Positions 1-64,000 of a stretch of 64,000 bases of DNA are shown piece by piece; position 1 is the stretch's first letter; each line of letters opens with the position of its first letter. Location: the NCBI RefSeq assembly GCF_018283455.1, contig NZ_JAAMTH010000001.1, positions 3,391,501 to 3,455,500 of the forward strand, given 5' to 3'. The position numbers were made by a program, and so were the translations under genes. Source of the stretch: Planococcus sp. MSAK28401. Its GTDB lineage: Bacteria; Bacillota; Bacilli; Bacillales_A; Planococcaceae. The notes under the pieces were generated by a model, which ran no database searches, was not told where the DNA came from, and saw only the letters and a program-made list of their open reading frames with translations.

Positions 1-517
1 CCGCTTCGCACGCTTTGGCGTCTTCGATCAATTGCTTGGCGGCGCTGGCGGTTTTGCCTTGCACTTTATAGCCGCCGAGCACAGCCGCTGACTGCGGCAA
101 TAAACCAAGATGGGCGACAATGGGAATGCCTGCCCCGACGAGTTTTCGCGTCACTTCGAGTACTTCTCCTGCACCTTCAAGTTTCAAAGCTTGCGCGCTC
201 GTGTCCTGGAAGATGCGCATGGCGTTTTCCAGTGTGTGGTCCCAACTGCCGTGGAACGAGCCGAACGGCATATCAATGACAAGGAACGTATCCTGCGCCC
301 CTCTTCGTGCCGCTTTTCCGTGATGGACCATATCCTCGACGGTCACCTTGACGGTCGAATCATAGCCGAGTACGACCATGCCAAGCGAATCGCCGACAAG
401 CAGCACATCCATCCCCGCCGCTTCCGCGATTTTGGCGGAGGGGTAATCGTAGGCCGTCAGCATCGCGATTTTGTTTCCCTGTTGTTTCATCTTCATCAAT
501 GAAGCTGTATTTTCCAT
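1..517 (-). CDS. panB: 3-methyl-2-oxobutanoate hydroxymethyltransferase (PanB), 5' part
   Basis: PanB adds a hydroxymethyl group from methylene-tetrahydrofolate to 2-ketoisovalerate, the first committed step of pantothenate synthesis. The gene runs off the left edge, so only the first 172 residues are seen. The segments [31 protein letters not shown] and [12 protein letters not shown] are typical of the PanB barrel; the Asp in GDS and the Asp in IDMPF are metal and substrate ligands in the family. The ATG at 517 follows GGAAGGAG at good spacing. The upstream leader holds an attenuator-like hairpin. Confidence 0.95.
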
Positions 518-547
518 TGTTTTCTCCTTCCGGGAAGGAAACCTTTG

Positions 548-577
548 AAAAAAGCCCGCCGCAAAAGAGCGGACGGA
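548..577 (-). terminator. Intrinsic terminator in the panB leader (possible attenuator)
   Basis: On the minus strand a GC-rich hairpin (arms at 554-562 and 568-576, imperfect) is followed by six T, placed between the likely promoter and the panB ribosome site. Its 5' arm (571-577) is also complementary to 601-607, which would make a competing antiterminator. This layout is typical of attenuation; the signal it senses cannot be read from the sequence. Confidence 0.6.
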
Positions 578-599
578 CAGAATTTGATTGCGTCGGTTT

Positions 600-690
600 C
601 TCCGTCCCTGTCATTTTTCAGATCAAGGCAGATCTATTGAGTTGTTAAGCTTTTTACAGGTGCAGTTCCTCACAGATACCGCCCTGTTTT
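600..690 (-). promoter_or_regulatory. Structured panB leader, candidate pan RNA motif
   Basis: The minus-strand leader contains two stem-loops that both begin with ACAGGG(A)CGG: one at 656-687 closed by ACAGG/CCTGT, one at 576-612 closed by GACAG/CTGTC. A candidate extended -10 (TGCTATAGT, at 692-700) lies upstream. A structured RNA called the pan motif has been described upstream of panB in Firmicutes, often in tandem. Assignment to that family is inference from gene context and the tandem stems; I have not matched the consensus. Confidence 0.4.
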
Positions 691-721
691 TACTATAGCA
701 GATGCTTACGCTAGCTGAAAG

Positions 722-1192
722 TCACTCATCCTTCAGCATTACTTGAAACGCAGCGTAGTCGTTGTTGAACTCACCGGCCTTCACGAATCCAGCCCTTTCA
801 TACAAACGGATCGCGCGTGCATTGAACTGGGCGACCGTTAGGCGCAGTGCTTGTTCGGGATAGCGCTTGTTGATTTCACTGAGCAGAAAATCCACAAACG
901 CAGCTCCTCGCCCCGCTCCGGTTTTTTCCGGTTTCATGCCGAGCCCGATATCGACGGGGCCGTCTGCATAAGCGTTTGATTCATGGCCCGCTGGCACTTG
1001 CGCTCCCTTGCCCGTGCAATAAAAACCGAACAACTCCCCGCGCTCTGTCACCACACGGTAGTTGCCGTCCATCAGCTCCTGCAAACTTTCAGCCGTCGCT
1101 TCCCCGTTATAGAAATCGTAAGGATACGGATAGCGCCAGGAAAGGATGGCCCTTGCGCGTTCTTCTGTCATTGCCTGTTCTTGAAATTTCAC
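722..1192 (-). CDS. GNAT-family N-acetyltransferase
   Basis: A 156-residue single-domain acetyltransferase. It shows the acetyl-CoA pyrophosphate loop GAGRGAAFV at about residue 92, followed by LRLTVAQFNARAIRLYERAGFV, the usual GNAT motif A/B region. The GTG start at 1192 overlaps the TGA stop of the upstream methyltransferase-HIT gene, so the two are probably translationally coupled; an ATG seven codons in is an alternative start. The substrate cannot be told. It is the last gene of an apparent operon with two further GNAT genes. Confidence 0.85.
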   Translation of the reverse strand: MKFQEQAMTEERARAILSWRYPYPYDFYNGEATAESLQELMDGNYRVVTERGELFGFYCTGKGAQVPAGHESNAYADGPVDIGLGMKPEKTGAGRGAAFVDFLLSEINKRYPEQALRLTVAQFNARAIRLYERAGFVKAGEFNNDYAAFQVMLKDE

Positions 1193-2214
1193 CGTTCATC
1201 CCTGCCTTGGCCAGGACGCCGGTTTTCAGGTTTTTTCAGCCAATGGCGCAAGCCTTTTCCGGCATACGGTTCGTCATTGAAACGCGGGATGACATGGAGA
1301 TGGCTATGGCCGATCGATTGATTCGATGCTTCTCCGACATTCCAGCCGAGCGTATAGCCGTCCGGCGCTATCTTCTCGAGAAAAGGCTTCACGAGTCCGA
1401 GCAGCTCCTGTGTCTCCTGCCATTCTTGCGGCGTCAGTTCGAACGGCGACGAGCGATGCTGTTTCGGGACAATAACACCCGACCCTTCGAGCACGCCTTG
1501 CGCTTTCTCGTGCTGCAAGAACCAGCAATTAGCGGTTTCAAAAACGATCCGCTGCTCCAGGTCATAAACCGGATGGCAAAACGGGCATTCGGGATGCAAT
1601 TGGATAACGGCGCCGCAATGGGAATGCGCTTTGAATTCGCATGTTGCGATATTGGACAAGGCCGCTTCGAGTTCATCAAAAACGGTATAAGCTTCGTCAG
1701 CGTCCCAGACATTTTCGTATTCATTCCGGCAAGCTTGACGGTCTTCCGTGGTCCGAAAAGCGATATCGCCGATCAATAACGTGCCTCCCGGCGCCAGCCT
1801 TTTCAGCAATTGCTTGAGGAAACTCCATTTATCCGCGTCTTCCAAGTGATGAAGTGCGTATGTACTGACGATGCAATCAAAAAACTGCCCGTCAAAAGCA
1901 GGCGGCAAACCATTCGCCATGTCCCATTCCACCAGCTGCGCTTCCGGCATCTTTTCTTGTGCACGTTCAATCATTTCAGAAGAAAAATCAATTCCGAAAA
2001 TACGATGCCCTTTATCGTATAAAGCAGACGCCAATGCACCGGTCCCAAAGCCGACATCCAAAACCGACGCTTTCGGCTTCTCGTCAATTGCTTTGAAAAT
2101 TTCTGTCAGCACCTCGCTATAGCCAGCAAACGGATACGTTCCTTGGCGCTCGCTTTCGCGCACCGTGTCGTCGTATTCCGCTGCCCATTCGTTGAATCCT
2201 TGTTTCCCTAACAT
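1189..2214 (-). CDS. Fusion of class I SAM-dependent methyltransferase and HIT-family hydrolase
   Basis: A 341-residue protein with two domains. Residues 1 to about 200 are a YrrT-like methyltransferase with the SAM-binding motif VLDVGFGTGALA near residue 50 and LLKRLAPGGTLLIGD near 140. From about residue 208 it becomes a HIT protein: CPFC start, then NVGEASNQSIGHSHLHVIPRF with the catalytic histidine triad HxHxH. The join at GAVIQLHPECPFC has no in-frame ATG and no ribosome site, so the product is probably one polypeptide. The ATG at 2214 follows GGGAAG. HIT proteins hydrolyse or transfer nucleotides; the methyl acceptor is unknown. Confidence 0.85.
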   Translation of the reverse strand: MLGKQGFNEWAAEYDDTVRESERQGTYPFAGYSEVLTEIFKAIDEKPKASVLDVGFGTGALASALYDKGHRIFGIDFSSEMIERAQEKMPEAQLVEWDMANGLPPAFDGQFFDCIVSTYALHHLEDADKWSFLKQLLKRLAPGGTLLIGDIAFRTTEDRQACRNEYENVWDADEAYTVFDELEAALSNIATCEFKAHSHCGAVIQLHPECPFCHPVYDLEQRIVFETANCWFLQHEKAQGVLEGSGVIVPKQHRSSPFELTPQEWQETQELLGLVKPFLEKIAPDGYTLGWNVGEASNQSIGHSHLHVIPRFNDEPYAGKGLRHWLKKPENRRPGQGRDER

Positions 2215-2229
2215 TTTGCCGCTTCCCTT

Positions 2230-2793
2230 CTACTTATCAATTCTCTCACGCTGTAATTTCCATTCAGGAGCCAATAGCGAAAAAACCAGTGCGTCGTGTG
2301 ACTCCCCGCGCTGAAACAAATAGCCGCGGAGCTGGCCTTCTTCCGTAAAGCCCATTTTCTTCAACAGCCGGTTCGATCCGGTATTGGCGGGATAAGTTGT
2401 AGCGCCTACACGGTAAAGCCCAAGCTCGTCGAACGCATAGTCCAGTACAGCCGAAAGCGCTTCTTCCATCAGTCCTTTGCGCCAATAATCCGGATGCAAT
2501 TCATAGCCGACTTCCGTCTTTTTCGAGCGCAGCTGAAGCTGGTTGAACCCAATTGTCCCGATCAATTCTTGTTCCCCACGCAAGCGAATGCCCCAACGCA
2601 TGCCGCGCATGAATTCGAACACGACGCGAAAAGCCCGGATCATCTCGAGCGCTTCTTCCTTCTCTAATAGGCGGTCCATGCCGTAATAATAAGTTACGTC
2701 TTCACGCTGCAAGAGCGCGAAAAAGCGATCTGTGTCTTGCTCCGTAATTTCCGTCAGCAATAACCGTTCCGTCTCAAGTGTGGGAAATTGCAT
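2230..2793 (-). CDS. GNAT-family N-acetyltransferase, RimJ/RimL-like
   Basis: A 187-residue acetyltransferase that begins with the typical LETERLLLTEITEQD and contains VGYELHPDYWRKGLMEEALSAV and PANTGSNRLLKKMGF, as in RimJ/RimL-type enzymes acting on protein N termini or small amines. The ATG at 2793 follows AAAAGGAG; an upstream in-frame start lacks a ribosome site. It overlaps the 3' end of the next gene upstream by 20 bases, suggesting coupling. The substrate is unknown. Confidence 0.85.
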   Translation of the reverse strand: MQFPTLETERLLLTEITEQDTDRFFALLQREDVTYYYGMDRLLEKEEALEMIRAFRVVFEFMRGMRWGIRLRGEQELIGTIGFNQLQLRSKKTEVGYELHPDYWRKGLMEEALSAVLDYAFDELGLYRVGATTYPANTGSNRLLKKMGFTEEGQLRGYLFQRGESHDALVFSLLAPEWKLQRERIDK

Positions 2794-3307
2794 GCCATCG
2801 CTCCTTTTGCACCCGGTAAACGAGTACGTATTGTCCGTTGCGCAAAACGGGTTCTCCGCATTCCATGCCAAGTGCTTCGGCTACTTTCTGCGAAGCTTGA
2901 TTTTTTGGTTGAATGAGTGAAATAAGTGCGCTTTGCCCATGCTTTGTGAAGCCTCTTTGGCACAACAGCCCTGCAGCTTCACGGGCATAGCCAAAGCCCC
3001 AGAATTCTGGCGCGAGCCAATAACCAACTTCCAATTCCGTCTGCCCATCTACGGATTGCGGCACCAGCCCAGCATGGCCAATCCGCTTGCCATCTTCTTT
3101 TCGCACCAGTAAAAACAAACCGTGCTCCGGATGTTCCCTGTACATGCGGTAAATCCAGTACAGAAATTCCAAAGCTTGCTGGCGGCTCTTCACTTTGCCG
3201 TCTCCGATATGCTGCATGACTTCCGGCTGTTTCAACAAGGAATACAAGAATTCAAAGTCCTCATCGCGGTAACGGCGCAGCAGCAAGCGCCCACTTTCCA
3301 ATTGCAT
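2774..3307 (-). CDS. GNAT-family N-acetyltransferase, RimJ/RimL-like
   Basis: A 177-residue paralogue-like acetyltransferase (LESGRLLLRRYRDEDFEFLY at the start, GYWLAPEFWGFGYAREAAG around residue 104, and NQASQKVAEALGM). It is the first of four closely packed genes (this, a second RimJ/RimL-like gene, the methyltransferase-HIT fusion, a third GNAT gene). The ATG at 3307 is preceded by AAAGGGG about ten bases upstream. A parS-like palindrome lies just upstream. The substrate is unknown. Confidence 0.85.
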   Translation of the reverse strand: MQLESGRLLLRRYRDEDFEFLYSLLKQPEVMQHIGDGKVKSRQQALEFLYWIYRMYREHPEHGLFLLVRKEDGKRIGHAGLVPQSVDGQTELEVGYWLAPEFWGFGYAREAAGLLCQRGFTKHGQSALISLIQPKNQASQKVAEALGMECGEPVLRNGQYVLVYRVQKERWHAISHT

Positions 3308-3326
3308 CTACACTTGCCCCTTTCGC

Positions 3327-3342
3327 TGTTTCACGTGAAACA
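3327..3342. promoter_or_regulatory. parS site (ParB/Spo0J loading site)
   Basis: The 16-base perfect palindrome TGTTTCACGTGAAACA fits the bacterial parS consensus TGTTNCACGTGAAACA at every position. It is intergenic, between a PH-like membrane protein gene and an acetyltransferase gene. In Bacillus such sites cluster in the origin-proximal part of the chromosome. Confidence 0.85.
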
Positions 3343-3360
3343 TTTTTCAGAAATCTTCCA

Positions 3361-3813
3361 CTAAGGAAGCCTCTTATTGCCAAGCTTTTCGAGGGTTTGA
3401 TAATCTTTCGACTTTCGAAGCTCCACATCATTGCGTTTGGCAAATTGTGATAAATCTTCAAATAACCCGTCGCCGAATAAAGCGAAGCGCAAATCGATGC
3501 CCTTTCTCACACGGACCACCGCCACTTTCGAAGCCCAATTGCTGCGCTTGAACTCCATGCGACGGATTTCTCCCGTGTATACCGTTTTGTAATAAAGCGG
3601 CAAACTTCCCAATTCGATACGGTAAATGATATTACTGCCACGCACTTTGACAAGCACTTTGATGAACAAAGCCAGCACGAGCAATGCCGAAACGAATATT
3701 TGAAAATACAGGGCAAACCCAGCCGGCATTGAACTCAGGAGCAGCGGCGGCAAATTGACAGCCAATAACATGATGACCAGCAGCCAGCGCTGCACTTTTC
3801 CTTGATGGACCAT
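3361..3813 (-). CDS. Small membrane protein with a PH-like C-terminal domain
   Basis: A 150-residue protein with two N-terminal membrane segments (about residues 9-28 and 32-52) followed by a soluble part with the pattern SNIIYRIELGSLPLYYKTVYTGEIRRMEF, which resembles bacterial PH-type domains that follow a membrane hairpin. The ATG at 3813 follows AAGGAGG. It stands 53 bases upstream of the acetyltransferase operon on the same strand, with the parS site between them. No specific function can be given. Confidence 0.65.
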   Translation of the reverse strand: MVHQGKVQRWLLVIMLLAVNLPPLLLSSMPAGFALYFQIFVSALLVLALFIKVLVKVRGSNIIYRIELGSLPLYYKTVYTGEIRRMEFKRSNWASKVAVVRVRKGIDLRFALFGDGLFEDLSQFAKRNDVELRKSKDYQTLEKLGNKRLP

Positions 3814-3842
3814 ACCGCTCTCCTCCTTGTCTTAAGCATCCC

Positions 3843-4316
3843 TCAATCAACTCCATAAAAAAACACGTCACCAAAATCCGGCAAAAAAATATAGGCACAT
3901 ATAAAAATGATGGTGAGTGCAATCGGCAATTGCATTAATGTGAATTTAAAATCATTCCGATTATCAGAATGGGTTTTCTCCATATAAGCGGTATATCCTT
4001 CTTGAAAAATTCCGATAACAACCAACACCGCAAACGGAATGAACGGGCCCTGTCCATACGTGAAAAAAAACACAAGAAGAAAGATCGCTGCACCGCCCCA
4101 GCGGAAATAGGCATCCACTTTTTGATGTTGACTGTTAACATAATTCGACGAAGGAGAAAAAAACCTCTTGCGTTTAACCCCTAAAGTCCTTCTCAAAAAC
4201 CAATTAACTAGAAAAACTGCAATGCTGCCGACAACCAAAAAGCCAAAAACTTCCCACATGACATCCGTTTGCATTCCAGAATAGTCTGGGCCGTACATTC
4301 GGTTCACTCCGTCCAT
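3843..4316 (-). CDS. DUF4181-like four-helix membrane protein, copy 3
   Basis: A 157-residue integral membrane protein with four predicted membrane segments. The core LRRTLGVKRKRFFS then VNSQHQKVDAYFRWGGAAIF and AYMEKTHSDNRNDFKFTLMQ is shared with the two genes upstream, and resembles the DUF4181 family of Bacillales. The ATG at 4316 follows GGAGGG. It is the last of three tandem paralogues, each about 155 residues, 24-34 bases apart. The function of the family is unknown. Confidence 0.75.
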   Translation of the reverse strand: MDGVNRMYGPDYSGMQTDVMWEVFGFLVVGSIAVFLVNWFLRRTLGVKRKRFFSPSSNYVNSQHQKVDAYFRWGGAAIFLLVFFFTYGQGPFIPFAVLVVIGIFQEGYTAYMEKTHSDNRNDFKFTLMQLPIALTIIFICAYIFLPDFGDVFFYGVD

Positions 4317-4340
4317 GTCTAACCCTCCAATCTGCTCAAT

Positions 4341-4817
4341 TCAATTTGAAAATAGAAATGATAATTCATCCATAAATAGACTGAACATTTCAGGCGTGAA
4401 TGCCACAGCGCAAGTAAAGAAAATGATCATGGAAACGGGATATTCCAGTAAAGTGAATTTATAGTCATTCGGGTTTTCAGCGTACTTTTTTTCCATAAAA
4501 GCTCTAAACAATTCTTGGGGCACACTCAGCAAAAATGTGAGCGCAACAAAATAAATAGAGCCTTTTTCAAAGCCGAAAAACAGTAAGAACAATATGTATA
4601 GCGCCGTATTTCCATATCGGAAATAGCGCTCTACTTTTTCGTGGAACTCATTGACAAAATACTCCGAAGAAGAAAACCATTTTTTCCGCTCCACGCCTAA
4701 GATCTTACGTAAGATCCAATTGATGCTGAAGATAGCAAGTCCAGAAACAACAAAAAATGCCGGCAGTCCCCATAACCAGTCGAACGACAACGTCTCAGAA
4801 TAACCTGTACCTTCCAT
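4341..4817 (-). CDS. DUF4181-like four-helix membrane protein, copy 2
   Basis: A 158-residue paralogue of its two neighbours, with the conserved LRKILGVERKKWFSSSEYFVN, a YFRYGN segment and AFMEKKYAENPNDYKFTLLEYP. Four membrane segments are visible. The ATG at 4817 follows TAGGAGG. It is most like copy 1 (LGVERKKWFS and YAENPNDYK shared exactly), which suggests a recent duplication. No function is known. Confidence 0.75.
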   Translation of the reverse strand: MEGTGYSETLSFDWLWGLPAFFVVSGLAIFSINWILRKILGVERKKWFSSSEYFVNEFHEKVERYFRYGNTALYILFLLFFGFEKGSIYFVALTFLLSVPQELFRAFMEKKYAENPNDYKFTLLEYPVSMIIFFTCAVAFTPEMFSLFMDELSFLFSN

Positions 4818-4851
4818 GTCATATCCTCCTACCTTTTGGCTCTTTTAAAAG

Positions 4852-5310
4852 TCAACTCAGTTCTTTTAGGAAGGCATCTACTATTTCGGGAAGAAAAGCC
4901 AGTGCACAAGTAGTAACAATGACCATGGAAGCCGGATAATGCAGCAGCGTATATTTATAATCATTTGGATTTTCGGCATACCTTTTTTCCATGTAGGCAT
5001 TAAATAACTCCTGTACTCCGCCAATCAATATTGACAGTACAATAAAGTACAACGCTCCTTTTTGAAAACCAAAGATGATGAGCGTCATTATATAAATGGC
5101 GAGATTCCCCCACCTAAAATAATTGTTTATTTTTTCATGAGATTCGTTGACGAAATTTGAGGAAGGTGAAAACCATTTTTTGCGTTCGACTCCCAGGATT
5201 TTTCTCAGTAGCCAACCAAATCCCCCTATTGCCAAAGCCACTGCTCCAATAAAACCAGCAATTTCCCACATCCAGCTATAATCTGTTTCGTAGTACCGCA
5301 TTTCATTCAT
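4852..5310 (-). CDS. DUF4181-like four-helix membrane protein, copy 1
   Basis: First gene of the tandem trio, 152 residues when started at the ATG at 5310, which follows GGAGGTAAGGGAA; an in-frame start eight codons upstream has no ribosome site. It has the family core LRKILGVERKKWFSPSSNFVN, YFRWGNLAIY and AYMEKRYAENPNDYKYTLLHYP, plus four membrane segments. The AT-rich stretch at 5340-5400 probably holds the promoter of the trio. Function unknown. Confidence 0.75.
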   Translation of the reverse strand: MNEMRYYETDYSWMWEIAGFIGAVALAIGGFGWLLRKILGVERKKWFSPSSNFVNESHEKINNYFRWGNLAIYIMTLIIFGFQKGALYFIVLSILIGGVQELFNAYMEKRYAENPNDYKYTLLHYPASMVIVTTCALAFLPEIVDAFLKELS

Positions 5311-5486
5311 TTCCCTTACCTCCGAGACTTCCACGCTGCTTATATTTCAGTTTCTTCTATAATCTATATCTATCGTATCACGAGCTTTTGGGAAATTATA
5401 GAATATTTTTAAGTTTTCTGATAACCGTCGATTCGTTCATCATTTTTTCGCCTTTTGCGCCTCGTTCTCCTGCCGAGTTCGCTTCT

Positions 5487-5515
5487 TTGACAAAACAAAG
5501 GGCATAGGCTATCGT
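5487..5515 (+). promoter_or_regulatory. Sigma-A promoter of the symporter gene
   Basis: TTGACA at 5487-5492, a 17-base spacer, then TATCGT at 5510-5515, about 65 bases before the symporter start codon. Confidence 0.6.
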
Positions 5516-5581
5516 AATTAAGTCAAATCCGACTAAGTTTATATGGTTTTAAAAAATAAAAGAAAAATAAAGGAGGCGCTT

Positions 5582-6811
5582 ATGAAAGCTCTTTGGAAAT
5601 CTTATGCAAATGTATCGCTTATCTTAAAAATCACTGTGGCGCTCATCCTCGGCGTCATCGTCGGCTTGATCTTCGGGCCAGATACGGCTGTCTTGGCACC
5701 ATTTGGGGATCTGCTCTTGCGGCTCTTGACCTTCCTGATTGTGCCGCTCATCTTTTTCACCTTAATTGTCGGAATCAACCAATCGAAAATCGGCGACCTT
5801 GGTCGAATGGGCGGGAAAGTCTTCCTGTTCTATACACTCAGTTCGGCATTCGCTATCATTGTCGGCTTAACGGTTGCAAGCATCTTCCAACCGGGTTCGA
5901 GCATGCAGCTCGACGGGTCGGAAACCTTTGATGTTCCAGACAACCCTGGCTTTGCGAGTGTTCTGTTGAACATTGTGCCGTCCAATATCATCGCGGCATT
6001 CAGTGAGATGAACTTGCTCGGCATCATCTTCACGGCGTTCGCGTTCGGCATCGCCATTTCATATATGAGAAGCTCTTCGGAATTCGGCGAACTCGGCAAT
6101 CACTTGATGAAAACGATCAACGCATTGAACGAAGCGACTCTGCTGGTCTTAAAAGCCATCCTTCAATACGTGCCGATCGGCATTTTCGCCATCATGGCGC
6201 AGACAGTCGGCTCGCAAGGACTGGAAACGCTGAGAGAGTTGCTCGGCATGGTCGGTGTCTTGTACATTGCCATCGCGGTCCAAATTGCGATTTACACCGC
6301 AGCGATGCTGTTGTTCAAAGTCAATCCGCTCCATTTCTTCAAACACGCCCGGACACCGATGTTGACGGCGTTTGTTACGCAAAGCAGCTCCGGCACCTTG
6401 CCATTAACGCTTGATGCAGCGCGCGGCCTTGGCATTCCGAAAAGCTTGTACGGCTTCAGCCTGCCGCTCGGCGCGACGATCAATATGGATGGTGCGGCTA
6501 TCCGCATCGCCGTTTCGGCCATATTCGCCGCCAATATTATCGGCGATCCATTAAGCATGTCTGAAATGTTCATGGTCGTCTTGATCGGGACGCTTGCTAC
6601 TATCGGAACCGCCGGCATTCCAGGCGCTGGCATCGTCATGATCGCTACCGTCTTCGTCCAGCTAGGTTTACCGATGGAAGCCGTCGCGCTCCTCACTGCC
6701 ATCGATGCACTTGTCGGCATGGGCGCTACGATGCTCAATGTGACAGGCGATTTGGCTGGCTCGAAATTGATCGATAAAAGCGAGAAAAGACGTGGAACCG
6801 CCAAGGCTTAA
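5582..6811 (+). CDS. Dicarboxylate/amino acid:cation symporter (DAACS family)
   Basis: A 409-residue sodium- or proton-coupled carrier of the glutamate/C4-dicarboxylate family. The hairpin serine motif QSSSGTLPLTLDAA (about residue 270) and the substrate/cation motif ATINMDGAAIRIAV (about 310) are present, as is PGAGIVMIATV in the second re-entrant loop. About eight membrane segments are visible. The ATG at 5582 follows AAAGGAGG. It stands alone on the plus strand. Whether it carries glutamate, aspartate, dicarboxylates or cystine cannot be told. Confidence 0.9.
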   Translation: MKALWKSYANVSLILKITVALILGVIVGLIFGPDTAVLAPFGDLLLRLLTFLIVPLIFFTLIVGINQSKIGDLGRMGGKVFLFYTLSSAFAIIVGLTVASIFQPGSSMQLDGSETFDVPDNPGFASVLLNIVPSNIIAAFSEMNLLGIIFTAFAFGIAISYMRSSSEFGELGNHLMKTINALNEATLLVLKAILQYVPIGIFAIMAQTVGSQGLETLRELLGMVGVLYIAIAVQIAIYTAAMLLFKVNPLHFFKHARTPMLTAFVTQSSSGTLPLTLDAARGLGIPKSLYGFSLPLGATINMDGAAIRIAVSAIFAANIIGDPLSMSEMFMVVLIGTLATIGTAGIPGAGIVMIATVFVQLGLPMEAVALLTAIDALVGMGATMLNVTGDLAGSKLIDKSEKRRGTAKA

Positions 6812-6894
6812 CACGACTCGCTGCGGACAAATCATGGGGCTCTGTGATACAGTGGGAGTATCTCGTATCCCATTGAAAAAGGAGACATGCAGTT

Positions 6895-7227
6895 ATGTAT
6901 ATCGTGACCAACCGCATCAAAATGAAACCGGGATTTGCTGAAAAAATGGCACCCAACTTCACACGCCCAGGCGCATTGCAGGAAATGGAAGGCTTCCATA
7001 AAGTCGAAGTGACCGTTACCCAGGACCTGGAAGATTACGATGAACTGAACGTCAATATGTACTGGGAAACACTCGACAATTACGAAGCATGGAAATCCAG
7101 CGATGTTTTCAAGCAAGCCCATAAACGCCCTGAACCGGCGGAAGGCGAAGAGAAAAAAGAATCGCCAATGCTTGGGAGCCAACTCGTCATCACGAAAATT
7201 GCTTCGGTTATCGAAGCAGCTAAATAA
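6895..7227 (+). CDS. Heme-degrading monooxygenase, IsdG/HmoA family
   Basis: A 110-residue ferredoxin-like protein. The start MYIVTNRIKMKPGFAEKMAPNF, the NVNMYWETLDNYEAWKSSDVFKQAH segment with its conserved Trp and the His that binds heme in IsdG-type enzymes are clear. These enzymes open heme in the cytosol and release iron. The ATG at 6895 follows AAAGGAG. No Fur box is seen upstream, although the gene fits with the iron genes elsewhere in the window. A strong terminator follows. Confidence 0.88.
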   Translation: MYIVTNRIKMKPGFAEKMAPNFTRPGALQEMEGFHKVEVTVTQDLEDYDELNVNMYWETLDNYEAWKSSDVFKQAHKRPEPAEGEEKKESPMLGSQLVITKIASVIEAAK

Positions 7228-7229
7228 TG

Positions 7230-7262
7230 GAAACAGGCAGCTTTTGCTGCCTGTTTCTTTTT
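7230..7262 (+). terminator. Terminator of the heme monooxygenase gene
   Basis: Perfect hairpin AAACAGGCAG / CTGCCTGTTT with a short loop, followed by CTTTTT. Confidence 0.85.
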
Positions 7263-7340
7263 GCTTCCTTCCCTTTTTATGCAGGACTTTTGATATACTT
7301 AAGGTGTTCGTGAAAATTGCCTATTTTGGAAGGAATCCAT

Positions 7341-8981
7341 ATGAAATCATTATCACTGAGAAATTACTGGGGATTGATCTTCGCCGCTTTCATCCTGTTG
7401 TTTGCTGCCGTGCTCAGCATGCTGGTCTCTGAAGTAAGCACGAAGCGGCTGGAAGAGCAGCGTGGCAATGCCCTATCTAGCGCAGCATTTCAGATGAAAG
7501 ACCGATTGGATCAATATATGTGGGGACGCTATAGCGAAATCAAGACTTTCGGGGAGATCGAAGAACTTGAACTGACTACCTCCATCGAAGAAAAGCGCGC
7601 TACCCTTGAAATGCTGCAAGATCAAGTGCCGGCTTTTTCCTGGATCGGCATGACCGATTCGGCTGGCATCGTGACTGCTTCCACCAACGAATTGCTAGAA
7701 GGCATGGATTTGTCCGAGCGCCCGGTTTATTCCGAAGCACGGCAGACGGATTATATTGGTGATGTCCACGAAGCGCTACTTTTGGCGGATCTTTTACCGA
7801 ATCCAAGCGGTCATGAGCTCGAGTTTGTCGACATCAGTGTCCCAGTCTTCTACTCGGATGGCTCGTTCGGCGGCGTGCTGGCTGCCCATTTAAGCTGGGA
7901 CTGGGCGCAAGAAGTGATGCGATTCGTGTTGCGCCCGCTCAACGGCAACGAAAATGGATTAGAGGTTTTCGTTTTAAGCCCAGGGGACAACCGTGTCATT
8001 CTCGGCCCTGAACAATTTCTAGGCAAGCCGCTTCCAATTGATTCCTATATCCTGTCGCAAGGAAAACGGGCAGGCTGGGTACTGGAACAATGGCCGGACG
8101 GCAACTCGTATTTAACCGGATTTACCAGAGGCCGCACCAACTGGGACTACCCAGGAATCGAATGGACCGTGCTTGTCCGCCAACCGGAAGAAATCGCCTT
8201 TGCCGCTGCGCGCGACTTGAGCCGCATCATCATGTTGAGCGGCCTGGCAAGCGCTGTTCTTTTTGCTTTTGCCGGCTGGCTCGTAGCGGGGCGCATCAGC
8301 CGCCCACTCAACGAAATCTCCAACAAAGCGAAAGCCTTCCGTAAAGGAGAACAATTGGCTTTGCCGAAAAATACCGGGGTCCGTGAAATTGAAGACTTAT
8401 CCAATTCGCTTGAAAGCCTAGTCATGACACTGGGCACGACCGAATCCGATTTGGTGCGTATGCAGGATTTGGCGCAGCGCGACCCGCTGACCGGCCTGCC
8501 GAACCGCATCGCACTTGAAGAAGCCGCCGATCGTATGATGAAACGCGCGCGCACCGATGGAGAACAATTGGCCTTTTTCTATTTGGACCTGGACGGCTTT
8601 AAAAAAGCCAACGATACTTTAGGGCATTTAGCGGGCGACCAAGTGCTTCAGAAAGTGGCCGAACGGCTGATGGCGGAACTGCCTGATGATGCGTTCATTT
8701 CCCGCATTGGCGGAGATGAGTTTGTCTTATTGTTTCCTTGTGAAGGCATGGGCGAAATGCCCACAAGGCAGTTGGCGCAGCGGCTAATCGATCGGCTAAG
8801 CAAGCCGATCACCGTAGAGGCCGGCCGTGTTAAGCTCGGGTGCAGTATTGGTATCGCCATTTACCCGGACAATGCCGAGAATCTCTATACTTTATTATCG
8901 TATGCCGATGCGGCGCTGTATGTGTCAAAGGAAAACGGCAAAAGCCAGACGACGTTCTACCGGGATATCGCCTCGGAATGA
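7341..8981 (+). CDS. Membrane diguanylate cyclase: dCache sensor, HAMP, GGDEF
   Basis: A 546-residue protein that should make cyclic di-GMP in response to an extracellular signal. An N-terminal membrane segment (about residues 9-30) is followed by an extracellular Cache-type sensor of about 250 residues, a second membrane segment near 295-320, a HAMP linker (ISRPLNEISNKAKAFRKGEQ) and a GGDEF domain beginning DPLTGLPNR with an intact active site RIGGDEFVLLFP. The RxxD inhibitory site expected just before GGDEF is absent (LPDD instead), so product inhibition at that site is unlikely. The ATG at 7341 follows GGAAGGA. No EAL domain is attached. Confidence 0.9.
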   Translation: MKSLSLRNYWGLIFAAFILLFAAVLSMLVSEVSTKRLEEQRGNALSSAAFQMKDRLDQYMWGRYSEIKTFGEIEELELTTSIEEKRATLEMLQDQVPAFSWIGMTDSAGIVTASTNELLEGMDLSERPVYSEARQTDYIGDVHEALLLADLLPNPSGHELEFVDISVPVFYSDGSFGGVLAAHLSWDWAQEVMRFVLRPLNGNENGLEVFVLSPGDNRVILGPEQFLGKPLPIDSYILSQGKRAGWVLEQWPDGNSYLTGFTRGRTNWDYPGIEWTVLVRQPEEIAFAAARDLSRIIMLSGLASAVLFAFAGWLVAGRISRPLNEISNKAKAFRKGEQLALPKNTGVREIEDLSNSLESLVMTLGTTESDLVRMQDLAQRDPLTGLPNRIALEEAADRMMKRARTDGEQLAFFYLDLDGFKKANDTLGHLAGDQVLQKVAERLMAELPDDAFISRIGGDEFVLLFPCEGMGEMPTRQLAQRLIDRLSKPITVEAGRVKLGCSIGIAIYPDNAENLYTLLSYADAALYVSKENGKSQTTFYRDIASE

Positions 8982-9025
8982 ACAAACCGAAATGCCTGTT
9001 TGCTTCATCCTTACCCGTAAAAATC

Positions 9026-9059
9026 TAAAAGCGCTGCCTCTCGAGGCGGTGCTTTTTCA
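9026..9059 (+). terminator. Terminator after the diguanylate cyclase gene
   Basis: Hairpin with arms GCGCTGCCTC and GAGGCGGTGC followed by TTTTT. A near-identical copy (two base differences over 34) lies at 9295-9328 on the other side of the repeat element. Confidence 0.8.
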
Positions 9060-9063
9060 CAGT

Positions 9064-9294
9064 GTTGAAGAAGTCTATAATTTGCTATAGATCAAAAAGG
9101 AAATCACATTTTCTACAATTAAAAATCAATGTTCTCTCTAAGTATTTGGAGAAGCGTTCGCTCGACTCCGGTGGATCAGCGAGACGACCGAGACCCCGCA
9201 AGACGCGCAGCGGATGAGGAGGCTTGGGCGCGAGCCCACGGAAAGCGAGCGATAAGCTTCGGAAAATACGGCTTCATACTTTCTCAACAAGCTG
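9064..9294 (+). repeat. Dispersed intergenic repeat, copy 1 (about 230 bp)
   Basis: A non-coding element also found at 20462-20693 and 26824-27115. It begins TTGAAGAAGTCTA, has an A/T-rich arm ending in AAAATCAATG, then TAAGTATTTG and a GC-rich core starting at GCGTTCGCTCGACTCC and ending with CCCACGGAAAGCGAGCG, then ATAAGCTTCGGAAAATACG. The core ends can pair (CGCTCG with CGAGCG, CC with GG, GTGG with CCAC). The outer ends form a poor inverted repeat (TTGAAGAAG against TTGAGAAAG), as in degenerate MITEs. Here it lies between two near-identical terminators. Open frames inside it are not supported. Confidence 0.85.
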
Positions 9295-9328
9295 TAAAAG
9301 CGCTGCCTCTTGAGGCAGTGCTTTTTCA
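9295..9328 (+). terminator. Second, near-identical terminator after repeat copy 1
   Basis: Hairpin GCGCTGCCTC / GAGGCAGTGC with TTTTT; it duplicates the terminator at 9026-9059 and borders the repeat exactly. Confidence 0.75.
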
Positions 9329-9438
9329 AGTGCCGTATATTGGACGGCACGCCCGGGGTCTGCTACGGTTGATAGTGGCAAAAGCCGAAGATGTATTATA
9401 TATAGCGCTGCTACTGTGCTTTCGAAGGAGTCTTTCAT

Positions 9439-10629
9439 TTGAGTAACAACAAACCTAAATTATGGACACGGGACTTTATCGGCGTTTCCGTTGTCCATTT
9501 CCTGCTACTGCTCGTTTTTTATTTATTGATTGTCACGATCGCTTTATACGCCGTCGAAGAATACGGTGCTTCGACCAGTGAAGCCGGCCTCGTCACTGGG
9601 ATTTTCATCTTGGGGGCATTAGCGGGGCGCTTAGTTATTGGCCGCACACTCGATATGATCGGCCGAAAACGCGCCTTGGTGCTCGGTTCTGCCTTGTTTG
9701 TCGGCATGACTGCGCTGTATTTCCTGCCGCTCGGTTTGCCCTTCCTGATGCTGAACCGCTTCTTGCATGGCGTGACGCTCGGAGTTGCGAGCACCGCTGC
9801 CGGCACGATCGCCGCACAAGTCATTCCCCACACGCGTAAAGGCGAAGGCATCGGCTATTTCAGCATGAGTGCTACGCTTGGGGCAGCTTTCGGGCCGTTT
9901 ATCGGCTTGATGATGAGCCAATGGACTGGCTATAATGTGATTTTTGCTGCCTGTGTGGCGATTGCCTTGTCTGCCTTGGCGCTCAGCACTTTTGTGAAAG
10001 TGCCGCCGCTGGAGAAACCGCCTGCAGAAGAAGCGAAATCCGGCTTCCAGCTTTCTAATTATTTAGAAGCGAATGCTGTGCCGATCGCCATTGTCATGTT
10101 CCTGATAGCGCTCAGCTATTCGAGCGTTCTGTCGTTCATTAATTTTTACGCCAACGATAAAGGGCTAGTGGAAGCGGCGAGTTTCTTCTTCCTGGTATAC
10201 GCTGTCGTAATCTTGCTGACACGCCCTTTCACCGGACGTATCATGGATTTGTATGGCGCCAATTACATTATGTATCCAGCGCTCGTGTCGCTCGCGACCG
10301 GCCTGTTGCTGCTGAGTGTCGCTGATTCGAGCCTGGGGCTGTTGTTTGCGGGCGCTTTGATCGGTCTTGGGTTCGGCAATATGCAATCGACGACGCAAGC
10401 GGTCGCCATCAAACTGACGCCTCCCCACCGCATGGGGCTTGCCACGTCGACGTTCTTTGTCGCGATGGACGGCGGGCTCGGCATGGGGCCGTATATCCTC
10501 GGCTTCATCATCCCGTTCACCGGCTACAGCGCGCTTTACGGCTTATTGGGAATCGCCGTATTCGCGTTGATCGTGCCGTACTATTTCTTACACGGAAAAA
10601 AAGAACGCAAGCTCGCTTCAGCGCATTGA
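9439..10629 (+). CDS. Major facilitator superfamily transporter
   Basis: A 396-residue carrier with about 12 membrane segments. The loop 2-3 signature appears as GRLVIGRTLDMIGRKRAL near residue 58, and LTRPFTGRIMDLYGANYI in the second half repeats it. The TTG start at 9439 follows GAAGGAG at good spacing. The family resembles drug or small-metabolite efflux proteins of Bacillales, but no substrate can be assigned. A bidirectional terminator separates it from the convergent cupin gene. Confidence 0.88.
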   Translation: MSNNKPKLWTRDFIGVSVVHFLLLLVFYLLIVTIALYAVEEYGASTSEAGLVTGIFILGALAGRLVIGRTLDMIGRKRALVLGSALFVGMTALYFLPLGLPFLMLNRFLHGVTLGVASTAAGTIAAQVIPHTRKGEGIGYFSMSATLGAAFGPFIGLMMSQWTGYNVIFAACVAIALSALALSTFVKVPPLEKPPAEEAKSGFQLSNYLEANAVPIAIVMFLIALSYSSVLSFINFYANDKGLVEAASFFFLVYAVVILLTRPFTGRIMDLYGANYIMYPALVSLATGLLLLSVADSSLGLLFAGALIGLGFGNMQSTTQAVAIKLTPPHRMGLATSTFFVAMDGGLGMGPYILGFIIPFTGYSALYGLLGIAVFALIVPYYFLHGKKERKLASAH

Positions 10630-10644
10630 ACGGATTTAATAGAA

Positions 10645-10680
10645 AAGAACGGCCGACAAGTCATGTCGGCCGTTCTTTAT
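10645..10680. terminator. Bidirectional terminator between MFS and cupin genes
   Basis: Perfect stem GAACGGCCGAC / GTCGGCCGTTC with T runs on both strands, between convergent genes. Confidence 0.85.
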
Positions 10681-10686
10681 TTTCAC

Positions 10687-11103
10687 TTATTCTTCCTCTT
10701 CTGCTGCGTCCGCTTCCGCTTTTGTTTCATGCACAGTGCTGTGCGGATGTTCTGGCGGTGCGTAGATGGAATAGATTTTCAGCGGCTTATCGCCTGTATT
10801 GGTGACGTTGTGCCATTTGCCTGCGGGGATGAGGATGGCGTAATCGTCTTCCGCTTTTTCTTCAAAGCTTAAGTTGTCTTCGCTGTCGCCCATCTGTACA
10901 AGGCCTTCTCCTTCTTCAATGCGAAGGAATTGGTCGCCGTGTTCGTGGACTTCTAGCCCGATGTCATCGCCTGCTGCGATGCTCATCAATGTGACTTGCA
11001 AGTTTTTCCCGGTCCAAAGAGCGGTCCGGAACGTATCGTTTTGTTTTGTCGCATCTTCGATATTGACGACAAATGATTCAGCACCATAATCTTTTAATTC
11101 CAT
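10687..11103 (-). CDS. Cupin domain protein
   Basis: A 138-residue single cupin. The metal-binding motif 1 is GLEVHEHGDQFLRIEEGEG (about residues 49-67; two His and a Gln/Glu) and motif 2 is IPAGKWHNVTNTGD (about 92-105). The C terminus is acidic (EADAAEEEE). The ATG at 11103 follows GGAGGAGGAA. Small cupins of this type are isomerases, dioxygenases or sugar-binding proteins; no activity can be chosen here. Confidence 0.85.
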   Translation of the reverse strand: MELKDYGAESFVVNIEDATKQNDTFRTALWTGKNLQVTLMSIAAGDDIGLEVHEHGDQFLRIEEGEGLVQMGDSEDNLSFEEKAEDDYAILIPAGKWHNVTNTGDKPLKIYSIYAPPEHPHSTVHETKAEADAAEEEE

Positions 11104-11178
11104 GTGTGGTTCCTCCTCCGGTTTATTGTTCTGTCCTGCTCTTCTCTACCCTGGGAAAAGCGGACATAAACAAACCAC

Positions 11179-12228
11179 TCAGCGCAAGGCTTGTTTTTTC
11201 AGCGCCTGGTTGCGGGAGTTGAACACATCATTATGGGAAGACACCATGGCAATATTGGCAGCGTCCGGCTCGATGAACTTTTTCGCTTTATTAACGGCAT
11301 TGGCGGCGTCAGTGAACGTGCCGGCGATCAAATTGAGCTTGCCGTCGTGCTGGAGAATGTCGCCTGCCGCAAACACTCCCGGTACGGAAGTTTCACTTGC
11401 CGGCGTGCCTTGCAAATAGAACTCGTCTTTTGTTTCCAGATCGAGTGGGCTGTTTTCAAGTAAGCTCGCATCGCGCTCATAGCCGTGGTTGATGACGAGC
11501 TGGTCGACCGGCAGCATGCACCGTTCGCCCGTCACTTGGTTCATCACTTCCACCAACTCGACACGGTCGCCTGCATCCGATGCCACGAGCCGCGTAATAG
11601 CGGAATCCAGTAAGCATTCGGCGCGGCTTTCAAGCAATTGGCGCACTTGCGCTTCGTGCCCGGCCATTTCGGATTTGCGGTGGACGACATAGACTTTTTC
11701 GGCAATCGGCTCGAGCTCGTTTGCCCAGTCGACTGCCGAATTGCCGCCTCCTGAAATGAGCACCGTACTGCCGCGGAAACGTTCAAGTGTTTTCACGGTA
11801 TAATTGAGATTCGCTACTTCAAAGCGTTCGGCCCCTTCGATTTGCAGCTTCTGCGGCTTCAAGATGCCTCCGCCGACTGCGACGATGACCGATTTCGAGT
11901 AATGGATTTCACCCGACGCGCCTGCCAATACAAACAAGCCGTCTTCGTTCTTATTCATGCTTTCCACTTTCTCATCCAAGCATACTGTCGGATCGAAAGT
12001 GAGCCCTTGTTCGACCAATTGAGTGATCAGCTGTTCGCAGCGGATCGGCGTCTGTCCCCCGACGTCCCAGATCATTTTTTCCGGATAGACATGAAGCTTG
12101 CCGCCAAGGCGCGGCTGGAACTCGATAATTTTTGTTTTCATGCCCCGAAGCCCGCTGTAGAAAGCTGAATACAAGCCGGCGGGACCTCCCCCGATGATGG
12201 TTACGTCAAAGATGTCGTGATTGGCCAT
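11179..12228 (-). CDS. Ferredoxin/flavodoxin-NADP+ reductase type 2 (thioredoxin reductase-like)
   Basis: A 349-residue FAD/NADPH flavoprotein of the YumC/YcgT type. The FAD loop is IIGGGPAGLYSAFYSG at the N terminus, the NADP loop STVLISGGGNSAVDWANEL around residue 155, and FAAGDI near 295 is the second FAD contact. There is no CxxC redox pair, which separates it from true thioredoxin reductase. The ATG at 12228 follows GGGGATGG; a start three codons earlier has no spaced ribosome site. A divergent siderophore operon and Fur-like boxes upstream suggest a role in supplying electrons for iron reduction or release. Confidence 0.88.
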   Translation of the reverse strand: MANHDIFDVTIIGGGPAGLYSAFYSGLRGMKTKIIEFQPRLGGKLHVYPEKMIWDVGGQTPIRCEQLITQLVEQGLTFDPTVCLDEKVESMNKNEDGLFVLAGASGEIHYSKSVIVAVGGGILKPQKLQIEGAERFEVANLNYTVKTLERFRGSTVLISGGGNSAVDWANELEPIAEKVYVVHRKSEMAGHEAQVRQLLESRAECLLDSAITRLVASDAGDRVELVEVMNQVTGERCMLPVDQLVINHGYERDASLLENSPLDLETKDEFYLQGTPASETSVPGVFAAGDILQHDGKLNLIAGTFTDAANAVNKAKKFIEPDAANIAMVSSHNDVFNSRNQALKKQALR

Positions 12229-12260
12229 TTTTTCCATCCCCGTTCTATAGTAAATTCCGA

Positions 12261-12289
12261 TTGACAACGATTCTCAATAACTTTATAGT
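12261..12289 (+). promoter_or_regulatory. Promoter of the siderophore ABC operon
   Basis: TTGACA at 12261-12266, 17-base spacer, TATAGT at 12284-12289. A Fur-like box overlaps the -35 and spacer. Confidence 0.75.
12262..12276. promoter_or_regulatory. Fur box 1
   Basis: Read on the minus strand, TGAGAATCGTTGTCA is close to the 7-1-7 Fur consensus TGATAATNATTATCA. It lies between the divergent reductase and siderophore-uptake genes and overlaps the plus-strand promoter. Confidence 0.8.
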
Positions 12290-12306
12290 ATACATTGTAA
12301 TGAAAG

Positions 12307-12321
12307 TGAGAATCATTATCA
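12307..12321. promoter_or_regulatory. Fur box 2
   Basis: TGAGAATCATTATCA differs from the 7-1-7 Fur consensus at one position. It lies just downstream of the predicted start of the ABC operon transcript. Confidence 0.85.
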
Positions 12322-12384
12322 ACATATATCCTATTTTTATTTTTTGGCATCAAAATTTCGATTTAAGGAAAAGGAGGGCTGTCG

Positions 12385-13176
12385 ATGGGACGCCTTTTTA
12401 CAGAAAACCTGGAAGTCAGCTATGGCGAAAGGAAAATCGTCAAAGGCTTGTCCCTGTCGATTCCAGATAAACAGATCACGGCGATCATCGGGCCGAACGG
12501 CTGCGGGAAATCGACTTTTTTGAAAGCGATGACACGCGTCATTCCGCACGAATCGGGCTCTGTCATTCTCGACGGCCAGCAAATCGCCGAAGAAAAAACA
12601 AAGCAATTGGCGAAAAAGCTCGCCATCTTGCCGCAGTCGCCGGAAAATGCCGCCGGTTTGACCGTCGGCGAGATTGTCTCTTACGGCCGTTTCCCCTATC
12701 AAAAGGGATTCGGCAAGCTCAGCAAACGGGATTATGAAATGATCGACTGGGCGCTCAATGTGACCGGTACGCAATTTTTCAAATACCATCCCGTTGATGC
12801 CTTATCGGGCGGCCAGCGCCAACGTGTCTGGATTGCCATGGCACTGGCGCAGGAGACGGAAATGATTTTCCTTGATGAACCGACCACATACCTCGATATG
12901 GCCCATCAATTGGAGATCCTGGAACTGCTCCGCGAACTCAACGCCGAGGAAGAACGCACCATCGTTATGGTGCTGCACGATTTGAACCACGCTGCCCGCT
13001 TCGCCGACCATATCGTCGCGATGAAAGACGGCCAGATCATCAAGGCCGGATCGCCTGAAGAAGTCATTGTTCCGGATGTCCTTCGCGAAGTTTTCCGCAT
13101 CGATGCGGAAATTGGCCTTGACCCACGAACACAAAAACCGATTTGCCTAACATATAATTTAATTAAAGGAGCTTAA
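12385..13176 (+). CDS. Iron-siderophore ABC transporter ATP-binding protein
   Basis: A 263-residue FecE/YusV-type ATPase that powers siderophore import. Walker A is GPNGCGKST (about residue 37), the ABC signature LSGGQRQRVWIAMALAQ (about 138), Walker B MIFLDEPTTYLD and the switch His in VLHDLNHA. The ATG at 12385 follows AAGGAGGG. First gene of a four-gene plus-strand operon behind two Fur-like boxes. Confidence 0.93.
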   Translation: MGRLFTENLEVSYGERKIVKGLSLSIPDKQITAIIGPNGCGKSTFLKAMTRVIPHESGSVILDGQQIAEEKTKQLAKKLAILPQSPENAAGLTVGEIVSYGRFPYQKGFGKLSKRDYEMIDWALNVTGTQFFKYHPVDALSGGQRQRVWIAMALAQETEMIFLDEPTTYLDMAHQLEILELLRELNAEEERTIVMVLHDLNHAARFADHIVAMKDGQIIKAGSPEEVIVPDVLREVFRIDAEIGLDPRTQKPICLTYNLIKGA

Positions 13177-13183
13177 CCAGATC

Positions 13184-14113
13184 ATGAAAAAATTACTTAT
13201 CTTATCCATCGCTTTACTCTTTATGCTGGCGCTTGCCGCTTGCGGTTCTACAGAAGAAACGACAGAGGAAACGAGTGGTTCGGAAGGCGAAGCAAGCGGA
13301 TCCGATACCATCCAATACGAATCTGAAAATGGTACAGTGGAAGTTCCGGCTGACCCACAGCGCGTGGTAGCCTTGGCTTACGGCGGAAACGTCATGGCAC
13401 TTGATGTACCGCTTGCCGGCATCGACGCTTGGGCGATCGACAATCCGAACTACGAACCATACTTGGACGGCGTAGAAGAAGTGTCGGAAGAGAACTTGGA
13501 GAAAATCATCGAATTGGATCCGGATTTGATTATCGGTTACTCGACTCTTCAAAACGTCGATAAACTGGAACAAATTGCACCAACTGTGACTTACACTTAC
13601 GGCAAAGTCGACTATTTGACACAACACCTGGAAATTGGGAAACTATTGAATAAAGAAGACGAAGCACAAGCATTCGTTGACGACTTTAAAGAACGCGCAC
13701 AAGCTGCGGGCGAAGAGATCAAAGCGGAGATTGGCGAAGATGCAACGGTATCCGTCATCGAGAACTTTGATAAGCAATTGTACGTATACGGCGACAACTG
13801 GGGCCGCGGCACCGAGATCCTCTATCAGGAGATGGGCTTGAACATGCCGGAAAAAGTTGAAGAAATGGCTCTTACTGATGGGTACTATGCCTTGTCACAA
13901 GAAGTCCTCCCTGAATATATGGGCGATTACGTAATCTTCAGCAAAGACTCCGAACAGGATAATTCATTCCAGGAAACGGACCTTTACCAAAACACGCCAG
14001 CTGTAAAGAACGACCAAGTATTTGAAGCGGATGCGAAGAAATTGTACTTCAACGATCCGATTTCACTCGATTACCAGCTTGAGTTGTTCCAGGAAAAATT
14101 CCTTGGCCAATAA
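13184..14113 (+). CDS. Iron-siderophore substrate-binding lipoprotein
   Basis: A 309-residue class III binding protein anchored outside the membrane by a lipid on Cys (lipobox LAAC at residues 17-20, after a hydrophobic signal). An acidic/Ser linker follows, then PADPQRVVALAYGGN and NLEKIIELDPDLIIG, as in YfiY/FecB-like proteins for hydroxamate or citrate siderophores. It follows the ATPase gene by seven bases. A close paralogue lies alone at 52570-53502. A terminator-like hairpin separates it from the permease genes, which would keep binding-protein mRNA in excess. Confidence 0.92.
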   Translation: MKKLLILSIALLFMLALAACGSTEETTEETSGSEGEASGSDTIQYESENGTVEVPADPQRVVALAYGGNVMALDVPLAGIDAWAIDNPNYEPYLDGVEEVSEENLEKIIELDPDLIIGYSTLQNVDKLEQIAPTVTYTYGKVDYLTQHLEIGKLLNKEDEAQAFVDDFKERAQAAGEEIKAEIGEDATVSVIENFDKQLYVYGDNWGRGTEILYQEMGLNMPEKVEEMALTDGYYALSQEVLPEYMGDYVIFSKDSEQDNSFQETDLYQNTPAVKNDQVFEADAKKLYFNDPISLDYQLELFQEKFLGQ

Positions 14114-14117
14114 ACAC

Positions 14118-14150
14118 AAAAGGGATTCTGCGCAGCGGAATCCCTTTATC
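14118..14150 (+). terminator. Intra-operon terminator-like hairpin
   Basis: AAAGGGATTC / GAATCCCTTT with a short loop, between the binding-protein and permease genes. The T tract is weak (TTTATCC), so partial read-through into the permeases is likely. Confidence 0.65.
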
Positions 14151-14175
14151 CTTTCTATAGAAAAGATGATGATGC

Positions 14176-15174
14176 ATGCGTTATAACGCCCGTTTTTCAT
14201 ACATATTTGGAATCAGCCTGCTGGCACTTGTGCTGGCTTTTGTTTTGTCGATGGTCTTTGGGGCTGCTGATGTCAGCCTGAAAAACCTATGGCTGGCGCT
14301 GTTTTCCGACAACACCGGACAACAGATTTCGGTCATCCAGGAAATTCGCCTGCCGCGTGAAGTCGCTGCGATTTTCGTCGGCGCGGCACTCGCCGTCTCA
14401 GGAGCGATCATGCAAGGCATGACCCGCAACCCGCTGGCAGACCCTGGTTTGCTCGGTTTGACTGCCGGAGCCAATGCGGCACTGGCCGCGACATTGGCAT
14501 TTATTCCCGGAGCTAATTATTTCGGCATCATGATTGCCTGCTTTATCGGGGCGGCCATCGGGGCCGGGCTCGTCTTCGGCATCGGGGCTTCGCGTCGCGG
14601 CGGTTTTTCGCCATTTCGCATCGTCCTTGCCGGAGCGGCGGTATCGGCATTTTTGACCGCCATTGCAGAAGCGATCGGCTTGCTGTTTAAGATTTCCAAA
14701 GACGTCTCCATGTGGACCGCCGGCGGCTTGATCGGCACGTCTTGGGGACAGCTGCAGATTATCATTCCGTTTATCACCATCGCTTTGTTTGTCGCTTTAT
14801 TGCTATCCCGCCAACTGGCAGTGTTGAGCTTAAGTGAAGAAGCGGCGATCGGGCTTGGCCAAAAGACCGGCCAGATCAAAGCAATGCTGTTTGTCGTCGT
14901 CACCTTGCTTGCCGGCGCTGCAGTAGCGTTAGCCGGCAACTTGGCGTTCATCGGCTTGATGATCCCACATATCGTCCGTGTGATCGTCGGCAGCGATTAC
15001 CGCTTCATCATTCCGATGTCCGCCGTCACGGGCGCCATCTTCATGCTGCTCGCCGATTTGTTCGGACGCACGGTCAACGCACCATTTGAAACGCCGGTCG
15101 CAGCGGTGGTCGCCATGCTCGGCTTGCCATTCTTCCTGCTCATCGTCCGTAAAGGTGGAGGTGCGTTCACATGA
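14176..15174 (+). CDS. FecCD-type siderophore permease, subunit 1
   Basis: A 332-residue membrane subunit with about ten helices. Family motifs are LPREVAAIFVGAALAVSGAIMQGMTRNPLADPGLLG (in two stretches near residue 60-90) and the ATPase-contact loop GLGQKTGQ followed by GNLAFIGLMIPHIVR. The ATG at 14176 has only a weak ribosome site. It overlaps the next gene by four bases (ATGA), so the two permeases are coupled and should form the heterodimeric channel. Confidence 0.92.
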   Translation: MRYNARFSYIFGISLLALVLAFVLSMVFGAADVSLKNLWLALFSDNTGQQISVIQEIRLPREVAAIFVGAALAVSGAIMQGMTRNPLADPGLLGLTAGANAALAATLAFIPGANYFGIMIACFIGAAIGAGLVFGIGASRRGGFSPFRIVLAGAAVSAFLTAIAEAIGLLFKISKDVSMWTAGGLIGTSWGQLQIIIPFITIALFVALLLSRQLAVLSLSEEAAIGLGQKTGQIKAMLFVVVTLLAGAAVALAGNLAFIGLMIPHIVRVIVGSDYRFIIPMSAVTGAIFMLLADLFGRTVNAPFETPVAAVVAMLGLPFFLLIVRKGGGAFT

Positions 15175-16178
15175 TCCAACAACATTTAATCCGTAAACAG
15201 CGCATCACTTTGCTCGTGCTCACCATCATCCTGTTGGTCACCGCCGTCTTGAGTTTAGGGCTCGGCTATTCGACGCTCGGTTTCGGCAGAATTGTGCCCG
15301 TTTTGATGGGGCAAGGCGATTTCAAAGAAGAGTTCGTACTGTATTCCATCCGGATGCCAAGACTGCTCATTACGTTTCTAGCGGGGATGGCACTCGCTTT
15401 ATCGGGCGCAGTGCTACAGAGCATTACGCGCAATGATTTGGCCGACCCGGGCATCATCGGCATCAATTCCGGTGCCGGTGTCGCCATTGCCATTTTCTTT
15501 TTGTTCATCCCTGTAGAGCCGGGCTCTTTTGCTTTCTTGATGCCGTTCGTCGCGTTTCTCGGCGCGTTTATCACGGCGATCCTGATTTACTTGTTCTCCC
15601 GCGATCCGCGTACAGGCCTTCAACCGGTCCGCCTCGTACTCGTCGGCATTGGTTTTTCAATGGCTTTATCCGGCGTCATGATTGTGCTGATTTCATCGGC
15701 TGAACGGGAAAAAGTGGACTTCATTGCCCAGTGGCTCGCAGGTTCCATTTGGGGCACCGACTGGCCGTTCATCCTGGCACTGTTGCCTTGGCTTGTCGTG
15801 TTGATTCCATATGTTCTGTATAAAGCGAACCGGCTGAACATCCTCGGGCTTGGCGAATCCGCCGCAATCGGTCTCGGGCTTAATATCGGCAAAGAACGCG
15901 CCGTCCTTTTGCTTGCGGCCGTCGCGCTCGCTGCCGCTGCGGTTTCTGTCACCGGGAGCATCGCTTTTATCGGCTTGATGGCCCCGCACCTCGCGAAAGC
16001 GCTTGTCGGGCCGCGCCATCAATTGTTCCTGCCCGTCGCCATCCTGCTCGGCGGCTGGCTGCTGCTTGCAGCTGACACAATCGGCCGCAACCTGCTTGAA
16101 CCGTCGGGCATTCCGGCTGGTGTCATGGCAGCATTGATCGGCGCACCGTATTTTGTTTATTTATTAATGAAGAAATAA
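15171..16178 (+). CDS. FecCD-type siderophore permease, subunit 2
   Basis: A 335-residue partner permease with RMPRLLITFLAGMALALSG, NDLADPGIIGINSGAG, the coupling loop AIGLGLNIGKERA and SIAFIGLMAPHLAK. The ATG at 15171 follows GGTGGAGG and overlaps the stop of the first permease gene. Together with the upstream ATPase and lipoprotein it completes the importer. In B. subtilis the similar pair YfiZ-YfhA works with YfiY and the YusV ATPase for schizokinen-type siderophores; the substrate here is inferred only to be a ferric siderophore. Confidence 0.92.
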   Translation: MIQQHLIRKQRITLLVLTIILLVTAVLSLGLGYSTLGFGRIVPVLMGQGDFKEEFVLYSIRMPRLLITFLAGMALALSGAVLQSITRNDLADPGIIGINSGAGVAIAIFFLFIPVEPGSFAFLMPFVAFLGAFITAILIYLFSRDPRTGLQPVRLVLVGIGFSMALSGVMIVLISSAEREKVDFIAQWLAGSIWGTDWPFILALLPWLVVLIPYVLYKANRLNILGLGESAAIGLGLNIGKERAVLLLAAVALAAAAVSVTGSIAFIGLMAPHLAKALVGPRHQLFLPVAILLGGWLLLAADTIGRNLLEPSGIPAGVMAALIGAPYFVYLLMKK

Positions 16179-16219
16179 AAAACGGCTCATGTCCCCGAAA
16201 AAGGGAGATGAGCCGTTTT
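16177..16219. terminator. Bidirectional terminator between siderophore permease and nhaC
   Basis: Perfect stem AAAACGGCTCAT / ATGAGCCGTTTT between convergent genes. Confidence 0.85.
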
Positions 16220-16226
16220 GCTGTTG

Positions 16227-17696
16227 TTAAACCGGTTCTTCCTGCGCGTCCATTTCCATGCGCGCTTCGCGGTCTTTGAGCTTCTGCATTTCCTCATCGG
16301 TCATGAATTCGACTTTCCAACCGAGGAACGCCATAAGGATGGCGATGATCGGCACCGAGTAATTCAACACCGCGTATGGCGCATAGGCGAATGGATGGAC
16401 CGCAAGCGTCGCCAGGATGAACACGCCGCATGTGTTCCACGGAACGAACGGCGACGTGATTGTCCCGCCGTCTTCCAGTGCACGCGACAAGTTTTTCGAA
16501 TGCAAGCCCTGGTCCTGGTAAGCCCGCGCATACATCCTGCCCGGCAACAGAATCGAAATATACTGTTCAGAAGCCGTGACATTCGTCAAGAACGCGGACG
16601 CCACAGTCGCAGCAATCAAGCTGCCGGCTGTTTTTGCCAGCATCAAGATCTTGGTGACGATCGATTTCAACATGCCTGTATGTTCCAACACGCCGCCAAA
16701 CGTCATGGCGAAAATCGTCAACGAAATCACGAACATCATCGAATCGATGCCGCCTCGATTGAACAAGGAATCGACGACTTCGTTGCCGGACGTGATGACA
16801 TAGCCATCATGCAGCGCATTGACCGCTTCTGCCACCGATCCGCCCTGCACCAAGATGTGGCACAGCCAGCCGAGCACGATGCCGATGCCGAGAGCCGGCA
16901 ATGCCGGCACTTTTTTCATCACCAAGACGATGACCGCCAAAGGCACGAGCAAGAGCCATGGCGAAATGACAAAATTCTCTTCAAGCGACGCCAGGATGGT
17001 ATTGATATTGCCGCTGTCGACCGAGTTTCCGGCAAACTGGCGTCCCAAGAAAAAGTAAGCGCCGAGGGCAATGATCATGCCCGGGATGGTCGTGTAGATC
17101 ATGTGGCGGATGTGGACGAACAAATTGGTGTTGGTAACCCCTGCTGCCAAGTTCGTCGTGTCCGACAGCGGTGACATCTTATCCCCGAAATAAGAACCCG
17201 AGATGACCGCTCCGGCGACCATTGCCGCCGGAATTCCCATACTTGCGCCAATGCCCATGCCGGCGATGCCCACGGTGCCCATCGTCGACCATGAACTGCC
17301 GATTGCACCGGCAACCAGTGCGCAGATCAAACAAATGGTGACGAGGAATAAAGACGGTGTAATGATTTTCAAGCCATAATAAATCATCGTCGCGACGATG
17401 CCTCCGCCGATCCATGAAGCGATGATCATGCCGACCATGATAATGATGACTAAAGCCGGAAGCGCGAGACGGATTCCTTTATAGGCCCCTTCTTCGATCA
17501 TATGCCAGCGGTACCCCAACCGCCAGGCGATAATGACCGCGACGGTCGTGCCAAGAAGCAAGGGAATATGCGGGCTGCCTTCAAAAATGATGATTGTCAC
17601 AGCCATGGCCGCCACCATAAAAATCAGCGGCAGCAAAGCCAGCCAAAAGGGCACTTCAATCTCCTGTTGCTTTGAATGTTTTTTCTCCTCTTTCAT
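16227..17696 (-). CDS. nhaC: Na+/H+ antiporter NhaC
   Basis: A 489-residue antiporter with about 11-12 membrane helices. Family features include GSSWSTMGTVGIAGMGIG, ISGSYFGDKMSPLSDTTNLAAG, and near the C-terminal half TNVTASEQYISILLPGRMY and ALEDGGTITSPFVPWNTCG. It should expel sodium in exchange for protons at the cytoplasmic membrane, for pH and salt tolerance. The ATG at 17696 follows GAGGAC with GGGG further upstream. It is a single-gene unit that ends at a bidirectional terminator. Confidence 0.92.
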   Translation of the reverse strand: MKEEKKHSKQQEIEVPFWLALLPLIFMVAAMAVTIIIFEGSPHIPLLLGTTVAVIIAWRLGYRWHMIEEGAYKGIRLALPALVIIIMVGMIIASWIGGGIVATMIYYGLKIITPSLFLVTICLICALVAGAIGSSWSTMGTVGIAGMGIGASMGIPAAMVAGAVISGSYFGDKMSPLSDTTNLAAGVTNTNLFVHIRHMIYTTIPGMIIALGAYFFLGRQFAGNSVDSGNINTILASLEENFVISPWLLLVPLAVIVLVMKKVPALPALGIGIVLGWLCHILVQGGSVAEAVNALHDGYVITSGNEVVDSLFNRGGIDSMMFVISLTIFAMTFGGVLEHTGMLKSIVTKILMLAKTAGSLIAATVASAFLTNVTASEQYISILLPGRMYARAYQDQGLHSKNLSRALEDGGTITSPFVPWNTCGVFILATLAVHPFAYAPYAVLNYSVPIIAILMAFLGWKVEFMTDEEMQKLKDREARMEMDAQEEPV

Positions 17697-17894
17697 GTCC
17701 TCAAACCCCTTTGTGAAAATGGAATGAATGCTTGTATTTATTTTGCCACTATACTGATTTCAATGCCATATAAACTTTCAGATTAAACCGATTTTTCGGA
17801 ATTCGGAATAGTTCAAAGCAGGATTCTCCTCAGCCCGCCCCGAAGTGTAACCTTATTGCCTAAGCTTCCGGCATCTTGTTGTGGAAAGGGGAAG

Positions 17895-18437
17895 ATGAAC
17901 GTGGGAAAACTGACTGTTTCGATGTATATCACACTCGATGGCGTCATGGAAGAACCGTCATGGACAGCAGCCTATTGGGATGATGAACTCGCCCAGTTTC
18001 AACTGGGCCAGCTTTACAATAACGATGCCTTGCTGCTCGGGCGCGTCACGTATGACGGGTTCGCTGCCACTTGGCCGACCGCTGAAGATGAACATGGCTT
18101 TGCGGACCGGATGAACGAAATCCCGAAATATGTCGTGTCGCACACGCTCAAGCGGACCGAGTGGAATGCGCGCCTGATCAATCACGATTTCGTCGATGAA
18201 ATCAAACGGCTGAAGAAAACCGGCCAACGCTTGCTTGTCTACGGCAGCGCCGAGCTCATCGACACCTTGATCGAACATGATTTGGTCGACGAATTGCATT
18301 TGATGACCTTTCCGCTGCTATTGGGCGAAGGAAAAAAACTGTTTCGCGACGGCGTATCGCCCAAAGCATTCAAATTGCTGAAAAACTTTTCGACCGACCA
18401 AGGCGTTTTGATCGCCAATTACGCGCCTGAACGGTAA
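17895..18437 (+). CDS. Dihydrofolate reductase-fold protein (RibD C-terminal-like)
   Basis: A 180-residue protein of the RibD_C/DHFR-like group common in Bacillales. It starts LTVSMYITLDGVMEEP, then has LLGRVTYDGFAATWPT, KYVVSHTL and LLVYGSAELIDTLIEHDLVDELHLMTFPLLLGEGKKLF, which are the NADPH and fold signatures. These proteins are rarely proven folate reductases. The ATG at 17895 lies close behind AAAGGGGAAG; a GTG two codons later (17901) has better spacing and is a fair alternative. Confidence 0.85.
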   Translation: MNVGKLTVSMYITLDGVMEEPSWTAAYWDDELAQFQLGQLYNNDALLLGRVTYDGFAATWPTAEDEHGFADRMNEIPKYVVSHTLKRTEWNARLINHDFVDEIKRLKKTGQRLLVYGSAELIDTLIEHDLVDELHLMTFPLLLGEGKKLFRDGVSPKAFKLLKNFSTDQGVLIANYAPER

Positions 18438-18544
18438 TGAAGATGTTTTAAAAACAAATGAGCGTGACCGTCTCCCTTTTGGGGAAAGAAGAAATGAGGC
18501 CGCCTCGCACTTATGGCCATCCCGGAAGGAGCTGCCGTCTTGCG

Positions 18545-19891
18545 ATGACAGAAAATGAAATTACTTTAGCGTTGATCCAATCATTGAAAGACGGTCGGAC
18601 GCAAGACTTCCAGCACATACTCGATGAGCTGCAGCCTTATGATATCGCCGTCCAATACCGCCATTTGCCCGAAAAGCACCGTGAACGCTTCCTGCTTCAT
18701 CTGACGGTCCGCCAACTGACCGAACTCATGCAGGAGCTTCACCGGAACGACCAGGTCCGTTTGCTTGAGCGAATGTCCGTCGACCAATCGACCAAAGTGC
18801 TCGACTTGATGGACAATGACGATCTCGTCTCCCTCTTGTCCGATCTGGAACCGACGATGATCGAAGAGCTCCTGTCGCGCATGAATCGCGAAGAATCTTC
18901 CTATATCCAAAAGACCATGAATTATCCGCCTGAAACAGCGGGACGCATCATGAACAATCGTTACGTCTGGATTCCGCGCCATTACACAATCCGTGAAGCG
19001 ATCGATAAAATCCGCGATTTTGCGGAAATTGCCGAGTACTTGAACTACTTATATGTCGTCGACGAAAACAAGAAACTGCTTGGGGTCGTTTCCTATAAAG
19101 ATTTGATTCTCGGCGAACTCGATGAACAAATTGACGATGTCATGTATACACGCGTCGTCAAAGTCGATGCCTTGACCGACCAGGAAATCGCCGCAGACAT
19201 AATCGGCCGCTACGATTTCATTACTTTGCCGGTCGTCGATACAGAAAACCGGCTGCTCGGCATCATCACGGTTGATGATGTCATTGATGTCGTGTTGCAG
19301 GAAGCGAATGAAGACATCGAAAAGCTTTCCGCATCCGGTAAATCCATCGACTTCCAGACTCCCCCTTTTGTCGCGGCTTACCGCCGTTTGCCTTGGCTGA
19401 TTTTGCTCTTATTTATCGGGCTCATTTCCGGCGGCATTATCAGCCGCTTTGAAGACACCTTGCAGACGGTTGTCGCCTTGGCGTTCTTCATGCCCATGAT
19501 TGCCGGCATGACCGGTAATACAGGCACCCAGTCGCTCGCGGTCGTCGTACGCGGCCTGGTCGCCCAGCAGCCCGACAAAAAAGGCACATTCAAGCTCATC
19601 TTGCGTGAATTATGGGTCGGCATCATCATCGGCGTCACCTGTGCCGTGTTGATTTTGCTCATCGCCTATATCTGGCAAGGCAGCCTGGTGCTCGGGCTCG
19701 TTGTCGGAAGTTCATTGCTGTTGACCTTGATCATCGGGACGCTCGCCGGCACCATCATTCCGCTCATCTTGTACCGTTTGAAAATAGACCCTGCGGTCGC
19801 ATCAGGGCCGCTGATCACGACCATCAATGATATATTCTCTTTGCTCATTTATTTCGGGCTTGCTTCGCTGTTCATCTCTCGTTTGATGTGA
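18545..19891 (+). CDS. mgtE: Magnesium transporter MgtE
   Basis: A 448-residue Mg2+ channel, the usual length. An N-terminal MgtE_N helical domain (about residues 10-130) is followed by two CBS domains (about 135-255, with ITLPVVDTENRLLGIITVDDVIDV) that sense cytosolic Mg2+, then a plug helix and five membrane helices carrying GMTGNTGTQSLAVVVRGL, the pore signature. The ATG at 18545 has AAGGAG about a dozen bases upstream; earlier in-frame codons give no family similarity. I see no M-box riboswitch in the roughly 100 bases upstream. Confidence 0.92.
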   Translation: MTENEITLALIQSLKDGRTQDFQHILDELQPYDIAVQYRHLPEKHRERFLLHLTVRQLTELMQELHRNDQVRLLERMSVDQSTKVLDLMDNDDLVSLLSDLEPTMIEELLSRMNREESSYIQKTMNYPPETAGRIMNNRYVWIPRHYTIREAIDKIRDFAEIAEYLNYLYVVDENKKLLGVVSYKDLILGELDEQIDDVMYTRVVKVDALTDQEIAADIIGRYDFITLPVVDTENRLLGIITVDDVIDVVLQEANEDIEKLSASGKSIDFQTPPFVAAYRRLPWLILLLFIGLISGGIISRFEDTLQTVVALAFFMPMIAGMTGNTGTQSLAVVVRGLVAQQPDKKGTFKLILRELWVGIIIGVTCAVLILLIAYIWQGSLVLGLVVGSSLLLTLIIGTLAGTIIPLILYRLKIDPAVASGPLITTINDIFSLLIYFGLASLFISRLM

Positions 19892-19957
19892 ACAGTGTTT
19901 TTTTGAGCTGTTTTCTTTATTCCGAGTAATCAACTATGTATAATAAGGAGAAACTTT

Positions 19958-19981
19958 ATGCAAGTATATTCTCCTGCCTAA
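19958..19981 (+). other. Possible 7-codon upstream ORF in the DUF4395 gene leader
   Basis: ATG at 19958 follows AAGGAG at ideal spacing and encodes MQVYSPA before a stop. A small hairpin (CGGCT/AGCCG) follows, then the ribosome site of the main gene. It may be translated, but there is no proof of a regulatory role. Confidence 0.25.
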
Positions 19982-20031
19982 ACGGCTTGTTTCAGAGCCG
20001 CTCGGCCATAAAAAACTCGGAGGGATTCACT

Positions 20032-20445
20032 ATGACCATTCCTAAACCGCTCGTCCAGCTCAATCAAGCCTTTCTTGTCGCCACGGTATTAGCAGGTCTC
20101 ATCGTTCATCCGCTGATCCTGCTCGTGCCTTTCGCCATTGGAACCGTCACCTTGATCACCAAGAAAAACCCGCTGATCGCATTCGGCCGCCGCTTTTTGC
20201 CGAATCCCCCTAACAGTTATCTGCAGGAAGACCGCGACCAGCAATTGTTCAACCAATGGATCGCCACTGTCTGTCTCGGGCTTGCCCTCTTGTTTTTCGC
20301 AACAGGCCTGCCGATTGTTGCCACCGTCTTTGGCGCTATGGTCATTGTCGCAGCCGGCGTTGCGCTCATGGGCTATTGCATCGGCTGCACCGTCCGCTAT
20401 CAGCTGATGATGTGGAAACACCGCCGGACAAAAACGGATTATTGA
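20032..20445 (+). CDS. DUF4395 membrane protein
   Basis: A 137-residue protein with four hydrophobic segments and the family hallmark GYCIGCTVRYQLMMW near the C terminus; the CIGC pair resembles a redox CxxC. It begins IPKPLVQLNQAFLV. The ATG at 20032 follows GGAGGG; in-frame codons further upstream have no similarity. DUF4395 proteins often occur near thioredoxin-like or rhodanese genes; none is present here. Function unknown. Confidence 0.82.
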   Translation: MTIPKPLVQLNQAFLVATVLAGLIVHPLILLVPFAIGTVTLITKKNPLIAFGRRFLPNPPNSYLQEDRDQQLFNQWIATVCLGLALLFFATGLPIVATVFGAMVIVAAGVALMGYCIGCTVRYQLMMWKHRRTKTDY

Positions 20446-20461
20446 TCGCTTTTTATAGAGT

Positions 20462-20693
20462 TTTGAAGAAGTCTAGTGACCACTAAAAATTAAAATGGAA
20501 ATTACTTTTTCTACATTTAAAAATCAATGTTCTCTCTAAGTATTTGGAGAAGCGTTCGCTCGACTCCTGTGGGACTAGCGGGTTTGAGAGACCCCGCAGG
20601 GAGCATAGCGAACGAGGAGGCTCGATTCCCGCCCCACGGAAAGCGAGCGATAAGCTTCGGAAAATACGATTTTCTACTTTTCTCGACAAACTG
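20462..20693 (+). repeat. Dispersed intergenic repeat, copy 2
   Basis: Same element and orientation as copy 1. It shares TTGAAGAAGTCTA at the left end, the stretch from TCAATGTTCTCTCTAAG through GCGTTCGCTCGACTCC almost base for base, and GAGCGATAAGCTTCGGAAAATACGA at the right end in two blocks. The centre differs from the other copies (GGGACTAGCGGGTTTGAG in place of GGATCAGCGAGACGACC). It lies between convergent genes and abuts the proA terminator; no second terminator is seen on its left side. Confidence 0.85.
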
Positions 20694-20694
20694 T

Positions 20695-20727
20695 AAAAAA
20701 GCGGAGACCGCAGTCTCCGCTTTTTTT
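20695..20727 (-). terminator. Terminator of proBA
   Basis: Perfect stem GCGGAGAC / GTCTCCGC with A/T runs on both sides, overlapping the proA stop codon. Confidence 0.85.
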
Positions 20728-22003
20728 ATTTTGTTTGGCCGTTGCCTTTAATGATGTATTTCGTTGAAGTCAGTGCCGGCAAGCCCATCGGCCCACGCGC
20801 GTGGAGCTTTTGCGTGCTGATGCCGATTTCGGCGCCGAAGCCGAATTCAAAGCCGTCCGTGAAGCGCGTCGATGCGTTATGATAAACCGCTGCTGCATCC
20901 ACTTCCGTGAAGAATTGCTGGACGCTTTCCGCATGTTCCGAAATGATCGCCTCGGAATGCTTCGTGCCATACTGGTTGATATGCTTGACCACTTCATCCA
21001 CGCTTCCTACCGTTTTCAGTGCGAGTTCATAAGCCAAGTATTCAGTGCCCCAATCGGCTTCTTCCGCCGGGATGATGCCGCTGCCTGATTGCTGCGCCTT
21101 TTCATCGCCGTGGATTTTCACCTCTTTTGCCTGAAGCGCTGAAATCAGTTCCGGCAGATGCTGCTCAGCCCATTTCTCGTGGACGAGGATGGTTTCGCAG
21201 GAGTTGCAGACCGATGGACGCTGTGTTTTCGCGTTCAACGCGATATCGATGGCCATGTCCTTGTCCGCCGTCTCGTCGATATAGACGTGGCAATTGCCTG
21301 CGCCGGTTTCAAGTACCGGCACTGTAGAATTCTGGACGACCGTCTTGATTAAGTTGGCGCCGCCACGCGGAATCAACACATCCAAATAATCGTTCAGCTT
21401 GAACATGGCAGATGCCGCTTCCCGGCTCGTATCTTCAAGTAATTGCACGGAATCCACCGGCAAATCGCTTTGTTCAAGTGCGCGGTGAATGACCGAAACG
21501 ATGGCGGTGTTCGAGTAGATCGCTGTCGAACTGCCACGCAGGACAACGGCATTGCCGGTTTTCAAGCAAAGGCTCGACGCATCTACCGTGACGTTCGGGC
21601 GGGCTTCGTAAATCATGCCCACCACGCCAAGCGGTACGCGTACTTTCGTCATATCGAGGCCGTTCGGCTGCTGCCAATGCTCGAGCACTTCACCGACCGG
21701 ATCGGTGAGTTTGGTCAATTGGATCAGCGCATCCGCCATATCCGCCAAGCGCCCTTCATCAAGCTTGAGACGGTCGACGAGCGATTCGCTCATGCCGTTT
21801 GCGCGCCCCGCTTCAATATCTTTCAGGTTTTCTTTTAGAATGAAAGCTTTTTCAGCCATTAGCTGCTGAGAGATGAGTTCTAATGCTTTATTTTTCAGGG
21901 TGGTGTCGGCTTTTGCGAGTTCTCCCGCTGCCGCTTTCGCTTTTTTCGCTTTCTGTACCAGTTCTGTCTCCAAAGTTGCTTCCTTTTGAAGAACTTCTGT
22001 CAT
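20726..22003 (-). CDS. proA: Glutamate-5-semialdehyde dehydrogenase (gamma-glutamyl phosphate reductase)
   Basis: A 425-residue ProA that reduces gamma-glutamyl phosphate with NADPH, the second step of proline synthesis. The catalytic Cys lies in [16 protein letters not shown] (about residue 263), and [32 protein letters not shown] and [18 protein letters not shown] are family blocks. The ATG at 22003 follows AAAGGAG. It lies 29 bases downstream of proB, in one operon. Confidence 0.95.
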
Positions 22004-22032
22004 CCAATCTTCTCCTTTCGAATTTCCGTACC

Positions 22033-22803
22033 TTACGCTAATTCTTTAACGGGTTTTGCAATATATGTCCCATCGCCGTTTCCGTTCATGATCTCAACCA
22101 ATTTTCCACTGCCTTCTCCTGTGCCGATAAATACATCGACGCCGAAGTTATGGGCTGTTTTCGCGGCTTCCACTTTCGTCTTCATGCCGCCTGTCCCAAC
22201 ATCCGATCCAGCACCGGATGCGGCTTCCATCAACTCATCAGGAATATCCTTCAGATGGGTATATCGTTCAGCCGATGGATTGGTCTTCGGATTATCTGCG
22301 TAAATGCCGTTGATGTCCGTCAAAATGATCAATTGATCAGCACGGACAAGCCCGCTGACAAGGGCCGATAGCATATCGTTGTCGCCGAAAGTCAATTCCT
22401 CAACCGCTACCGAATCGTTTTCGTTGATGACCGGCATCATGCCGCGCTCCAATAATTTCGAAATGGTGTCGTCCGCTTTTTGGTACAAGTCTTTCGTTAA
22501 CAATAATTGGGCGGAGACGATATCGAAGTTTTTGAATTCTGTCGCGTACGCTTGTGCGAGCAGGCTTTGCCCGACGGCTGCCGCCGATTGTTTGTCGACT
22601 ACTGTATCCGGGCGCGATAAATACCCCATGCTTGTGCATCCGGCTGCAACTGCGCCAGATGAGATCAAGATGACGTCATGGCCTTCTTCTTTCAAACGGG
22701 CCAACGCCCCGACGTGTTCGCGCAACTTGGTGATGGACAATTTACCGTGGCTGTCCGTCAATGAGCTGCTTCCTATTTTCACTACTATTCTTTTCTTTTC
22801 CAT
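22033..22803 (-). CDS. proB: Glutamate 5-kinase, short form without PUA domain
   Basis: A 256-residue amino acid kinase that phosphorylates glutamate for proline synthesis. It opens [13 protein letters not shown] and contains [43 protein letters not shown] and [23 protein letters not shown]. subtilis ProB carries an extra C-terminal PUA domain of about 100 residues; this protein stops after the kinase fold. The ATG at 22803 follows GGTGGTGA; a GTG five codons earlier is less well placed. A good promoter lies about 130 bases upstream. Confidence 0.93.
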
Positions 22804-22928
22804 TGTTACAGTCACCACCCGATTTTGATTATTTAATGAGCTCTCCCATTACGATCAAAAGCGGAAGAACCCGGTCTCCGTAAAACGCTTTACAATGGCT
22901 GACTTAGTGTCGTCTGATAATAAGAATT

Positions 22929-22957
22929 ATTATGCAATTAAATGCATTTTAAGTCAA
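22929..22957 (-). promoter_or_regulatory. Sigma-A promoter of proBA
   Basis: On the minus strand TTGACT (22952-22957), a 17-base spacer, then CATAAT (22929-22934). The roughly 115-base leader shows no T-box. Confidence 0.7.
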
Positions 22958-23051
22958 CTATTAATTTCATAAATACTTATATAACGGTTATCGAAACAAT
23001 AAAACTTGCATATTTATGAATATTTATTCAAAATGCATGTTTCATTATAAA

Positions 23052-23222
23052 TCATTTCCAGTTCCGGAGATGGCGGATGCGTATTCTTCGCCGGCCGTGA
23101 ATTCCAACCGGCAGCTGATCGCCTGCAACACGCCAGTCACAAGTGGCAAGTGTAACATAACCAGAGGGTATTTCAAGTTCAGGGAGGGGATTTCGCCTTA
23201 TGTAAGGGCTTTCATTTTGTAT
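23052..23222 (+). other. Unassigned GC-richer structured block between proBA and the HAAS gene
   Basis: In an otherwise AT-rich 525 bp gap this block holds a hairpin GCCGG/CCGGC at 23090-23112, an imperfect GCCA/TGGC stem at about 23131-23149 and a terminal stem CCTTA/TAAGG at 23196-23207 followed by TTTCATTTT. It has a weak TATAAA upstream. It could be a small RNA or a decayed leader; I cannot match it to a family. Confidence 0.25.
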
Positions 23223-23256
23223 ATAAAGTAGGTATAAAGTATTATTTAGGAATCAA

Positions 23257-23288
23257 CAAAAGCCCATACCACAAGGGATACGGGCAAA
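23257..23288 (-). terminator. Terminator of the HAAS-domain gene
   Basis: On the minus strand GCCCGTATCC pairs imperfectly with GGTATGGGC and is followed by TTTTG. Confidence 0.6.
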
Positions 23289-23328
23289 ACGCGCACAAGT
23301 GTTGCTATTTCATTCTAAAGTACCACAT

Positions 23329-24366
23329 TCAATGCGGCGGCGTTTCCACTGGCTGGCGCCGCTTGCCCGCTCGCCGATACCCTTGAATAACATCACTTAA
23401 AGTCCCGAAGATCATCATTACCAAGATAGCGCTAAAAATCCAGGTCAGGGCATTGGTTCCGCCGAATGTCTCGGTGAGGAATTGGCGAAATTCCGGATTG
23501 AGCAATTGAGAATTGGTGAAGATTAAGATGAATACGAGCACGGAAACCGTTTGCACCGCAGCGTTGAATGTGGCCAGTCGATAATTCCAATAGCCTGCGC
23601 GCCATTGCCAGATGGCAAGCGACAATTCCAGCACGATGACGAGTGCAATGAATGGCCAATAGGACACCAGCACATCTTGGTTGAATACCGCCATTTGAAA
23701 GCGCAAGCCTTCCCCATCGTCAGTGTAAATGCCGAGCACTTTATCGGCATTGAAATAGACCGTTGTCCAGATGACCATCCAAATCAAGCTGCCGAAGACC
23801 TGGCTTTTCGCCACTTTCGCTTCGACCGGCTCGAGCAGCGCCTCCTGCCCTCCCCATTCTTTCAAGTCATCAGGCGTCCATTCTTCCATTGTTAGCCCAA
23901 GCGGCGTCTCTACGCCCGATTTATCCGCCCAGTCCATCACGGCAACGACGAGTGTGACCCAGAACAAAGTCTGCATAATGGTATTGAAAATCGCGCCGAT
24001 GATATTGCCAATCAATGAAACGAGCACCGAGACGAGTGTCTCGTCCTGACCGACTCCCGAAATAATTCCGACGATGGTCACGACGATGAGCGTAATCAGG
24101 ACAGCCAGCGGAATAACCAGCCGCAGCAAGCGGACGTACAAGTCGAAATAGCGCGGGCCAATCAAGTAACGCCTCACTTTGCCGTAATGCTCCGCCATCA
24201 GTGCTGGATGGCCGAATTCCTGAAGGACGGCCCGTTCTTCGCTTTCGCTACTGTCTGCCGTGAGCCGTTCAGACAATTTGCTTCTCAGGTCCTTTTCCGC
24301 TTCCTGCCGTTTGTCTTGCGGCAGCCGTTCGAGCACTTGCCGGATGTACCGTTCACTTAGCTTCAT
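23329..24366 (-). CDS. Multispanning membrane protein with N-terminal HAAS-like domain
   Basis: A 345-residue protein. The first 80 residues (LSERYIRQVLERLPQDKRQEAEKDLRSKL, then LQEFGHPALMAEHYGKV) match the helical HAAS/DUF1700-type domain found in Bacillales membrane and PadR-linked proteins. About seven membrane segments follow. A conserved acidic stretch LGLTMEEWTPDDLKEWGG lies between segments 2 and 3. The ATG at 24366 follows AAAGGAGA; a GTG two codons earlier is too near the ribosome site. No PadR gene is adjacent. Function unknown. Confidence 0.7.
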   Translation of the reverse strand: MKLSERYIRQVLERLPQDKRQEAEKDLRSKLSERLTADSSESEERAVLQEFGHPALMAEHYGKVRRYLIGPRYFDLYVRLLRLVIPLAVLITLIVVTIVGIISGVGQDETLVSVLVSLIGNIIGAIFNTIMQTLFWVTLVVAVMDWADKSGVETPLGLTMEEWTPDDLKEWGGQEALLEPVEAKVAKSQVFGSLIWMVIWTTVYFNADKVLGIYTDDGEGLRFQMAVFNQDVLVSYWPFIALVIVLELSLAIWQWRAGYWNYRLATFNAAVQTVSVLVFILIFTNSQLLNPEFRQFLTETFGGTNALTWIFSAILVMMIFGTLSDVIQGYRRAGKRRQPVETPPH

Positions 24367-24487
24367 GACCACATCTCCTTTTGGGTCAGCCTGTTATTAG
24401 CTCTATCATGAAGGATTTTTCTGGAAAACACAATATAATAATCTAATTATTCAGATAACTAGTTATTTTCGATTGTTGTGCCTATGG

Positions 24488-24521
24488 CAAAATCCGGCTG
24501 TCGAATCATCAACAGCCGGAT
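24488..24521 (-). terminator. Terminator of the phosphatase-lipoprotein operon
   Basis: Perfect 10 bp stem ATCCGGCTGT / ACAGCCGGAT followed on the minus strand by TTTTG. Confidence 0.85.
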
Positions 24522-24551
24522 CTCCATTTCTTCTATAGAAAACACTTTTCA

Positions 24552-25187
24552 TCAATTGAGCTTGATGGTGATGGTTTGTGCGGGTGCAAGCAGCTCTCCG
24601 TCCGCAGCAAATAGCTTGCTGGTGGTCAATTTAATCTCCTGCGCCCCACCTTTCACAATAAAGCCGACATTCCCTGATTTTACTTCTCCAGGTTTCAGCC
24701 CTTCATTCAACGACTCCAAATACACATCGTCTTCCCAAGTCTTCACTTCGCCGCTTTCTGTCTCAATCAATGCGACCGGCGCAAAATTCACTTTTTCACT
24801 CGCGCCATTGTTGATTTCAACAAAGAACTTTGCCAGCTCGAACTCCTGGTCATGCGTGTAGGAATGGTAAAAATCGATTAGGCTATAATCCGGCGTGTAA
24901 TGCAGCAGCTTCGTTTCGTGGATGGTCAGCTCGATATCGCCAATCTGCATCGTCTGAGGCTCCATATTGGCCGCCAATAGCTCCAATCCGCCTTTCACAT
25001 CACGTACTTGCTGGCCAGGCTCCTGCAACCGGCGGTCATCGCTCACTTGCGGGCTGAGGACATATTGTTCCGTGTACGCGGGCGCTTCCGCTAAAGACGC
25101 CGCAGTTGCCGTGCCTTGCGCTGTCTCGTTCTGGCAGCCCCATAATAATGCCAAAGGGACGAGCAGCCACGCTAATCTCGCTTTCAT
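24552..25187 (-). CDS. Secreted lipoprotein with an immunoglobulin-like (DUF4352-like) domain
   Basis: A 211-residue lipoprotein: signal WLLVPLALLWGC with the lipid Cys at residue 18, then a beta-rich domain containing IELTIHETKLLHYT, ELAKFFVEINNGASEKVNFAPVAL and LKPGEVKSGNVGFIVKGG, which resembles the DUF4352 fold of extracellular proteins. The ATG at 25187 follows CAGGGAG. It begins 22 bases after the alkaline phosphatase gene with no terminator between, so it is probably co-expressed under phosphate starvation. Role unknown. Confidence 0.7.
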   Translation of the reverse strand: MKARLAWLLVPLALLWGCQNETAQGTATAASLAEAPAYTEQYVLSPQVSDDRRLQEPGQQVRDVKGGLELLAANMEPQTMQIGDIELTIHETKLLHYTPDYSLIDFYHSYTHDQEFELAKFFVEINNGASEKVNFAPVALIETESGEVKTWEDDVYLESLNEGLKPGEVKSGNVGFIVKGGAQEIKLTTSKLFAADGELLAPAQTITIKLN

Positions 25188-25209
25188 CCAATCCGCTCCC
25201 TGCTATCGT

Positions 25210-26652
25210 TTATTGTTTATCATCGATCGTTACGTCCGCGCCCATCAAGTCGAAGATGATGCCGGCATGATCTGTATTGTCCAGTTGACCCGCAAATTTC
25301 TGGCTAGCTGGCCCATAAGCATAGACCGGCACGTCTTCTCCGGTATGGCCGCCAGTTGTCCAGCCGGTGTGCGAACGCTTATCGAAAATGCGCTCGATGG
25401 CGTTATCGATGTCCAAGTATTCGCCTTCGTCCGCTGCTTTTTTGACAGAAGCGATTTCTTCTTCAGTCAAGTCCAAGTCAATATAGCGTTCCAAGGTTTC
25501 CTCTACGCCAGCACCTTCCGTAATCTCAGAAGCCATGAAATCCGGTGTCCGCTGTGCAGCGAGAATTGGCTCGGCGAACCAATTATAGACGCCGTCTGCA
25601 CCGATTGAGAAGCCGCCTGTCGAGTGGTCGGCTGTCGCCACGACCAATGTGTTTTCATCTTGCTTGGCGAATTCGATCGCTGCCTGGAATGCACGGTCGT
25701 AATCCTCCATTTCACTCATCGCTGCGACGATATCGTTGTCATGTCCTGCCCAGTCGACTTGGCTGCCTTCAACCATCAAGAAGAACCCGTCCTCGTCCTG
25801 CTTCAAGCGGTCGATCGCAGAGCGTGTCATGTCTTCAAGAGACGGCACGCTGTCCTCGCGGTCGATCATTTTCGGCAATCCGCCTTGTGCGAACAGGCCG
25901 AGCACTTGCCCGTTGTCATTTGCGAGCAGCTCTTCTTTCGATGTCACATAGCCGTAGCCTGACTCCTGGAATTCTTCCGTCAAATCGCGGTCCGTGCGGT
26001 CGAACAGTTTGGTGCCCCCGCCGAGCAAGACGTCGATTTTATGTTCGCCATCGATGCGCTCGTCGAAATAATCATCGGCGATGGCGTTCATATTGCGGCG
26101 GCTGATATCGTGCGCGCCGAATGATGCCGGTGTCGCGTGGGTGATTTCGGAACTCGCCACAAGCCCGGTCGCTTTGCCTTGTTCTTTCGCCGCTTCAAGT
26201 ACGGTTTTCACTTCCGATTCGTCGTTGTCGACCGCGATGGCATTGTTATAGGTTTTGATGCCTGCTGCCATGGCAGTGGCGGCCGAGGCTGAATCGGTGA
26301 CATTTTGATGCGCATCTTCCGGATAGGTCATTTGCTGTCCGACCAAATAAGAATCGAAAGACATTTCATCCGCGAAGCGCGCAGAAGAATCATCCTGCAA
26401 ATAACGGTAAGCGGATGTATAGGATGTGCCTACGCCGTCGCCGATCAGGAAAATGATGTTTTTCGGGGCGTCTTTCTCTTTATCCTTATCTTTATCTTTG
26501 CCTTTTCCTTTTCCAGGGTTTTTGTGTTCTTTATGTACTTCGGCTTTGCCATTCCCGTGCGCTTCAGCTGGCGCGGACTGGGTAAAACTCGTCACAGCAA
26601 CCGCTGCCACTACGGCGGCTGGAACAAGTTTCTTCATTGATTTTCGGATCAT
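25210..26652 (-). CDS. Secreted alkaline phosphatase
   Basis: A 480-residue phosphomonoesterase. An export signal (MKKLVPAAVVAAVAVTSF...AEA) is followed by a very lysine/aspartate-rich linker (repeats of GK and DK, about residues 45-60). The catalytic domain has FLIGDGVG for the first zinc site, the phosphorylated Ser in NVTDSASAATAMAAG, VEGSQVDWAGHDND, ATADHSTGG and the late His in HTGEDVPVYAYG. It frees phosphate from organic esters outside the cell. The ATG at 26652 follows GAGGAGGA. A four-hexamer Pho box lies upstream. Confidence 0.92.
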   Translation of the reverse strand: MIRKSMKKLVPAAVVAAVAVTSFTQSAPAEAHGNGKAEVHKEHKNPGKGKGKDKDKDKEKDAPKNIIFLIGDGVGTSYTSAYRYLQDDSSARFADEMSFDSYLVGQQMTYPEDAHQNVTDSASAATAMAAGIKTYNNAIAVDNDESEVKTVLEAAKEQGKATGLVASSEITHATPASFGAHDISRRNMNAIADDYFDERIDGEHKIDVLLGGGTKLFDRTDRDLTEEFQESGYGYVTSKEELLANDNGQVLGLFAQGGLPKMIDREDSVPSLEDMTRSAIDRLKQDEDGFFLMVEGSQVDWAGHDNDIVAAMSEMEDYDRAFQAAIEFAKQDENTLVVATADHSTGGFSIGADGVYNWFAEPILAAQRTPDFMASEITEGAGVEETLERYIDLDLTEEEIASVKKAADEGEYLDIDNAIERIFDKRSHTGWTTGGHTGEDVPVYAYGPASQKFAGQLDNTDHAGIIFDLMGADVTIDDKQ

Positions 26653-26701
26653 CTGGCATTCCTCCTCGTGTTTGTTAACCATCGCCAGTGTAGCGGAGGA
26701 A

Positions 26702-26740
26702 TATTAAGGAATTGTTGAGTGCGTGTATGGAATTTGTTAA
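26702..26740 (-). promoter_or_regulatory. PhoP (Pho box) array upstream of the alkaline phosphatase
   Basis: On the minus strand four hexamers TTAACA, CATACA, TCAACA and TTAATA start exactly 11 bases apart (left edges 26735, 26724, 26713, 26702). The B. subtilis PhoP target is a set of TT(A/T/C)ACA repeats with this spacing. A plausible -10 (TACACT, 26688-26693) follows, and the array is 50-90 bases before the start codon. Confidence 0.8.
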
Positions 26741-26749
26741 AGGAATCCT

Positions 26750-26763
26750 ATTTCCCGGGAAAT
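26750..26763. promoter_or_regulatory. Noc-type nucleoid-occlusion binding site
   Basis: ATTTCCCGGGAAAT, a perfect palindrome (16 bases with the flanking T and A), equals the Noc binding sequence reported for B. subtilis. It is intergenic, next to the Pho box. No noc gene is in the window, so presence of Noc in this organism is assumed. Confidence 0.7.
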
Positions 26764-26786
26764 AGTTTCGGGGATATTTCCAAATT

Positions 26787-26820
26787 AAAAACCGGCCTCA
26801 TTTAGGAGACCGGTTTTCAG
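26787..26820 (-). terminator. Terminator-like hairpin beyond repeat copy 3
   Basis: AACCGG...CCGGTT stem with A/T runs. It closely resembles the RND-gene terminator at 27117-27150 and brackets the repeat together with it. Confidence 0.6.
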
Positions 26821-26823
26821 GAC

Positions 26824-27115
26824 GTTGAAGAAGTCTATTAATACACTATAAATAATAAAGAAATCATCTTTTTATAAAAAATCAATGACCTATCTAAGTA
26901 TTTGTAGAAGCGTTTGCTCGACTCCAGTGGATCAGCGAGACGACCGAGACCCCGCAAGGCGCAAGGCGACTGAGGAGGCTTGGGCGCGAGCCCACGGAAA
27001 GCGAGACGACCGAGACCCCGCAAGGCGCAAGGCGACTGAGGAGGCTTGGGCGCGAGCCCACGGAAAGCGAGCAATAAGCTTCGGAAAATACGACTACTTT
27101 AATTTCTCTCCAATC
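26824..27115 (+). repeat. Dispersed intergenic repeat, copy 3, with internal 66 bp duplication
   Basis: Same element as copies 1 and 2, starting TTGAAGAAGTCTATTA and ending with AAGCTTCGGAAAATACGACT. It is closest to copy 1 in the core (GGATCAGCGAGACGACCGAG, GAGGAGGCTTGGGCGCGAGC). Units 26935-27000 and 27001-27066 are a perfect 66 bp tandem duplication; without it the length would be about 226 bp, as in the other copies. It is bracketed by two similar terminators. Confidence 0.85.
26935..27066. repeat. Perfect 66 bp tandem direct repeat (2 units)
   Basis: Both units run from GCGAGACGACC to CCCACGGAAA with no mismatch, followed by a partial third start (GCGAG). The unit is the GC-rich core of the dispersed repeat. 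Confidence 0.95.
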
Positions 27116-27116
27116 T

Positions 27117-27150
27117 AAAAACCGGCCCCCATTAAGGAAGCCGGTTGTGT
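27117..27150 (-). terminator. Terminator of the RND transporter gene
   Basis: On the minus strand AACCGGC pairs with GCCGGTT and is followed by a T run. Confidence 0.75.
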
Positions 27151-27155
27151 GCCGA

Positions 27156-30100
27156 TCAATCTTCGCGATCGACGAGTGATTTATTTTTCTGGAATTTGCG
27201 CAATACTTCATAGACGACCGGCACAACAATAAGTGTCAGCAAGGTCGAGGACAACAAGCCGCCAATGACGGTGATCGCCAAGTCTTGGGAGACGAGGCCC
27301 CCGCCACCGCTTGAGAGTGCCATTGGAATCATGGCGCCGATTGTGGCAATGGCCGTCATGAGGATTGGGCGCAGACGCGTCGCTCCTGCTTCAAGCAAGG
27401 CGTCGCGCACCGTCATGCCTTCGCGTTCCATATGAATGACGCGGTCGACCAGGACGATGGCGTTCGTTACCACAATCCCGATGAGCATGAGCATCCCCAT
27501 CATGACCGATACGGAAATCGTCTGGCCGGTTACGAATAGGCCAACAAATGCACCGATAACCGCAAACGGCAGCGAGAATAGGATGGCAAATGGCGCAAGC
27601 CCGCCGCCGAACGTTACCACTAGGATAAAGTAAACGATAGCGATTGCCGCGGCCATCGCAATGCCGAGCTGGGTGAAGGTTTCATTGATGTCTGCTGTCA
27701 CGCCGCCTGTTTCTATCGTCACGCCTGAAGGCAGGTCCAGTTCGTCCACGTTTTCCTGAACAGCTGCGCTTGGCGCGGACACATCATTGCCGGTCACCGT
27801 GCCGGAAACAGTCGCATAATAAGCGCCTTCCGAACGGCTCAAGGTATTCAATGTGGTGCCTTCTTCGACTTCGACCAATTCCCCGACGGTCATCATGGTG
27901 CCTGCAGCTGTTGGCACCGGTGTATCCAAGAGCTCTTCAAAAGTCGCCGCATCTTGCTGGGCATCACGCTGGACGATAACTTCAAGTTCACCGCCATCCG
28001 TGTTGACGGTCGTCAGCACTTCATTTTGGCCATTACCGGACAAAGCCATCGCGACTTGTCCCGCCGTCAGGCCGTATTGGAGAATTTCCTGCTGTTCGAT
28101 GCGCAAGGTATGCTCGACATAAGGATCTTCCGCATCGGATGTCACTTCTTCCAAGCCGTCGACATCGCTCATCGCGCCTTCGACTTGTTCGACGGTATCC
28201 AACAAGTCATCGAGGTCTTCGCTGTACAAGGTGTACGCGACTTCACTCGATGCCGCCATACCGCCACCCATCATATCCTGCTCGCCCCACTCGCCTGACT
28301 GGTCGAGTCCTGCAAGATAGTCAGTAACTTCGCTGCGGGCTTCTTCGAATTCATCGACTGAAATCGAATCATCAAAGATCAAATACAATAATGCACCGTC
28401 TCCGCCGCCCATCATCATCTGGGCCATATCGGCATTGGCTGAATCGTTGATGGATAATTGAAGGACGTCAATATCTTCGCGTTCAAGCAAGTCCTGCTCG
28501 ACCGCTTCGATGTTCTCGACAGTCTCTTCCTGCAACTCCCCTGCTGAAGGGGAATACGTGATGTACATCATTTTCTCGGTTTGCGAGCCGAGGAACGAGA
28601 AGCCAATCAATGGGGTGAGCGCCAAAGACCCGACGAGCAGCACCACCGCAATAATCGACGTGATCCATTTATGGTTCAAGGCTTTTTCCAGGAATGAACG
28701 GAACCAAAGCGCCAGCTTCCCGGTTTCTTGATGCTTGGAAGCCGTTTTCTCGCCGTATAGCTTCTTCTTGAAGAAACTATGCGACATCGCCGGCACGATG
28801 CTGACCGCTACTGCAAGCGAAGCGAGCAATGCAAACGACATCGTCAGGGCGAACGGCAAAAACAATTCGCCGACCATTCCGCCGACAAAGACCAGCGGTG
28901 CAAAGACTGCGATCGTCACAAGCGTCGACGACAAGATTGGCTTGAACATTTCGATCGTCGCCGATTGGATCAATTTGCGGCCGGATAATTTCTCTTCTTT
29001 CAAATGCATGCGCCGGTAAATATTCTCGACGACGACAATCGAGTCATCGATGACACGGCCGATTGATACGGTAATGGCACCAAGCGTCATGATATTCAAA
29101 GTGATACCGAGCCAGTTCAACAATAACAGCGCCACAAAAATAGACACTGGGATCGAGACGATCGCAATGAGCGTCGAACGGAAATCACGCAAGAACACCA
29201 AAATGATGAGTACGGCAATCAAGCCGCCGAACAAGGCTTTTTCCACCATCGCGAAGACCGATTCCTCGATCGGTTCGCCTTGGTCAAGCGTGATGTCGAC
29301 GATCAAGCCGTCTACTTCGCTTGCCAAATCCGCCATCAAATCTTTCACTTCATTGACCACGGTGACCGTATTGGCTTCCTGGCCTTTGACGATTTGAATC
29401 GCTATCGCATCTTCGCCGTTGGTGCGGGAAATCGACTGCACTTTCCCGACCAGTTCCACATCGGCAAGTTCAGACAAGGCGACAAATGGTTCCGGGTTGT
29501 CTTCTGAAGGCGTCACGGGAATCAATAATTCCTCAAACTCTTCAATAGAAGCAATCGAACCGTCGATATAGACCGCTTCTTCGCCTTCTTCAAATTCGCG
29601 AAGGCCGAGCGACAAGGCAATATTGCTCGCTTCGATCATCTGCTCGATGTCTTCTTCCGTCACTTCACGGGCAGCCATCGCCGCTTCATCGTATGTCAGG
29701 TGAATTTCTTCGACATGCTGTCCGGTGACGGTCGCAGACGCGACGCCATCGATTTTCTCGATCTCCGGCAAAATGGCCGTCTGGACACGGTCCGTCAATT
29801 CGACGATCGATTCCGTCTCACTGCTGACAGACAGTGCAACAACCGGGAACATATTGAGGCCGATCGACATGATCGATGGGGTCTCCACTTCCTCAGGCAA
29901 GTTTACGCCATCAACTGCGGATTCGAGTTCCCGCTTCTTCTCATCCATATCGACGCCGTAATCGTATTCGATCTGGATTTGGGAAACGTTTGAAGAGGAA
30001 TTCGAATAAACTGCTTTGACATCTTCCAGGCTTTCGACTGCCTGTTCGACAGGTATCGATACCTCTTCCATTACCTGTTCAGGTGCAGCGCCCGAGTAGA

Positions 30101-30251
30101 CCCCCGAGACAATCAAGTAGGGAATCGAAATATCAGGAATCGACTCCATCTTCATTTGGGTTGTTGAATAAATGCCGGCAAAGGTTACAATTAAAGTCAA
30201 CAGCCACACGGCAAATTTGTTTTTCAGAACAAAACGCACGAATCCTTGCAC
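27156..30251 (-). CDS. RND-superfamily efflux permease (AcrB/SwrC-like)
   Basis: A 1031-residue proton-driven exporter with the standard 12 helices and two large extracellular domains. The first helix is FAVWLLTLIVTFAGIYST; the pore segment includes SIPDISIPYLIVSGVYSGAAPEQVMEEV; helix 4 has GAITVSIGRVIDDSIVVVENIYRRM with the proton-relay acidic residues; TNAIVLVDRVIHMEREGMTVRDALLEAGATRLRPILMTA (two stretches) marks the C-terminal half. In B. subtilis the homologue SwrC/YerP exports surfactin and gives antimicrobial resistance. The start codon at 30251 is 98 bases from a divergent TetR gene that probably controls it. Confidence 0.92.
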   Translation of the reverse strand: MQGFVRFVLKNKFAVWLLTLIVTFAGIYSTTQMKMESIPDISIPYLIVSGVYSGAAPEQVMEEVSIPVEQAVESLEDVKAVYSNSSSNVSQIQIEYDYGVDMDEKKRELESAVDGVNLPEEVETPSIMSIGLNMFPVVALSVSSETESIVELTDRVQTAILPEIEKIDGVASATVTGQHVEEIHLTYDEAAMAAREVTEEDIEQMIEASNIALSLGLREFEEGEEAVYIDGSIASIEEFEELLIPVTPSEDNPEPFVALSELADVELVGKVQSISRTNGEDAIAIQIVKGQEANTVTVVNEVKDLMADLASEVDGLIVDITLDQGEPIEESVFAMVEKALFGGLIAVLIILVFLRDFRSTLIAIVSIPVSIFVALLLLNWLGITLNIMTLGAITVSIGRVIDDSIVVVENIYRRMHLKEEKLSGRKLIQSATIEMFKPILSSTLVTIAVFAPLVFVGGMVGELFLPFALTMSFALLASLAVAVSIVPAMSHSFFKKKLYGEKTASKHQETGKLALWFRSFLEKALNHKWITSIIAVVLLVGSLALTPLIGFSFLGSQTEKMMYITYSPSAGELQEETVENIEAVEQDLLEREDIDVLQLSINDSANADMAQMMMGGGDGALLYLIFDDSISVDEFEEARSEVTDYLAGLDQSGEWGEQDMMGGGMAASSEVAYTLYSEDLDDLLDTVEQVEGAMSDVDGLEEVTSDAEDPYVEHTLRIEQQEILQYGLTAGQVAMALSGNGQNEVLTTVNTDGGELEVIVQRDAQQDAATFEELLDTPVPTAAGTMMTVGELVEVEEGTTLNTLSRSEGAYYATVSGTVTGNDVSAPSAAVQENVDELDLPSGVTIETGGVTADINETFTQLGIAMAAAIAIVYFILVVTFGGGLAPFAILFSLPFAVIGAFVGLFVTGQTISVSVMMGMLMLIGIVVTNAIVLVDRVIHMEREGMTVRDALLEAGATRLRPILMTAIATIGAMIPMALSSGGGGLVSQDLAITVIGGLLSSTLLTLIVVPVVYEVLRKFQKNKSLVDRED

Positions 30252-30299
30252 ACAAATTCTTCCTTTCTTTGACGAAATCCATTTACTACTCTATAGTAA

Positions 30300-30313
30300 T
30301 GACCGATTGGTCA
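30300..30313. promoter_or_regulatory. TetR-type operator between the RND and TetR genes
   Basis: TGACCGATTGGTCA, arms TGACC/GGTCA, lies centrally between the divergent genes in the likely promoter overlap. A palindrome here is what a local TetR repressor would bind. Confidence 0.7.
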
Positions 30314-30349
30314 AGCATCAAATAAGTAAGGGGAAAAGAGGAATCAAAT

Positions 30350-31201
30350 ATGTCAAAAAAGCAACAGATTCTGGAATCAGCGCTTCAACTCTTTGCTGAA
30401 AATGGCATTGAAGCTACGTCTGTCCAACACATCACTCAAGAGGCAGGCATTTCTAAAGGTGCGTTCTACTTGTCTTTCCCTTCAAAAGAGTCATTGATCA
30501 AAGAAATCATTGATTCATTCATGAAAGGCTTCGTCGCTGATATTGACCGAGTAGTCAACACCTCGAAAAAACCTGACGAGAAATTGCGCCTCTATTTTCT
30601 CGCCCATCTGGCATTGCTCGAAAAGCATGCAGATTTTGCCAAGATCTATGCACAGGAGCCGATGCACGCCCTGAACGAGGAAATTTTGGAGAAACTCATC
30701 CATTACGATACGTGGATCGACCGTTCGCTGCTGTCGTTATTGGATGAGTTGTATGGCGAACAGCTTCAAGGCCGCCGCTACGACTTGCTCATTTCCATTA
30801 AAGGCTTCGTGCGCATCTACTCGCAGCTGGTGCTGTTCCATCCGTACCCGCACGATATCGAAAAAATTGCAGAGCTACTCGTCGAAAAGACCAATGTGCT
30901 GGCCGCCTACTCCACTACGGCTTACCTGACAGAAGAAATGGTCGAATTGCCGATGCCCGGCCCCGAAGAAGTGACCACCGCCGAAAAGTTGCTGTCGGTG
31001 ATCACTGAATTACTGGAAGATGAACAGCACCCGCCGCTCATTGCCGAATCGTTCTCGCTGCTTGCCGAGGAGCTCCGGTTGGAAACGCCAAGACGCGCCA
31101 TCCTCCTCGGCTTACAAGCCAATATCTACGACTACGCCCCCGCCAAATGGCTGTCGTACCTACTGAAGAAATACGAACAGAAAAAAAGCCCAGACAATTG
31201 A
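30350..31201 (+). CDS. TetR/AcrR-family transcriptional regulator
   Basis: A 283-residue regulator with an N-terminal helix-turn-helix (ILESALQLFAENGIEATSVQHITQEAGISKGAFYLSFPSKESL, in the usual order) and a long ligand-binding part. It is somewhat longer than typical TetR proteins (about 200). The ATG at 30350 follows AGAGGAA. It is divergent from the RND pump, the same layout as yerO-yerP in B. subtilis, so it probably represses the pump and itself through the palindrome at 30300-30313. Confidence 0.9.
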   Translation: MSKKQQILESALQLFAENGIEATSVQHITQEAGISKGAFYLSFPSKESLIKEIIDSFMKGFVADIDRVVNTSKKPDEKLRLYFLAHLALLEKHADFAKIYAQEPMHALNEEILEKLIHYDTWIDRSLLSLLDELYGEQLQGRRYDLLISIKGFVRIYSQLVLFHPYPHDIEKIAELLVEKTNVLAAYSTTAYLTEEMVELPMPGPEEVTTAEKLLSVITELLEDEQHPPLIAESFSLLAEELRLETPRRAILLGLQANIYDYAPAKWLSYLLKKYEQKKSPDN

Positions 31202-31215
31202 TGTCCGGGCTTTTT
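31181..31215. terminator. Bidirectional terminator between tetR and ilvE
   Basis: AAAAAGCCCaGAC / GTCcGGGCTTTTT between convergent genes. Confidence 0.8.
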
Positions 31216-31227
31216 ACATGCGCTGAT

Positions 31228-32301
31228 TTAATTGATTTCCACAGTCCAGTCCAATGTGTCTTCGACTTTGCCTGTCTGGATGCCAGTGATCGTGTCGTAC
31301 AGCTTTTGCGACAACTCACCGATCTCATGATTATTGATGATCATTTTCTGTCCTTGCCAGTTAAGTTCGCCGACCGGGGAAATGACCGCAGCCGTTCCAG
31401 TCCCGAAGACTTCTTCGACTTTTCCGGCTTGGTACGCTTCGTAAAGTTCATCGATGGCCATGCGTTTTTCCGTCACCGCAATGCCCCAGGAGTTCAACAA
31501 TTCGATGATCGACATGCGCGTGATGCCTTTCAGGATGCTGCCGTTGAGCTCAGGAGTGAACACTTCCCCGTCGATTTTAAAGAAAATGTTCATGCTGCCG
31601 ACTTCTTCGATATAGCGCTTCTCGACACCATCCAGCCACAGCACGTCCGCGTTGCCTTCTTTCTTGGCATTCGCTTGTGCCTGGTAGCCGGAAGAATAGT
31701 TACCCGCCGTTTTTGCCATTCCCGTGCCGCCTTTGACTGCGCGCGTGAACTTGTCTTCGACATGGATGACAACCGGCTGCAGGCCCCCTGGGAAATAAGA
31801 GCCGACAGGCGACAGGATGACCATGTATTTATATGTAGATGATGGCCCTACTGCCAAGTTGGCATCCGTTGAGATGATGTACGGGCGGATATAAAGCGAC
31901 GTGCCCGGCGTTTTCGGCACCCAGTCTTTTTCGAGCTTGATCAATTGCTTCAAGTGCTCAAGCGCCAAGTCTTCGTCGACCGGAGGGATGCTAAGGCGCT
32001 CACTCGATAGGTTGAGGCGCTCAAAGTTCTTCTCTGGACGGAACAGCAATACGCGCCCGTCTTCTGTGCGGTAGGCTTTCATGCCTTCAAATACTGTCTG
32101 CCCGTAATGGAAAATCATAGCTGCCGGATCCAAGGAGATCGGACCATATGGCACGATTTTCGGATCATGCCAACCTTTATCCGTTTGGTATTCCATGATG
32201 TACATATGATCAGTGAAAGTTTGGCCGAATGGAATCTGGTCTTGTGACGGCTTGTCTTTCTTCTCAGTATTTTCGATTACTTCCAATTGATAAGTCGTCA
32301 T
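31228..32301 (-). CDS. ilvE: Branched-chain amino acid aminotransferase
   Basis: A 357-residue PLP fold-type IV enzyme that interconverts Leu, Ile and Val with their keto acids. The PLP Lys is in GGTGMAKTAGNYSSG (about residue 200), EKRYIEEVGSMNIFF and SILKGITRMSIIELL are phosphate and substrate contacts, and AMIFHYGQTVFEGMKAYR is the family start block. The ATG at 32301 is eight bases after AAGGGG; an ATG two codons earlier is too close to it. A TATAAT box lies about 50 bases upstream. It is monocistronic. Confidence 0.93.
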   Translation of the reverse strand: MTTYQLEVIENTEKKDKPSQDQIPFGQTFTDHMYIMEYQTDKGWHDPKIVPYGPISLDPAAMIFHYGQTVFEGMKAYRTEDGRVLLFRPEKNFERLNLSSERLSIPPVDEDLALEHLKQLIKLEKDWVPKTPGTSLYIRPYIISTDANLAVGPSSTYKYMVILSPVGSYFPGGLQPVVIHVEDKFTRAVKGGTGMAKTAGNYSSGYQAQANAKKEGNADVLWLDGVEKRYIEEVGSMNIFFKIDGEVFTPELNGSILKGITRMSIIELLNSWGIAVTEKRMAIDELYEAYQAGKVEEVFGTGTAAVISPVGELNWQGQKMIINNHEIGELSQKLYDTITGIQTGKVEDTLDWTVEIN

Positions 32302-32416
32302 GGTCATATCCCCTTTTGCAGTATGTTTTTATTTTCACGATTTCGAATAATTATACACACTTTGCTAAGTACTGAAAAGGCTGTTCGCCAAATTCACCAA
32401 ATATCGGACCATCGGC

Positions 32417-33031
32417 TCAGCGGATTAATTCCATGAAATGCATAAGAATTTTCGCTGTTAGTCCCCAAATGACGCGGTCTTCGTATAAATAGAAAAATTC
32501 ATCCACTTGGCGTGCACGCCAGCTGTAGTTTTCGCCACCGGCAATCAAGTCATACGGAAAACTTTCCTCTGGCTGAATATCGAAATCGATGCGGTATACA
32601 CGCGGCTCGTTTTCAAGGAAAAATTTCAGCGGCACCGTGAAGACACTATCGACTTCCGGTGGATTCGGCTTAAAATCCGTTTCAGGGTCGATAAAGCCCG
32701 CAAACGAATAGACGATCATGCCAAATGGCGAGACGATGTAATCGAGCGGAAACACATTGCTGATCGCCTCTTTTTGGATGCCGAGCTCTTCCATCGTCTC
32801 ACGCAAAGCCGTCTCTTCTTCATCTTCATCCCCGCGGTCGATGCGCCCGCCTGGGAAGCATATTTCTCCCGGCTGGCGCCTCATTTCAAACGAACGCACT
32901 TCAAACAGGATATGGACGCCGTCTTCTTTTTCAATCAATGGGAGAAGAATCGCATATTTCGAGAAATCCCGGTTGCCGAGTACTTCAGGCACCCGCCCTT
33001 TGACTTTTTTCAAAATCTTTTCCGGTTCCAT
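32417..33031 (-). CDS. Nudix hydrolase, CoA pyrophosphatase type
   Basis: A 204-residue Nudix enzyme. The Nudix box GGRIDRGDEDEEETALRET followed by MEELGI (about residues 61-85) is intact, and the preceding MRRQPGEICFPGG is the NuCoA signature of NudL/YeaB-type enzymes that split coenzyme A into phosphopantetheine and adenosine diphosphate. The ATG at 33031 lies divergent to the pgeF gene. Confidence 0.88.
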   Translation of the reverse strand: MEPEKILKKVKGRVPEVLGNRDFSKYAILLPLIEKEDGVHILFEVRSFEMRRQPGEICFPGGRIDRGDEDEEETALRETMEELGIQKEAISNVFPLDYIVSPFGMIVYSFAGFIDPETDFKPNPPEVDSVFTVPLKFFLENEPRVYRIDFDIQPEESFPYDLIAGGENYSWRARQVDEFFYLYEDRVIWGLTAKILMHFMELIR

Positions 33032-33184
33032 GCCATCACCTCGACTTTCTTTTTTCCTATCTTACCAAATAATCGAAGTGCCCGGCCTTTCAATCGCTCC
33101 GGAAAGACGAAAAATCCGAATTCCCTTGTCATCTATTGGCGAACGCGCTACGCCTTCGCTACAATGGGAGCGGAGGGGATAGAC

Positions 33185-33943
33185 GTGAAACGTAAAACTT
33201 ATATCGACAACGATTCCTATATCGCGGGCCTGACCGTAAAAGACCCGCAGACAAACGGCGGCAATAACTTGGCGCTCCACGCCGGGACCCAGCGTGAGCA
33301 TTCACTTGAAAACCGTAAAGCCTTGCTTGCTTCACTTGGCTACACCATCGATGAACTCGTCTGCGCCAATCAAACCCACAGCAACCATTTCCGAAAAGTG
33401 TCACATGGGGACGCAGGCAAAGGCGCCCGGACAGTAGATAATGCGATTGCGGATACCGATGCGCTCTACACACGCGACACTGGGCTTGTTCTCTCAAGTT
33501 TCGCCGCCGATTGTGTGCCGGTGACCTTCTATCACGCAACGGAAGAGTTGATCGGCGCCGTTCATTCCGGATGGCAAGGCACCGTGAAGGAACTCATACC
33601 GCATTTGTTTGCCCATTTAATCGCCAATGAAAACTGCGCGCCGGAAGGGTTCCGCGTCCAGATCGGCATGGCGCTCAGCCAAGAGAAGTTTGAAGTGGAT
33701 GAAGACGTCTATGTGAAATTCAAAGCACTCGGCTATGCCGATCCGTTCGTCGAATTCAATGAAGAAACCGGGAAATACCATATCGACAATCAGCTCACCG
33801 TCAAAACCCAGCTGGAACGCGCAGGTATTCCTCCTGAACATATTGACATCGACCGGAGCTGCACCTTCAAGAGTCCAGACGGCTTCTCCTACCGCGAAGA
33901 CAAGCAATGCGGCCGCCACATGGCTTATATCGTTAAGAGATAG
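33185..33943 (+). CDS. pgeF: Purine nucleoside phosphorylase / laccase-domain protein (PgeF/YlmD type)
   Basis: A 252-residue protein with the metal-site motifs NQTHSNHF, SFAADCVPV and GAVHSGWQGTVKELIP, as in YfiH/YlmD, once called polyphenol oxidase and now known as zinc-dependent adenosine/inosine phosphorylases. The C terminus RSCTFKSPDGFSYREDKQCGRHMA is also typical. The GTG at 33185 follows GGAGGGGA; the frame stays open upstream but only antisense to the Nudix gene, so that part is not coding. B. subtilis YlmD lies in the division cluster; this one stands alone. Confidence 0.9.
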   Translation: MKRKTYIDNDSYIAGLTVKDPQTNGGNNLALHAGTQREHSLENRKALLASLGYTIDELVCANQTHSNHFRKVSHGDAGKGARTVDNAIADTDALYTRDTGLVLSSFAADCVPVTFYHATEELIGAVHSGWQGTVKELIPHLFAHLIANENCAPEGFRVQIGMALSQEKFEVDEDVYVKFKALGYADPFVEFNEETGKYHIDNQLTVKTQLERAGIPPEHIDIDRSCTFKSPDGFSYREDKQCGRHMAYIVKR

Positions 33944-33944
33944 C

Positions 33945-33974
33945 AAAAAGCTCTTCCTCTTAGGGAGAGCTTTT
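33945..33974 (+). terminator. Terminator of the pgeF gene
   Basis: AAAAGCTCT / AGAGCTTTT hairpin followed by CGTGTTTTT. Confidence 0.75.
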
Positions 33975-34053
33975 CGTGTTTTTAGAGTATATGGGATAGC
34001 TAAACTTTTTTGTTTTTGTGAGCAATCACTGTTCATTCATCACATAAATAGTC

Positions 34054-34145
34054 GCAGCCTCGCTTGGGGTTGAGCTTTCGCAATGAGCCAGAAACCCGCT
34101 GTCTCATTACTTCGCTTCACCCGTATGCGCGAGGCTGCTTTTTGA
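34054..34145 (+). repeat. Long imperfect palindrome in an otherwise empty 460 bp gap
   Basis: GCAGCCTCGC (34054-34063) pairs with GCGAGGCTGC (34129-34138); inside, GGTTGAGC pairs with GCTTCACC (one mismatch) and AATGAG plus CAG pair with CTG plus CTCATT around a 7-base loop. TTTTT follows. It could be a strong terminator, a small RNA or a remnant of a mobile element. The rest of 33975-34406 shows no gene. Confidence 0.6.
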
Positions 34146-34406
34146 TTTCATTGAATTAAATATGCGCAAGGGTAGCCGTTGCTTTACTGTTCACATGCTG
34201 GAACTAAGCTTAGTAGGAAAAGTAAGAGGTAGTTATCTCTTTACTACTGTAAAAGCAGTTGTTGGATCTTCTGAAAATTCCTGAAGGCTAGGCACTTTTT
34301 CATTACCTATAAAATAAAGGATTGAGAAAACGGCATTTATGCGACAAGGAAATTCGATTTCCGCCCTAAGCTCAATCCCACCCCTATATGAAGATCTACA
34401 GTTCAT

Positions 34407-37400
34407 TCAAATCATCAAAATCTCCCGGATGTCCTCTTCACTCATCGACTGCACGGCTTCTGAACCGGATTGGATCATCTCATCCACCAAATCCTGCTTG
34501 CGAAGCTGCAAGTCGTACATCTTTTCTTCGATCGTCCCCTTCGCCACCAAGCGCAGCACCTGCACTTCCCGCTTCTGTCCCATCCGGTGCGCGCGGTCCG
34601 CTGCCTGCTGCTCGACGGCCGGGTTCCACCACAAATCATACAAAATGACCGTATCGGCCCCCGTCAAATTGAGCCCGGTGCCGCCTGCTTTCAAGGAAAT
34701 CAAAAACAGGTCCTCTTCGCCTTCGTTAAAGCGGTCGCATAATTCCACACGTTCTTTCGGCGGCGTCGAACCATCCAAATAGAAATACGACCTTCCTGAG
34801 CGCAACAGCGACTGCCCGATGATATTGAGCATGCCCGTGAACTGGGAGAACACCAGCACACGGCGGCCTGTCAAGCGCGCCTCTTCCAGGATCTCCAGCA
34901 ATTGCTCGAACTTCGCCGAGCCGCCTGAGTAATCTTCCACAAACAATGACGGGTGGCAGCACAATTGCCGCAGACGCGTCAGTCCCGCAAGAATGCGGAT
35001 GCGGTTTTTGCGCATGCTATTGTCGCGCAGATGCTTCAAGGCTTCGTGGCGCAGTTCCGCAAGATACGCCGTGTACAGTTTCTTCTGCTCTTCGCGGAGT
35101 TCGGAATGTTCGATACGCTCGATCTTTTGCGGCACTTCGCCGAGCACTTCTGCTTTCGTCCGGCGCAACAGGAACGGCCGCACGCGCTTCGCGATATCGG
35201 CGTTGCGCAGTTCCGCAAACTGGCTGCGATCCGGAAGCAGCGCCGGAAAAACGATGTGGAAGATCGACCACAATTCGTCGAGCGAGTTTTCGATCGGCGT
35301 CCCAGTGAGCGCAAAACGATGCCGGGCGTTTAGCTCTTTCACGGCTTTCGCGGTTTGGGTCGCCGGATTTTTAAAGGCTTGGGCTTCATCGAAAAAAATC
35401 GTATGGAAGGTCCAATCTTTATACGCCCCCCGGTCCATCCGCAACACCGGATAGGATGTGATATACACATCACCGGGCTTGTTCAAAGCTTGCGTCCGCT
35501 TCGCTTTCGAACCGTCGACGATGACCGTCTGGATCTCCGGTGCAAAACGCTCAAATTCGGCTTGCCAATTGTACATGAGCGAAGAAGGCGCAACGATCAG
35601 CGCCGGCTCGTCGCTCTTGCGGATGTCTTCCAGCACCGATTGCACGAAAGCGATGCTTTGAACGGTTTTTCCGAGTCCCATCTCATCTGCCAATATGCCG
35701 CCGAATCCGTATTTCGCCAGCAAACGAAACCAGCTGAATCCGCGCTTTTGGTAATCCCGCAAAATGCCTTCAAAACGCTCCGGCAATTGTTGTGATTGTG
35801 TCCACGGATGGTGCAGCTCTTTTAACAAGCGCGCAAATTCCGTCCCGGCCTCCGATAATTCATGCTGTTCGAGGCTCCCGGCAAGCCGCATTCCTTCCAG
35901 CAGCGGAATGCGCTGAACTCGTTCAAAATTATCTTCATCGATGTTCATGACAGCCAAATATTCCTCAAACGCTGCCATGCCCGGGGTTTCAAGCGACATT
36001 AACGTACCGTTAGGGATGCGGAAATAACGCTTTTTCTCCCGAATGGCTCGGATAATGCCTCGTAATTCTTCTTCCGGTATACCCCCGAGATCGAAGCGGA
36101 ACTCCAGCCAATCGGTCCGGTCTTTCGGCAGATTGACACGGATTTTCGGCCCTGGCAAGGTTTTTTGGATACGCATTTTCACCGAAGTCGTCGCATAGAC
36201 TTCGAGCCATTCTTCCAGCAGCGGCACCGTATCATAAAGGAAATCATATTCCGCTTCTTCGTCCTGGAGATAGAAACCGCCGTCCGTTTTCGTCAGCCGC
36301 CCCGACTCCATCAAGTCCATGATGGCCTGTTCTTTTTCGAGCTGGCGGAACACGCCAGGATACTGCCGGTATGTTCCGTCGGGCTCTTCGCATGGATTGA
36401 TGATGAGCTGTCCGTAATGAAATTCAAGTCCTGCAAGCAATCGGCTGCGCACACGGTCGAGATACAATTTCGCGCGCAGCGGCGTTTCTCCGATTTTCTC
36501 AATCGCCTTTTCCATGACGATGACCGGCCCGAGTTTTTCCAGCCCCGGCAAGACCGCTTTCATCATATGGGCGACTTGGCTTTCCTCGACCGCCAGCTCC
36601 TCGCCCGCCCCTTGCATCAATTCCTGCAAGCCCGACAGACGCTTCATATCAGCTGCGGCCGGCTGGACAATCGATTCTTCCGTTAAGGCAACGCCGTATT
36701 TCAGAAAGATTTGAAGACGCTCCAAACCACGGACGATCAAGCGGTATCCGCTAGTGCCGTGGTCCAGCCGAAACGACACCGGCAGTGTATCCGTTACGTG
36801 AAACGGCAGCACTTCCCCGAGCGGATTTTCGAATTTGGCATGCGTGATTTCGCGAAGCACAGGCAACAGGCGCTCCCAATCGCTTGCGGAAACGAGCAAT
36901 TTTCCGTTTTCATCCGGCTGGAGATTGCTTTTATCGAGCACTTGCAGCAGCTCCAGGACCGGTTGTTCAAGTGCATGGCGGCTTGGGTCGTATGGAATCG
37001 CTGCGGTCTCCTCGTATTGGCCGTTTGACAGGGCCGATACGAAACGCAGGGGATCCCGGACATTTTTCAAGATTGCCGTGCCGCTTCTCAACGTCAGCGC
37101 CAAATGTTCTTTGCCTCCGCTGCGTACAGTTGCTTCGACGTGATAAGGCACGCGCCGGTCGAAGCGATGCAAACGGGCAGAAGGCTTGTCGTCTTCTTCG
37201 AATAAGCCGAACATCTGCTCAGCGAGCGGGCGCTCCCGCTGGCCAAGTTCTTCTGCGGCTATCATCACCGCTGCAATGTGATGGCAATATGTATGGATGA
37301 AGCCGACAGGCGGACAGCTGCATTCCGCATGGATGGTCCCGGCTTGGGAGCGGGTTAACTCAACGTGGAATGAGCTGCGTCCTTCGACAGTAGCGGTTAT

Positions 37401-37520
37401 GGACTGGTCATTGGCTTCTGTGATATTGACTTTTCCGGCCATTTGAAACGCTTGGCCTTTTTTATAGGCAGCCTGGCCGCATAATTTGCGGATATGTTTA
37501 TCGCTGATCCAAAATTCCAT
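34407..37520 (-). CDS. SWIM zinc-finger SNF2-family helicase
   Basis: A 1037-residue ATPase. The N-terminal SWIM finger AECSCPPVGFIHTYCHHIAAV (about residues 65-85) has the CxCx(n)CxH ligands. The SNF2 core has Walker A DEMGLGKTVQS (about 610), the FFDEAQAFKNP box, FALTGTPIENSLDELWS, and in the C-terminal lobe VLVFSQFTGML, LISLKAGGTGLNLTGADTVI and QAADRAHRMGQ. Such proteins remodel DNA-protein or RNA polymerase complexes in Bacillales; the target is not known. It lies alone on the minus strand. Confidence 0.92.
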   Translation of the reverse strand: MEFWISDKHIRKLCGQAAYKKGQAFQMAGKVNITEANDQSITATVEGRSSFHVELTRSQAGTIHAECSCPPVGFIHTYCHHIAAVMIAAEELGQRERPLAEQMFGLFEEDDKPSARLHRFDRRVPYHVEATVRSGGKEHLALTLRSGTAILKNVRDPLRFVSALSNGQYEETAAIPYDPSRHALEQPVLELLQVLDKSNLQPDENGKLLVSASDWERLLPVLREITHAKFENPLGEVLPFHVTDTLPVSFRLDHGTSGYRLIVRGLERLQIFLKYGVALTEESIVQPAAADMKRLSGLQELMQGAGEELAVEESQVAHMMKAVLPGLEKLGPVIVMEKAIEKIGETPLRAKLYLDRVRSRLLAGLEFHYGQLIINPCEEPDGTYRQYPGVFRQLEKEQAIMDLMESGRLTKTDGGFYLQDEEAEYDFLYDTVPLLEEWLEVYATTSVKMRIQKTLPGPKIRVNLPKDRTDWLEFRFDLGGIPEEELRGIIRAIREKKRYFRIPNGTLMSLETPGMAAFEEYLAVMNIDEDNFERVQRIPLLEGMRLAGSLEQHELSEAGTEFARLLKELHHPWTQSQQLPERFEGILRDYQKRGFSWFRLLAKYGFGGILADEMGLGKTVQSIAFVQSVLEDIRKSDEPALIVAPSSLMYNWQAEFERFAPEIQTVIVDGSKAKRTQALNKPGDVYITSYPVLRMDRGAYKDWTFHTIFFDEAQAFKNPATQTAKAVKELNARHRFALTGTPIENSLDELWSIFHIVFPALLPDRSQFAELRNADIAKRVRPFLLRRTKAEVLGEVPQKIERIEHSELREEQKKLYTAYLAELRHEALKHLRDNSMRKNRIRILAGLTRLRQLCCHPSLFVEDYSGGSAKFEQLLEILEEARLTGRRVLVFSQFTGMLNIIGQSLLRSGRSYFYLDGSTPPKERVELCDRFNEGEEDLFLISLKAGGTGLNLTGADTVILYDLWWNPAVEQQAADRAHRMGQKREVQVLRLVAKGTIEEKMYDLQLRKQDLVDEMIQSGSEAVQSMSEEDIREILMI

Positions 37521-37680
37521 AGCGGCCCCTTTCTTCTGCGTGATATTGTCTTACTTTCATTATCCGGCATGCCGCGTTCGTCTTCAAGCGGATGAGCTTT
37601 ACACATACAGTGCTTTAGACTTATAATAGACTTAATTTTCAGATATTAATTGATAGCTTGATTCCAAGGGGGAGATCGCA

Positions 37681-38130
37681 ATGGCCCGTGCCCATCAAAG
37701 CATATTCATCCAAGCGCCGATCGACGAAGTGTTCCAGTTCGCCAAGAAGCCCGGAAACTGGACGAGTTTCTACAATCATTTATCCAAACCGGAAAGGATC
37801 GAAGGCACCGGCGAAGCAGGCACTGAAGTCGAGACAGTGTTTTCCATTATCGGCTTGCGCTTCCCGGTGACGATCAATGTGGTCCGCTGTGAACGCAGCG
37901 GCGATGAAGGATTTTGGGAAGGCATCATCACCGGCAGCTTTATCGCCCATCAAAAGAGCCATTACCGCTCGATGGACGGTGGAACTGAAGCTGTTTTCGA
38001 ATTGGAAATCGATTTGCCCCACAGCGCTTTCGACCGTTTCACCGAGCGGCTGGTCTATGACCGGCTGGAAAGAAATACTCTTCGCCATACACTTGAAAAT
38101 CTCAAAGCCGCCTGCGAATTGGAGCGTTAA
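37681..38130 (+). CDS. SRPBCC (START-like) family protein
   Basis: A 149-residue protein beginning HQSIFIQAPIDEVFQFAKKPGNWTSFY, the usual START/polyketide-cyclase-like entry, with alternating beta strands and a long C-terminal helix (FTERLVYDRLERNTLRHTLENLKAA). This fold holds hydrophobic ligands; no ligand can be named. The ATG at 37681 follows GGGGGAG. The SDR gene begins 27 bases downstream, so the two probably form an operon. Confidence 0.8.
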   Translation: MARAHQSIFIQAPIDEVFQFAKKPGNWTSFYNHLSKPERIEGTGEAGTEVETVFSIIGLRFPVTINVVRCERSGDEGFWEGIITGSFIAHQKSHYRSMDGGTEAVFELEIDLPHSAFDRFTERLVYDRLERNTLRHTLENLKAACELER

Positions 38131-38157
38131 AATTTAGTCGACGAAAGGATGAATCAG

Positions 38158-38916
38158 ATGAGATTGGAAGGAAAAGTAGCGATCGTCACAGGGGCCGCTT
38201 CCGGCATGGGAAAATCCATAGCCGTCTTGTATGCCAAAGAAGGTGCGAAAGTCGTGGTCTCTGATATTAACCAGCAAGGGGCCGATGCTGTCGTTGAAGA
38301 AATCAAATCCAGCGGCGGTGAAGCAATTGCTGTCGCTTGCAATGTCGCAAAAGAAGCAGATATCCAAGCGTTGGTCGATAGCACTGTCGCTGAATATGGC
38401 ACGCTCGATATCCTCGTCAATAATGCCGGCATCATGGACAATTTCGAAGCTGCCGCAGACATCGAAGACGACAGCTGGGAGCGCATTTTTGCAATCAATA
38501 CGACGGGCGTCATGCGCGCCACCCGAAAAGCGCTGAAAGTATTCCTTGAAAAAGGCTCCGGCAATATCATCAATATCGCATCCGCTGGCGGCTTGCAAGG
38601 AGCGCGTGCCGGCGCAACGTATACCGCATCGAAGCACGCGGTCATCGGCTTTACAAAAAATACCGGCTTTATGTATGCCAATAGCGGCATCCGTTGCAAC
38701 GCGATCGCACCCGGCGGCGTCGAGACCAATATCGGCTCTACGATGACCCATATCAGCGAATTCGGCATGGGCCGCACGCAACCCGGCATGGCGGTCAACC
38801 CGCGCATCGGCAAACCGGATGAAATCGCCTATGTCGCTTTGTTCCTTGCTTCCGATGAATCGAGCTTCGTCAACGGCACCGTCATCACCGCGGATTCCGG
38901 CTGGCTCGCTTATTGA
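38158..38916 (+). CDS. Short-chain dehydrogenase/reductase
   Basis: A 252-residue classical SDR. The cofactor loop VTGAASGMGKSIA, the DI at the end of the second strand (VVVSDIN, suggesting NAD preference), NNAGIMDNF, and the catalytic YTASKHAV with Ser in NIASAGG are all present. The ATG at 38158 follows AAAGGATG; an ATG three codons upstream overlaps that site. Its terminator is interrupted by an IS3-family element inserted 33 bases after the stop. Confidence 0.92.
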   Translation: MRLEGKVAIVTGAASGMGKSIAVLYAKEGAKVVVSDINQQGADAVVEEIKSSGGEAIAVACNVAKEADIQALVDSTVAEYGTLDILVNNAGIMDNFEAAADIEDDSWERIFAINTTGVMRATRKALKVFLEKGSGNIINIASAGGLQGARAGATYTASKHAVIGFTKNTGFMYANSGIRCNAIAPGGVETNIGSTMTHISEFGMGRTQPGMAVNPRIGKPDEIAYVALFLASDESSFVNGTVITADSGWLAY

Positions 38917-38948
38917 ACTAATTGAAAACCCCGCATGCTGAATTCCGG

Positions 38949-38951
38949 CAT
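38949..38951. repeat. Target-site duplication CAT, left
   Basis: CAT immediately left of the insertion sequence; an identical CAT lies at 40421-40423. Three-base duplications are usual for IS3-family elements. Confidence 0.75.
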
Positions 38952-38981
38952 GGTAGTGACCCCTTAAAGTTAGAGTTTAGT

Positions 38982-39905
38982 TCATGCAGCTAATTGGCTG
39001 GCATGAGCTCGGTATTTCACCGGGCTCATGCCGGCCAATTTTTGTTTAATGCGTTCATTGTTGTAGTAATCGATATAGTGTTCAATCCGCTGTTTTAACT
39101 CTTCATACGAAACCAACGTTTCTCCGTAATACATCTCTTGCTTTAGGAGACCAAAGAAATTTTCCATGGCCGCATTGTCGGCACAGGTCCCTTTTCGGGA
39201 CATGCTCTGGAAGATGCGTTGTTTTTTCAACGCTTTCACCCAGGCAACGTGCTGGTAATGCCACCCTTGATCGGAATGGAGGGTGGTCCGGTAAACCGCT
39301 TGTTCCTGAATCACTGGCAGGGCTTGGTTAAGTGATTCCATCACGAATTCCAGCGTCGGTCGTTTGGCCATACTGAACCCAATGACTTCGCCGTTATAGA
39401 GATCCATCACTGGACTTAAATAAAGTTTTTGTTCGCCCGTACATTTGAACTCGGTGACATCTGTTGTCAGTTTTTGCAGGGCATACGGTGTGGAAAACCT
39501 GCGGTTCATCCGGTTTTTAGCGAGGGTTCCGACTTTCCCCTTATACGACTTGTAGCGGGATTTCCGGATGAACTTCACGCAGTTCAATCCCAAGTCTCGC
39601 ATGAGACGCTGGACTTTCTTATGATTGATGTCGTATCCCTGTGCTCGCAATTCCAGATGAATCCGTCGGTATCCGTAACGGCCTTGGTGCTTCTCGAAGA
39701 GCATCCGGATCACTGTTTTCCACTCCCGGTCCGGGTCTTCGCAATCGAATCGCTGGCGATGGTAATGGTAGGTCGCATCTGGAAGATCGACGATGTTCAA
39801 CACATCCGTTAATCGGAATCCTTCTTCGTGGAGTTCGAACGCCAGCGCTGCTTGTGCTTTTCGAGGAAGGCATCCGGATTCTCCTGGAAAGCTTTTAACT
39901 TTTTT
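38982..39905 (-). CDS. IS3-family transposase OrfB (rve/DDE domain), made by -1 frameshift
   Basis: The catalytic half of the transposase. After the slip at the A6G motif (39899-39905) the frame reads KAQAALAFELHEEGFRLTDV before joining the long ORF at LNIVDLPDATYHYHRQRF. An HTH_21-like segment precedes the integrase core, with Asp in LTTDVTEFKC, Asp in TTLHSDQGWHYQ and Glu in NAAMENFFGLLKQEM. It ends with YRAHASQLAA. The internal start at 39803 has no strong ribosome site, supporting frameshift expression as OrfAB. Confidence 0.88.
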   Translation of the reverse strand, partial: KKVKSFPGESGCLPRKAQAALAFELHEEGFRLTDVLNIVDLPDATYHYHRQRFDCEDPDREWKTVIRMLFEKHQGRYGYRRIHLELRAQGYDINHKKVQRLMRDLGLNCVKFIRKSRYKSYKGKVGTLAKNRMNRRFSTPYALQKLTTDVTEFKCTGEQKLYLSPVMDLYNGEVIGFSMAKRPTLEFVMESLNQALPVIQEQAVYRTTLHSDQGWHYQHVAWVKALKKQRIFQSMSRKGTCADNAAMENFFGLLKQEMYYGETLVSYEELKQRIEHYIDYYNNERIKQKLAGMSPVKYRAHASQLAA

Positions 39906-40366
39906 AAATACGCCACTTCCAAACGAAGGAGCTCATTCTCCCGTTCCAATTGCGCTTCCCGAGACAGGGGCTTTTCGTTCTTGATCGGTTTTGGTCTTTT
40001 TGACATGGAGGGCCGTCCTTTCGCTCGTGCTTCCAGGCCTTTTACCCCTTTCTCCAGAACTCGACGGTTCCAATTCACAATGAGTGAAGGATTGTTCATC
40101 TTGAAATGGATCGCTGCGTCTTGGTAAGAAGCACCTGTGTGTTCCATAAAGTGTAATACATCCACTTTGAATTGAACAGAATACACTTGTTTTGTCTGCT
40201 TTCTCCGCAAGGCTTTAAGGCCAAACTCCTGATACGCCCGAACCCAGCGCCTAATCGGAGAGGGATCTGGCAAGCCGTATTTGTGGGCTAAGCGTCTATA
40301 CCCCAACTTTCCTTCTGCGTATTCCTTCACTAGCTTCAACTTAAATTCTTCGCTATATTTCGCCAT
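39809..40366 (-). CDS. IS3-family OrfA (helix-turn-helix DNA-binding protein)
   Basis: A 185-residue protein with two helix-turn-helix modules: YSEEFKLKLVKEYAEGKLGYRRLAHKYGLPDPSPIRRWVRAY and a second around VDVLHFMEHTGASYQDAAIHFKMNNPSLIVNWNRR. A coiled-coil (leucine-rich REAQLERENELLRLEVAYLKKLKAF) near the C terminus is for OrfA-OrfAB pairing. The ATG at 40366 follows GGGGTG at seven bases, a site that would be hidden in a hairpin if transcripts enter from outside the element. Confidence 0.88.
   Translation of the reverse strand: MAKYSEEFKLKLVKEYAEGKLGYRRLAHKYGLPDPSPIRRWVRAYQEFGLKALRRKQTKQVYSVQFKVDVLHFMEHTGASYQDAAIHFKMNNPSLIVNWNRRVLEKGVKGLEARAKGRPSMSKRPKPIKNEKPLSREAQLERENELLRLEVAYLKKLKAFQENPDAFLEKHKQRWRSNSTKKDSD
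39899..39905 (-). other. Programmed -1 frameshift site A6G
   Basis: On the minus strand A_AAA_AAG in the orfA frame (codons TTA AAA AAG). This is the classical IS3-family slippery heptamer; slipping joins orfA to the orfB frame. Confidence 0.85.
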
Positions 40367-40373
40367 ATAAAAA

Positions 40374-40413
40374 CACCCCAAAAGTTAGATTTGAACTCTA
40401 ACTTTTGGGGTGC
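40374..40413. repeat. Hairpin at the orfA end of the IS element
   Basis: CACCCC-AAAAA-GTTAGA pairs with TCTAAC-TTTT-GGGGTG, one bulged A, 7-9 base loop. On the minus strand its 3' arm contains the orfA ribosome site GGGGTG, so read-through RNA from outside would mask it. Confidence 0.7.
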
Positions 40414-40441
40414 ACTACCCATACGGGGTTTTTTGGGCATT

Positions 40442-40557
40442 AAAAAACACCCCGCATAAATGCGGGATGTATCGATAGCTGCGGCGTATCAGGCCACGCT
40501 CCACAACGTGTTCCATAAAGGAATGCCTGTCCGTCTTATGCAGCTTAGCTCATCGCG
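40442..40557 (-). ncRNA. Candidate small RNA gene, about 116 nt
   Basis: A consensus minus-strand promoter (TTGACA at 40587-40592, 17 bases, TATTGT at 40564-40569) is followed by about 116 bases without an ORF and a perfect terminator CCCGCAT/ATGCGGG with six T (end near 40442). The middle can fold: AGCTGC with GCAGCT, CAGGC with GCCTG, and inner hairpins TTCC/GGAA and CACG/CGTG. Downstream on this strand lies only the insertion sequence, so it does not lead a gene. I cannot match it to a named family. Confidence 0.55.
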
Positions 40558-40563
40558 TAGTTA

Positions 40564-40592
40564 ACAATAGCCTATACACCGTGCCCTGTCAA
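40564..40592 (-). promoter_or_regulatory. Promoter of the candidate small RNA
   Basis: Perfect -35 TTGACA, 17-base spacer, -10 TATTGT. Confidence 0.65.
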
Positions 40593-40760
40593 CTGCAAAA
40601 ATCCGAAGCCTCTACTTCCCCCTTTACAACTGACCTCTAAAAATTATTCGGAATTGATACTTTTAACTAGGTCAATTACTTGCTACAGTAGTTCAAAACT
40701 ACACGGCATTGCTGGAAGGCCTTGCGCCTGGCGGATGTCCAAGAAAGAAGGAATCGTTTC

Positions 40761-41297
40761 ATGCAAAAAACTACGACTTATTCCAGTTCCAAAACTTATG
40801 ATTTGATCATCACTTCGATGCTCATCGCACTTGTTTTTGTGGCGACACTGCTGCTCAATATCCGCCTGCCGATTGCTGCAAACGGCGGGCTGGTCCACCT
40901 TGGCACGACGATGCTGTTCACGGCTGCCCTGTTGTTCGGCCCGAAAAAGGGAGCCATCGCCGGGTCAGCCGGAATGGGGCTGTTCGACTTGGTTTCCGGT
41001 TGGACGCTATGGGCACCGATCACCATCATCGCACGCGGTCTTCAAGGCTATCTGGTCGGGAAAATTGCCTGGTCGGGCGGGCGCAGCGGCGAAAATATGG
41101 GCATTAACATTCTTGCCTGTGCCTTGTCAATTCCGGTGATGGTCGCCATTTACTATCTCGGCGAAGCGATCATCTTCAGCAGCTGGATCATTCCGGCAGC
41201 CTCCATTCCAGGAAATCTGGTGCAAAACGCAGTCGGCTTGGCACTCGCCATCCCTGTCGTAGCCGCGTTGAAGAAAACACCTTACTTCAGAAATTAA
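40761..41297 (+). CDS. ECF transporter S component (substrate-binding membrane subunit)
   Basis: A 178-residue protein with six helices, typical of vitamin-binding S components (YDLIITSMLIALVFVATLLLNIRLP, HLGTTMLFTAALLFGPKKGAIAGSAGMGLFDLVSGW in order). It docks on a shared EcfAA'T energising module, which is not in this window. The GxxDLVSGW loop after helix 3 is typical of the ribofla/HmpT-like group. The ATG at 40761 follows AGAAGGAA. The substrate is unknown; the leader at 40683-40740 has a small GTAGTT/AACTAC stem but no riboswitch I can name. Confidence 0.8.
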   Translation: MQKTTTYSSSKTYDLIITSMLIALVFVATLLLNIRLPIAANGGLVHLGTTMLFTAALLFGPKKGAIAGSAGMGLFDLVSGWTLWAPITIIARGLQGYLVGKIAWSGGRSGENMGINILACALSIPVMVAIYYLGEAIIFSSWIIPAASIPGNLVQNAVGLALAIPVVAALKKTPYFRN

Positions 41298-41306
41298 GCA
41301 CCCACT

Positions 41307-41337
41307 ACCCCCTCCGAAAAATCGGCAGGGGGTTTCT
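41307..41337 (+). terminator. Terminator of the ECF S-component gene
   Basis: ACCCCCTCCGA / CGGCAGGGGGT hairpin then TTTCT. Confidence 0.75.
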
Positions 41338-41372
41338 ATCGGCTCTTTTAGAACTGGCCACCCAACCAATAT

Positions 41373-41405
41373 AAAAAACCGCTGAGAATTTCTCAGCGGT
41401 TTTTA
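41373..41405. terminator. Bidirectional terminator at the mqo end
   Basis: Perfect 23-base palindromic stem ACCGCTGAGA / TCTCAGCGGT with A and T runs on both sides; main use is for mqo on the minus strand. Confidence 0.85.
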
Positions 41406-41410
41406 ATCGA

Positions 41411-42940
41411 TTAAATTTGCGGTGTCAAATCTTCCGGCGCGTGGTCGGCCGGTTTTACTTCATTCAAGTCCAGCGTTTCGGCTGTATATTTATGAACATG
41501 TTTTAATAGTTCATCATTGTCCATCAAAGATTTGCCGTAGGACGGGATCATTTCCTTGATTTGCGGTTCCCATTTTTCCAATTCCTGAGGGAAGCAGCTT
41601 GCGAGCAGCTTCAGCATGACGTGAACCGCTGTCGAAGCTCCAGGCGATGCCCCAAGCAACGCAGAGATGCTACCGTCAGATGAAGTGACAAGCTCGGTAC
41701 CGAATTGCAGCGTGCCTTTGCCGCCTGCATCGGTATCTTTAATGACCTGGACACGTTGCCCTGCAACGACGAGCTCCCAGTCATCACTTTTCGCATTCGG
41801 GACAAATTCGCGCAACTCTTCCATGCGCTGTTCTTTCGACTGGATGACTTGCTGAATCAAGTATTGCGTCAACGACAAGTTTTTCGCTCCGCCCGACAGC
41901 ATCGTCAATACGTTATTCGGCTTGACGGATGCCACCAAATCCATGTAAGAACCGGTTTTCAGGAACTTCGGCGTAAAGCCTGCGAATGGCCCGAACAACA
42001 AGGATTTCTTGTCATCGATAAAGCGTGTATCCAAGTGAGGCACGGACATCGGCGGTGCGCCGACTTTCGCTTTCCCGTAAACTTTCGCGTGATGCTGCTC
42101 GATGACTTCCGGGTTTTTGCAGACCATAAATAGTCCACTGACCGGGAATCCGCCGATATGCTTCGATTCCGGGATGCCTGATTTTTGGAGCAAATGGATG
42201 CTTGCCCCGCCGCCGCCGATAAAGACGAACTTCGCTGTGTGTACGTCGAGTTTGCCGGTCTCCAAGTTTTTAACTTTCAGCAACCAACGGCCATCTTTCA
42301 TTTGTTTCAAATCCTGCACCGCATGGCGGTAGTGGACGTTAACATCTTCTTTTACGAGACGGTCAAACAGCATGCGCGTTAAAGCGCCGAAGTTGACGTC
42401 CGTGCCCGTATCGATTTTCGTCGCCGCAATCGGCTCGTTGTCTTGGCGGTTCGCCATGATCAACGGCATCCATTCTTTCAGCACTTCCGGGTCGTCGGAA
42501 AATTCCATGCCTGTAAAGAGCGGGTTTTTAATCATTGCGTCAAAACGTTTTTTCAAGAAACGGATATTGTCTTCGCCTTGCACCATGCTAATGTGCGGAA
42601 GTGGGCGAATGAAGTCTTCCGGGTTTTTCAATAATCCCGTTTTCACGAGATGGGACCAGAACTGGGCTGACACCTGGAATTGCTCGTTGACGTCGATGGC
42701 TTTGCTGATATCCATCGTGCCATCCGGTTTTTCTTTCGTATAGTTCAATTCACAAAGGGCTGCGTGGCCAGTACCGGCGTTGTTCCATTCGTTTGAACTT
42801 TCTTCGCCTGGGCTCGACAGTTTCTCGAACACATTGATTTTCATGTCTGGAGACAATTCCTTTAGAAGAATCCCCAAAGTCGCACTCATAATACCGGCAC
42901 CGATTAAGATTACATCTGTATCAGTTTCTCTATTGCTCAT
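41411..42940 (-). CDS. mqo: Malate:quinone oxidoreductase
   Basis: A 509-residue FAD enzyme of the inner membrane face that oxidises malate to oxaloacetate and passes electrons to menaquinone. The FAD loop is [22 protein letters not shown], with [50 protein letters not shown] and [19 protein letters not shown] as Mqo blocks. The ATG at 42940 is preceded by AAGGAAG. It supplements or replaces NAD-linked malate dehydrogenase in the TCA cycle. Monocistronic, with a TATAAT box near 43056-43061. Confidence 0.95.
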
Positions 42941-43116
42941 GTATACCTTCCTTTTCTACGCAAGTATTAGCGGCTTTTCGAGTCCACCGCTTCCGTGTTA
43001 AATCCACCATCTATTGTATGCCTGTGTGACACAAAATTTCTACTACTAACGGACAATTATAAACCATTTTGCGTAAGGATTAAAGAAAATAAGCCTTTTG
43101 CGCAAAGCCATGAGAT

Positions 43117-43153
43117 GAAAAAGCGGATTCCTGCACTGAAGGCGCGGAATCCC
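43117..43153 (-). terminator. Second terminator downstream of the small membrane protein gene
   Basis: GGATTCC / GGAATCC stem followed by GCTTTTTC on the minus strand; lies between the first terminator and the mqo promoter. Confidence 0.6.
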
Positions 43154-43198
43154 CCTTCGAACGAGCAGCTTAGCTGTTCCGCAATCTTCACCCATGCA

Positions 43199-43229
43199 AA
43201 AAGAGACCATCATTTCGACGGTCTCTACA
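43199..43229 (-). terminator. Terminator of the small membrane protein gene
   Basis: AGAGACC / GGTCTCT stem followed by TTTTTG on the minus strand. Confidence 0.8.
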
Positions 43230-43251
43230 GAATCTTCATTGCAATTAAACT

Positions 43252-43521
43252 TTACCAACTTGGCTTGGAAGCGAATTTCTTGTAAAGGGCAAGGAGGCAC
43301 CAGAACAGCATGGCCGTAGCGAGAAAACTGGCCACATATCCGATCGGCGAAACCGTATAGCCGAATGACACTTCCGACTGCAACACGTACTCATTCGCCC
43401 ATAACGCTTCGATATTCGGCTGATACAGCATCGTTTTTGCATATCCGACCATAAATGTGACAATCCAATACAAAAGATGGACCATAATGGCACCAGCTGC
43501 TGCCTGGCATATCAGCTTCAT
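43252..43521 (-). CDS. Small membrane protein, two helices, unknown
   Basis: An 89-residue protein with hydrophobic segments at about 4-25 and 55-80 and a polar loop with WANEYVLQSEVSFGYTVSPIG between. The ATG at 43521 follows GGGGTGAG; earlier in-frame codons lack a ribosome site. I do not recognise the family. It sits 81 bases downstream of the tag gene on the same strand and has its own terminators. Confidence 0.6.
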   Translation of the reverse strand: MKLICQAAAGAIMVHLLYWIVTFMVGYAKTMLYQPNIEALWANEYVLQSEVSFGYTVSPIGYVASFLATAMLFWCLLALYKKFASKPSW

Positions 43522-43602
43522 CTCGCTCACCCCTTTTCCATATTTTAGCATAAAAATGGAAAAGCGCCTATATAGAATTCCAACTGTTCCCAATTTTTTA
43601 AT

Positions 43603-44163
43603 TTATTTTCGGTTCGCGCTGCGGAATGGGCAGCTGATTATATGATCGTCGACGATTCCTACTGCCTGAAGAAACGAATAGGTCGTGACCGGGCCGACAA
43701 ATTTAAAGCCGCGTTTTTTCAAATCCTTGCTGAGCTTTACCGACAATTCCGATTGTGCGGGGATCTGCCCGTCCGATTGCCATTTGTTGATCACCGCTTG
43801 GCCGTCCGTGAAGCTCCATAAATACTCGGCAAAACTGGTGAATTCCGATTGGACCTCCTTCACCGCCCGTGCATTCGTCCGGACAGATGCAAGCTTGGCG
43901 CCGTGTTTGATCACGCCGTATTGTTCTTTGATCTCGGCAAGCGCTTCGTCCGTCAATGCGGCGCAATAGTCTATATCGAAATTTTGAAAAGCCTCCTTGT
44001 AGCTATCGCGTTTTGACAGCACGATCTGCCAGGACAAGCCTGCCTGGGCGCCTTCCAAGCTCAGCATTTCAAATAAATAGCGTTCATCGCGGCTTGGCCG
44101 GCACCATTCCTCGTCATGGTAAGCCTGCATTCGTTCGTCGCCTTTCGGCCATTCACATTGCAT
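43603..44163 (-). CDS. tag: DNA-3-methyladenine glycosylase I
   Basis: A 186-residue base-excision enzyme that removes 3-methyladenine from alkylated DNA. It shows CEWPKGDERMQAYHDEEWCRP with the zinc Cys and His, LSLEGAQAGLSWQIVLSKR, the aromatic pocket and FKFVGPVTTYSFLQAVGIVDDHIISCPF with the second zinc pair (His and Cys). The usual Gly after EW is Cys here, a small deviation. The ATG at 44163 lies 21 bases after AGGAAGAG-like sequence. Confidence 0.93.
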   Translation of the reverse strand: MQCEWPKGDERMQAYHDEEWCRPSRDERYLFEMLSLEGAQAGLSWQIVLSKRDSYKEAFQNFDIDYCAALTDEALAEIKEQYGVIKHGAKLASVRTNARAVKEVQSEFTSFAEYLWSFTDGQAVINKWQSDGQIPAQSELSVKLSKDLKKRGFKFVGPVTTYSFLQAVGIVDDHIISCPFRSANRK

Positions 44164-44223
44164 TGGAGCACCTCTTCCTGTTTTTTTATGATGAAAAAAA
44201 GAAGCGGCAATCTTTCCCGCTCC

Positions 44224-44424
44224 TTACCGTTGATCGTCTTCCGGCGTTTCCTGTTCCTCTACTTTGACGCTTTTTACAGGTGTTTGTTGATTCGGCACAT
44301 CGTCCACTTTATTGGACTTGCTCTTTTTCAGCATCATGAGGATACTGCCGACCAAAAGCCCGGTAATGAGCAGAAACAAACCAAAGATGATAAGCGCCAC
44401 CGTGATTCCACCAGGCATCTCCAC
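44224..44424 (-). CDS. Small single-helix membrane protein, unknown
   Basis: A 66-residue protein: one membrane helix (VALIIFGLFLLITGLLVGSILMML) then a charged tail with KSVKVEEQETPEDD. The GTG at 44424 is eight bases after GGGGG; an ATG two codons on is also possible. No family recognised. It is one of two short membrane genes 40 bases apart that may be co-transcribed. Confidence 0.5.
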   Translation of the reverse strand: MEMPGGITVALIIFGLFLLITGLLVGSILMMLKKSKSNKVDDVPNQQTPVKSVKVEEQETPEDDQR

Positions 44425-44463
44425 TTCCGTTTCCCCCTTTCGCTATCGATCCTTATATTCTTC

Positions 44464-44670
44464 TCATTGTTCATTCTCCAGCTTTTCCACACGCGTTTCC
44501 AGTGCCTTGATGCGTTTTTGCCAATCCGGTTCATCCGGCTGCAGCTTTTTGTTCTTGTTGGCCGCTGCCTTTACGGCAACTACCACCAGCACAATCGCCA
44601 AAATGAAAAAGCCGAGAAGGAAGAACGTTGCAATGATATCGCCAATATTGAACCTCATCATATTATCCAC
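44464..44670 (-). CDS. Small membrane protein with C-terminal coiled coil, unknown
   Basis: A 68-residue protein with one helix (ATFFLLGFFILAIVLVVVAVKAAA) and a short coiled coil at the C terminus (WQKRIKALETRVEKLENEQ). The GTG at 44670 follows AAGGGGAT at seven bases. The start codon region happens to contain a perfect DnaA-box sequence. No family recognised. Confidence 0.55.
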   Translation of the reverse strand: MDNMMRFNIGDIIATFFLLGFFILAIVLVVVAVKAAANKNKKLQPDEPDWQKRIKALETRVEKLENEQ

Positions 44671-44832
44671 AATTCATATCCCCTTCCAGCCATGGTGTAA
44701 ACTTCTACAAACTCCTTGGAAAACCCTTTATCAGCACATGCAGCCGATAACTTTCAAAGCCTTTCTTGAAGACAAAGCGCACCTTAAATTCCGGGCTTTA
44801 TCCAGTCGATGGAAAATTTCATTCACTCCGCC

Positions 44833-44870
44833 AAAAAGCCGAAACCCTCCTTTAGGGCTTCGGCTTTTTA
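44833..44870. terminator. Terminator of the 44888-45112 gene
   Basis: AAAAAGCCGAA / TTCGGCTTTTT with inner CCCT/AGGG; works on both strands. Confidence 0.8.
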
Positions 44871-44887
44871 CTGTTCAAACAATGCAT

Positions 44888-45112
44888 TTAACGCATCATT
44901 TCATTCACAAAATACAGCTGATAGACAGCCGGAAGCAATAATGCAACGGCCAAACAAATCACGGCCGCGATTTTCGATTGTTTGCGAACACGCCCGTCAT
45001 GCGATTTCAAGTGCTCAAAAAATGTCAACGTAAAGTAGAAACTAGCTACAACTAGCAGCGCCGAGACGATCCCCATCCAACTGCCCATCCCAAACATCCC
45101 CATATTCGACAT
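44888..45112 (-). CDS. Small two-helix membrane protein, unknown
   Basis: A 74-residue protein with hydrophobic segments around 9-31 and 45-65 and a basic loop (KSHDGRVRKQSK) between. A Met/Gly-rich N terminus (MGMFGMGSWMG). The ATG at 45112 follows GGGGAAG; an ATG six codons upstream has no ribosome site. Family not recognised. Closely follows a DUF3953-like gene on the same strand. Confidence 0.5.
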   Translation of the reverse strand: MSNMGMFGMGSWMGIVSALLVVASFYFTLTFFEHLKSHDGRVRKQSKIAAVICLAVALLLPAVYQLYFVNEMMR

Positions 45113-45147
45113 TTCGCTTCCCCATTCCATATCCGATTAGGCGCCCG

Positions 45148-45387
45148 TTAAGCCGCCAAGAAGTAGTTTTGCCATGACACTGTCAGTAAAAACAGCGAAA
45201 TGACCACAAAAGCATAACCCCAAAATTCTTTTTGGTTTTTCTCGATCCGTTCGAACCCTGCAACCAGCATAAACAATCCTGCGAGCAGCATGACGAGCGG
45301 CGTCAAAACCAATTTTTCGGTAAATAACGTATAGCTTCCCATTCCGATGACGCTTAATTGCAGAATGACACGAATTATTTTCAGCAT
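45148..45387 (-). CDS. DUF3953-like small membrane protein
   Basis: A 79-residue protein with three hydrophobic segments: MLKIIRVILQLSVIGMGSYTL, LVMLLAGLFMLVAGFERIEKNQKEFWGYA and VVISLFLLTVSW. The LKIIRxIL start and the EFWGY motif resemble DUF3953 proteins of Bacillales. The ATG at 45387 has ACGGAGC upstream at nine bases. No function is known for the family. Confidence 0.6.
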   Translation of the reverse strand: MLKIIRVILQLSVIGMGSYTLFTEKLVLTPLVMLLAGLFMLVAGFERIEKNQKEFWGYAFVVISLFLLTVSWQNYFLAA

Positions 45388-45525
45388 CGCAATTGCTCCG
45401 TTTCCATGGAACTGCTCCAATGCCTCATAGCACATTTAGACAGTACACAAATTCCCATTTTTTCCATCCTATCATTTTTGAAAAATAAAAGGAATATGAA
45501 GATGGGAATTTATTGAAAAAATAAC

Positions 45526-46827
45526 TCAAGCAGAAAAATACCGGTTCAACTTTGGCACATACAAGGAAAGGAAAATTGAACGGCCCGCACTAAACGCAAT
45601 GAATGAAAGCCATAATCCGTGGTTGCCGAACAGGGGAACAGCGAGGAAATAGACGGCCAAAAACAGCAGCAATGCCATCATCATCGACTTCCGGACAGGC
45701 GCTGTTTCGGTAGCTCCCGTGAAAATGCCGTAGAAAATGATGCCGATGCTTGTGGAAATCGGAAACAGCAATAGCCACATGCTGTAATCAGACGCAATAG
45801 TAATGACTTCCGGGATTCCGGTAAACAAACGGATGACCGGGCCGCTGAACAGCCAATACACAGCCGTCAAAAACAACGCCGTGATCAGCGCCCATTGACT
45901 GGCCAAAGCAAGCGTTCGTTTATACAAGCCCTCGTCCCTCGCCCCGACTGCCTTGCCGGATAAAATGCTCGAAGCGTTCGAGAAGCCGTCGAAAAAATAC
46001 GCCATCAAATAATGGATTTGGATCAGCACGGCATTGGCAGCCAATGTCTCGGTTCCAAACGACGCACTTTTGTATGTAAAGATATTGAAAACGGCGAGCA
46101 GGCAGACCGTCCGGATAAACAAATCCTGATTAACAGCGATCATCTTTTTCAAGGCCGCGCCTTCGAAAATCTGCTGGAGCGGCAATAGCTTCAGCGTGAA
46201 TTGCGTCCGTTTCACGAGGAAGTAAATGCCCAAAACCATGGCACTCACTTCGGCGATCAAGGTGGCCGATGCGACTCCAGTGACGCCCCAAGCGAACCCT
46301 GTGACAAACAGCAAATCGAGCGCGATGTTCAATAAGTTCATGGCGATTTGGATCGTCACCGCAAGGCGGATGCGCGACATGCCCATCAGCCAGCCTAGAA
46401 TAACGTAATTGATGAACGTCACCGGCACGCCCCACACGCGGATATGGAAATAATCCAGCGCCAAGGCTTTTACATCCTGTGCTGGATTGAGCAGGGCCAT
46501 CGCAGCTGTCGCGATCGGATTTTGGAGGATCAGGAAAACGAGCCCGATTAACAGCGCGATGAAAAACGGCCGGATAAACGACAGCGTCTCCTGCAGCTCA
46601 TCCCGCGCGCCGAGTGCTTGTGCGGCAAAGCCTGACGTGCTGACGCGCAAAAAGCCGAACAGCCAGTACATCGTATTGAAGATTACGGTGCCGATCGCGA
46701 CGCCCCCGAGATAAGCGGGGTCCGGCAACTGTCCGACGACCGCCGTATCCACGGCCCCGAGCAAAGGCGTCGTCACGGTTGAAAAGGTTAAAGGCAAGGC
46801 AAGCGCCAAATATTTTTTATGATTCAT
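45526..46827 (-). CDS. MATE-family efflux transporter (DinF-like)
   Basis: A 433-residue exporter with 12 helices: LALALPLTFSTVTTPLLGAVDTAVVGQLPDPAYLGGVAIGTVIF (in order) is the DinF-branch start, and FLRVSTSGFAAQALGARD follows. These are sodium- or proton-driven exporters of small organic molecules. The ATG at 46827 follows AGGAG and is only 13 bases after the stop of the ABC ATPase gene, so it is probably the last gene of the Zur-box importer operon; a metallophore or related small molecule is then a reasonable guess for its cargo. Confidence 0.9.
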   Translation of the reverse strand: MNHKKYLALALPLTFSTVTTPLLGAVDTAVVGQLPDPAYLGGVAIGTVIFNTMYWLFGFLRVSTSGFAAQALGARDELQETLSFIRPFFIALLIGLVFLILQNPIATAAMALLNPAQDVKALALDYFHIRVWGVPVTFINYVILGWLMGMSRIRLAVTIQIAMNLLNIALDLLFVTGFAWGVTGVASATLIAEVSAMVLGIYFLVKRTQFTLKLLPLQQIFEGAALKKMIAVNQDLFIRTVCLLAVFNIFTYKSASFGTETLAANAVLIQIHYLMAYFFDGFSNASSILSGKAVGARDEGLYKRTLALASQWALITALFLTAVYWLFSGPVIRLFTGIPEVITIASDYSMWLLLFPISTSIGIIFYGIFTGATETAPVRKSMMMALLLFLAVYFLAVPLFGNHGLWLSFIAFSAGRSIFLSLYVPKLNRYFSA

Positions 46828-46840
46828 GGTGCACTCCTGT

Positions 46841-47605
46841 TCAGTCGAATAAAGAAACCAATTGTTTTGTATAAGGATGGCGTTCATCTGTAAACAAATC
46901 GCCTTTTTCGAAACGGTCGACGATCTGCCCTTCTTTCATGACCAGTATTTTTTGGCTCAATGCCTGAATGGCCAGCAGATCATGGGAAATGAATAAATAA
47001 GATAAGTCCAATGCATCGCGGAGGTGATTCAGCAGCTTCAAGATCGACATTTGCGTCAGGACATCCAAGCTCGAAGTCGGTTCATCTAGCACTATAAGCG
47101 CCGGCTCCAGGCTGATGGCGCGTGCAATCGAAATGCGCTGCTTCTGGCCGCCGCTCAGTTCATGGGGATAGCGCGATAACAAATCCGGCGAGAGTTCTAC
47201 CGCTTCCATCAATTGGCGTGCCATCTGTTCTTCACTGCCATGCTGGAAGTGGGTCAAAGACACCTGCGCGCCGTACTGGCGAAACGGCTCCATCAATGAA
47301 TGGCGGATCTTCAACTTCGGGTTCAGCGAAGAAGCCGGATTTTGCATGACGGTCTGCAATTGACGCCGGTACGGTCGGATTTCCCGTTCGGTTTTATTGT
47401 GTAAGGGCGTGCCTTCAAACAAAATCTCCCCTTGATCAAGCCCCTCCAACTGTAAAATGCAGCGGGCGAGGGTGCTTTTGCCGCATCCGCTTTCGCCGAC
47501 AATCCCGACACATTCTTTTCGGTCGAGCGAGAAGTTGATGTCTTTTAGTACCGGAATGCCCGGCTGGTAAGACTTTTGAACATCGTTCAATTGCAGTAAA
47601 CGCAT
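46841..47605 (-). CDS. Opp/Nik-type ABC transporter ATPase, second subunit (NikE/DppF-like)
   Basis: A 254-residue ATPase: Walker A GESGCGKSTLARC, Q-loop VMQNPASSLNPK, signature LSGGQKQRISIARAI, Walker B LIVLDEPTSSLD, switch SHDLLAIQ. Short for the family (OppF about 310), without the C-terminal Fe-S/oligopeptide extension. It overlaps the first ATPase gene by 19 bases. Together they power the permease pair encoded upstream. Confidence 0.92.
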   Translation of the reverse strand: MRLLQLNDVQKSYQPGIPVLKDINFSLDRKECVGIVGESGCGKSTLARCILQLEGLDQGEILFEGTPLHNKTEREIRPYRRQLQTVMQNPASSLNPKLKIRHSLMEPFRQYGAQVSLTHFQHGSEEQMARQLMEAVELSPDLLSRYPHELSGGQKQRISIARAISLEPALIVLDEPTSSLDVLTQMSILKLLNHLRDALDLSYLFISHDLLAIQALSQKILVMKEGQIVDRFEKGDLFTDERHPYTKQLVSLFD

Positions 47606-48402
47606 GATGTGTCGTCCCCCTTCAACAGCTGGAATGCCGCGGATAAGCTGGGCGAAGCCGCCATCAGCGACCGGGTGTAAGCATGCTGCGGCTGGTCCAG
47701 AACGCTTTGCTTATCGCCTTTCTCGACGACTGCCCCTTCTTTCATCACGACGATTTGGTCGGCGTGTTTTCGCACATGCCGCAGATCGTGGGTGATGAAC
47801 AGCATCGCACAGCCGGTTTCCTGCTGCAAATCCGCAAGCAAACGAAGCACTTTAAAAGCCGAAATGCTATCGAGTGCCGCTGTCGGTTCGTCTGCAATGA
47901 CGAGGTCCGGCTTTGTCAAAAGCGCCAAGCCGATCGAGCTGCGCTGAAGCTGCCCGCCGCTCAATTGAAACGGGTAGCGCGTATACATTTCCGGCTGCAA
48001 GCCGACCGACTCGAGCGCTTGTTCCGCCATTTCCCGGCGCTGCGTTTTCGACAGCTTGAAATGAGCTTTTAAAAATTCCTCAAAATGGCGGCCGATTGTA
48101 TGAAACGGCGTAAATGAACCTTGATAGTCCTGAAAGATATAGGAAATGGAAGTGCCCCGCAAGCGGCGCATTTCTTTTGCACCGAACTGCAGGATATCTT
48201 TTCCATTATAAAGCGCTTTGCCCTGGGCTTTCAAATTCGGTGCGAGCAAACGGCCGATTGCGGAGGCGGTGACGCTTTTGCCGCTACCGCTTTGCCCGAT
48301 GATGGCGAGCCATTCGCCTTTTTGGATCTCGAAAGAAACATCCTTTACAAGCGTTGCGTCGCCAACTTGGACCGTTAAATTTTGTACAGAGAGCAACGTC
48401 AT
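47587..48402 (-). CDS. Opp/Nik-type ABC transporter ATPase, first subunit (NikD/DppD-like)
   Basis: A 271-residue ATPase with GQSGSGKSVTASAIGRL, FQDYQGSFTPFHTIG, LSGGQLQRSSIGLALL (signature), LVIADEPTAALD and FITHDLRHVRKHAD. It ends SCVYCN, a short cysteine pair. Its start overlaps the permease stop by four bases. Partner of the 46841-47605 ATPase. Confidence 0.92.
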   Translation of the reverse strand: MTLLSVQNLTVQVGDATLVKDVSFEIQKGEWLAIIGQSGSGKSVTASAIGRLLAPNLKAQGKALYNGKDILQFGAKEMRRLRGTSISYIFQDYQGSFTPFHTIGRHFEEFLKAHFKLSKTQRREMAEQALESVGLQPEMYTRYPFQLSGGQLQRSSIGLALLTKPDLVIADEPTAALDSISAFKVLRLLADLQQETGCAMLFITHDLRHVRKHADQIVVMKEGAVVEKGDKQSVLDQPQHAYTRSLMAASPSLSAAFQLLKGDDTSCVYCN

Positions 48403-49238
48403 TGTGCCACTTCCTTTTTCACGTCAAATTTATCGCGTAAATAATCGCCAAGCAAATTGGAGAACAAGACGACCGTCACAATGGCGAGTCCCGGATAAAT
48501 CATCAAGGCCGGCACCGTCTGGAAATACGGGCGGGCTTCATTGAGCATCGCGCCCCATTCCGGCGCCGGCGGCTGGGCACCGAGTCCAATATAAGACAAG
48601 GAAGAAATCAATAAAATGATTTTTCCTAAATCCAGGCTGGCGAGCACCAAAATATGGCCAATCAAATGGGGAAACAAATGTTTCCACATGATGCGCCATT
48701 CGCTCAAGCCGTTGATCTTGGCCATGGTGATGTAATCTTTCTGCCGTTCCGTAACGACTGTGCTGCGGGCAAGGCGCGCGTAATTCACCCATTTGACCAA
48801 AATGATCGCCAGCAGCAAGTTCTCGATGCCTGCACCAAGCAAACCGCTCAGCACGATCGCGACGACTGTGTCCGGAAACGCCAAAAACGCATCCGCCATC
48901 CTCATCAGCAGGCGATCGACAAGGCCACCCTTGAATCCAGCAATGACGCCAATCGGCACTCCGATGGCGACCGCCAACAACAGCGCCAAAAAGCCATAGC
49001 CCACCGTCAATTGAAAGCCGAGCAGGATGCGCGTCAGCATATCACGCCCCAAATGATCGGTGCCAAAAGGATGCTGCCAGCTCATCGGGAGCAAGCGCTC
49101 ATTCAAATCGACGAATGCCGGATCATGCTTCAATATGAGGAATGCGTACACCGCAATCGCAGCAATGAGGATTAGGAAAGCCGATAAAAACACCTTGGTG
49201 GCACGCGTTCTATTTATAGTAAGCCGGCTTGTCATCAC
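48399..49238 (-). CDS. Opp/Nik-type ABC permease (NikC/DppC-like)
   Basis: A 279-residue permease with a long first segment (FLSAFLILIAAIAVYAFLIL), the family block LPMSWQHPFGTDHLGRDMLTRILLG and the coupling loop MWKHLFPHLIGHILVLASLDLG plus AQPPAPEWGAMLNEARPYF. Six helices. It overlaps both neighbours by four bases (ATGA type), showing tight coupling in the operon. Confidence 0.93.
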   Translation of the reverse strand: MMTSRLTINRTRATKVFLSAFLILIAAIAVYAFLILKHDPAFVDLNERLLPMSWQHPFGTDHLGRDMLTRILLGFQLTVGYGFLALLLAVAIGVPIGVIAGFKGGLVDRLLMRMADAFLAFPDTVVAIVLSGLLGAGIENLLLAIILVKWVNYARLARSTVVTERQKDYITMAKINGLSEWRIMWKHLFPHLIGHILVLASLDLGKIILLISSLSYIGLGAQPPAPEWGAMLNEARPYFQTVPALMIYPGLAIVTVVLFSNLLGDYLRDKFDVKKEVAQ

Positions 49239-50179
49239 ACTCTCCCCTTTCCTTTTAAGCGCAGTTCCGGATTCAAATAACGATATGATAGATCGACGAT
49301 GCTGTTGATCACAAATACCAGGATCGCCATGACAAAAATATAGCCCTGGATCATCGGATAATCCCTGCCGCGAATCGCATCAACGACCATCTTGCCGATT
49401 CCGGGATAGGCGAAAATCACTTCAATGACAACGACTCCACCGATCAAGCTGCCTAGGCTGACGCCAAATACCGTGATGACCGGCGGCAAACTCGCACGCA
49501 GCACATGGCTGAAGAAAATCCGCGGCTCTGAAATTCCACGGGCGCGCGCGGCTCGGATATTTTCCTGATTCAAGGAATCAATCAAGCTCGAGCGCAATAG
49601 CCGGACATAGACGCTTGAAATCGCGAGACCTAACGTAATAGAAGGAAGGACGGCAGAATGCAAGCCGTCCCTCCCCATTGTCGGCAGCCACCCTAGGCGG
49701 ACACCGAGCAGATCGATCAATATAAGACCCAGCCAGAAACTTGGAACGGCGGCACCGAGCAATGACAAGCCGCGGCTCACTTGGTCGATCCAGCTGCCTC
49801 TGTAAAGCGCAGCAAGTGACCCGAGCGGCAAGGCGACCAGCACCATGACGAACAGACCGCCAAGCGTCAATTCCAAAGTTGCCGGAACGCCACTCCACAA
49901 CATGTCCATGACAGGCTGGTTGGAAATATAGGAATTCCCGAAATCCAAGCGGGCAAAATCCACCAGCCACTCGCCGTACTGGACGAGCAACGGCTCGTTA
50001 AACCCCATGTCCTCTCGCAATTGCTCCACTTGTTCAGCCGATACCGATAAATCATCAACGCGCAGGATCGACAGCACCGGGTCTCCCGGAGCCATGCGCG
50101 CGAACAGGAAACTGACAAACGTGATCAATAATAGAAAGACCGCAACTTCGGCTAAGCGGCGCGTAATGATGCGAATCAC
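49235..50179 (-). CDS. Opp/Nik-type ABC permease (NikB/DppB-like)
   Basis: A 314-residue permease: RIITRRLAEVAVFLLLITFVSFLFARMAPGDPV is the usual start (in order), LLGAAVPSFWLGLILIDLLGV and RAARARGISEPRIFFSHVLRASLPPVITVFG carry the coupling helix. The GTG at 50179 directly follows the stop of the binding-protein gene. Substrate class is not decided by the permease. Confidence 0.93.
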   Translation of the reverse strand: MIRIITRRLAEVAVFLLLITFVSFLFARMAPGDPVLSILRVDDLSVSAEQVEQLREDMGFNEPLLVQYGEWLVDFARLDFGNSYISNQPVMDMLWSGVPATLELTLGGLFVMVLVALPLGSLAALYRGSWIDQVSRGLSLLGAAVPSFWLGLILIDLLGVRLGWLPTMGRDGLHSAVLPSITLGLAISSVYVRLLRSSLIDSLNQENIRAARARGISEPRIFFSHVLRASLPPVITVFGVSLGSLIGGVVVIEVIFAYPGIGKMVVDAIRGRDYPMIQGYIFVMAILVFVINSIVDLSYRYLNPELRLKGKGRV

Positions 50180-51709
50180 TTACTCCACATCCAATTCGTT
50201 TGTCAGCATATAGTACTCGCTTCTTGTCGTCGTCCAATTTTTTACCTTGTCGGAATTATAGGCAACGAGCGTGTTCGGATGCAGTACAAATGAGTTGTAC
50301 ATTTGCTCGTCCACGTAGCTGGCGATTTCTTCTGCGATATCCGAACGCTGTTCCTGGCCGACGACCTGGTTCAATTCATCGATCATCGCCGTTAGCTTGT
50401 CATCGTCTGCACCGCTGAAATTGAGTGCGCCGTCGGGATGATAAGTCGCGTTCAAATAATAACCCGCATCCCCGCGCGGCGCCGTTAAGTTACTGTAAGT
50501 CGTCAAATCCCAGTCACGGTTAGCGGCCATATGCTCTTCCGGGATTTCGATTTGTTCGATCTCCACTTCAATGCCCAGCTGGCCGGCATCTGATTGGAAC
50601 ACTTGGGCAATCAACGGCAAATCGGCGCGTGCGCTATACGTCAATAGCGTCCAGGTCAACGGCTCCCCATTTTTTTGCATCACACCGTCCTGCTCCTTAT
50701 AGCCTGCCTGTCCCAAAAGCTTGCGCGCTTCATCGATCCCACGCTTTTTTTCAGGATAATCCGGCGAAAAGGAGAAGGAGGACGGAAACGGCCCTGTCGC
50801 CACTTCCGCATGGCCGCTCAAAATCGTCTCAGCGATCATGTCACGGTCGATCAATGCATCGATCGCCTGGCGGACATGTACATCTTTCAGGGACTCACGC
50901 TGTAAGTTCATGGTCATCTGATGGACGCGGAAAGTCGAAGTCGACTCGACCGTCACCCCGTCGATCGCTTCAAGCTGTTCGACCGTTTCCACTTCAGGGC
51001 GGAACACGATGTCCGCGCCTTGTGATTCGAGCGCAAGCGAACGGGCATTGGCGTCTTCGTTAAATGAAAATCTCGCTTTCTCCAGTTTCGCAGCACCGTC
51101 CCAATAATCTTCGAAACGCACCAAGTCTACAGCCGTACCAGGCGTAAACGATGCCACGGCAAACGGGCCGGTGCCGATTGGTTTATTGATAAAATCGGTT
51201 TCACTGACGTCGATAATCGAGGTATTCGGATGCACCAGTTCAGAAGGGAATTCCGGAAACGGCATCGTCGTCTTGATGGTCAATTCCGTCCCTTCGACTG
51301 CAATCGATTCGATGCGCAACGCATTCTTAATGGCGATATTATCGGCCATGGCGCGTTCCAAGGAAGCTTTCACCGCTTCACCGTCCATCGGCTTGCCGTT
51401 TTGAAACTTCACGTCTTCGCGCAAGGTGAACGTCCAAGTCTGGCCATCCTCACTCGACCAGCTTTCCGCCAGCCAAGGTTCGATCTCCAGAGTTTCGTCG
51501 TTCAAATAAACCAAAGTCTCGGCAATTCCAGCACGCACTGGTACATAGCTTGTGTCGACGTGCGGGTCGAGTGAATTGGTCGCAAAATTGAACAATAGAT
51601 TCACTTCTTTAACGGCGTCTTCCCCGCCCTCCGCCGATGAATCGGAACATGCGGACAATAAAAGCACCATAGCGGCTAATGCAATGAGTAAAACTAACAG
51701 TTTCTTCAT
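50180..51709 (-). CDS. NikA/OppA-type substrate-binding lipoprotein
   Basis: A 509-residue class II binding lipoprotein (lipobox LLSAC, Cys at residue 21, then a Ser/Glu linker). VNLLFNFATNSLDPHVDTSYVPVRAGIAETLVYLN and EPWLAESWSSEDGQTWTFTLREDVKFQNGKPMDGEAV (read in order) match the nickel/metallophore branch of the peptide-binding family better than typical OppA. The ATG at 51709 follows AAAAGGAGA. It heads an operon of two permeases, two ATPases and probably a MATE exporter. Zur-like boxes upstream suggest zinc or a zinc metallophore rather than peptides. Confidence 0.88.
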   Translation of the reverse strand: MKKLLVLLIALAAMVLLLSACSDSSAEGGEDAVKEVNLLFNFATNSLDPHVDTSYVPVRAGIAETLVYLNDETLEIEPWLAESWSSEDGQTWTFTLREDVKFQNGKPMDGEAVKASLERAMADNIAIKNALRIESIAVEGTELTIKTTMPFPEFPSELVHPNTSIIDVSETDFINKPIGTGPFAVASFTPGTAVDLVRFEDYWDGAAKLEKARFSFNEDANARSLALESQGADIVFRPEVETVEQLEAIDGVTVESTSTFRVHQMTMNLQRESLKDVHVRQAIDALIDRDMIAETILSGHAEVATGPFPSSFSFSPDYPEKKRGIDEARKLLGQAGYKEQDGVMQKNGEPLTWTLLTYSARADLPLIAQVFQSDAGQLGIEVEIEQIEIPEEHMAANRDWDLTTYSNLTAPRGDAGYYLNATYHPDGALNFSGADDDKLTAMIDELNQVVGQEQRSDIAEEIASYVDEQMYNSFVLHPNTLVAYNSDKVKNWTTTRSEYYMLTNELDVE

Positions 51710-51797
51710 AAAATCTTCTCCTTTTTGAATAATTTTGGCAAAATTAGCCGGTCATACAAGCTTTTCTTTCGCTAATTGACTGTAAGGAATCTTTAAA

Positions 51798-51812
51798 AAG
51801 TAATTATTACGA
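51798..51812. promoter_or_regulatory. Zur-like box, proximal
   Basis: AAGTAATTATTACGA compared with the B. subtilis Zur 7-1-7 motif TCGTAATNATTACGA: right half perfect, left half two differences; flanked by TTT as in known sites. About 90 bases before the binding-protein start codon. Confidence 0.7.
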
Positions 51813-51918
51813 TTTATAAAACCGAAAATTTTTTAGCCTCGTGTGGCAGCAGGCTAAAGGTATGCTATGTATTGAAAAACTCTCGATCAAGCGGTTCGGT
51901 TGTATGAATCAATGCAAA

Positions 51919-51933
51919 GAGTAAATGTTACGA
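51919..51933. promoter_or_regulatory. Zur-like box, distal
   Basis: GAGTAAATGTTACGA resembles the same motif with four differences (GTAA and TTACGA preserved, ATTT following). Weaker than the proximal box, but two boxes in one upstream region is a common arrangement. Confidence 0.45.
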
Positions 51934-51996
51934 TTTACATCATATACCTTAGTTTTTCATTGCGCAAGCACAATTTGGGCTGGATGTTATTTTTCG

Positions 51997-52031
51997 TAAA
52001 AAAAGAGCCTGGCTTCTATTTCAGCCCGCTC
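51997..52031 (-). terminator. Terminator of the DUF6176 gene
   Basis: On the minus strand AGAGCgGGCT pairs with AGCCaGGCTCT, followed by seven T. Confidence 0.8.
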
Positions 52032-52040
52032 TGATCTCTA

Positions 52041-52385
52041 TTACTTCATCTGGTTTCGGATATGGGGAGGAATCATGACCGCTTCGACCGATAAATCGAC
52101 GGCTTCAAAATCAGGATCGATGCATTCCTGCCAGTACGCCATATGCTTTTCATCGATCCAATGCGTTGAAGTTTCCACCGCCTGCCCGCCTTTTCCCTGT
52201 ATCGAATACCAATACAGGTACTCGTTCCCGTCCAGCGTCTCCCGGAAAACGGTCTCGATGTACATGTTCTCGCCTTCCAAGGTCACCAGAACTTCTTCCA
52301 TGTGATCGTTCAAGAACTTCAGCCATTCGTCCACTGCTTCCGATTTTCCTTGTTTCACCCGAAACCGAGTTAACTCAACATTCAC
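52041..52385 (-). CDS. DUF6176 family protein
   Basis: A 114-residue soluble protein starting VNVELTRFRVKQGKSEAVDEWLKFL, with VLVTLEGENMYIETVFRE, EYLYWYSIQGKGG and THWIDEKHMAYWQECID. The pattern matches DUF6176, a ferredoxin-like (dimeric alpha/beta barrel) group. The GTG at 52385 lies eight bases after GGAAG; another GTG three codons up overlaps that site. Role unknown. Confidence 0.75.
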   Translation of the reverse strand: MNVELTRFRVKQGKSEAVDEWLKFLNDHMEEVLVTLEGENMYIETVFRETLDGNEYLYWYSIQGKGGQAVETSTHWIDEKHMAYWQECIDPDFEAVDLSVEAVMIPPHIRNQMK

Positions 52386-52470
52386 CCCGACCACTTCCTT
52401 TGAAATTTTTTATAATCGCCCGCCTTGCCCGACACTGGCAAACTTATCGAAATTATCTTCCATAAGTTTG

Positions 52471-52499
52471 TTGACAATATATATATGGAGAAGTAGGAT
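52471..52499 (+). promoter_or_regulatory. Promoter of the orphan siderophore-binding protein gene
   Basis: TTGACA at 52471-52476, 17-base AT-rich spacer, TAGGAT at 52494-52499. Confidence 0.6.
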
Positions 52500-52515
52500 T
52501 AACTAAGAATCTAAT

Positions 52516-52530
52516 TGAAAATGATTATCA
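52516..52530. promoter_or_regulatory. Fur box upstream of the orphan siderophore-binding protein
   Basis: TGAAAATGATTATCA, one base from the 7-1-7 Fur motif TGATAATNATTATCA; it continues into an overlapping half-site (ATTATTGATAG). It lies just after the predicted transcription start. Confidence 0.85.
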
Positions 52531-52569
52531 TTATTGATAGACCATTTTCTACTAAAGGAGAAGAAGAAC

Positions 52570-53502
52570 TTGAAAAAATCAGGATTATTGTTCGTGCTTT
52601 TACTGCTATTGACTGTACTCGCTGCTTGCGGTTCTGCCGAATCGTCTGAAGATACGGGCGCTGCAGAACCGGAACAAGACGCAGCAGCGGAAACATTTAC
52701 ATACGAATCGGAAACGGGACCCGTTGAAGTGCCGACAGACCCACAGCGCATCATCGCCTTGACGAACGGGCCGAATGTCTTGGCGCTTGAAGGCAATATC
52801 GTCGGCATCGACGAATGGACCAATGCCAACCCGCTTTTTGAAGATATGCTGTCCGATGTGGAAATCGTCACGGAAGACAATTTGGAGAAAATCATCGAAT
52901 TGGATCCGGACCTTATCATCGCTGGCACACATATGAAACATCTCGACAAGATGAGCGAAATCGCACCGACCGTTGCCTTTACATGGGGCAAACTCGATTA
53001 TTTGGATCAGCAAGTGGAAATCGGTAAATTGCTCAATAAAGAACAGGAAGCGAAAGATTGGGTCGCTGATTTCCAAAGCCGCGCACAAGCTGCCGGTGAA
53101 GAAATCCGCGCCAAAATCGGTGAAGACGCCACTGTTTCGGTCATCGAAAGCGGCAATAAGGAATTCTATGTATTCGGTGATAATTACGCACGCGGCACTG
53201 AAATCCTCTATCAGGAAATGGGCTTGAACATGCCTGAAAAAGTCGAGGAACTGGCTCTTGAAGCGGGCGTCCACACGTTCTCGCTCGAAGTATTGCCTGA
53301 CTTTGCAGGGGATTATGTCGTGCTCAGCAAAAACCCGGATGTCGACAACTCATTCATGGAAACCGATGTCTGGAACAATATCCCTGCAGTAAGCGAAGAG
53401 CGCGTCATTGAAATCAATACGAAAGCTTCGACTTATAGCGACCCGATCACACTTGACCATTTGCTTGGCATCTTTGAAGAAGGATTCCTTGCCGAAAGTT
53501 AA
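52570..53502 (+). CDS. Iron-siderophore substrate-binding lipoprotein (orphan paralogue)
   Basis: A 310-residue class III binding lipoprotein (lipobox LAAC near residue 18). Long stretches are identical to the 13184-14113 protein: NLEKIIELDPDLII, VEIGKLLNKE-like IGKLLNKE, RAQAAGEEI, IGEDATVSVIE and RGTEILYQEMGLNMPEKVEE. No permease or ATPase is adjacent, so it may feed the FecCD-type importer encoded at 12.4-16.2 kb with a second siderophore. The TTG at 52570 follows AAAGGAG; no ATG fits the ribosome site. Fur-like box upstream. Confidence 0.9.
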   Translation: MKKSGLLFVLLLLLTVLAACGSAESSEDTGAAEPEQDAAAETFTYESETGPVEVPTDPQRIIALTNGPNVLALEGNIVGIDEWTNANPLFEDMLSDVEIVTEDNLEKIIELDPDLIIAGTHMKHLDKMSEIAPTVAFTWGKLDYLDQQVEIGKLLNKEQEAKDWVADFQSRAQAAGEEIRAKIGEDATVSVIESGNKEFYVFGDNYARGTEILYQEMGLNMPEKVEELALEAGVHTFSLEVLPDFAGDYVVLSKNPDVDNSFMETDVWNNIPAVSEERVIEINTKASTYSDPITLDHLLGIFEEGFLAES

Positions 53503-53509
53503 GCCATTT

Positions 53510-53577
53510 GAAAGCCCCCGTCCGAACGGCCTTCCACACCCCCCGGAAGCCGTTCGGACGGGGGCTTTCGTTATTTT
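53510..53577. terminator. Very strong bidirectional terminator
   Basis: A 21 bp perfect stem (GAAAGCCCCCGTCCG... at 53510-53530 with 53549-53569), extended by CTTCC/GGAAG with one bulge, followed by TTATTTTTT. It separates the plus-strand binding-protein gene from minus-strand genes. Confidence 0.9.
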
Positions 53578-53741
53578 TTGCTTTTCGAGCACGCATCGCA
53601 GGTAAACTTGGCCTCTAGTTTTAAGTACGCTTTGACCTCCGCGAACCCTTTGCGCTTCGGGTAACGCATCTGGAGCTCCACTAATTCACCGCCCTCGATT
53701 TCCCTGCCGCACACTTGGCATTTCGGTGATTCATTGAACAT
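53571..53741 (-). CDS. Small zinc-ribbon protein
   Basis: A 56-residue soluble protein with two Cys pairs, CQVCG near the N terminus and CDAC near the C terminus, spaced for one zinc ribbon; between them is MRYPKRKGFAEVKAYLKLEAKF. Similar short proteins are common in Bacillales with no proven role. The ATG at 53741 lies six bases after GGGAGGG; upstream in-frame starts overlap the ribosome site. Confidence 0.65.
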   Translation of the reverse strand: MFNESPKCQVCGREIEGGELVELQMRYPKRKGFAEVKAYLKLEAKFTCDACSKSKK

Positions 53742-53763
53742 CGTCATCCCTCCCACTCGATCG

Positions 53764-54318
53764 TTATTGTTTTAAGCGTTCCGATAAGCCTTGATCGTCC
53801 GTATAAGTGAACTTGCCGATCTTGCCTTCTTGGACGGTCGAGAATAACACGACGCCTCCCACTTCAGCGTGCTGCTCTTTTCCGCCTTTTTTCTGAAACG
53901 CCACTTCTGCCGTGAACAGGTAGCGGTTCGCCACCGTATCGCTCAACTCGATGTCCACGTCTTCCAAGCGCAGCTCATAGCCATAAATATCAGCCAATCC
54001 CGGAAAATAGGTGCCGAATACCCGCATGAATTGATCCAATTCACTGTCGGTGAAATAGGCTCCATATTTGTCGTCCACTTGCTGTTCAAATGCCTCATTC
54101 ACTTCGACGCCGTCCACGATTTGTTTGTTGGCAGGATTCCACATCTCCTCCAAAAACTCCTCGTCCGGCCCGTTGAATTGCAGCTCCAATACCCGCTCAA
54201 TCGTTTCCATCTTCGGGTCGTCCGCTTTCGCCGCCATACACCCGCCTATAGTGAACACTGCCGCGAGCGCAGCCAATACCGCCAGCGCCAACTTCAATTT
54301 GCTTGCTCCTTTCTGCAT
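53764..54318 (-). CDS. Secreted lipoprotein, unknown
   Basis: A 184-residue lipoprotein: basic N terminus, hydrophobic LALAVLAALAAVFTIGGC with the lipid Cys at about residue 27, then an acidic soluble domain (METIERVLELQFNGPDEEFLEEMWNP, LFTAEVAFQKKGGKEQHAEVGGVV). The ATG at 54318 follows AAGGAGA. It lies 22 bases upstream of the zinc-ribbon gene on the same strand. Family not recognised. Confidence 0.65.
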   Translation of the reverse strand: MQKGASKLKLALAVLAALAAVFTIGGCMAAKADDPKMETIERVLELQFNGPDEEFLEEMWNPANKQIVDGVEVNEAFEQQVDDKYGAYFTDSELDQFMRVFGTYFPGLADIYGYELRLEDVDIELSDTVANRYLFTAEVAFQKKGGKEQHAEVGGVVLFSTVQEGKIGKFTYTDDQGLSERLKQ

Positions 54319-54419
54319 CCCGACCATCTCCTTTGTTTATAATACGAAATAACTAAGCTTAAGTTTCAATTTTCTGGAATTTGAAGAGGGTTGCTTAGAA
54401 ACCGTAAATTTCACAAAAG

Positions 54420-54475
54420 AAAAAACGCCTTTCCACTCGTTCCCCCGAAGGTTCACAAGTTAAAAGGCGTTTTGG
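54420..54475 (-). terminator. Terminator of the peptide-binding protein/aminopeptidase operon
   Basis: On the minus strand AAAACGCCTTT pairs with AAAGGCGTTTT across a 33-base loop, followed by a T run. Confidence 0.65.
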
Positions 54476-54483
54476 AAATGCTA

Positions 54484-55563
54484 TTAGGTATCCAAGAAGT
54501 TTTTTCCGTTTAAGTCATTCGACGATAGAATAAAGTGTTTTACCAAATCCACGGTGTGATCCAAATCTTCCAGATCCACGATTTCAATCGGTGTATGTGT
54601 ATAACGGGAAGGAATTGAAACCACACCGGACGAGACACCTTTATGTGTCATATGAATCGCCCCGGCATCTGTGCCGATGCCCATGAAAATTTCCTGCTGA
54701 TACGGAATCGCTTGCTCGGTGGCCACTTTCTCCAGCAACCCCGTCACCAAAGGATGCGAAATCAAAGACTTATCCGTAATCTTGATGCACGGTCCAGCGC
54801 CCAGTTTTCGGGTGCCAGTCACGAGCACATCATGGGTGTCACTCGTCGGCGTCGTATCGATCGCCAAAGCGAAATCCGGCTGCAGATTCGCGCTCAAGAC
54901 GGAAGCGCCGCGCAGCCCGACCTCTTCCTGTACAGTGAAGGCGAAGTGGATATCGCCATGCGCCAAATCGGCTTGTTGATGGAATTGGTTGATCAACTCG
55001 ATCAATACGGCACAACCCGCCCGGTCATCCAAAGCTTTTCCGACGACGCGATTTTGCTTGGCATCGCCAATCAGCTTCAATTCGCTGCCGTAACTCACCG
55101 GCTGGCCGACTCTGACACCCATTTGCGCCACCTCTTCAGGCGAAGCCGCCCCGATATCGATATACAGTTCCCGGTGTGAAGCGATGCGCTTCGGGTCGTC
55201 CCATTTCACGTAATGGACGGCGAGCGTGCCGATCACGCCTTGAATATAGCCGTCATCGCCTTTGATTGTCACCGGCTGGGCCAACAAAGTGCGGTTGTCG
55301 AATCCACCCAGCTGTTCGAAGCGCAGCGTGCCATTCGCTTCGACTTTTTTCACAATAAAGCCGATTTCATCCGCATGCGCGGCGAGCAAGATCGACGGCA
55401 AAGAAGCATCCGTCGCCGGAACCGTCGCGATAATATTGCCAAGCGGGTCCACTTCGCAAGACGCCACTTTTTCTTCTATTTCGCCTTTGATATAACGTTG
55501 GACGTCTTGCTCGAAGCCGCTTGGCCCCACCAATCCACATAAATCCTTCAATACTTTATACAA
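54484..55563 (-). CDS. M42-family metallo-aminopeptidase
   Basis: A 359-residue cytosolic aminopeptidase of the YsdC/FrvX/PepA type that trims peptides. Metal ligands lie in LLAAHADEIGFIV, GKALDDRAGCAVLIEL, TVQEEVGLRGASVL and AIDTTPTSD; RYTHTPIEIVDLEDL near the C terminus holds the last His. The TTG at 55563 follows GGAG; no better start exists. It begins 18 bases after a dipeptide-binding protein gene, which suggests joint peptide uptake and breakdown. Confidence 0.9.
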   Translation of the reverse strand: MYKVLKDLCGLVGPSGFEQDVQRYIKGEIEEKVASCEVDPLGNIIATVPATDASLPSILLAAHADEIGFIVKKVEANGTLRFEQLGGFDNRTLLAQPVTIKGDDGYIQGVIGTLAVHYVKWDDPKRIASHRELYIDIGAASPEEVAQMGVRVGQPVSYGSELKLIGDAKQNRVVGKALDDRAGCAVLIELINQFHQQADLAHGDIHFAFTVQEEVGLRGASVLSANLQPDFALAIDTTPTSDTHDVLVTGTRKLGAGPCIKITDKSLISHPLVTGLLEKVATEQAIPYQQEIFMGIGTDAGAIHMTHKGVSSGVVSIPSRYTHTPIEIVDLEDLDHTVDLVKHFILSSNDLNGKNFLDT

Positions 55564-55581
55564 AATTGCTCAACTCCAGGC

Positions 55582-57210
55582 TTAGTTTGATAGGTACACA
55601 TCGGTCATTAAATCATTGCTCATCGGATGCGGATTGTAATCTTCCACATAATCGCTTTGTGCCAAAGGCGGCGTTGTATAGGCGAGCATCACCCAAGGCG
55701 CGTCTTCCTGGAACAATTGCTGGGCTTCCTGGTACAGCTCTGTCCGCTTGTCCTGGTCGATTGTTTCACGCGCTTCCGTAATCAACGACGTGAATTCGTC
55801 GCTCTTATAAAACGCGATGTTTTGTGCAGGCACTTCGGCGTTCGTTTTGCTGAGGTTTGGATACAGGAAATTGTCCGGGTCCGCCATAACCCCAGTCCAG
55901 CCGTACATGGCCATGCTGTGCTTGCCGTTCTTCGTATCTTCCAAATAAGTCGCCCATTCAGACGACACGATTTCTGCCTTGATGCCGATTTCAGCCAAGT
56001 CTGATTGGATCGCTTCCGCAATTTTCATCGGTTCCGGCAAATAAGGGCGCGGATTGCTCATCGTATGCAGTTCCGTGGTAAAGCCGTCCTCGAAGCCTGC
56101 TTCCGCCAATAGTTTTTTCGCTTCTTCTACGTTGTAATCGTATTTCTCCAGTGACTCGTCATGGCTCCAAAGAGACGGCGGCAAAGGACTTGTCGCCGGA
56201 TCTGCCAACCCGTTATAGAACGCATCGACGATTTCTTCTTTATCGATCGCCATATTGATGGCCTTGCGCACTAAGGGATCGTCGAATGGCTCTTTTTCCA
56301 TATTGAACGCCATATAGCCGATATTGAAACTTGGGCGTTTGAGCAGCTCAATGCCGTCGGTGTCTTCCACAATCGTCGTATCGCTTGCATTCATGCCGTC
56401 CACAATATCGATTTCCCCAGTCTGCAAAGCATTCAAGCGGGCAGAGTTCTCGGGAATGACTTGGTAGATGACTTGATCGAGGTAAGGCTTCCCTTCCATC
56501 CAATAGTCTTCATTCTTAGATAGCGTGATCGTATTGTTGCGGTTCCATTCCTCGAACTTGAATGGCCCTGTGCCGACCGGATTCTCACCGATGCCTGCCC
56601 CGTATTGTTCGATTGCTGCAGGGCTAGCGATCCCGAACATCGAAATCGCTAAATAGCTGAGGAACGGAGCGGTTTTTCGCTTCAACACGATTTCAAGTTC
56701 GTGCTCATCAGTCGCTGTCACCGATTCAATCAGGTGGTTTTCGTCTCCTTTAAACCCGCCATAGAGGAATGGATAATAAGGAAAATCCCCTTCGTGGTAC
56801 GGGTTTTCCGGATCCATCCAACGTTCGAAGTTAAAGACGACAGCTTCTGCGTTAAAATCGGTGCCGTCATGGAACTTCACGCCTTCGCGCAGCTGGAATG
56901 TCCAAGTCAAGCCGTCTTCGCTCGAAGTGTATTCAGTAGCCAGTTTTGGCTGAAGCTCCAAATTATGGTCATATTCCAGTAGAGTTTCGTATATATTATG
57001 CGTAACCCGGATCGATTCGCCGTCTGTCACATTGATTGGATCTAGACTGACCGAATCTGCGCCGCGCCCATAAACCAAAGTGCCGCCGCTCTTGTCGTCT
57101 TCAGATGAAGCGCCGCCCTCACTTTCCGTGTTGTCGCTGGAACATCCAGCCAACAATACAATTCCGAATGCGATGAAAAAATAAAATAAGTTGCGAACTT
57201 TCTTCTCCAA
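55582..57210 (-). CDS. DppA/OppA-type peptide-binding lipoprotein
   Basis: A 542-residue class II binding lipoprotein (LLAGC lipobox, about residue 21 from the TTG start). GGTLVYGRGADSVSLDPINVTDGESIRVTHNIYETLLEYD and TGPFKFEEWNRNNTITLSKNEDYW (in order) are dipeptide-branch features, and APWVMLAYTTPPLAQSDYV is near the C terminus. The TTG at 57210 follows AAAGGAGG. No permease or ATPase is adjacent; with the M42 peptidase directly downstream, peptide uptake is the likely role. Confidence 0.88.
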   Translation of the reverse strand: MEKKVRNLFYFFIAFGIVLLAGCSSDNTESEGGASSEDDKSGGTLVYGRGADSVSLDPINVTDGESIRVTHNIYETLLEYDHNLELQPKLATEYTSSEDGLTWTFQLREGVKFHDGTDFNAEAVVFNFERWMDPENPYHEGDFPYYPFLYGGFKGDENHLIESVTATDEHELEIVLKRKTAPFLSYLAISMFGIASPAAIEQYGAGIGENPVGTGPFKFEEWNRNNTITLSKNEDYWMEGKPYLDQVIYQVIPENSARLNALQTGEIDIVDGMNASDTTIVEDTDGIELLKRPSFNIGYMAFNMEKEPFDDPLVRKAINMAIDKEEIVDAFYNGLADPATSPLPPSLWSHDESLEKYDYNVEEAKKLLAEAGFEDGFTTELHTMSNPRPYLPEPMKIAEAIQSDLAEIGIKAEIVSSEWATYLEDTKNGKHSMAMYGWTGVMADPDNFLYPNLSKTNAEVPAQNIAFYKSDEFTSLITEARETIDQDKRTELYQEAQQLFQEDAPWVMLAYTTPPLAQSDYVEDYNPHPMSNDLMTDVYLSN

Positions 57211-57341
57211 CCGGCTTCCGCCTCCTTTTTCGCTCTCTTTCTCTAACACAGTGAAGTTTTAGTGAAAGGAAGATATGTTCAAGTATAAAGTCAGTTGAAT
57301 TAATTATCAAATCAATTTTTTCAGAAAATTTATTTTTCTAT

Positions 57342-57371
57342 AAAAAAACACTCACTTGTAAAGTGAATGTC
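57342..57371 (-). terminator. Terminator of the YxjI-like gene
   Basis: On the minus strand ACATTCACTT pairs with AAGTGAGTGT, followed by seven T. Confidence 0.8.
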
Positions 57372-57411
57372 TTTTATTATTATTCATCTGTAAAGGGTTA
57401 ACGCGTCTTTA

Positions 57412-57906
57412 TTATCCTCCTGCAGAAGCAGCTGACGCTTGGTCCGCTTTTACGCAATCGATCGCTACGACGAGTGAAATGATCAAATGCTCCATCGTTT
57501 CATCCAGGATGTCTACTTGATACGTGTCTCCCCAACTGAGCCATTGCTTGCTCACCGAGCCGATGACTTGTCCGTGCCGAAGAATGTCAAAGCTCATTTC
57601 CCACCAGTTGCCCTGCACATCGATGCCTTCCGCTTCAATGGCGTAGCGCGGTTTCAAAAAAGTGAATTCTTTCTTGATCATTACTGCTTCCTGCCCATCC
57701 ACTTCCACAAAGAAAGTCGGCAAGAAACTGAAGGTCTTTTTGGTGATAACCCCGATTTCCTGGTTTTTAGCATCCAAGATTGAAAAGGTCTTCGGGATTT
57801 TCAAAAAACTTCCTTCTACGAAATACCGATCCTGTTCTTGCTCGTCTTTGACTGTAAACTTCTCGCTCAAGCTGAACACTTTTTGTTTGATATAAAGTTG
57901 CTTCAT
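57412..57906 (-). CDS. LURP-one/Tubby-like family protein (YxjI-like)
   Basis: A 164-residue protein: LYIKQKVFSLSEKFTVKDEQ, DRYFVEGSFLKIPKTFSILDAKNQEIGVITKK and GDTYQVDILDETMEHLIISLVVAIDCV follow the beta-barrel pattern of the YxjI/LOR family, which may bind phospholipids. The ATG at 57906 follows GGAAG. A parS-like site lies 60 bases upstream. The C terminus is Ala/Gly rich (ADQASAASAGG). Confidence 0.85.
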   Translation of the reverse strand: MKQLYIKQKVFSLSEKFTVKDEQEQDRYFVEGSFLKIPKTFSILDAKNQEIGVITKKTFSFLPTFFVEVDGQEAVMIKKEFTFLKPRYAIEAEGIDVQGNWWEMSFDILRHGQVIGSVSKQWLSWGDTYQVDILDETMEHLIISLVVAIDCVKADQASAASAGG

Positions 57907-57966
57907 ACTAACTTCCTTTCTGGTTTCTGCTGTCGGGTCTACCCTTGCTGCCAAGTCCATCCGTGT

Positions 57967-57982
57967 GGTTCCACGTGAAACA
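57967..57982. promoter_or_regulatory. Second parS-like site
   Basis: GGTTCCACGTGAAACA differs from the parS consensus TGTTNCACGTGAAACA only at the first base. It is intergenic, between the YxjI-like and DUF4256 genes. Confidence 0.75.
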
Positions 57983-57993
57983 TCTTCACACGT

Positions 57994-58560
57994 TTATACT
58001 TTCAAAATTCCCCTGAATCCTCTTGCGGCGTAATAGGAGTCCGCCCCGTTGTGGTAAACAAAAACCTGCCCGTATCTGCAATCGCCAAAAATCGCTCCGC
58101 CACGTTCCCGTATTTCCTGAGGCGTCTCGAGCCAACTCGAAGTTTTCAAATCAAACTCTCCTAAGGTTTGAAGCAACCTGTACTGATCTTCTGTCAATAA
58201 TTCAATGCCCATTTCGTTAGCCCTGTCGACTGCTGAACTCTCGGGTTTGTTCTTTTTGCGTGATTCAAGCGCCGTGCGGTCGTAGCAAAGGCTTCTGCGT
58301 CCTGCAGGGCTTTCTTTTGAGCAATCGCAAAACAAGAACATCCCGCTCTCCGCTTCATAGCCGATGACATCCGGTTCACCGCCCGTTTCTTCCATTTGAT
58401 GCAAGACGGAAAGTTTCTCCGGGTTTTCGTTCAGTTTCAGCAAGATGTTGTCCCAGCCCATCTTTTCGTGGCGTTCTTCATGTTGTTCAAAACGCTGTTT
58501 CAAAGTATCGAGTAAATTATGGCTTTGTTGTTTGGTTAACTGCTTGTTACGGGCACACAT
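57994..58560 (-). CDS. DUF4256 family protein
   Basis: A 188-residue soluble protein with GYEAESGMFLFCDCSKESPAGRRSLCYDRTALESRKKNKP and IFGDCRYGQVFVYHNGADSYYAARGFRGILKV (in order), typical of DUF4256, a widespread family without known activity. Many charged residues and several Cys. Start at 58560 with weak upstream signal (AGGAGG about eight bases before, ATAGGAGGTT). Confidence 0.8.
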   Translation of the reverse strand: MCARNKQLTKQQSHNLLDTLKQRFEQHEERHEKMGWDNILLKLNENPEKLSVLHQMEETGGEPDVIGYEAESGMFLFCDCSKESPAGRRSLCYDRTALESRKKNKPESSAVDRANEMGIELLTEDQYRLLQTLGEFDLKTSSWLETPQEIRERGGAIFGDCRYGQVFVYHNGADSYYAARGFRGILKV

Positions 58561-58690
58561 TGAATAACCTCCTATTCCAACATATGGTTTTTAAAAATCC
58601 GTGCTGCTGCCTTCTTCCTTACTTTTGACATACTGCACGGTTTCTCCTGCTAACGGGCTTTTTTAATAGACGCAAAGTTTGAGGGAAACT

Positions 58691-58737
58691 AAAAGGCATC
58701 TCTTATGAATTGATTTCATAAAAGATGCCTTTTTCTT
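58691..58737 (-). terminator. Terminator of the second diguanylate cyclase gene
   Basis: AAAAGGCATCT / AGATGCCTTTTT with a longer inner stem TTATGAA/TTCATAA. Confidence 0.85.
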
Positions 58738-58740
58738 ATT

Positions 58741-60300
58741 TCACTTAATGGATTCCATTATTTTCGTGTATACAGACACTTGATCTCGCCCATTCTGTTT
58801 CGCTGCATAAAGGGCGATATCTGCTTTCTTTAAGAGCTGCTGCAAGCTTCCGTCCGTGCTTTGAGCGACGCCCATGCTGACCGTGGCTGAGATCTTTCCG
58901 TGGCCTGTGGCGAGTGGATGCAACTGCAAATGGCTCCTGAGTTCATTGCCTACTTGCTCCGCTTTCTCCACTGTACATCCTTTTAACGCCAGGACAAACT
59001 CCTCCCCACCGTAACGGGCGAAAATCTGCCCTTCTTGCAATTTGTTTCGGCAAATTTGGGCAATATGGACAAGAACTTGGTCGCCTATATCGTGTCCATA
59101 TGTATCATTAATTGCTTTAAAGTGATCAATATCCATAAGAATGACCGAAAAAGGAGCGGAACTCTCCATAGCTTCTGCAAAATCCTCTTCACATTGCCGC
59201 AAGAAAGCGCGCCTGTTGTAAACTTGGGTCAGTTCGTCGTAAAAAGCTTGGCGTTCCAATTGCTGCTGCAGTTTTTTCAGCTCGGTCACGTCTGTAAAAA
59301 TAAGCAGCAAACCTTCACTGCTGCCGCCATGTTTCATGGTCGATGCGCTGATTTGGTAGATGCGCTCTGAATGGCCTATAACGGCTTGAATTTCATGAAG
59401 GCCCATGCTCGCCAGTTCGACAGGAAACCGTTCCCCTGCCAGTCGCAGCCATATACTTTGAAACTCCATGCCATACATGGACTTATCCAAAAGCGGAAAA
59501 CTATTCTTCGCAGCCCGGTTAAACTCTATCAACCGGTGTGACTTATCGAGCACAATGACGCCATCTTTAATATTATTGAAAATGATATCTTTCGCCACTG
59601 GCATAATAGCAAACAAAGTCGATGAGCTAATCGCCCAAAAATATAAAACAGACGATAGCCATAGCACCATCGGCACCGGATCTAACCCGCTCGGCGTCAC
59701 GCCAATCAAATACAAAAAGGCCGTCAGCATCGGGAGTAATTGCCCGAACAGTAAAGCCACTAGCTGTGGGCGATAAGCACGGGCAGTTTCTTTCCACTTG
59801 GACAACAAAAGTACGAAAGCCACGAACATGCAGGAAAAGATGTAAAGGCCGTGGACAGCATACCAGGTCCCGATTTCCTGATAGATGAACGGCATGCCCA
59901 TCACGGGATCAGCTTCGAATACCCGGTAGTGCAGCCCGTGCCAATCATTGGTGATGACCATGAACAAGGTAATGAACGGCACAATCATTAGGGACCAAAA
60001 CCCAGCCCTTGTTACATTAACGCCCAAATAGCGCATGATGAACAGTAAACCGAGAGGCGCAGAGAACGGCATGCCGACATATTGGATAATGGTCCAAAAT
60101 TTCATCTGCCCAAGTGTATTTGCCGTCAACGCCATTCCCGCGCCGAAGCAATAAATACCGATTGCCGCGGTATAGAGCAAGAAATAATGCGCAATTTCCG
60201 AGTAATTATGGCGCTTCCGAAAAACGTATATAAGTAAGAACAAGATAAATACAGTCGACATACAAATTAAGGTAAGGTATACCATCAGTGGGGAATGCAC
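58741..60300 (-). CDS. Diguanylate cyclase with 7TM sensor, PAS-like and GGDEF domains
   Basis: A 519-residue membrane cyclase for cyclic di-GMP. Seven to eight N-terminal helices (first LMVYLTLICMSTVFILFLLIYVF) match the 7TM histidine-kinase-type sensor; a PAS-like region (DGVIVLDKSHRLIEFNRAAKNSF to LLLIFTDVTELKKLQ) follows, then GGDEF starting YDELTQVYNRRAFL with active site ARYGGEEFVLALKG. The RxxD inhibitory site is absent. The GTG at 60300 follows AGAGGGGTG; an ATG eleven codons upstream lacks a ribosome site. It lies downstream of katG on the same strand, behind two terminators. Confidence 0.88.
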   Translation of the reverse strand: MHSPLMVYLTLICMSTVFILFLLIYVFRKRHNYSEIAHYFLLYTAAIGIYCFGAGMALTANTLGQMKFWTIIQYVGMPFSAPLGLLFIMRYLGVNVTRAGFWSLMIVPFITLFMVITNDWHGLHYRVFEADPVMGMPFIYQEIGTWYAVHGLYIFSCMFVAFVLLLSKWKETARAYRPQLVALLFGQLLPMLTAFLYLIGVTPSGLDPVPMVLWLSSVLYFWAISSSTLFAIMPVAKDIIFNNIKDGVIVLDKSHRLIEFNRAAKNSFPLLDKSMYGMEFQSIWLRLAGERFPVELASMGLHEIQAVIGHSERIYQISASTMKHGGSSEGLLLIFTDVTELKKLQQQLERQAFYDELTQVYNRRAFLRQCEEDFAEAMESSAPFSVILMDIDHFKAINDTYGHDIGDQVLVHIAQICRNKLQEGQIFARYGGEEFVLALKGCTVEKAEQVGNELRSHLQLHPLATGHGKISATVSMGVAQSTDGSLQQLLKKADIALYAAKQNGRDQVSVYTKIMESIK

Positions 60301-60496
60301 GGAAGACACCCCTCTTTCACTCTTTTTACTCATAATGTAGCATAATCTAATTGAAAAATATTGAAAAATTTCATCAAATAAAAAGAAATTTTTTACTATA
60401 AATAGAAGATTACCATCGCATATGCCAACTTCTCCATTTTTTATTTCATTTAATTGAAACGATCATTTCGGAATAGCTTTTGGTAAATTTTTCACA

Positions 60497-60532
60497 AAAA
60501 AATGACTTCGGCGGAAGCAAACGTCATTTTGA
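60497..60532 (-). terminator. Second terminator after katG
   Basis: On the minus strand AAAATGAC pairs with GTCATTTT, followed by T run. Confidence 0.65.
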
Positions 60533-60539
60533 GCCCATA

Positions 60540-60571
60540 AAAAAAACCGGCCAGCAAAATGCCGGCCAGCC
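60540..60571 (-). terminator. First terminator after katG
   Basis: On the minus strand GGCCGGC pairs with GCTGGCC (one G-T pair), followed by eight T. Confidence 0.85.
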
Positions 60572-60581
60572 AGTGTCTCAT

Positions 60582-62870
<2,289 letters not shown>

Positions 62871-62907
62871 CTATCCAGCACTCGTATTGCTGGGTACTGC
62901 CAATTGC

Positions 62908-62922
62908 ATATAATAATTCTTA
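62908..62922. promoter_or_regulatory. PerR-like box 1 upstream of katG
   Basis: ATATAATAATTCTTA resembles the PerR motif TTATAATNATTATAA (good left half, weaker right half). Confidence 0.55.
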
Positions 62923-62924
62923 CA

Positions 62925-62939
62925 TTAGAATTATACTAA
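62925..62939. promoter_or_regulatory. PerR-like box 2 upstream of katG
   Basis: TTAGAATTATACTAA fits TTATAATNATTATAA with three differences and includes the likely -10 (TATAAT on the minus strand, 62930-62935). Confidence 0.65.
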
Positions 62940-63148
62940 ACTAGAGATCACCTGAACAGCAAAATGAATTAAAATACACACAATTTTTTTGTGCGCTGCC
63001 CCAGCGCCAAAAGAGCTGAGCAAATTTTCTCACGACTCTCGCATTCCAATCTAAAAATTGATGTTTCATTCATATCTTTTATTCTGCAACTCTAATAAAC
63101 AAATATACCTCTCAGCTGCTCTTTCGAGAACTTCACATCGAATGTTTA

Positions 63149-63610
63149 TTAGACAACTTTATCCTTCAATTGATCGCTGCCAATCCCGCCAACGACCATC
63201 AATACCAGTGGCAGGAAATTCGACAGCATTCTAGAGATGCCCTCCAGAACGAGAAAATTCGTGCCGAAGAAATAATTCGAGGCGATGAGGACAATCTTCA
63301 CCAGCAGCAATAAGACACCCAACATGAAAATACTGTCGAAAAAGACTTTCCACTTCGGATGGGCCAATTTTTTGCTGTCTTGAATCACTTTGTCCTTCAA
63401 TTCATCATCACTCCTTAATAGTTCATCGATCGTCACCCCGAATAAATCACTCAAATCGATGATGACTTCAATGCTCGGATAATTTTTGCCGGTCTCCCAT
63501 TTGGAAACCGATTGGCGGCTTACGTGAAGTTTCTCCGCGAGCTCTGCCTGCGACCACCCCTTTTTCTCCCGTTCGTTTTTTAGCCTTTCGCTGAACATCA
63601 TGAGCTTCAT
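63149..63610 (-). CDS. XRE-family regulator with C-terminal membrane helices
   Basis: A 153-residue protein: an HTH_3 domain at residues 6-60 (SERLKNEREKKGWSQAELAEKLHVSRQSVSKWETGKNYPS in order) and two membrane segments (about 90-112 and 125-145). Membrane-tethered regulators of this type in Bacillales often respond to envelope or toxin signals. The ATG at 63610 follows AAGGAAAGG. Target genes are not evident; the 317 bp between it and katG hold no other gene. Confidence 0.85.
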   Translation of the reverse strand: MKLMMFSERLKNEREKKGWSQAELAEKLHVSRQSVSKWETGKNYPSIEVIIDLSDLFGVTIDELLRSDDELKDKVIQDSKKLAHPKWKVFFDSIFMLGVLLLLVKIVLIASNYFFGTNFLVLEGISRMLSNFLPLVLMVVGGIGSDQLKDKVV

Positions 63611-63763
63611 CGCCTTTCCTTATAATTTCAGTATCAAGCCTGTCGCCGGGAAAAGTAAAGCTAGTTCTAGGCGCACTAAGGCGCAACCTAAGCGGGCAGC
63701 CCTTAAATATCAACTGTTTTCTTATATTAATGTGCATGATTTATCTACTATATTAACTCACGA

Positions 63764-63798
63764 CAAAAAGAGAGACTGAGCTTTCCTCAATCTCTTGT
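63764..63798 (-). terminator. Terminator of the kdpD-like gene
   Basis: On the minus strand AGAGATTGAG pairs with CTCAGTCTCT, followed by a CTTTTTT tract. Confidence 0.8.
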
Positions 63799-63830
63799 AG
63801 ATCTCCTATTCTATTTTTACAAAATAGAAA

Positions 63831-64000
63831 TTAACTGCGTCTGTTATCTGCCACTATATGAATGTCGATATTTGATGTTTTTCTCATGATGGCATTAACT
63901 ATAGACCCTTTTTTGACTTCCTCCCACCTGGTCCTAGCCGACTGCCCCAACAATATTTGAGTGATGAAATATTTATTTGCTATGTCGATAATAATCGCTT
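63831..64000 (-). CDS. kdpD: KdpD-type protein, C-terminal end (Usp domain), partial
   Basis: The last 55 residues of a gene that enters from the right edge. YFITQILLGQSARTRWEEVKKG and SIVNAIMRK followed by IDIHIVADNRRS match the end of the universal-stress domain of KdpD, the potassium sensor. It stops directly after this domain, so no histidine-kinase part follows: this is the short KdpD form found in some Bacillales. kdpABC should lie beyond the window. A terminator follows. Not present in my reading of predicted full genes because only the end is visible. Confidence 0.75.
   Translation of the reverse strand, partial: AIIIDIANKYFITQILLGQSARTRWEEVKKGSIVNAIMRKTSNIDIHIVADNRRS

Follow-up and report, generated by a model that had tools for sequence, protein, structure and literature searches.

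The DNA analysed here, referred to below as the window, is a stretch of 64,000 nucleotides from Planococcus sp. MSAK28401 in which three copies of an element of ∼235 bp lie beside terminator hairpins (Table 1). An initial annotation made from the letters alone had described three copies with conserved ends and a foldable core, and all are indeed present. The same sequence bears out its further statements that copies 1 and 3 each sit within a near-identical terminator pair that differs from locus to locus (AAAAGCGCTGCCTC hairpins around copy 1, AAAAACCGG hairpins around copy 3) and that copy 2 touches a single terminator, the full hairpin being found on its right side only. We have drawn the limits of the element slightly wider than before because of its consensus tips, CAGAGTGTTGAAG... 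at one end and ...CTCGACAGCCTG at the other. As read from the sequence, copy 3 has a longer core because about 66 bp are duplicated in tandem at 26934-27065.

Table 1. Copies of the element in the window, with their cores and adjacent terminators
Feature	Position	Strand	Remarks
Left terminator hairpin, copy 1	9027..9057	+	sequence AAAAGCGCTGCCTC
Copy 1, IS1182-type MITE	9058..9294	+	
Core of copy 1, long interrupted hairpin	9148..9266	+	folding; covariation over 35 related cores
Right terminator hairpin, copy 1	9296..9326	+	duplicate of the left, two stem/loop differences
Probable remnant of the lost left terminator, copy 2	20448..20455	+	G023 keeps two full hairpins
Copy 2, MITE with the other core version	20456..20693	+	
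Core of copy 2	20546..20664	+	
Right terminator, copy 2	20695..20727	+	
Left terminator hairpin, copy 3	26787..26817	+	sequence AAAAACCGG
Copy 3, MITE	about 26818..27116	+	
Right terminator hairpin, copy 3	27117..27146	+	sequence AAAAACCGG

The element inserts at intrinsic terminators and duplicates them

A BLAST search of the genome with copy 1 returned 59 pieces that were merged by hand into 40 places; as scoring covered 40 of the 55 first-look candidates this number is a lower bound, so that the family occupies at least 40 places in its own genome, and it is found in close relatives as well. The length between the tips is mostly 227-306 bp in the own-genome copies. When the copies are printed with their flanks many are seen to have an identical hairpin on each side, with a hairpin sequence that varies by locus. 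Both ends could be recognised in 29 of the 40 own-genome places, and here the two flanks of the same copy align with a mean score of 19.3, versus 7.8 for flanks of different copies, with 18 of the 29 reaching a score of at least 17. When a further 40 places, taken from four closely related genomes (G004, G009, G019 and G021), were added, the combined set came to 68 both-ended copies, 31 from the own genome and 37 from the relatives. A hairpin pair (score ≥17) is present in 46 of these 68 (18/31 own copies, 28/37 relatives' copies), as compared with 26 of 4556 mismatched flank pairs, and the genome-wide search that the annotation had suggested thus establishes that copies outside the window have terminator pairs too.

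A stricter hairpin test, by which 0 of 272 control stretches contain a strong hairpin, was then applied to the 46 pairs: both members pass in 28, a single member in 14 and neither in 4. Several pairs have diverged or are made up of half hairpins (L032, L039, L033), and in one copy from a relative (L251) the two hairpin loops are inverted relative to each other. The pair is missing in the other 22 copies, where the strict test locates a hairpin on the right only in 16, on the left only in 1 and on neither side in 5. Some of the unpaired copies are a single site sampled in several genomes (L025, L229 and L235, for instance), and at L020 and L026 one side of the element has been taken by another IS. 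Open frames of at least 60 codons converge on the element from left and right in 36/46 paired and 16/22 unpaired copies; these are raw counts, from which we draw no conclusion. Between the two hairpins of a pair, double changes that compensate each other number 2 in 37 ungapped pairs where 0.28 are expected, a value reached in 65 of 2000 simulations, and the excess is too weak to lean on.

The repeat could be measured by ungapped alignment at ≥85% identity in 35 of the 46 pairs. The duplicated stretch is 17-37 bp long, with a mean of 32.2 and a standard deviation of 3.7, its center lies no more than 1.5 nt from the hairpin dyad in 33 of the 35 cases, and it comprises the A-tract, the stem-loop and the T-tract, that is, the terminator itself. 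Here repeat length is moderately correlated with hairpin span (Spearman 0.45, p 0.006; Pearson 0.32, p 0.064); L032 is a half hairpin, and for L033 and L252 the method overshoots the dyad span. The element is thus shown to insert at intrinsic-terminator hairpins with a target duplication that takes in the whole A-tract/hairpin/T-tract unit, and because the duplication covers the whole terminator a new copy starts out between two terminators.

The gene to the right of each window copy served as query against 40 genus members, and the corresponding sites were then read in the closest relatives. The site of copy 1 is free of the element and holds one hairpin in 9 of the 11 close relatives read; in G024 it is occupied, with another IS on the left of the element, and in G063 it is rearranged. 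For copy 2 an empty site with one hairpin is found in 8/11, the site in G063 differs, and that in G009 carries an element with another core version whose left hairpin is likewise missing. In G023 there is apparently the same insertion (it has the same left tip) with both full hairpins present, and since G023 keeps both, the left hairpin of copy 2 in the window is one that was lost after insertion; a deletion between CGCTTT repeats would fit such a loss. The site of copy 3 is empty with one hairpin in 6 of 9 close relatives read, holds an element with two hairpins in G024 and, in G021 and G026, a reversed element at the same terminator with one hairpin, on the element's own left. Presence or absence of the element among relatives reports on past insertion only. 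The empty sites of all three copies therefore hold a single hairpin, not both, in accord with the suggestion of the annotation that insertion duplicates the local terminator. Tandem terminators do occur at some genes, and one might imagine that the element landed between two that were already there. This we rejected on the basis of the one-hairpin empty sites and consider extremely improbable, the more so as the paired hairpins match each other locus by locus.

IS1182 relatives and two outcomes of insertion

The genome contains eight matches to PF13751. One IS (L062) has tips, CAGGCTGTCGAGAAA and GTTTCTCAACACTCTG, that equal the two tips of the element (in the consensus CAGGTTGTCGAGAAA, the right tip reversed, and CAGAGTGTTGAAGAA), and it is flanked by an exact 36-bp repeat of the terminator at its site. 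It adjoins an element copy, L024, in the order terminator-IS-terminator-element-terminator, and its leader contains the core of the element in the same place and orientation. The transposase is in two frames that score 206 and 246.6 bits against the NCBIfam IS1182 model (NF033551), whose cut-off of 270 refers to the whole protein; the frames score above the cut-off for PF05598 or PF13751, and an intact relative reaches 479.8 bits with NF033551. Because L062 has both its tips and its core, the element is best read as an IS minus its transposase gene, a MITE-like non-autonomous IS1182 derivative in which the tips and the GC-rich core have been kept. Three features of an IS1182-family MITE are found: the tips of an IS, a partner transposase in the same genome and many copies that have no transposase gene. 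Tips and hairpin target are common to the element and to IS1182 family insertion sequences (NF033551; PF05598, PF13751), whereas the latter have a transposase. The annotation's non-autonomous element with terminators as targets can in this way be assigned to a family and linked to an IS that shares its tips.

Hairpin-containing direct repeats, with the hairpins judged partly by eye, are also found at 6 of 21 other testable IS1182-like loci in the own and related genomes, L063 (the same IS as L062) being one of the 6. At an IS in G013 (L064) the hairpin on one side is not the same as that on the other. Some IS1182 members target palindromes, according to the passages of PMC4923244 and PMC5678879 that cite Siguier 2015.

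To look further afield, named genomes were scanned with an IS1182 transposase alignment; the best 80 of 468 loci were taken and 73 of them examined, seven partial matches (L284, L287-L291, L303) being left out. In this set from the best 80 of 468, a direct repeat of at least 15 bp surrounds the IS at 47 of the 73 loci and in 46 cases it is a hairpin, as compared with 0 of 69 at shifted control positions; no hairpin repeat is found at 27 of the 73. The 46 hairpin repeats, again from the best 80 of 468 loci, range from 16 to 42 bp, agree with the hairpin within 2 nt in 42 cases and are distributed over 22/31 proteobacterial and 24/42 other loci. Repeat and hairpin span are correlated with a Pearson coefficient of 0.90, the span having been searched inside the repeat. 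Six of the 46 loci come from one strain, Bacillus sp. OV166. The hairpins have terminator-like flanks, T-rich on the 3' side in 36/46 and A-rich on the 5' side in 33/46. Pairing of the targets stands at 0.80-0.91 inside the repeat and drops to 0.63 at the outermost base; immediately beyond the repeat it is 0.72, and at greater distance about 0.4-0.5. The edge of the duplication therefore lies close to the hairpin foot but is not sharply defined there. Duplication of hairpins thus extends beyond the genus to IS1182 relatives in both Firmicutes and Proteobacteria.

A second IS1182 subfamily in the same genome, represented by seven copies (L055-L061), gives a different picture. No direct repeat longer than 7 nt is found between their 60-nt flanks, which are instead inverted repeats, for example AAAAAGCT[IS]AGCTTTTT, with 30 complementary edge bases in total; shuffled partners give 8.3, and 7 of 5000 shuffles attain the observed value. 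Two of the seven stand in place of one terminator of the element copies L020 and L026. This subfamily appears to replace stem-loops, by analogy with what has been published for IS1272. As described in the portions of PMC4923244 and PMC5678879 consulted, IS1272 and TnSha1, of the IS1182 family, target intrinsic terminators or other stem-loops without a sequence consensus, and IS1272 deletes or replaces the stem-loop with no duplication. The right tip given there for IS1272, CTCAACGAGCTG, is one base apart from that of copy 1, CTCAACAAGCTG, and the kind of target is shared; however, IS1272 removes the stem-loop at which it inserts and the element duplicates it, so that deletion or replacement of the hairpin in the IS1272 manner is not what is found here.

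Structure and possible roles of the core

The core folds as one long interrupted hairpin, with z scores, computed as RNA, of -2.3 for copy 1 and -3.2 for copy 2. For comparative analysis we aligned 35 of 88 pattern matches, a set picked manually to be diverse once near duplicates and chance matches had been discarded, and built a structure of 33 pairs from single-sequence folds. In these 35 cores 91.5% of the cells are paired, versus at most 37.7% when the structure is slid along the alignment. The compensatory changes that the annotation had proposed looking for are present: both sides have changed at 11 of the 33 pairs, with 33 such cells versus 10.5 in shuffles. RNAalifold, run unaided on the same 35 cores, predicts 27 pairs, 7 of them with changes on both sides. 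The core also occurs at other Bacillaceae IS1182 loci (L256, L259, L322, L327-L332), where it is directed outward, toward whichever tip is nearest. Another three matches to this loose pattern seem to be due to chance.

The most closely similar RNA family is tsr24 (Rfam RF02577), a S. aureus sRNA that is like the central part of the core in sequence and fold, and in the IS leaders also in orientation; its flanks and ends are unlike the element and its scores, 17.6 bits at copy 1 and 31.3 and 30.9 bits in IS leaders, lie below the gathering score of 50, so that the core is not assigned to the family. No known RNA family scores above threshold at the element, the matches in the window at Rfam gathering scores being pan and BsrF only.

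The core could act as a cis-acting structure, as a guard against read-in transcription or as an RNA. That it is a functional RNA read toward the right end, with the terminator sites supplying its 3' end and the right hairpin under selection, is to our minds unlikely, yet the points in its favor deserve mention. Besides the pairs changed on both sides and the resemblance to an sRNA family in the IS leaders, there is an asymmetry of non-standard pairs among related rows, with 37 G-T (at 8 pairs) versus 3 A-C (at 3 pairs) on the element strand when 27 of the 33 pairs are counted, six apical ones being left out; one pair accounts for 20 of the 37 G-T. This bias suggests that one strand of the core is constrained. 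Moreover, copies with a one-sided hairpin and no duplication have kept the right one in 16 of 17 cases, although some of these 16 repeat a single site across several genomes, and in G021 and G026 the reversed copies at site 3 run counter to the preference, having their only hairpin on the left. Also against an RNA, a conserved promoter consensus was looked for in the left arm of the element and not found, further pair types in the core are not above shuffles (80 of 500 reach the observed value) and apical pairs are weak. Finally, L066 and L084 have duplicate hairpins with no element core, as judged partly by eye, and the core is therefore not needed for hairpin targeting in general. The more specific proposition, that a host terminator would become the 3' end of the element's own core RNA with selection on the right hairpin, is in our estimation quite doubtful; were the core such an RNA, duplication of the hairpin would give the element a terminator and leave one to the host gene.

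How the hairpin may set the duplication

In most insertion sequences the target duplication is a few bases of constant length. The explanation that we favor, and consider very likely as a whole, is that the element is an IS1182-derived MITE that is targeted to hairpins and duplicates the terminator at which it inserts. An IS1182 transposase would act in trans on the element and would recognise an extruded hairpin or cruciform, not a sequence. On both strands the 3' ends of the element would be joined at the hairpin's 5' foot, and gap repair would then copy the hairpin, in which case the hairpin would set the length of the duplication. Insertion may be nearly neutral, because the neighbouring genes would keep a terminator. 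A related model is outlined in PMC5678879, where joining of DDE ends at the 3' feet of a cruciform leads to replacement of the stem-loop and joining at the 5' feet would lead to its duplication (pathway b). In the Fig. 13 legend of that paper pathway b is a hypothetical branch, with no example given there; both the element and the 46 IS loci from named genomes resemble its outcome. In the portions of the open-access literature searched we found no description of the element itself or of whole-hairpin duplication by IS1182.

It is also conceivable that a transposase dimer reads the terminator as a double-stranded palindrome, cutting symmetrically about the dyad with flexible spacing and no extrusion. 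Such a dimer predicts centering on the dyad as well, and the clustering of repeat lengths near 32 bp within the genus is in its favor. To account for repeats of 16-42 bp that follow the hairpin span within 2 nt at 42 of 46 loci the dimer would, however, have to be very flexible, and the inverted loops of L251 are a sign that this hairpin can extrude, though possibly after insertion. We regard this alternative as rather unlikely, if worth keeping in mind. Group IIC introns also settle at intrinsic terminators, by RNA-based retrohoming; the sites are shared with the element, the retrohoming is theirs, and no Rfam intron match to group II intron RNA domains is found in the window.

In the present case the duplicated length follows the structure of the target, which makes structure-dependent transposition directly testable. 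That two subfamilies of IS1182 within a single genome give duplication in one case and apparent replacement in the other provides a natural comparison of strand-transfer outcomes. As the hairpin is regenerated, neighbouring genes can keep a terminator, and this offers a simple reason why such elements reach dozens of copies.

Differences between the paired terminators

In L013, L011, L236 and L239, the last two judged by eye, a stem pair is changed at both partner positions between the two copies of the duplicated terminator, for example A-T in one and C-G in the other, and 2 such cases are found among 37 ungapped terminator pairs, where 0.28 would be expected. In one copy of the close relative G021 (L251) the loop of one terminator, CACATGATTGTG, is the reverse complement of the loop of the other, CACAATCATGTG, as if one of the hairpins had been flipped.

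Where a copy has no duplicated pair and a hairpin on one side, that hairpin lies at the right end of the element in 16 copies and at the left in 1, among 68 both-ended copies in this genome and four relatives with sites shared between genomes counted unmerged; right-hairpin-only examples include L025, L034, L044 and L248.

Variation in the core

In some copies (L025, L027, L034, L036, L039, L040, L044 and others) the GC-rich core is enlarged by one or two additional modules, which have inverted repeats of their own (GTAACCCCTTCTGCTCAATAATG... and AATGAATGAGCGAAG...) and are inserted at fixed places. Part of the core also recurs in further repeats, L045, L047 and L048, whose ends are different.

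Coordinates of known RNAs, core-related repeats and insertion sequence features
Feature	Location	Strand	Description
pan motif	window 598-685	minus	known Rfam RNA
BsrF	window 40447-40556	minus	known Rfam RNA
L047	C1:2582355-2582444		repeat with part of core
L048	C1:1652831-1652916		repeat with part of core
Partner IS transposase	L062:461-1878		two overlapping frames
Leader, other IS1182 subfamily	L055:141-209	minus	sRNA likeness below threshold

Partner and related insertion sequences

In L062, L064 (relative G013) and L065 the transposase of the partner IS is split between two frames that overlap, with an offset of -1, and shortly before the stop of the first frame L062 and L064 have an A-AAA-AAG heptamer. 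This looks like programmed frameshifting and not a broken gene.

Seven copies of another IS1182 subfamily (L055-L061) are found in the same genome. The leader of one shows a below-threshold likeness to the sRNA families Ref64 and Spy392987.

The flanks of these seven copies, taken as L333-L345, form short repeats that are inverted, not direct, and this subfamily therefore seems to replace hairpins. At element copies L020 and L026, a copy of this subfamily takes the place of one of the terminators.
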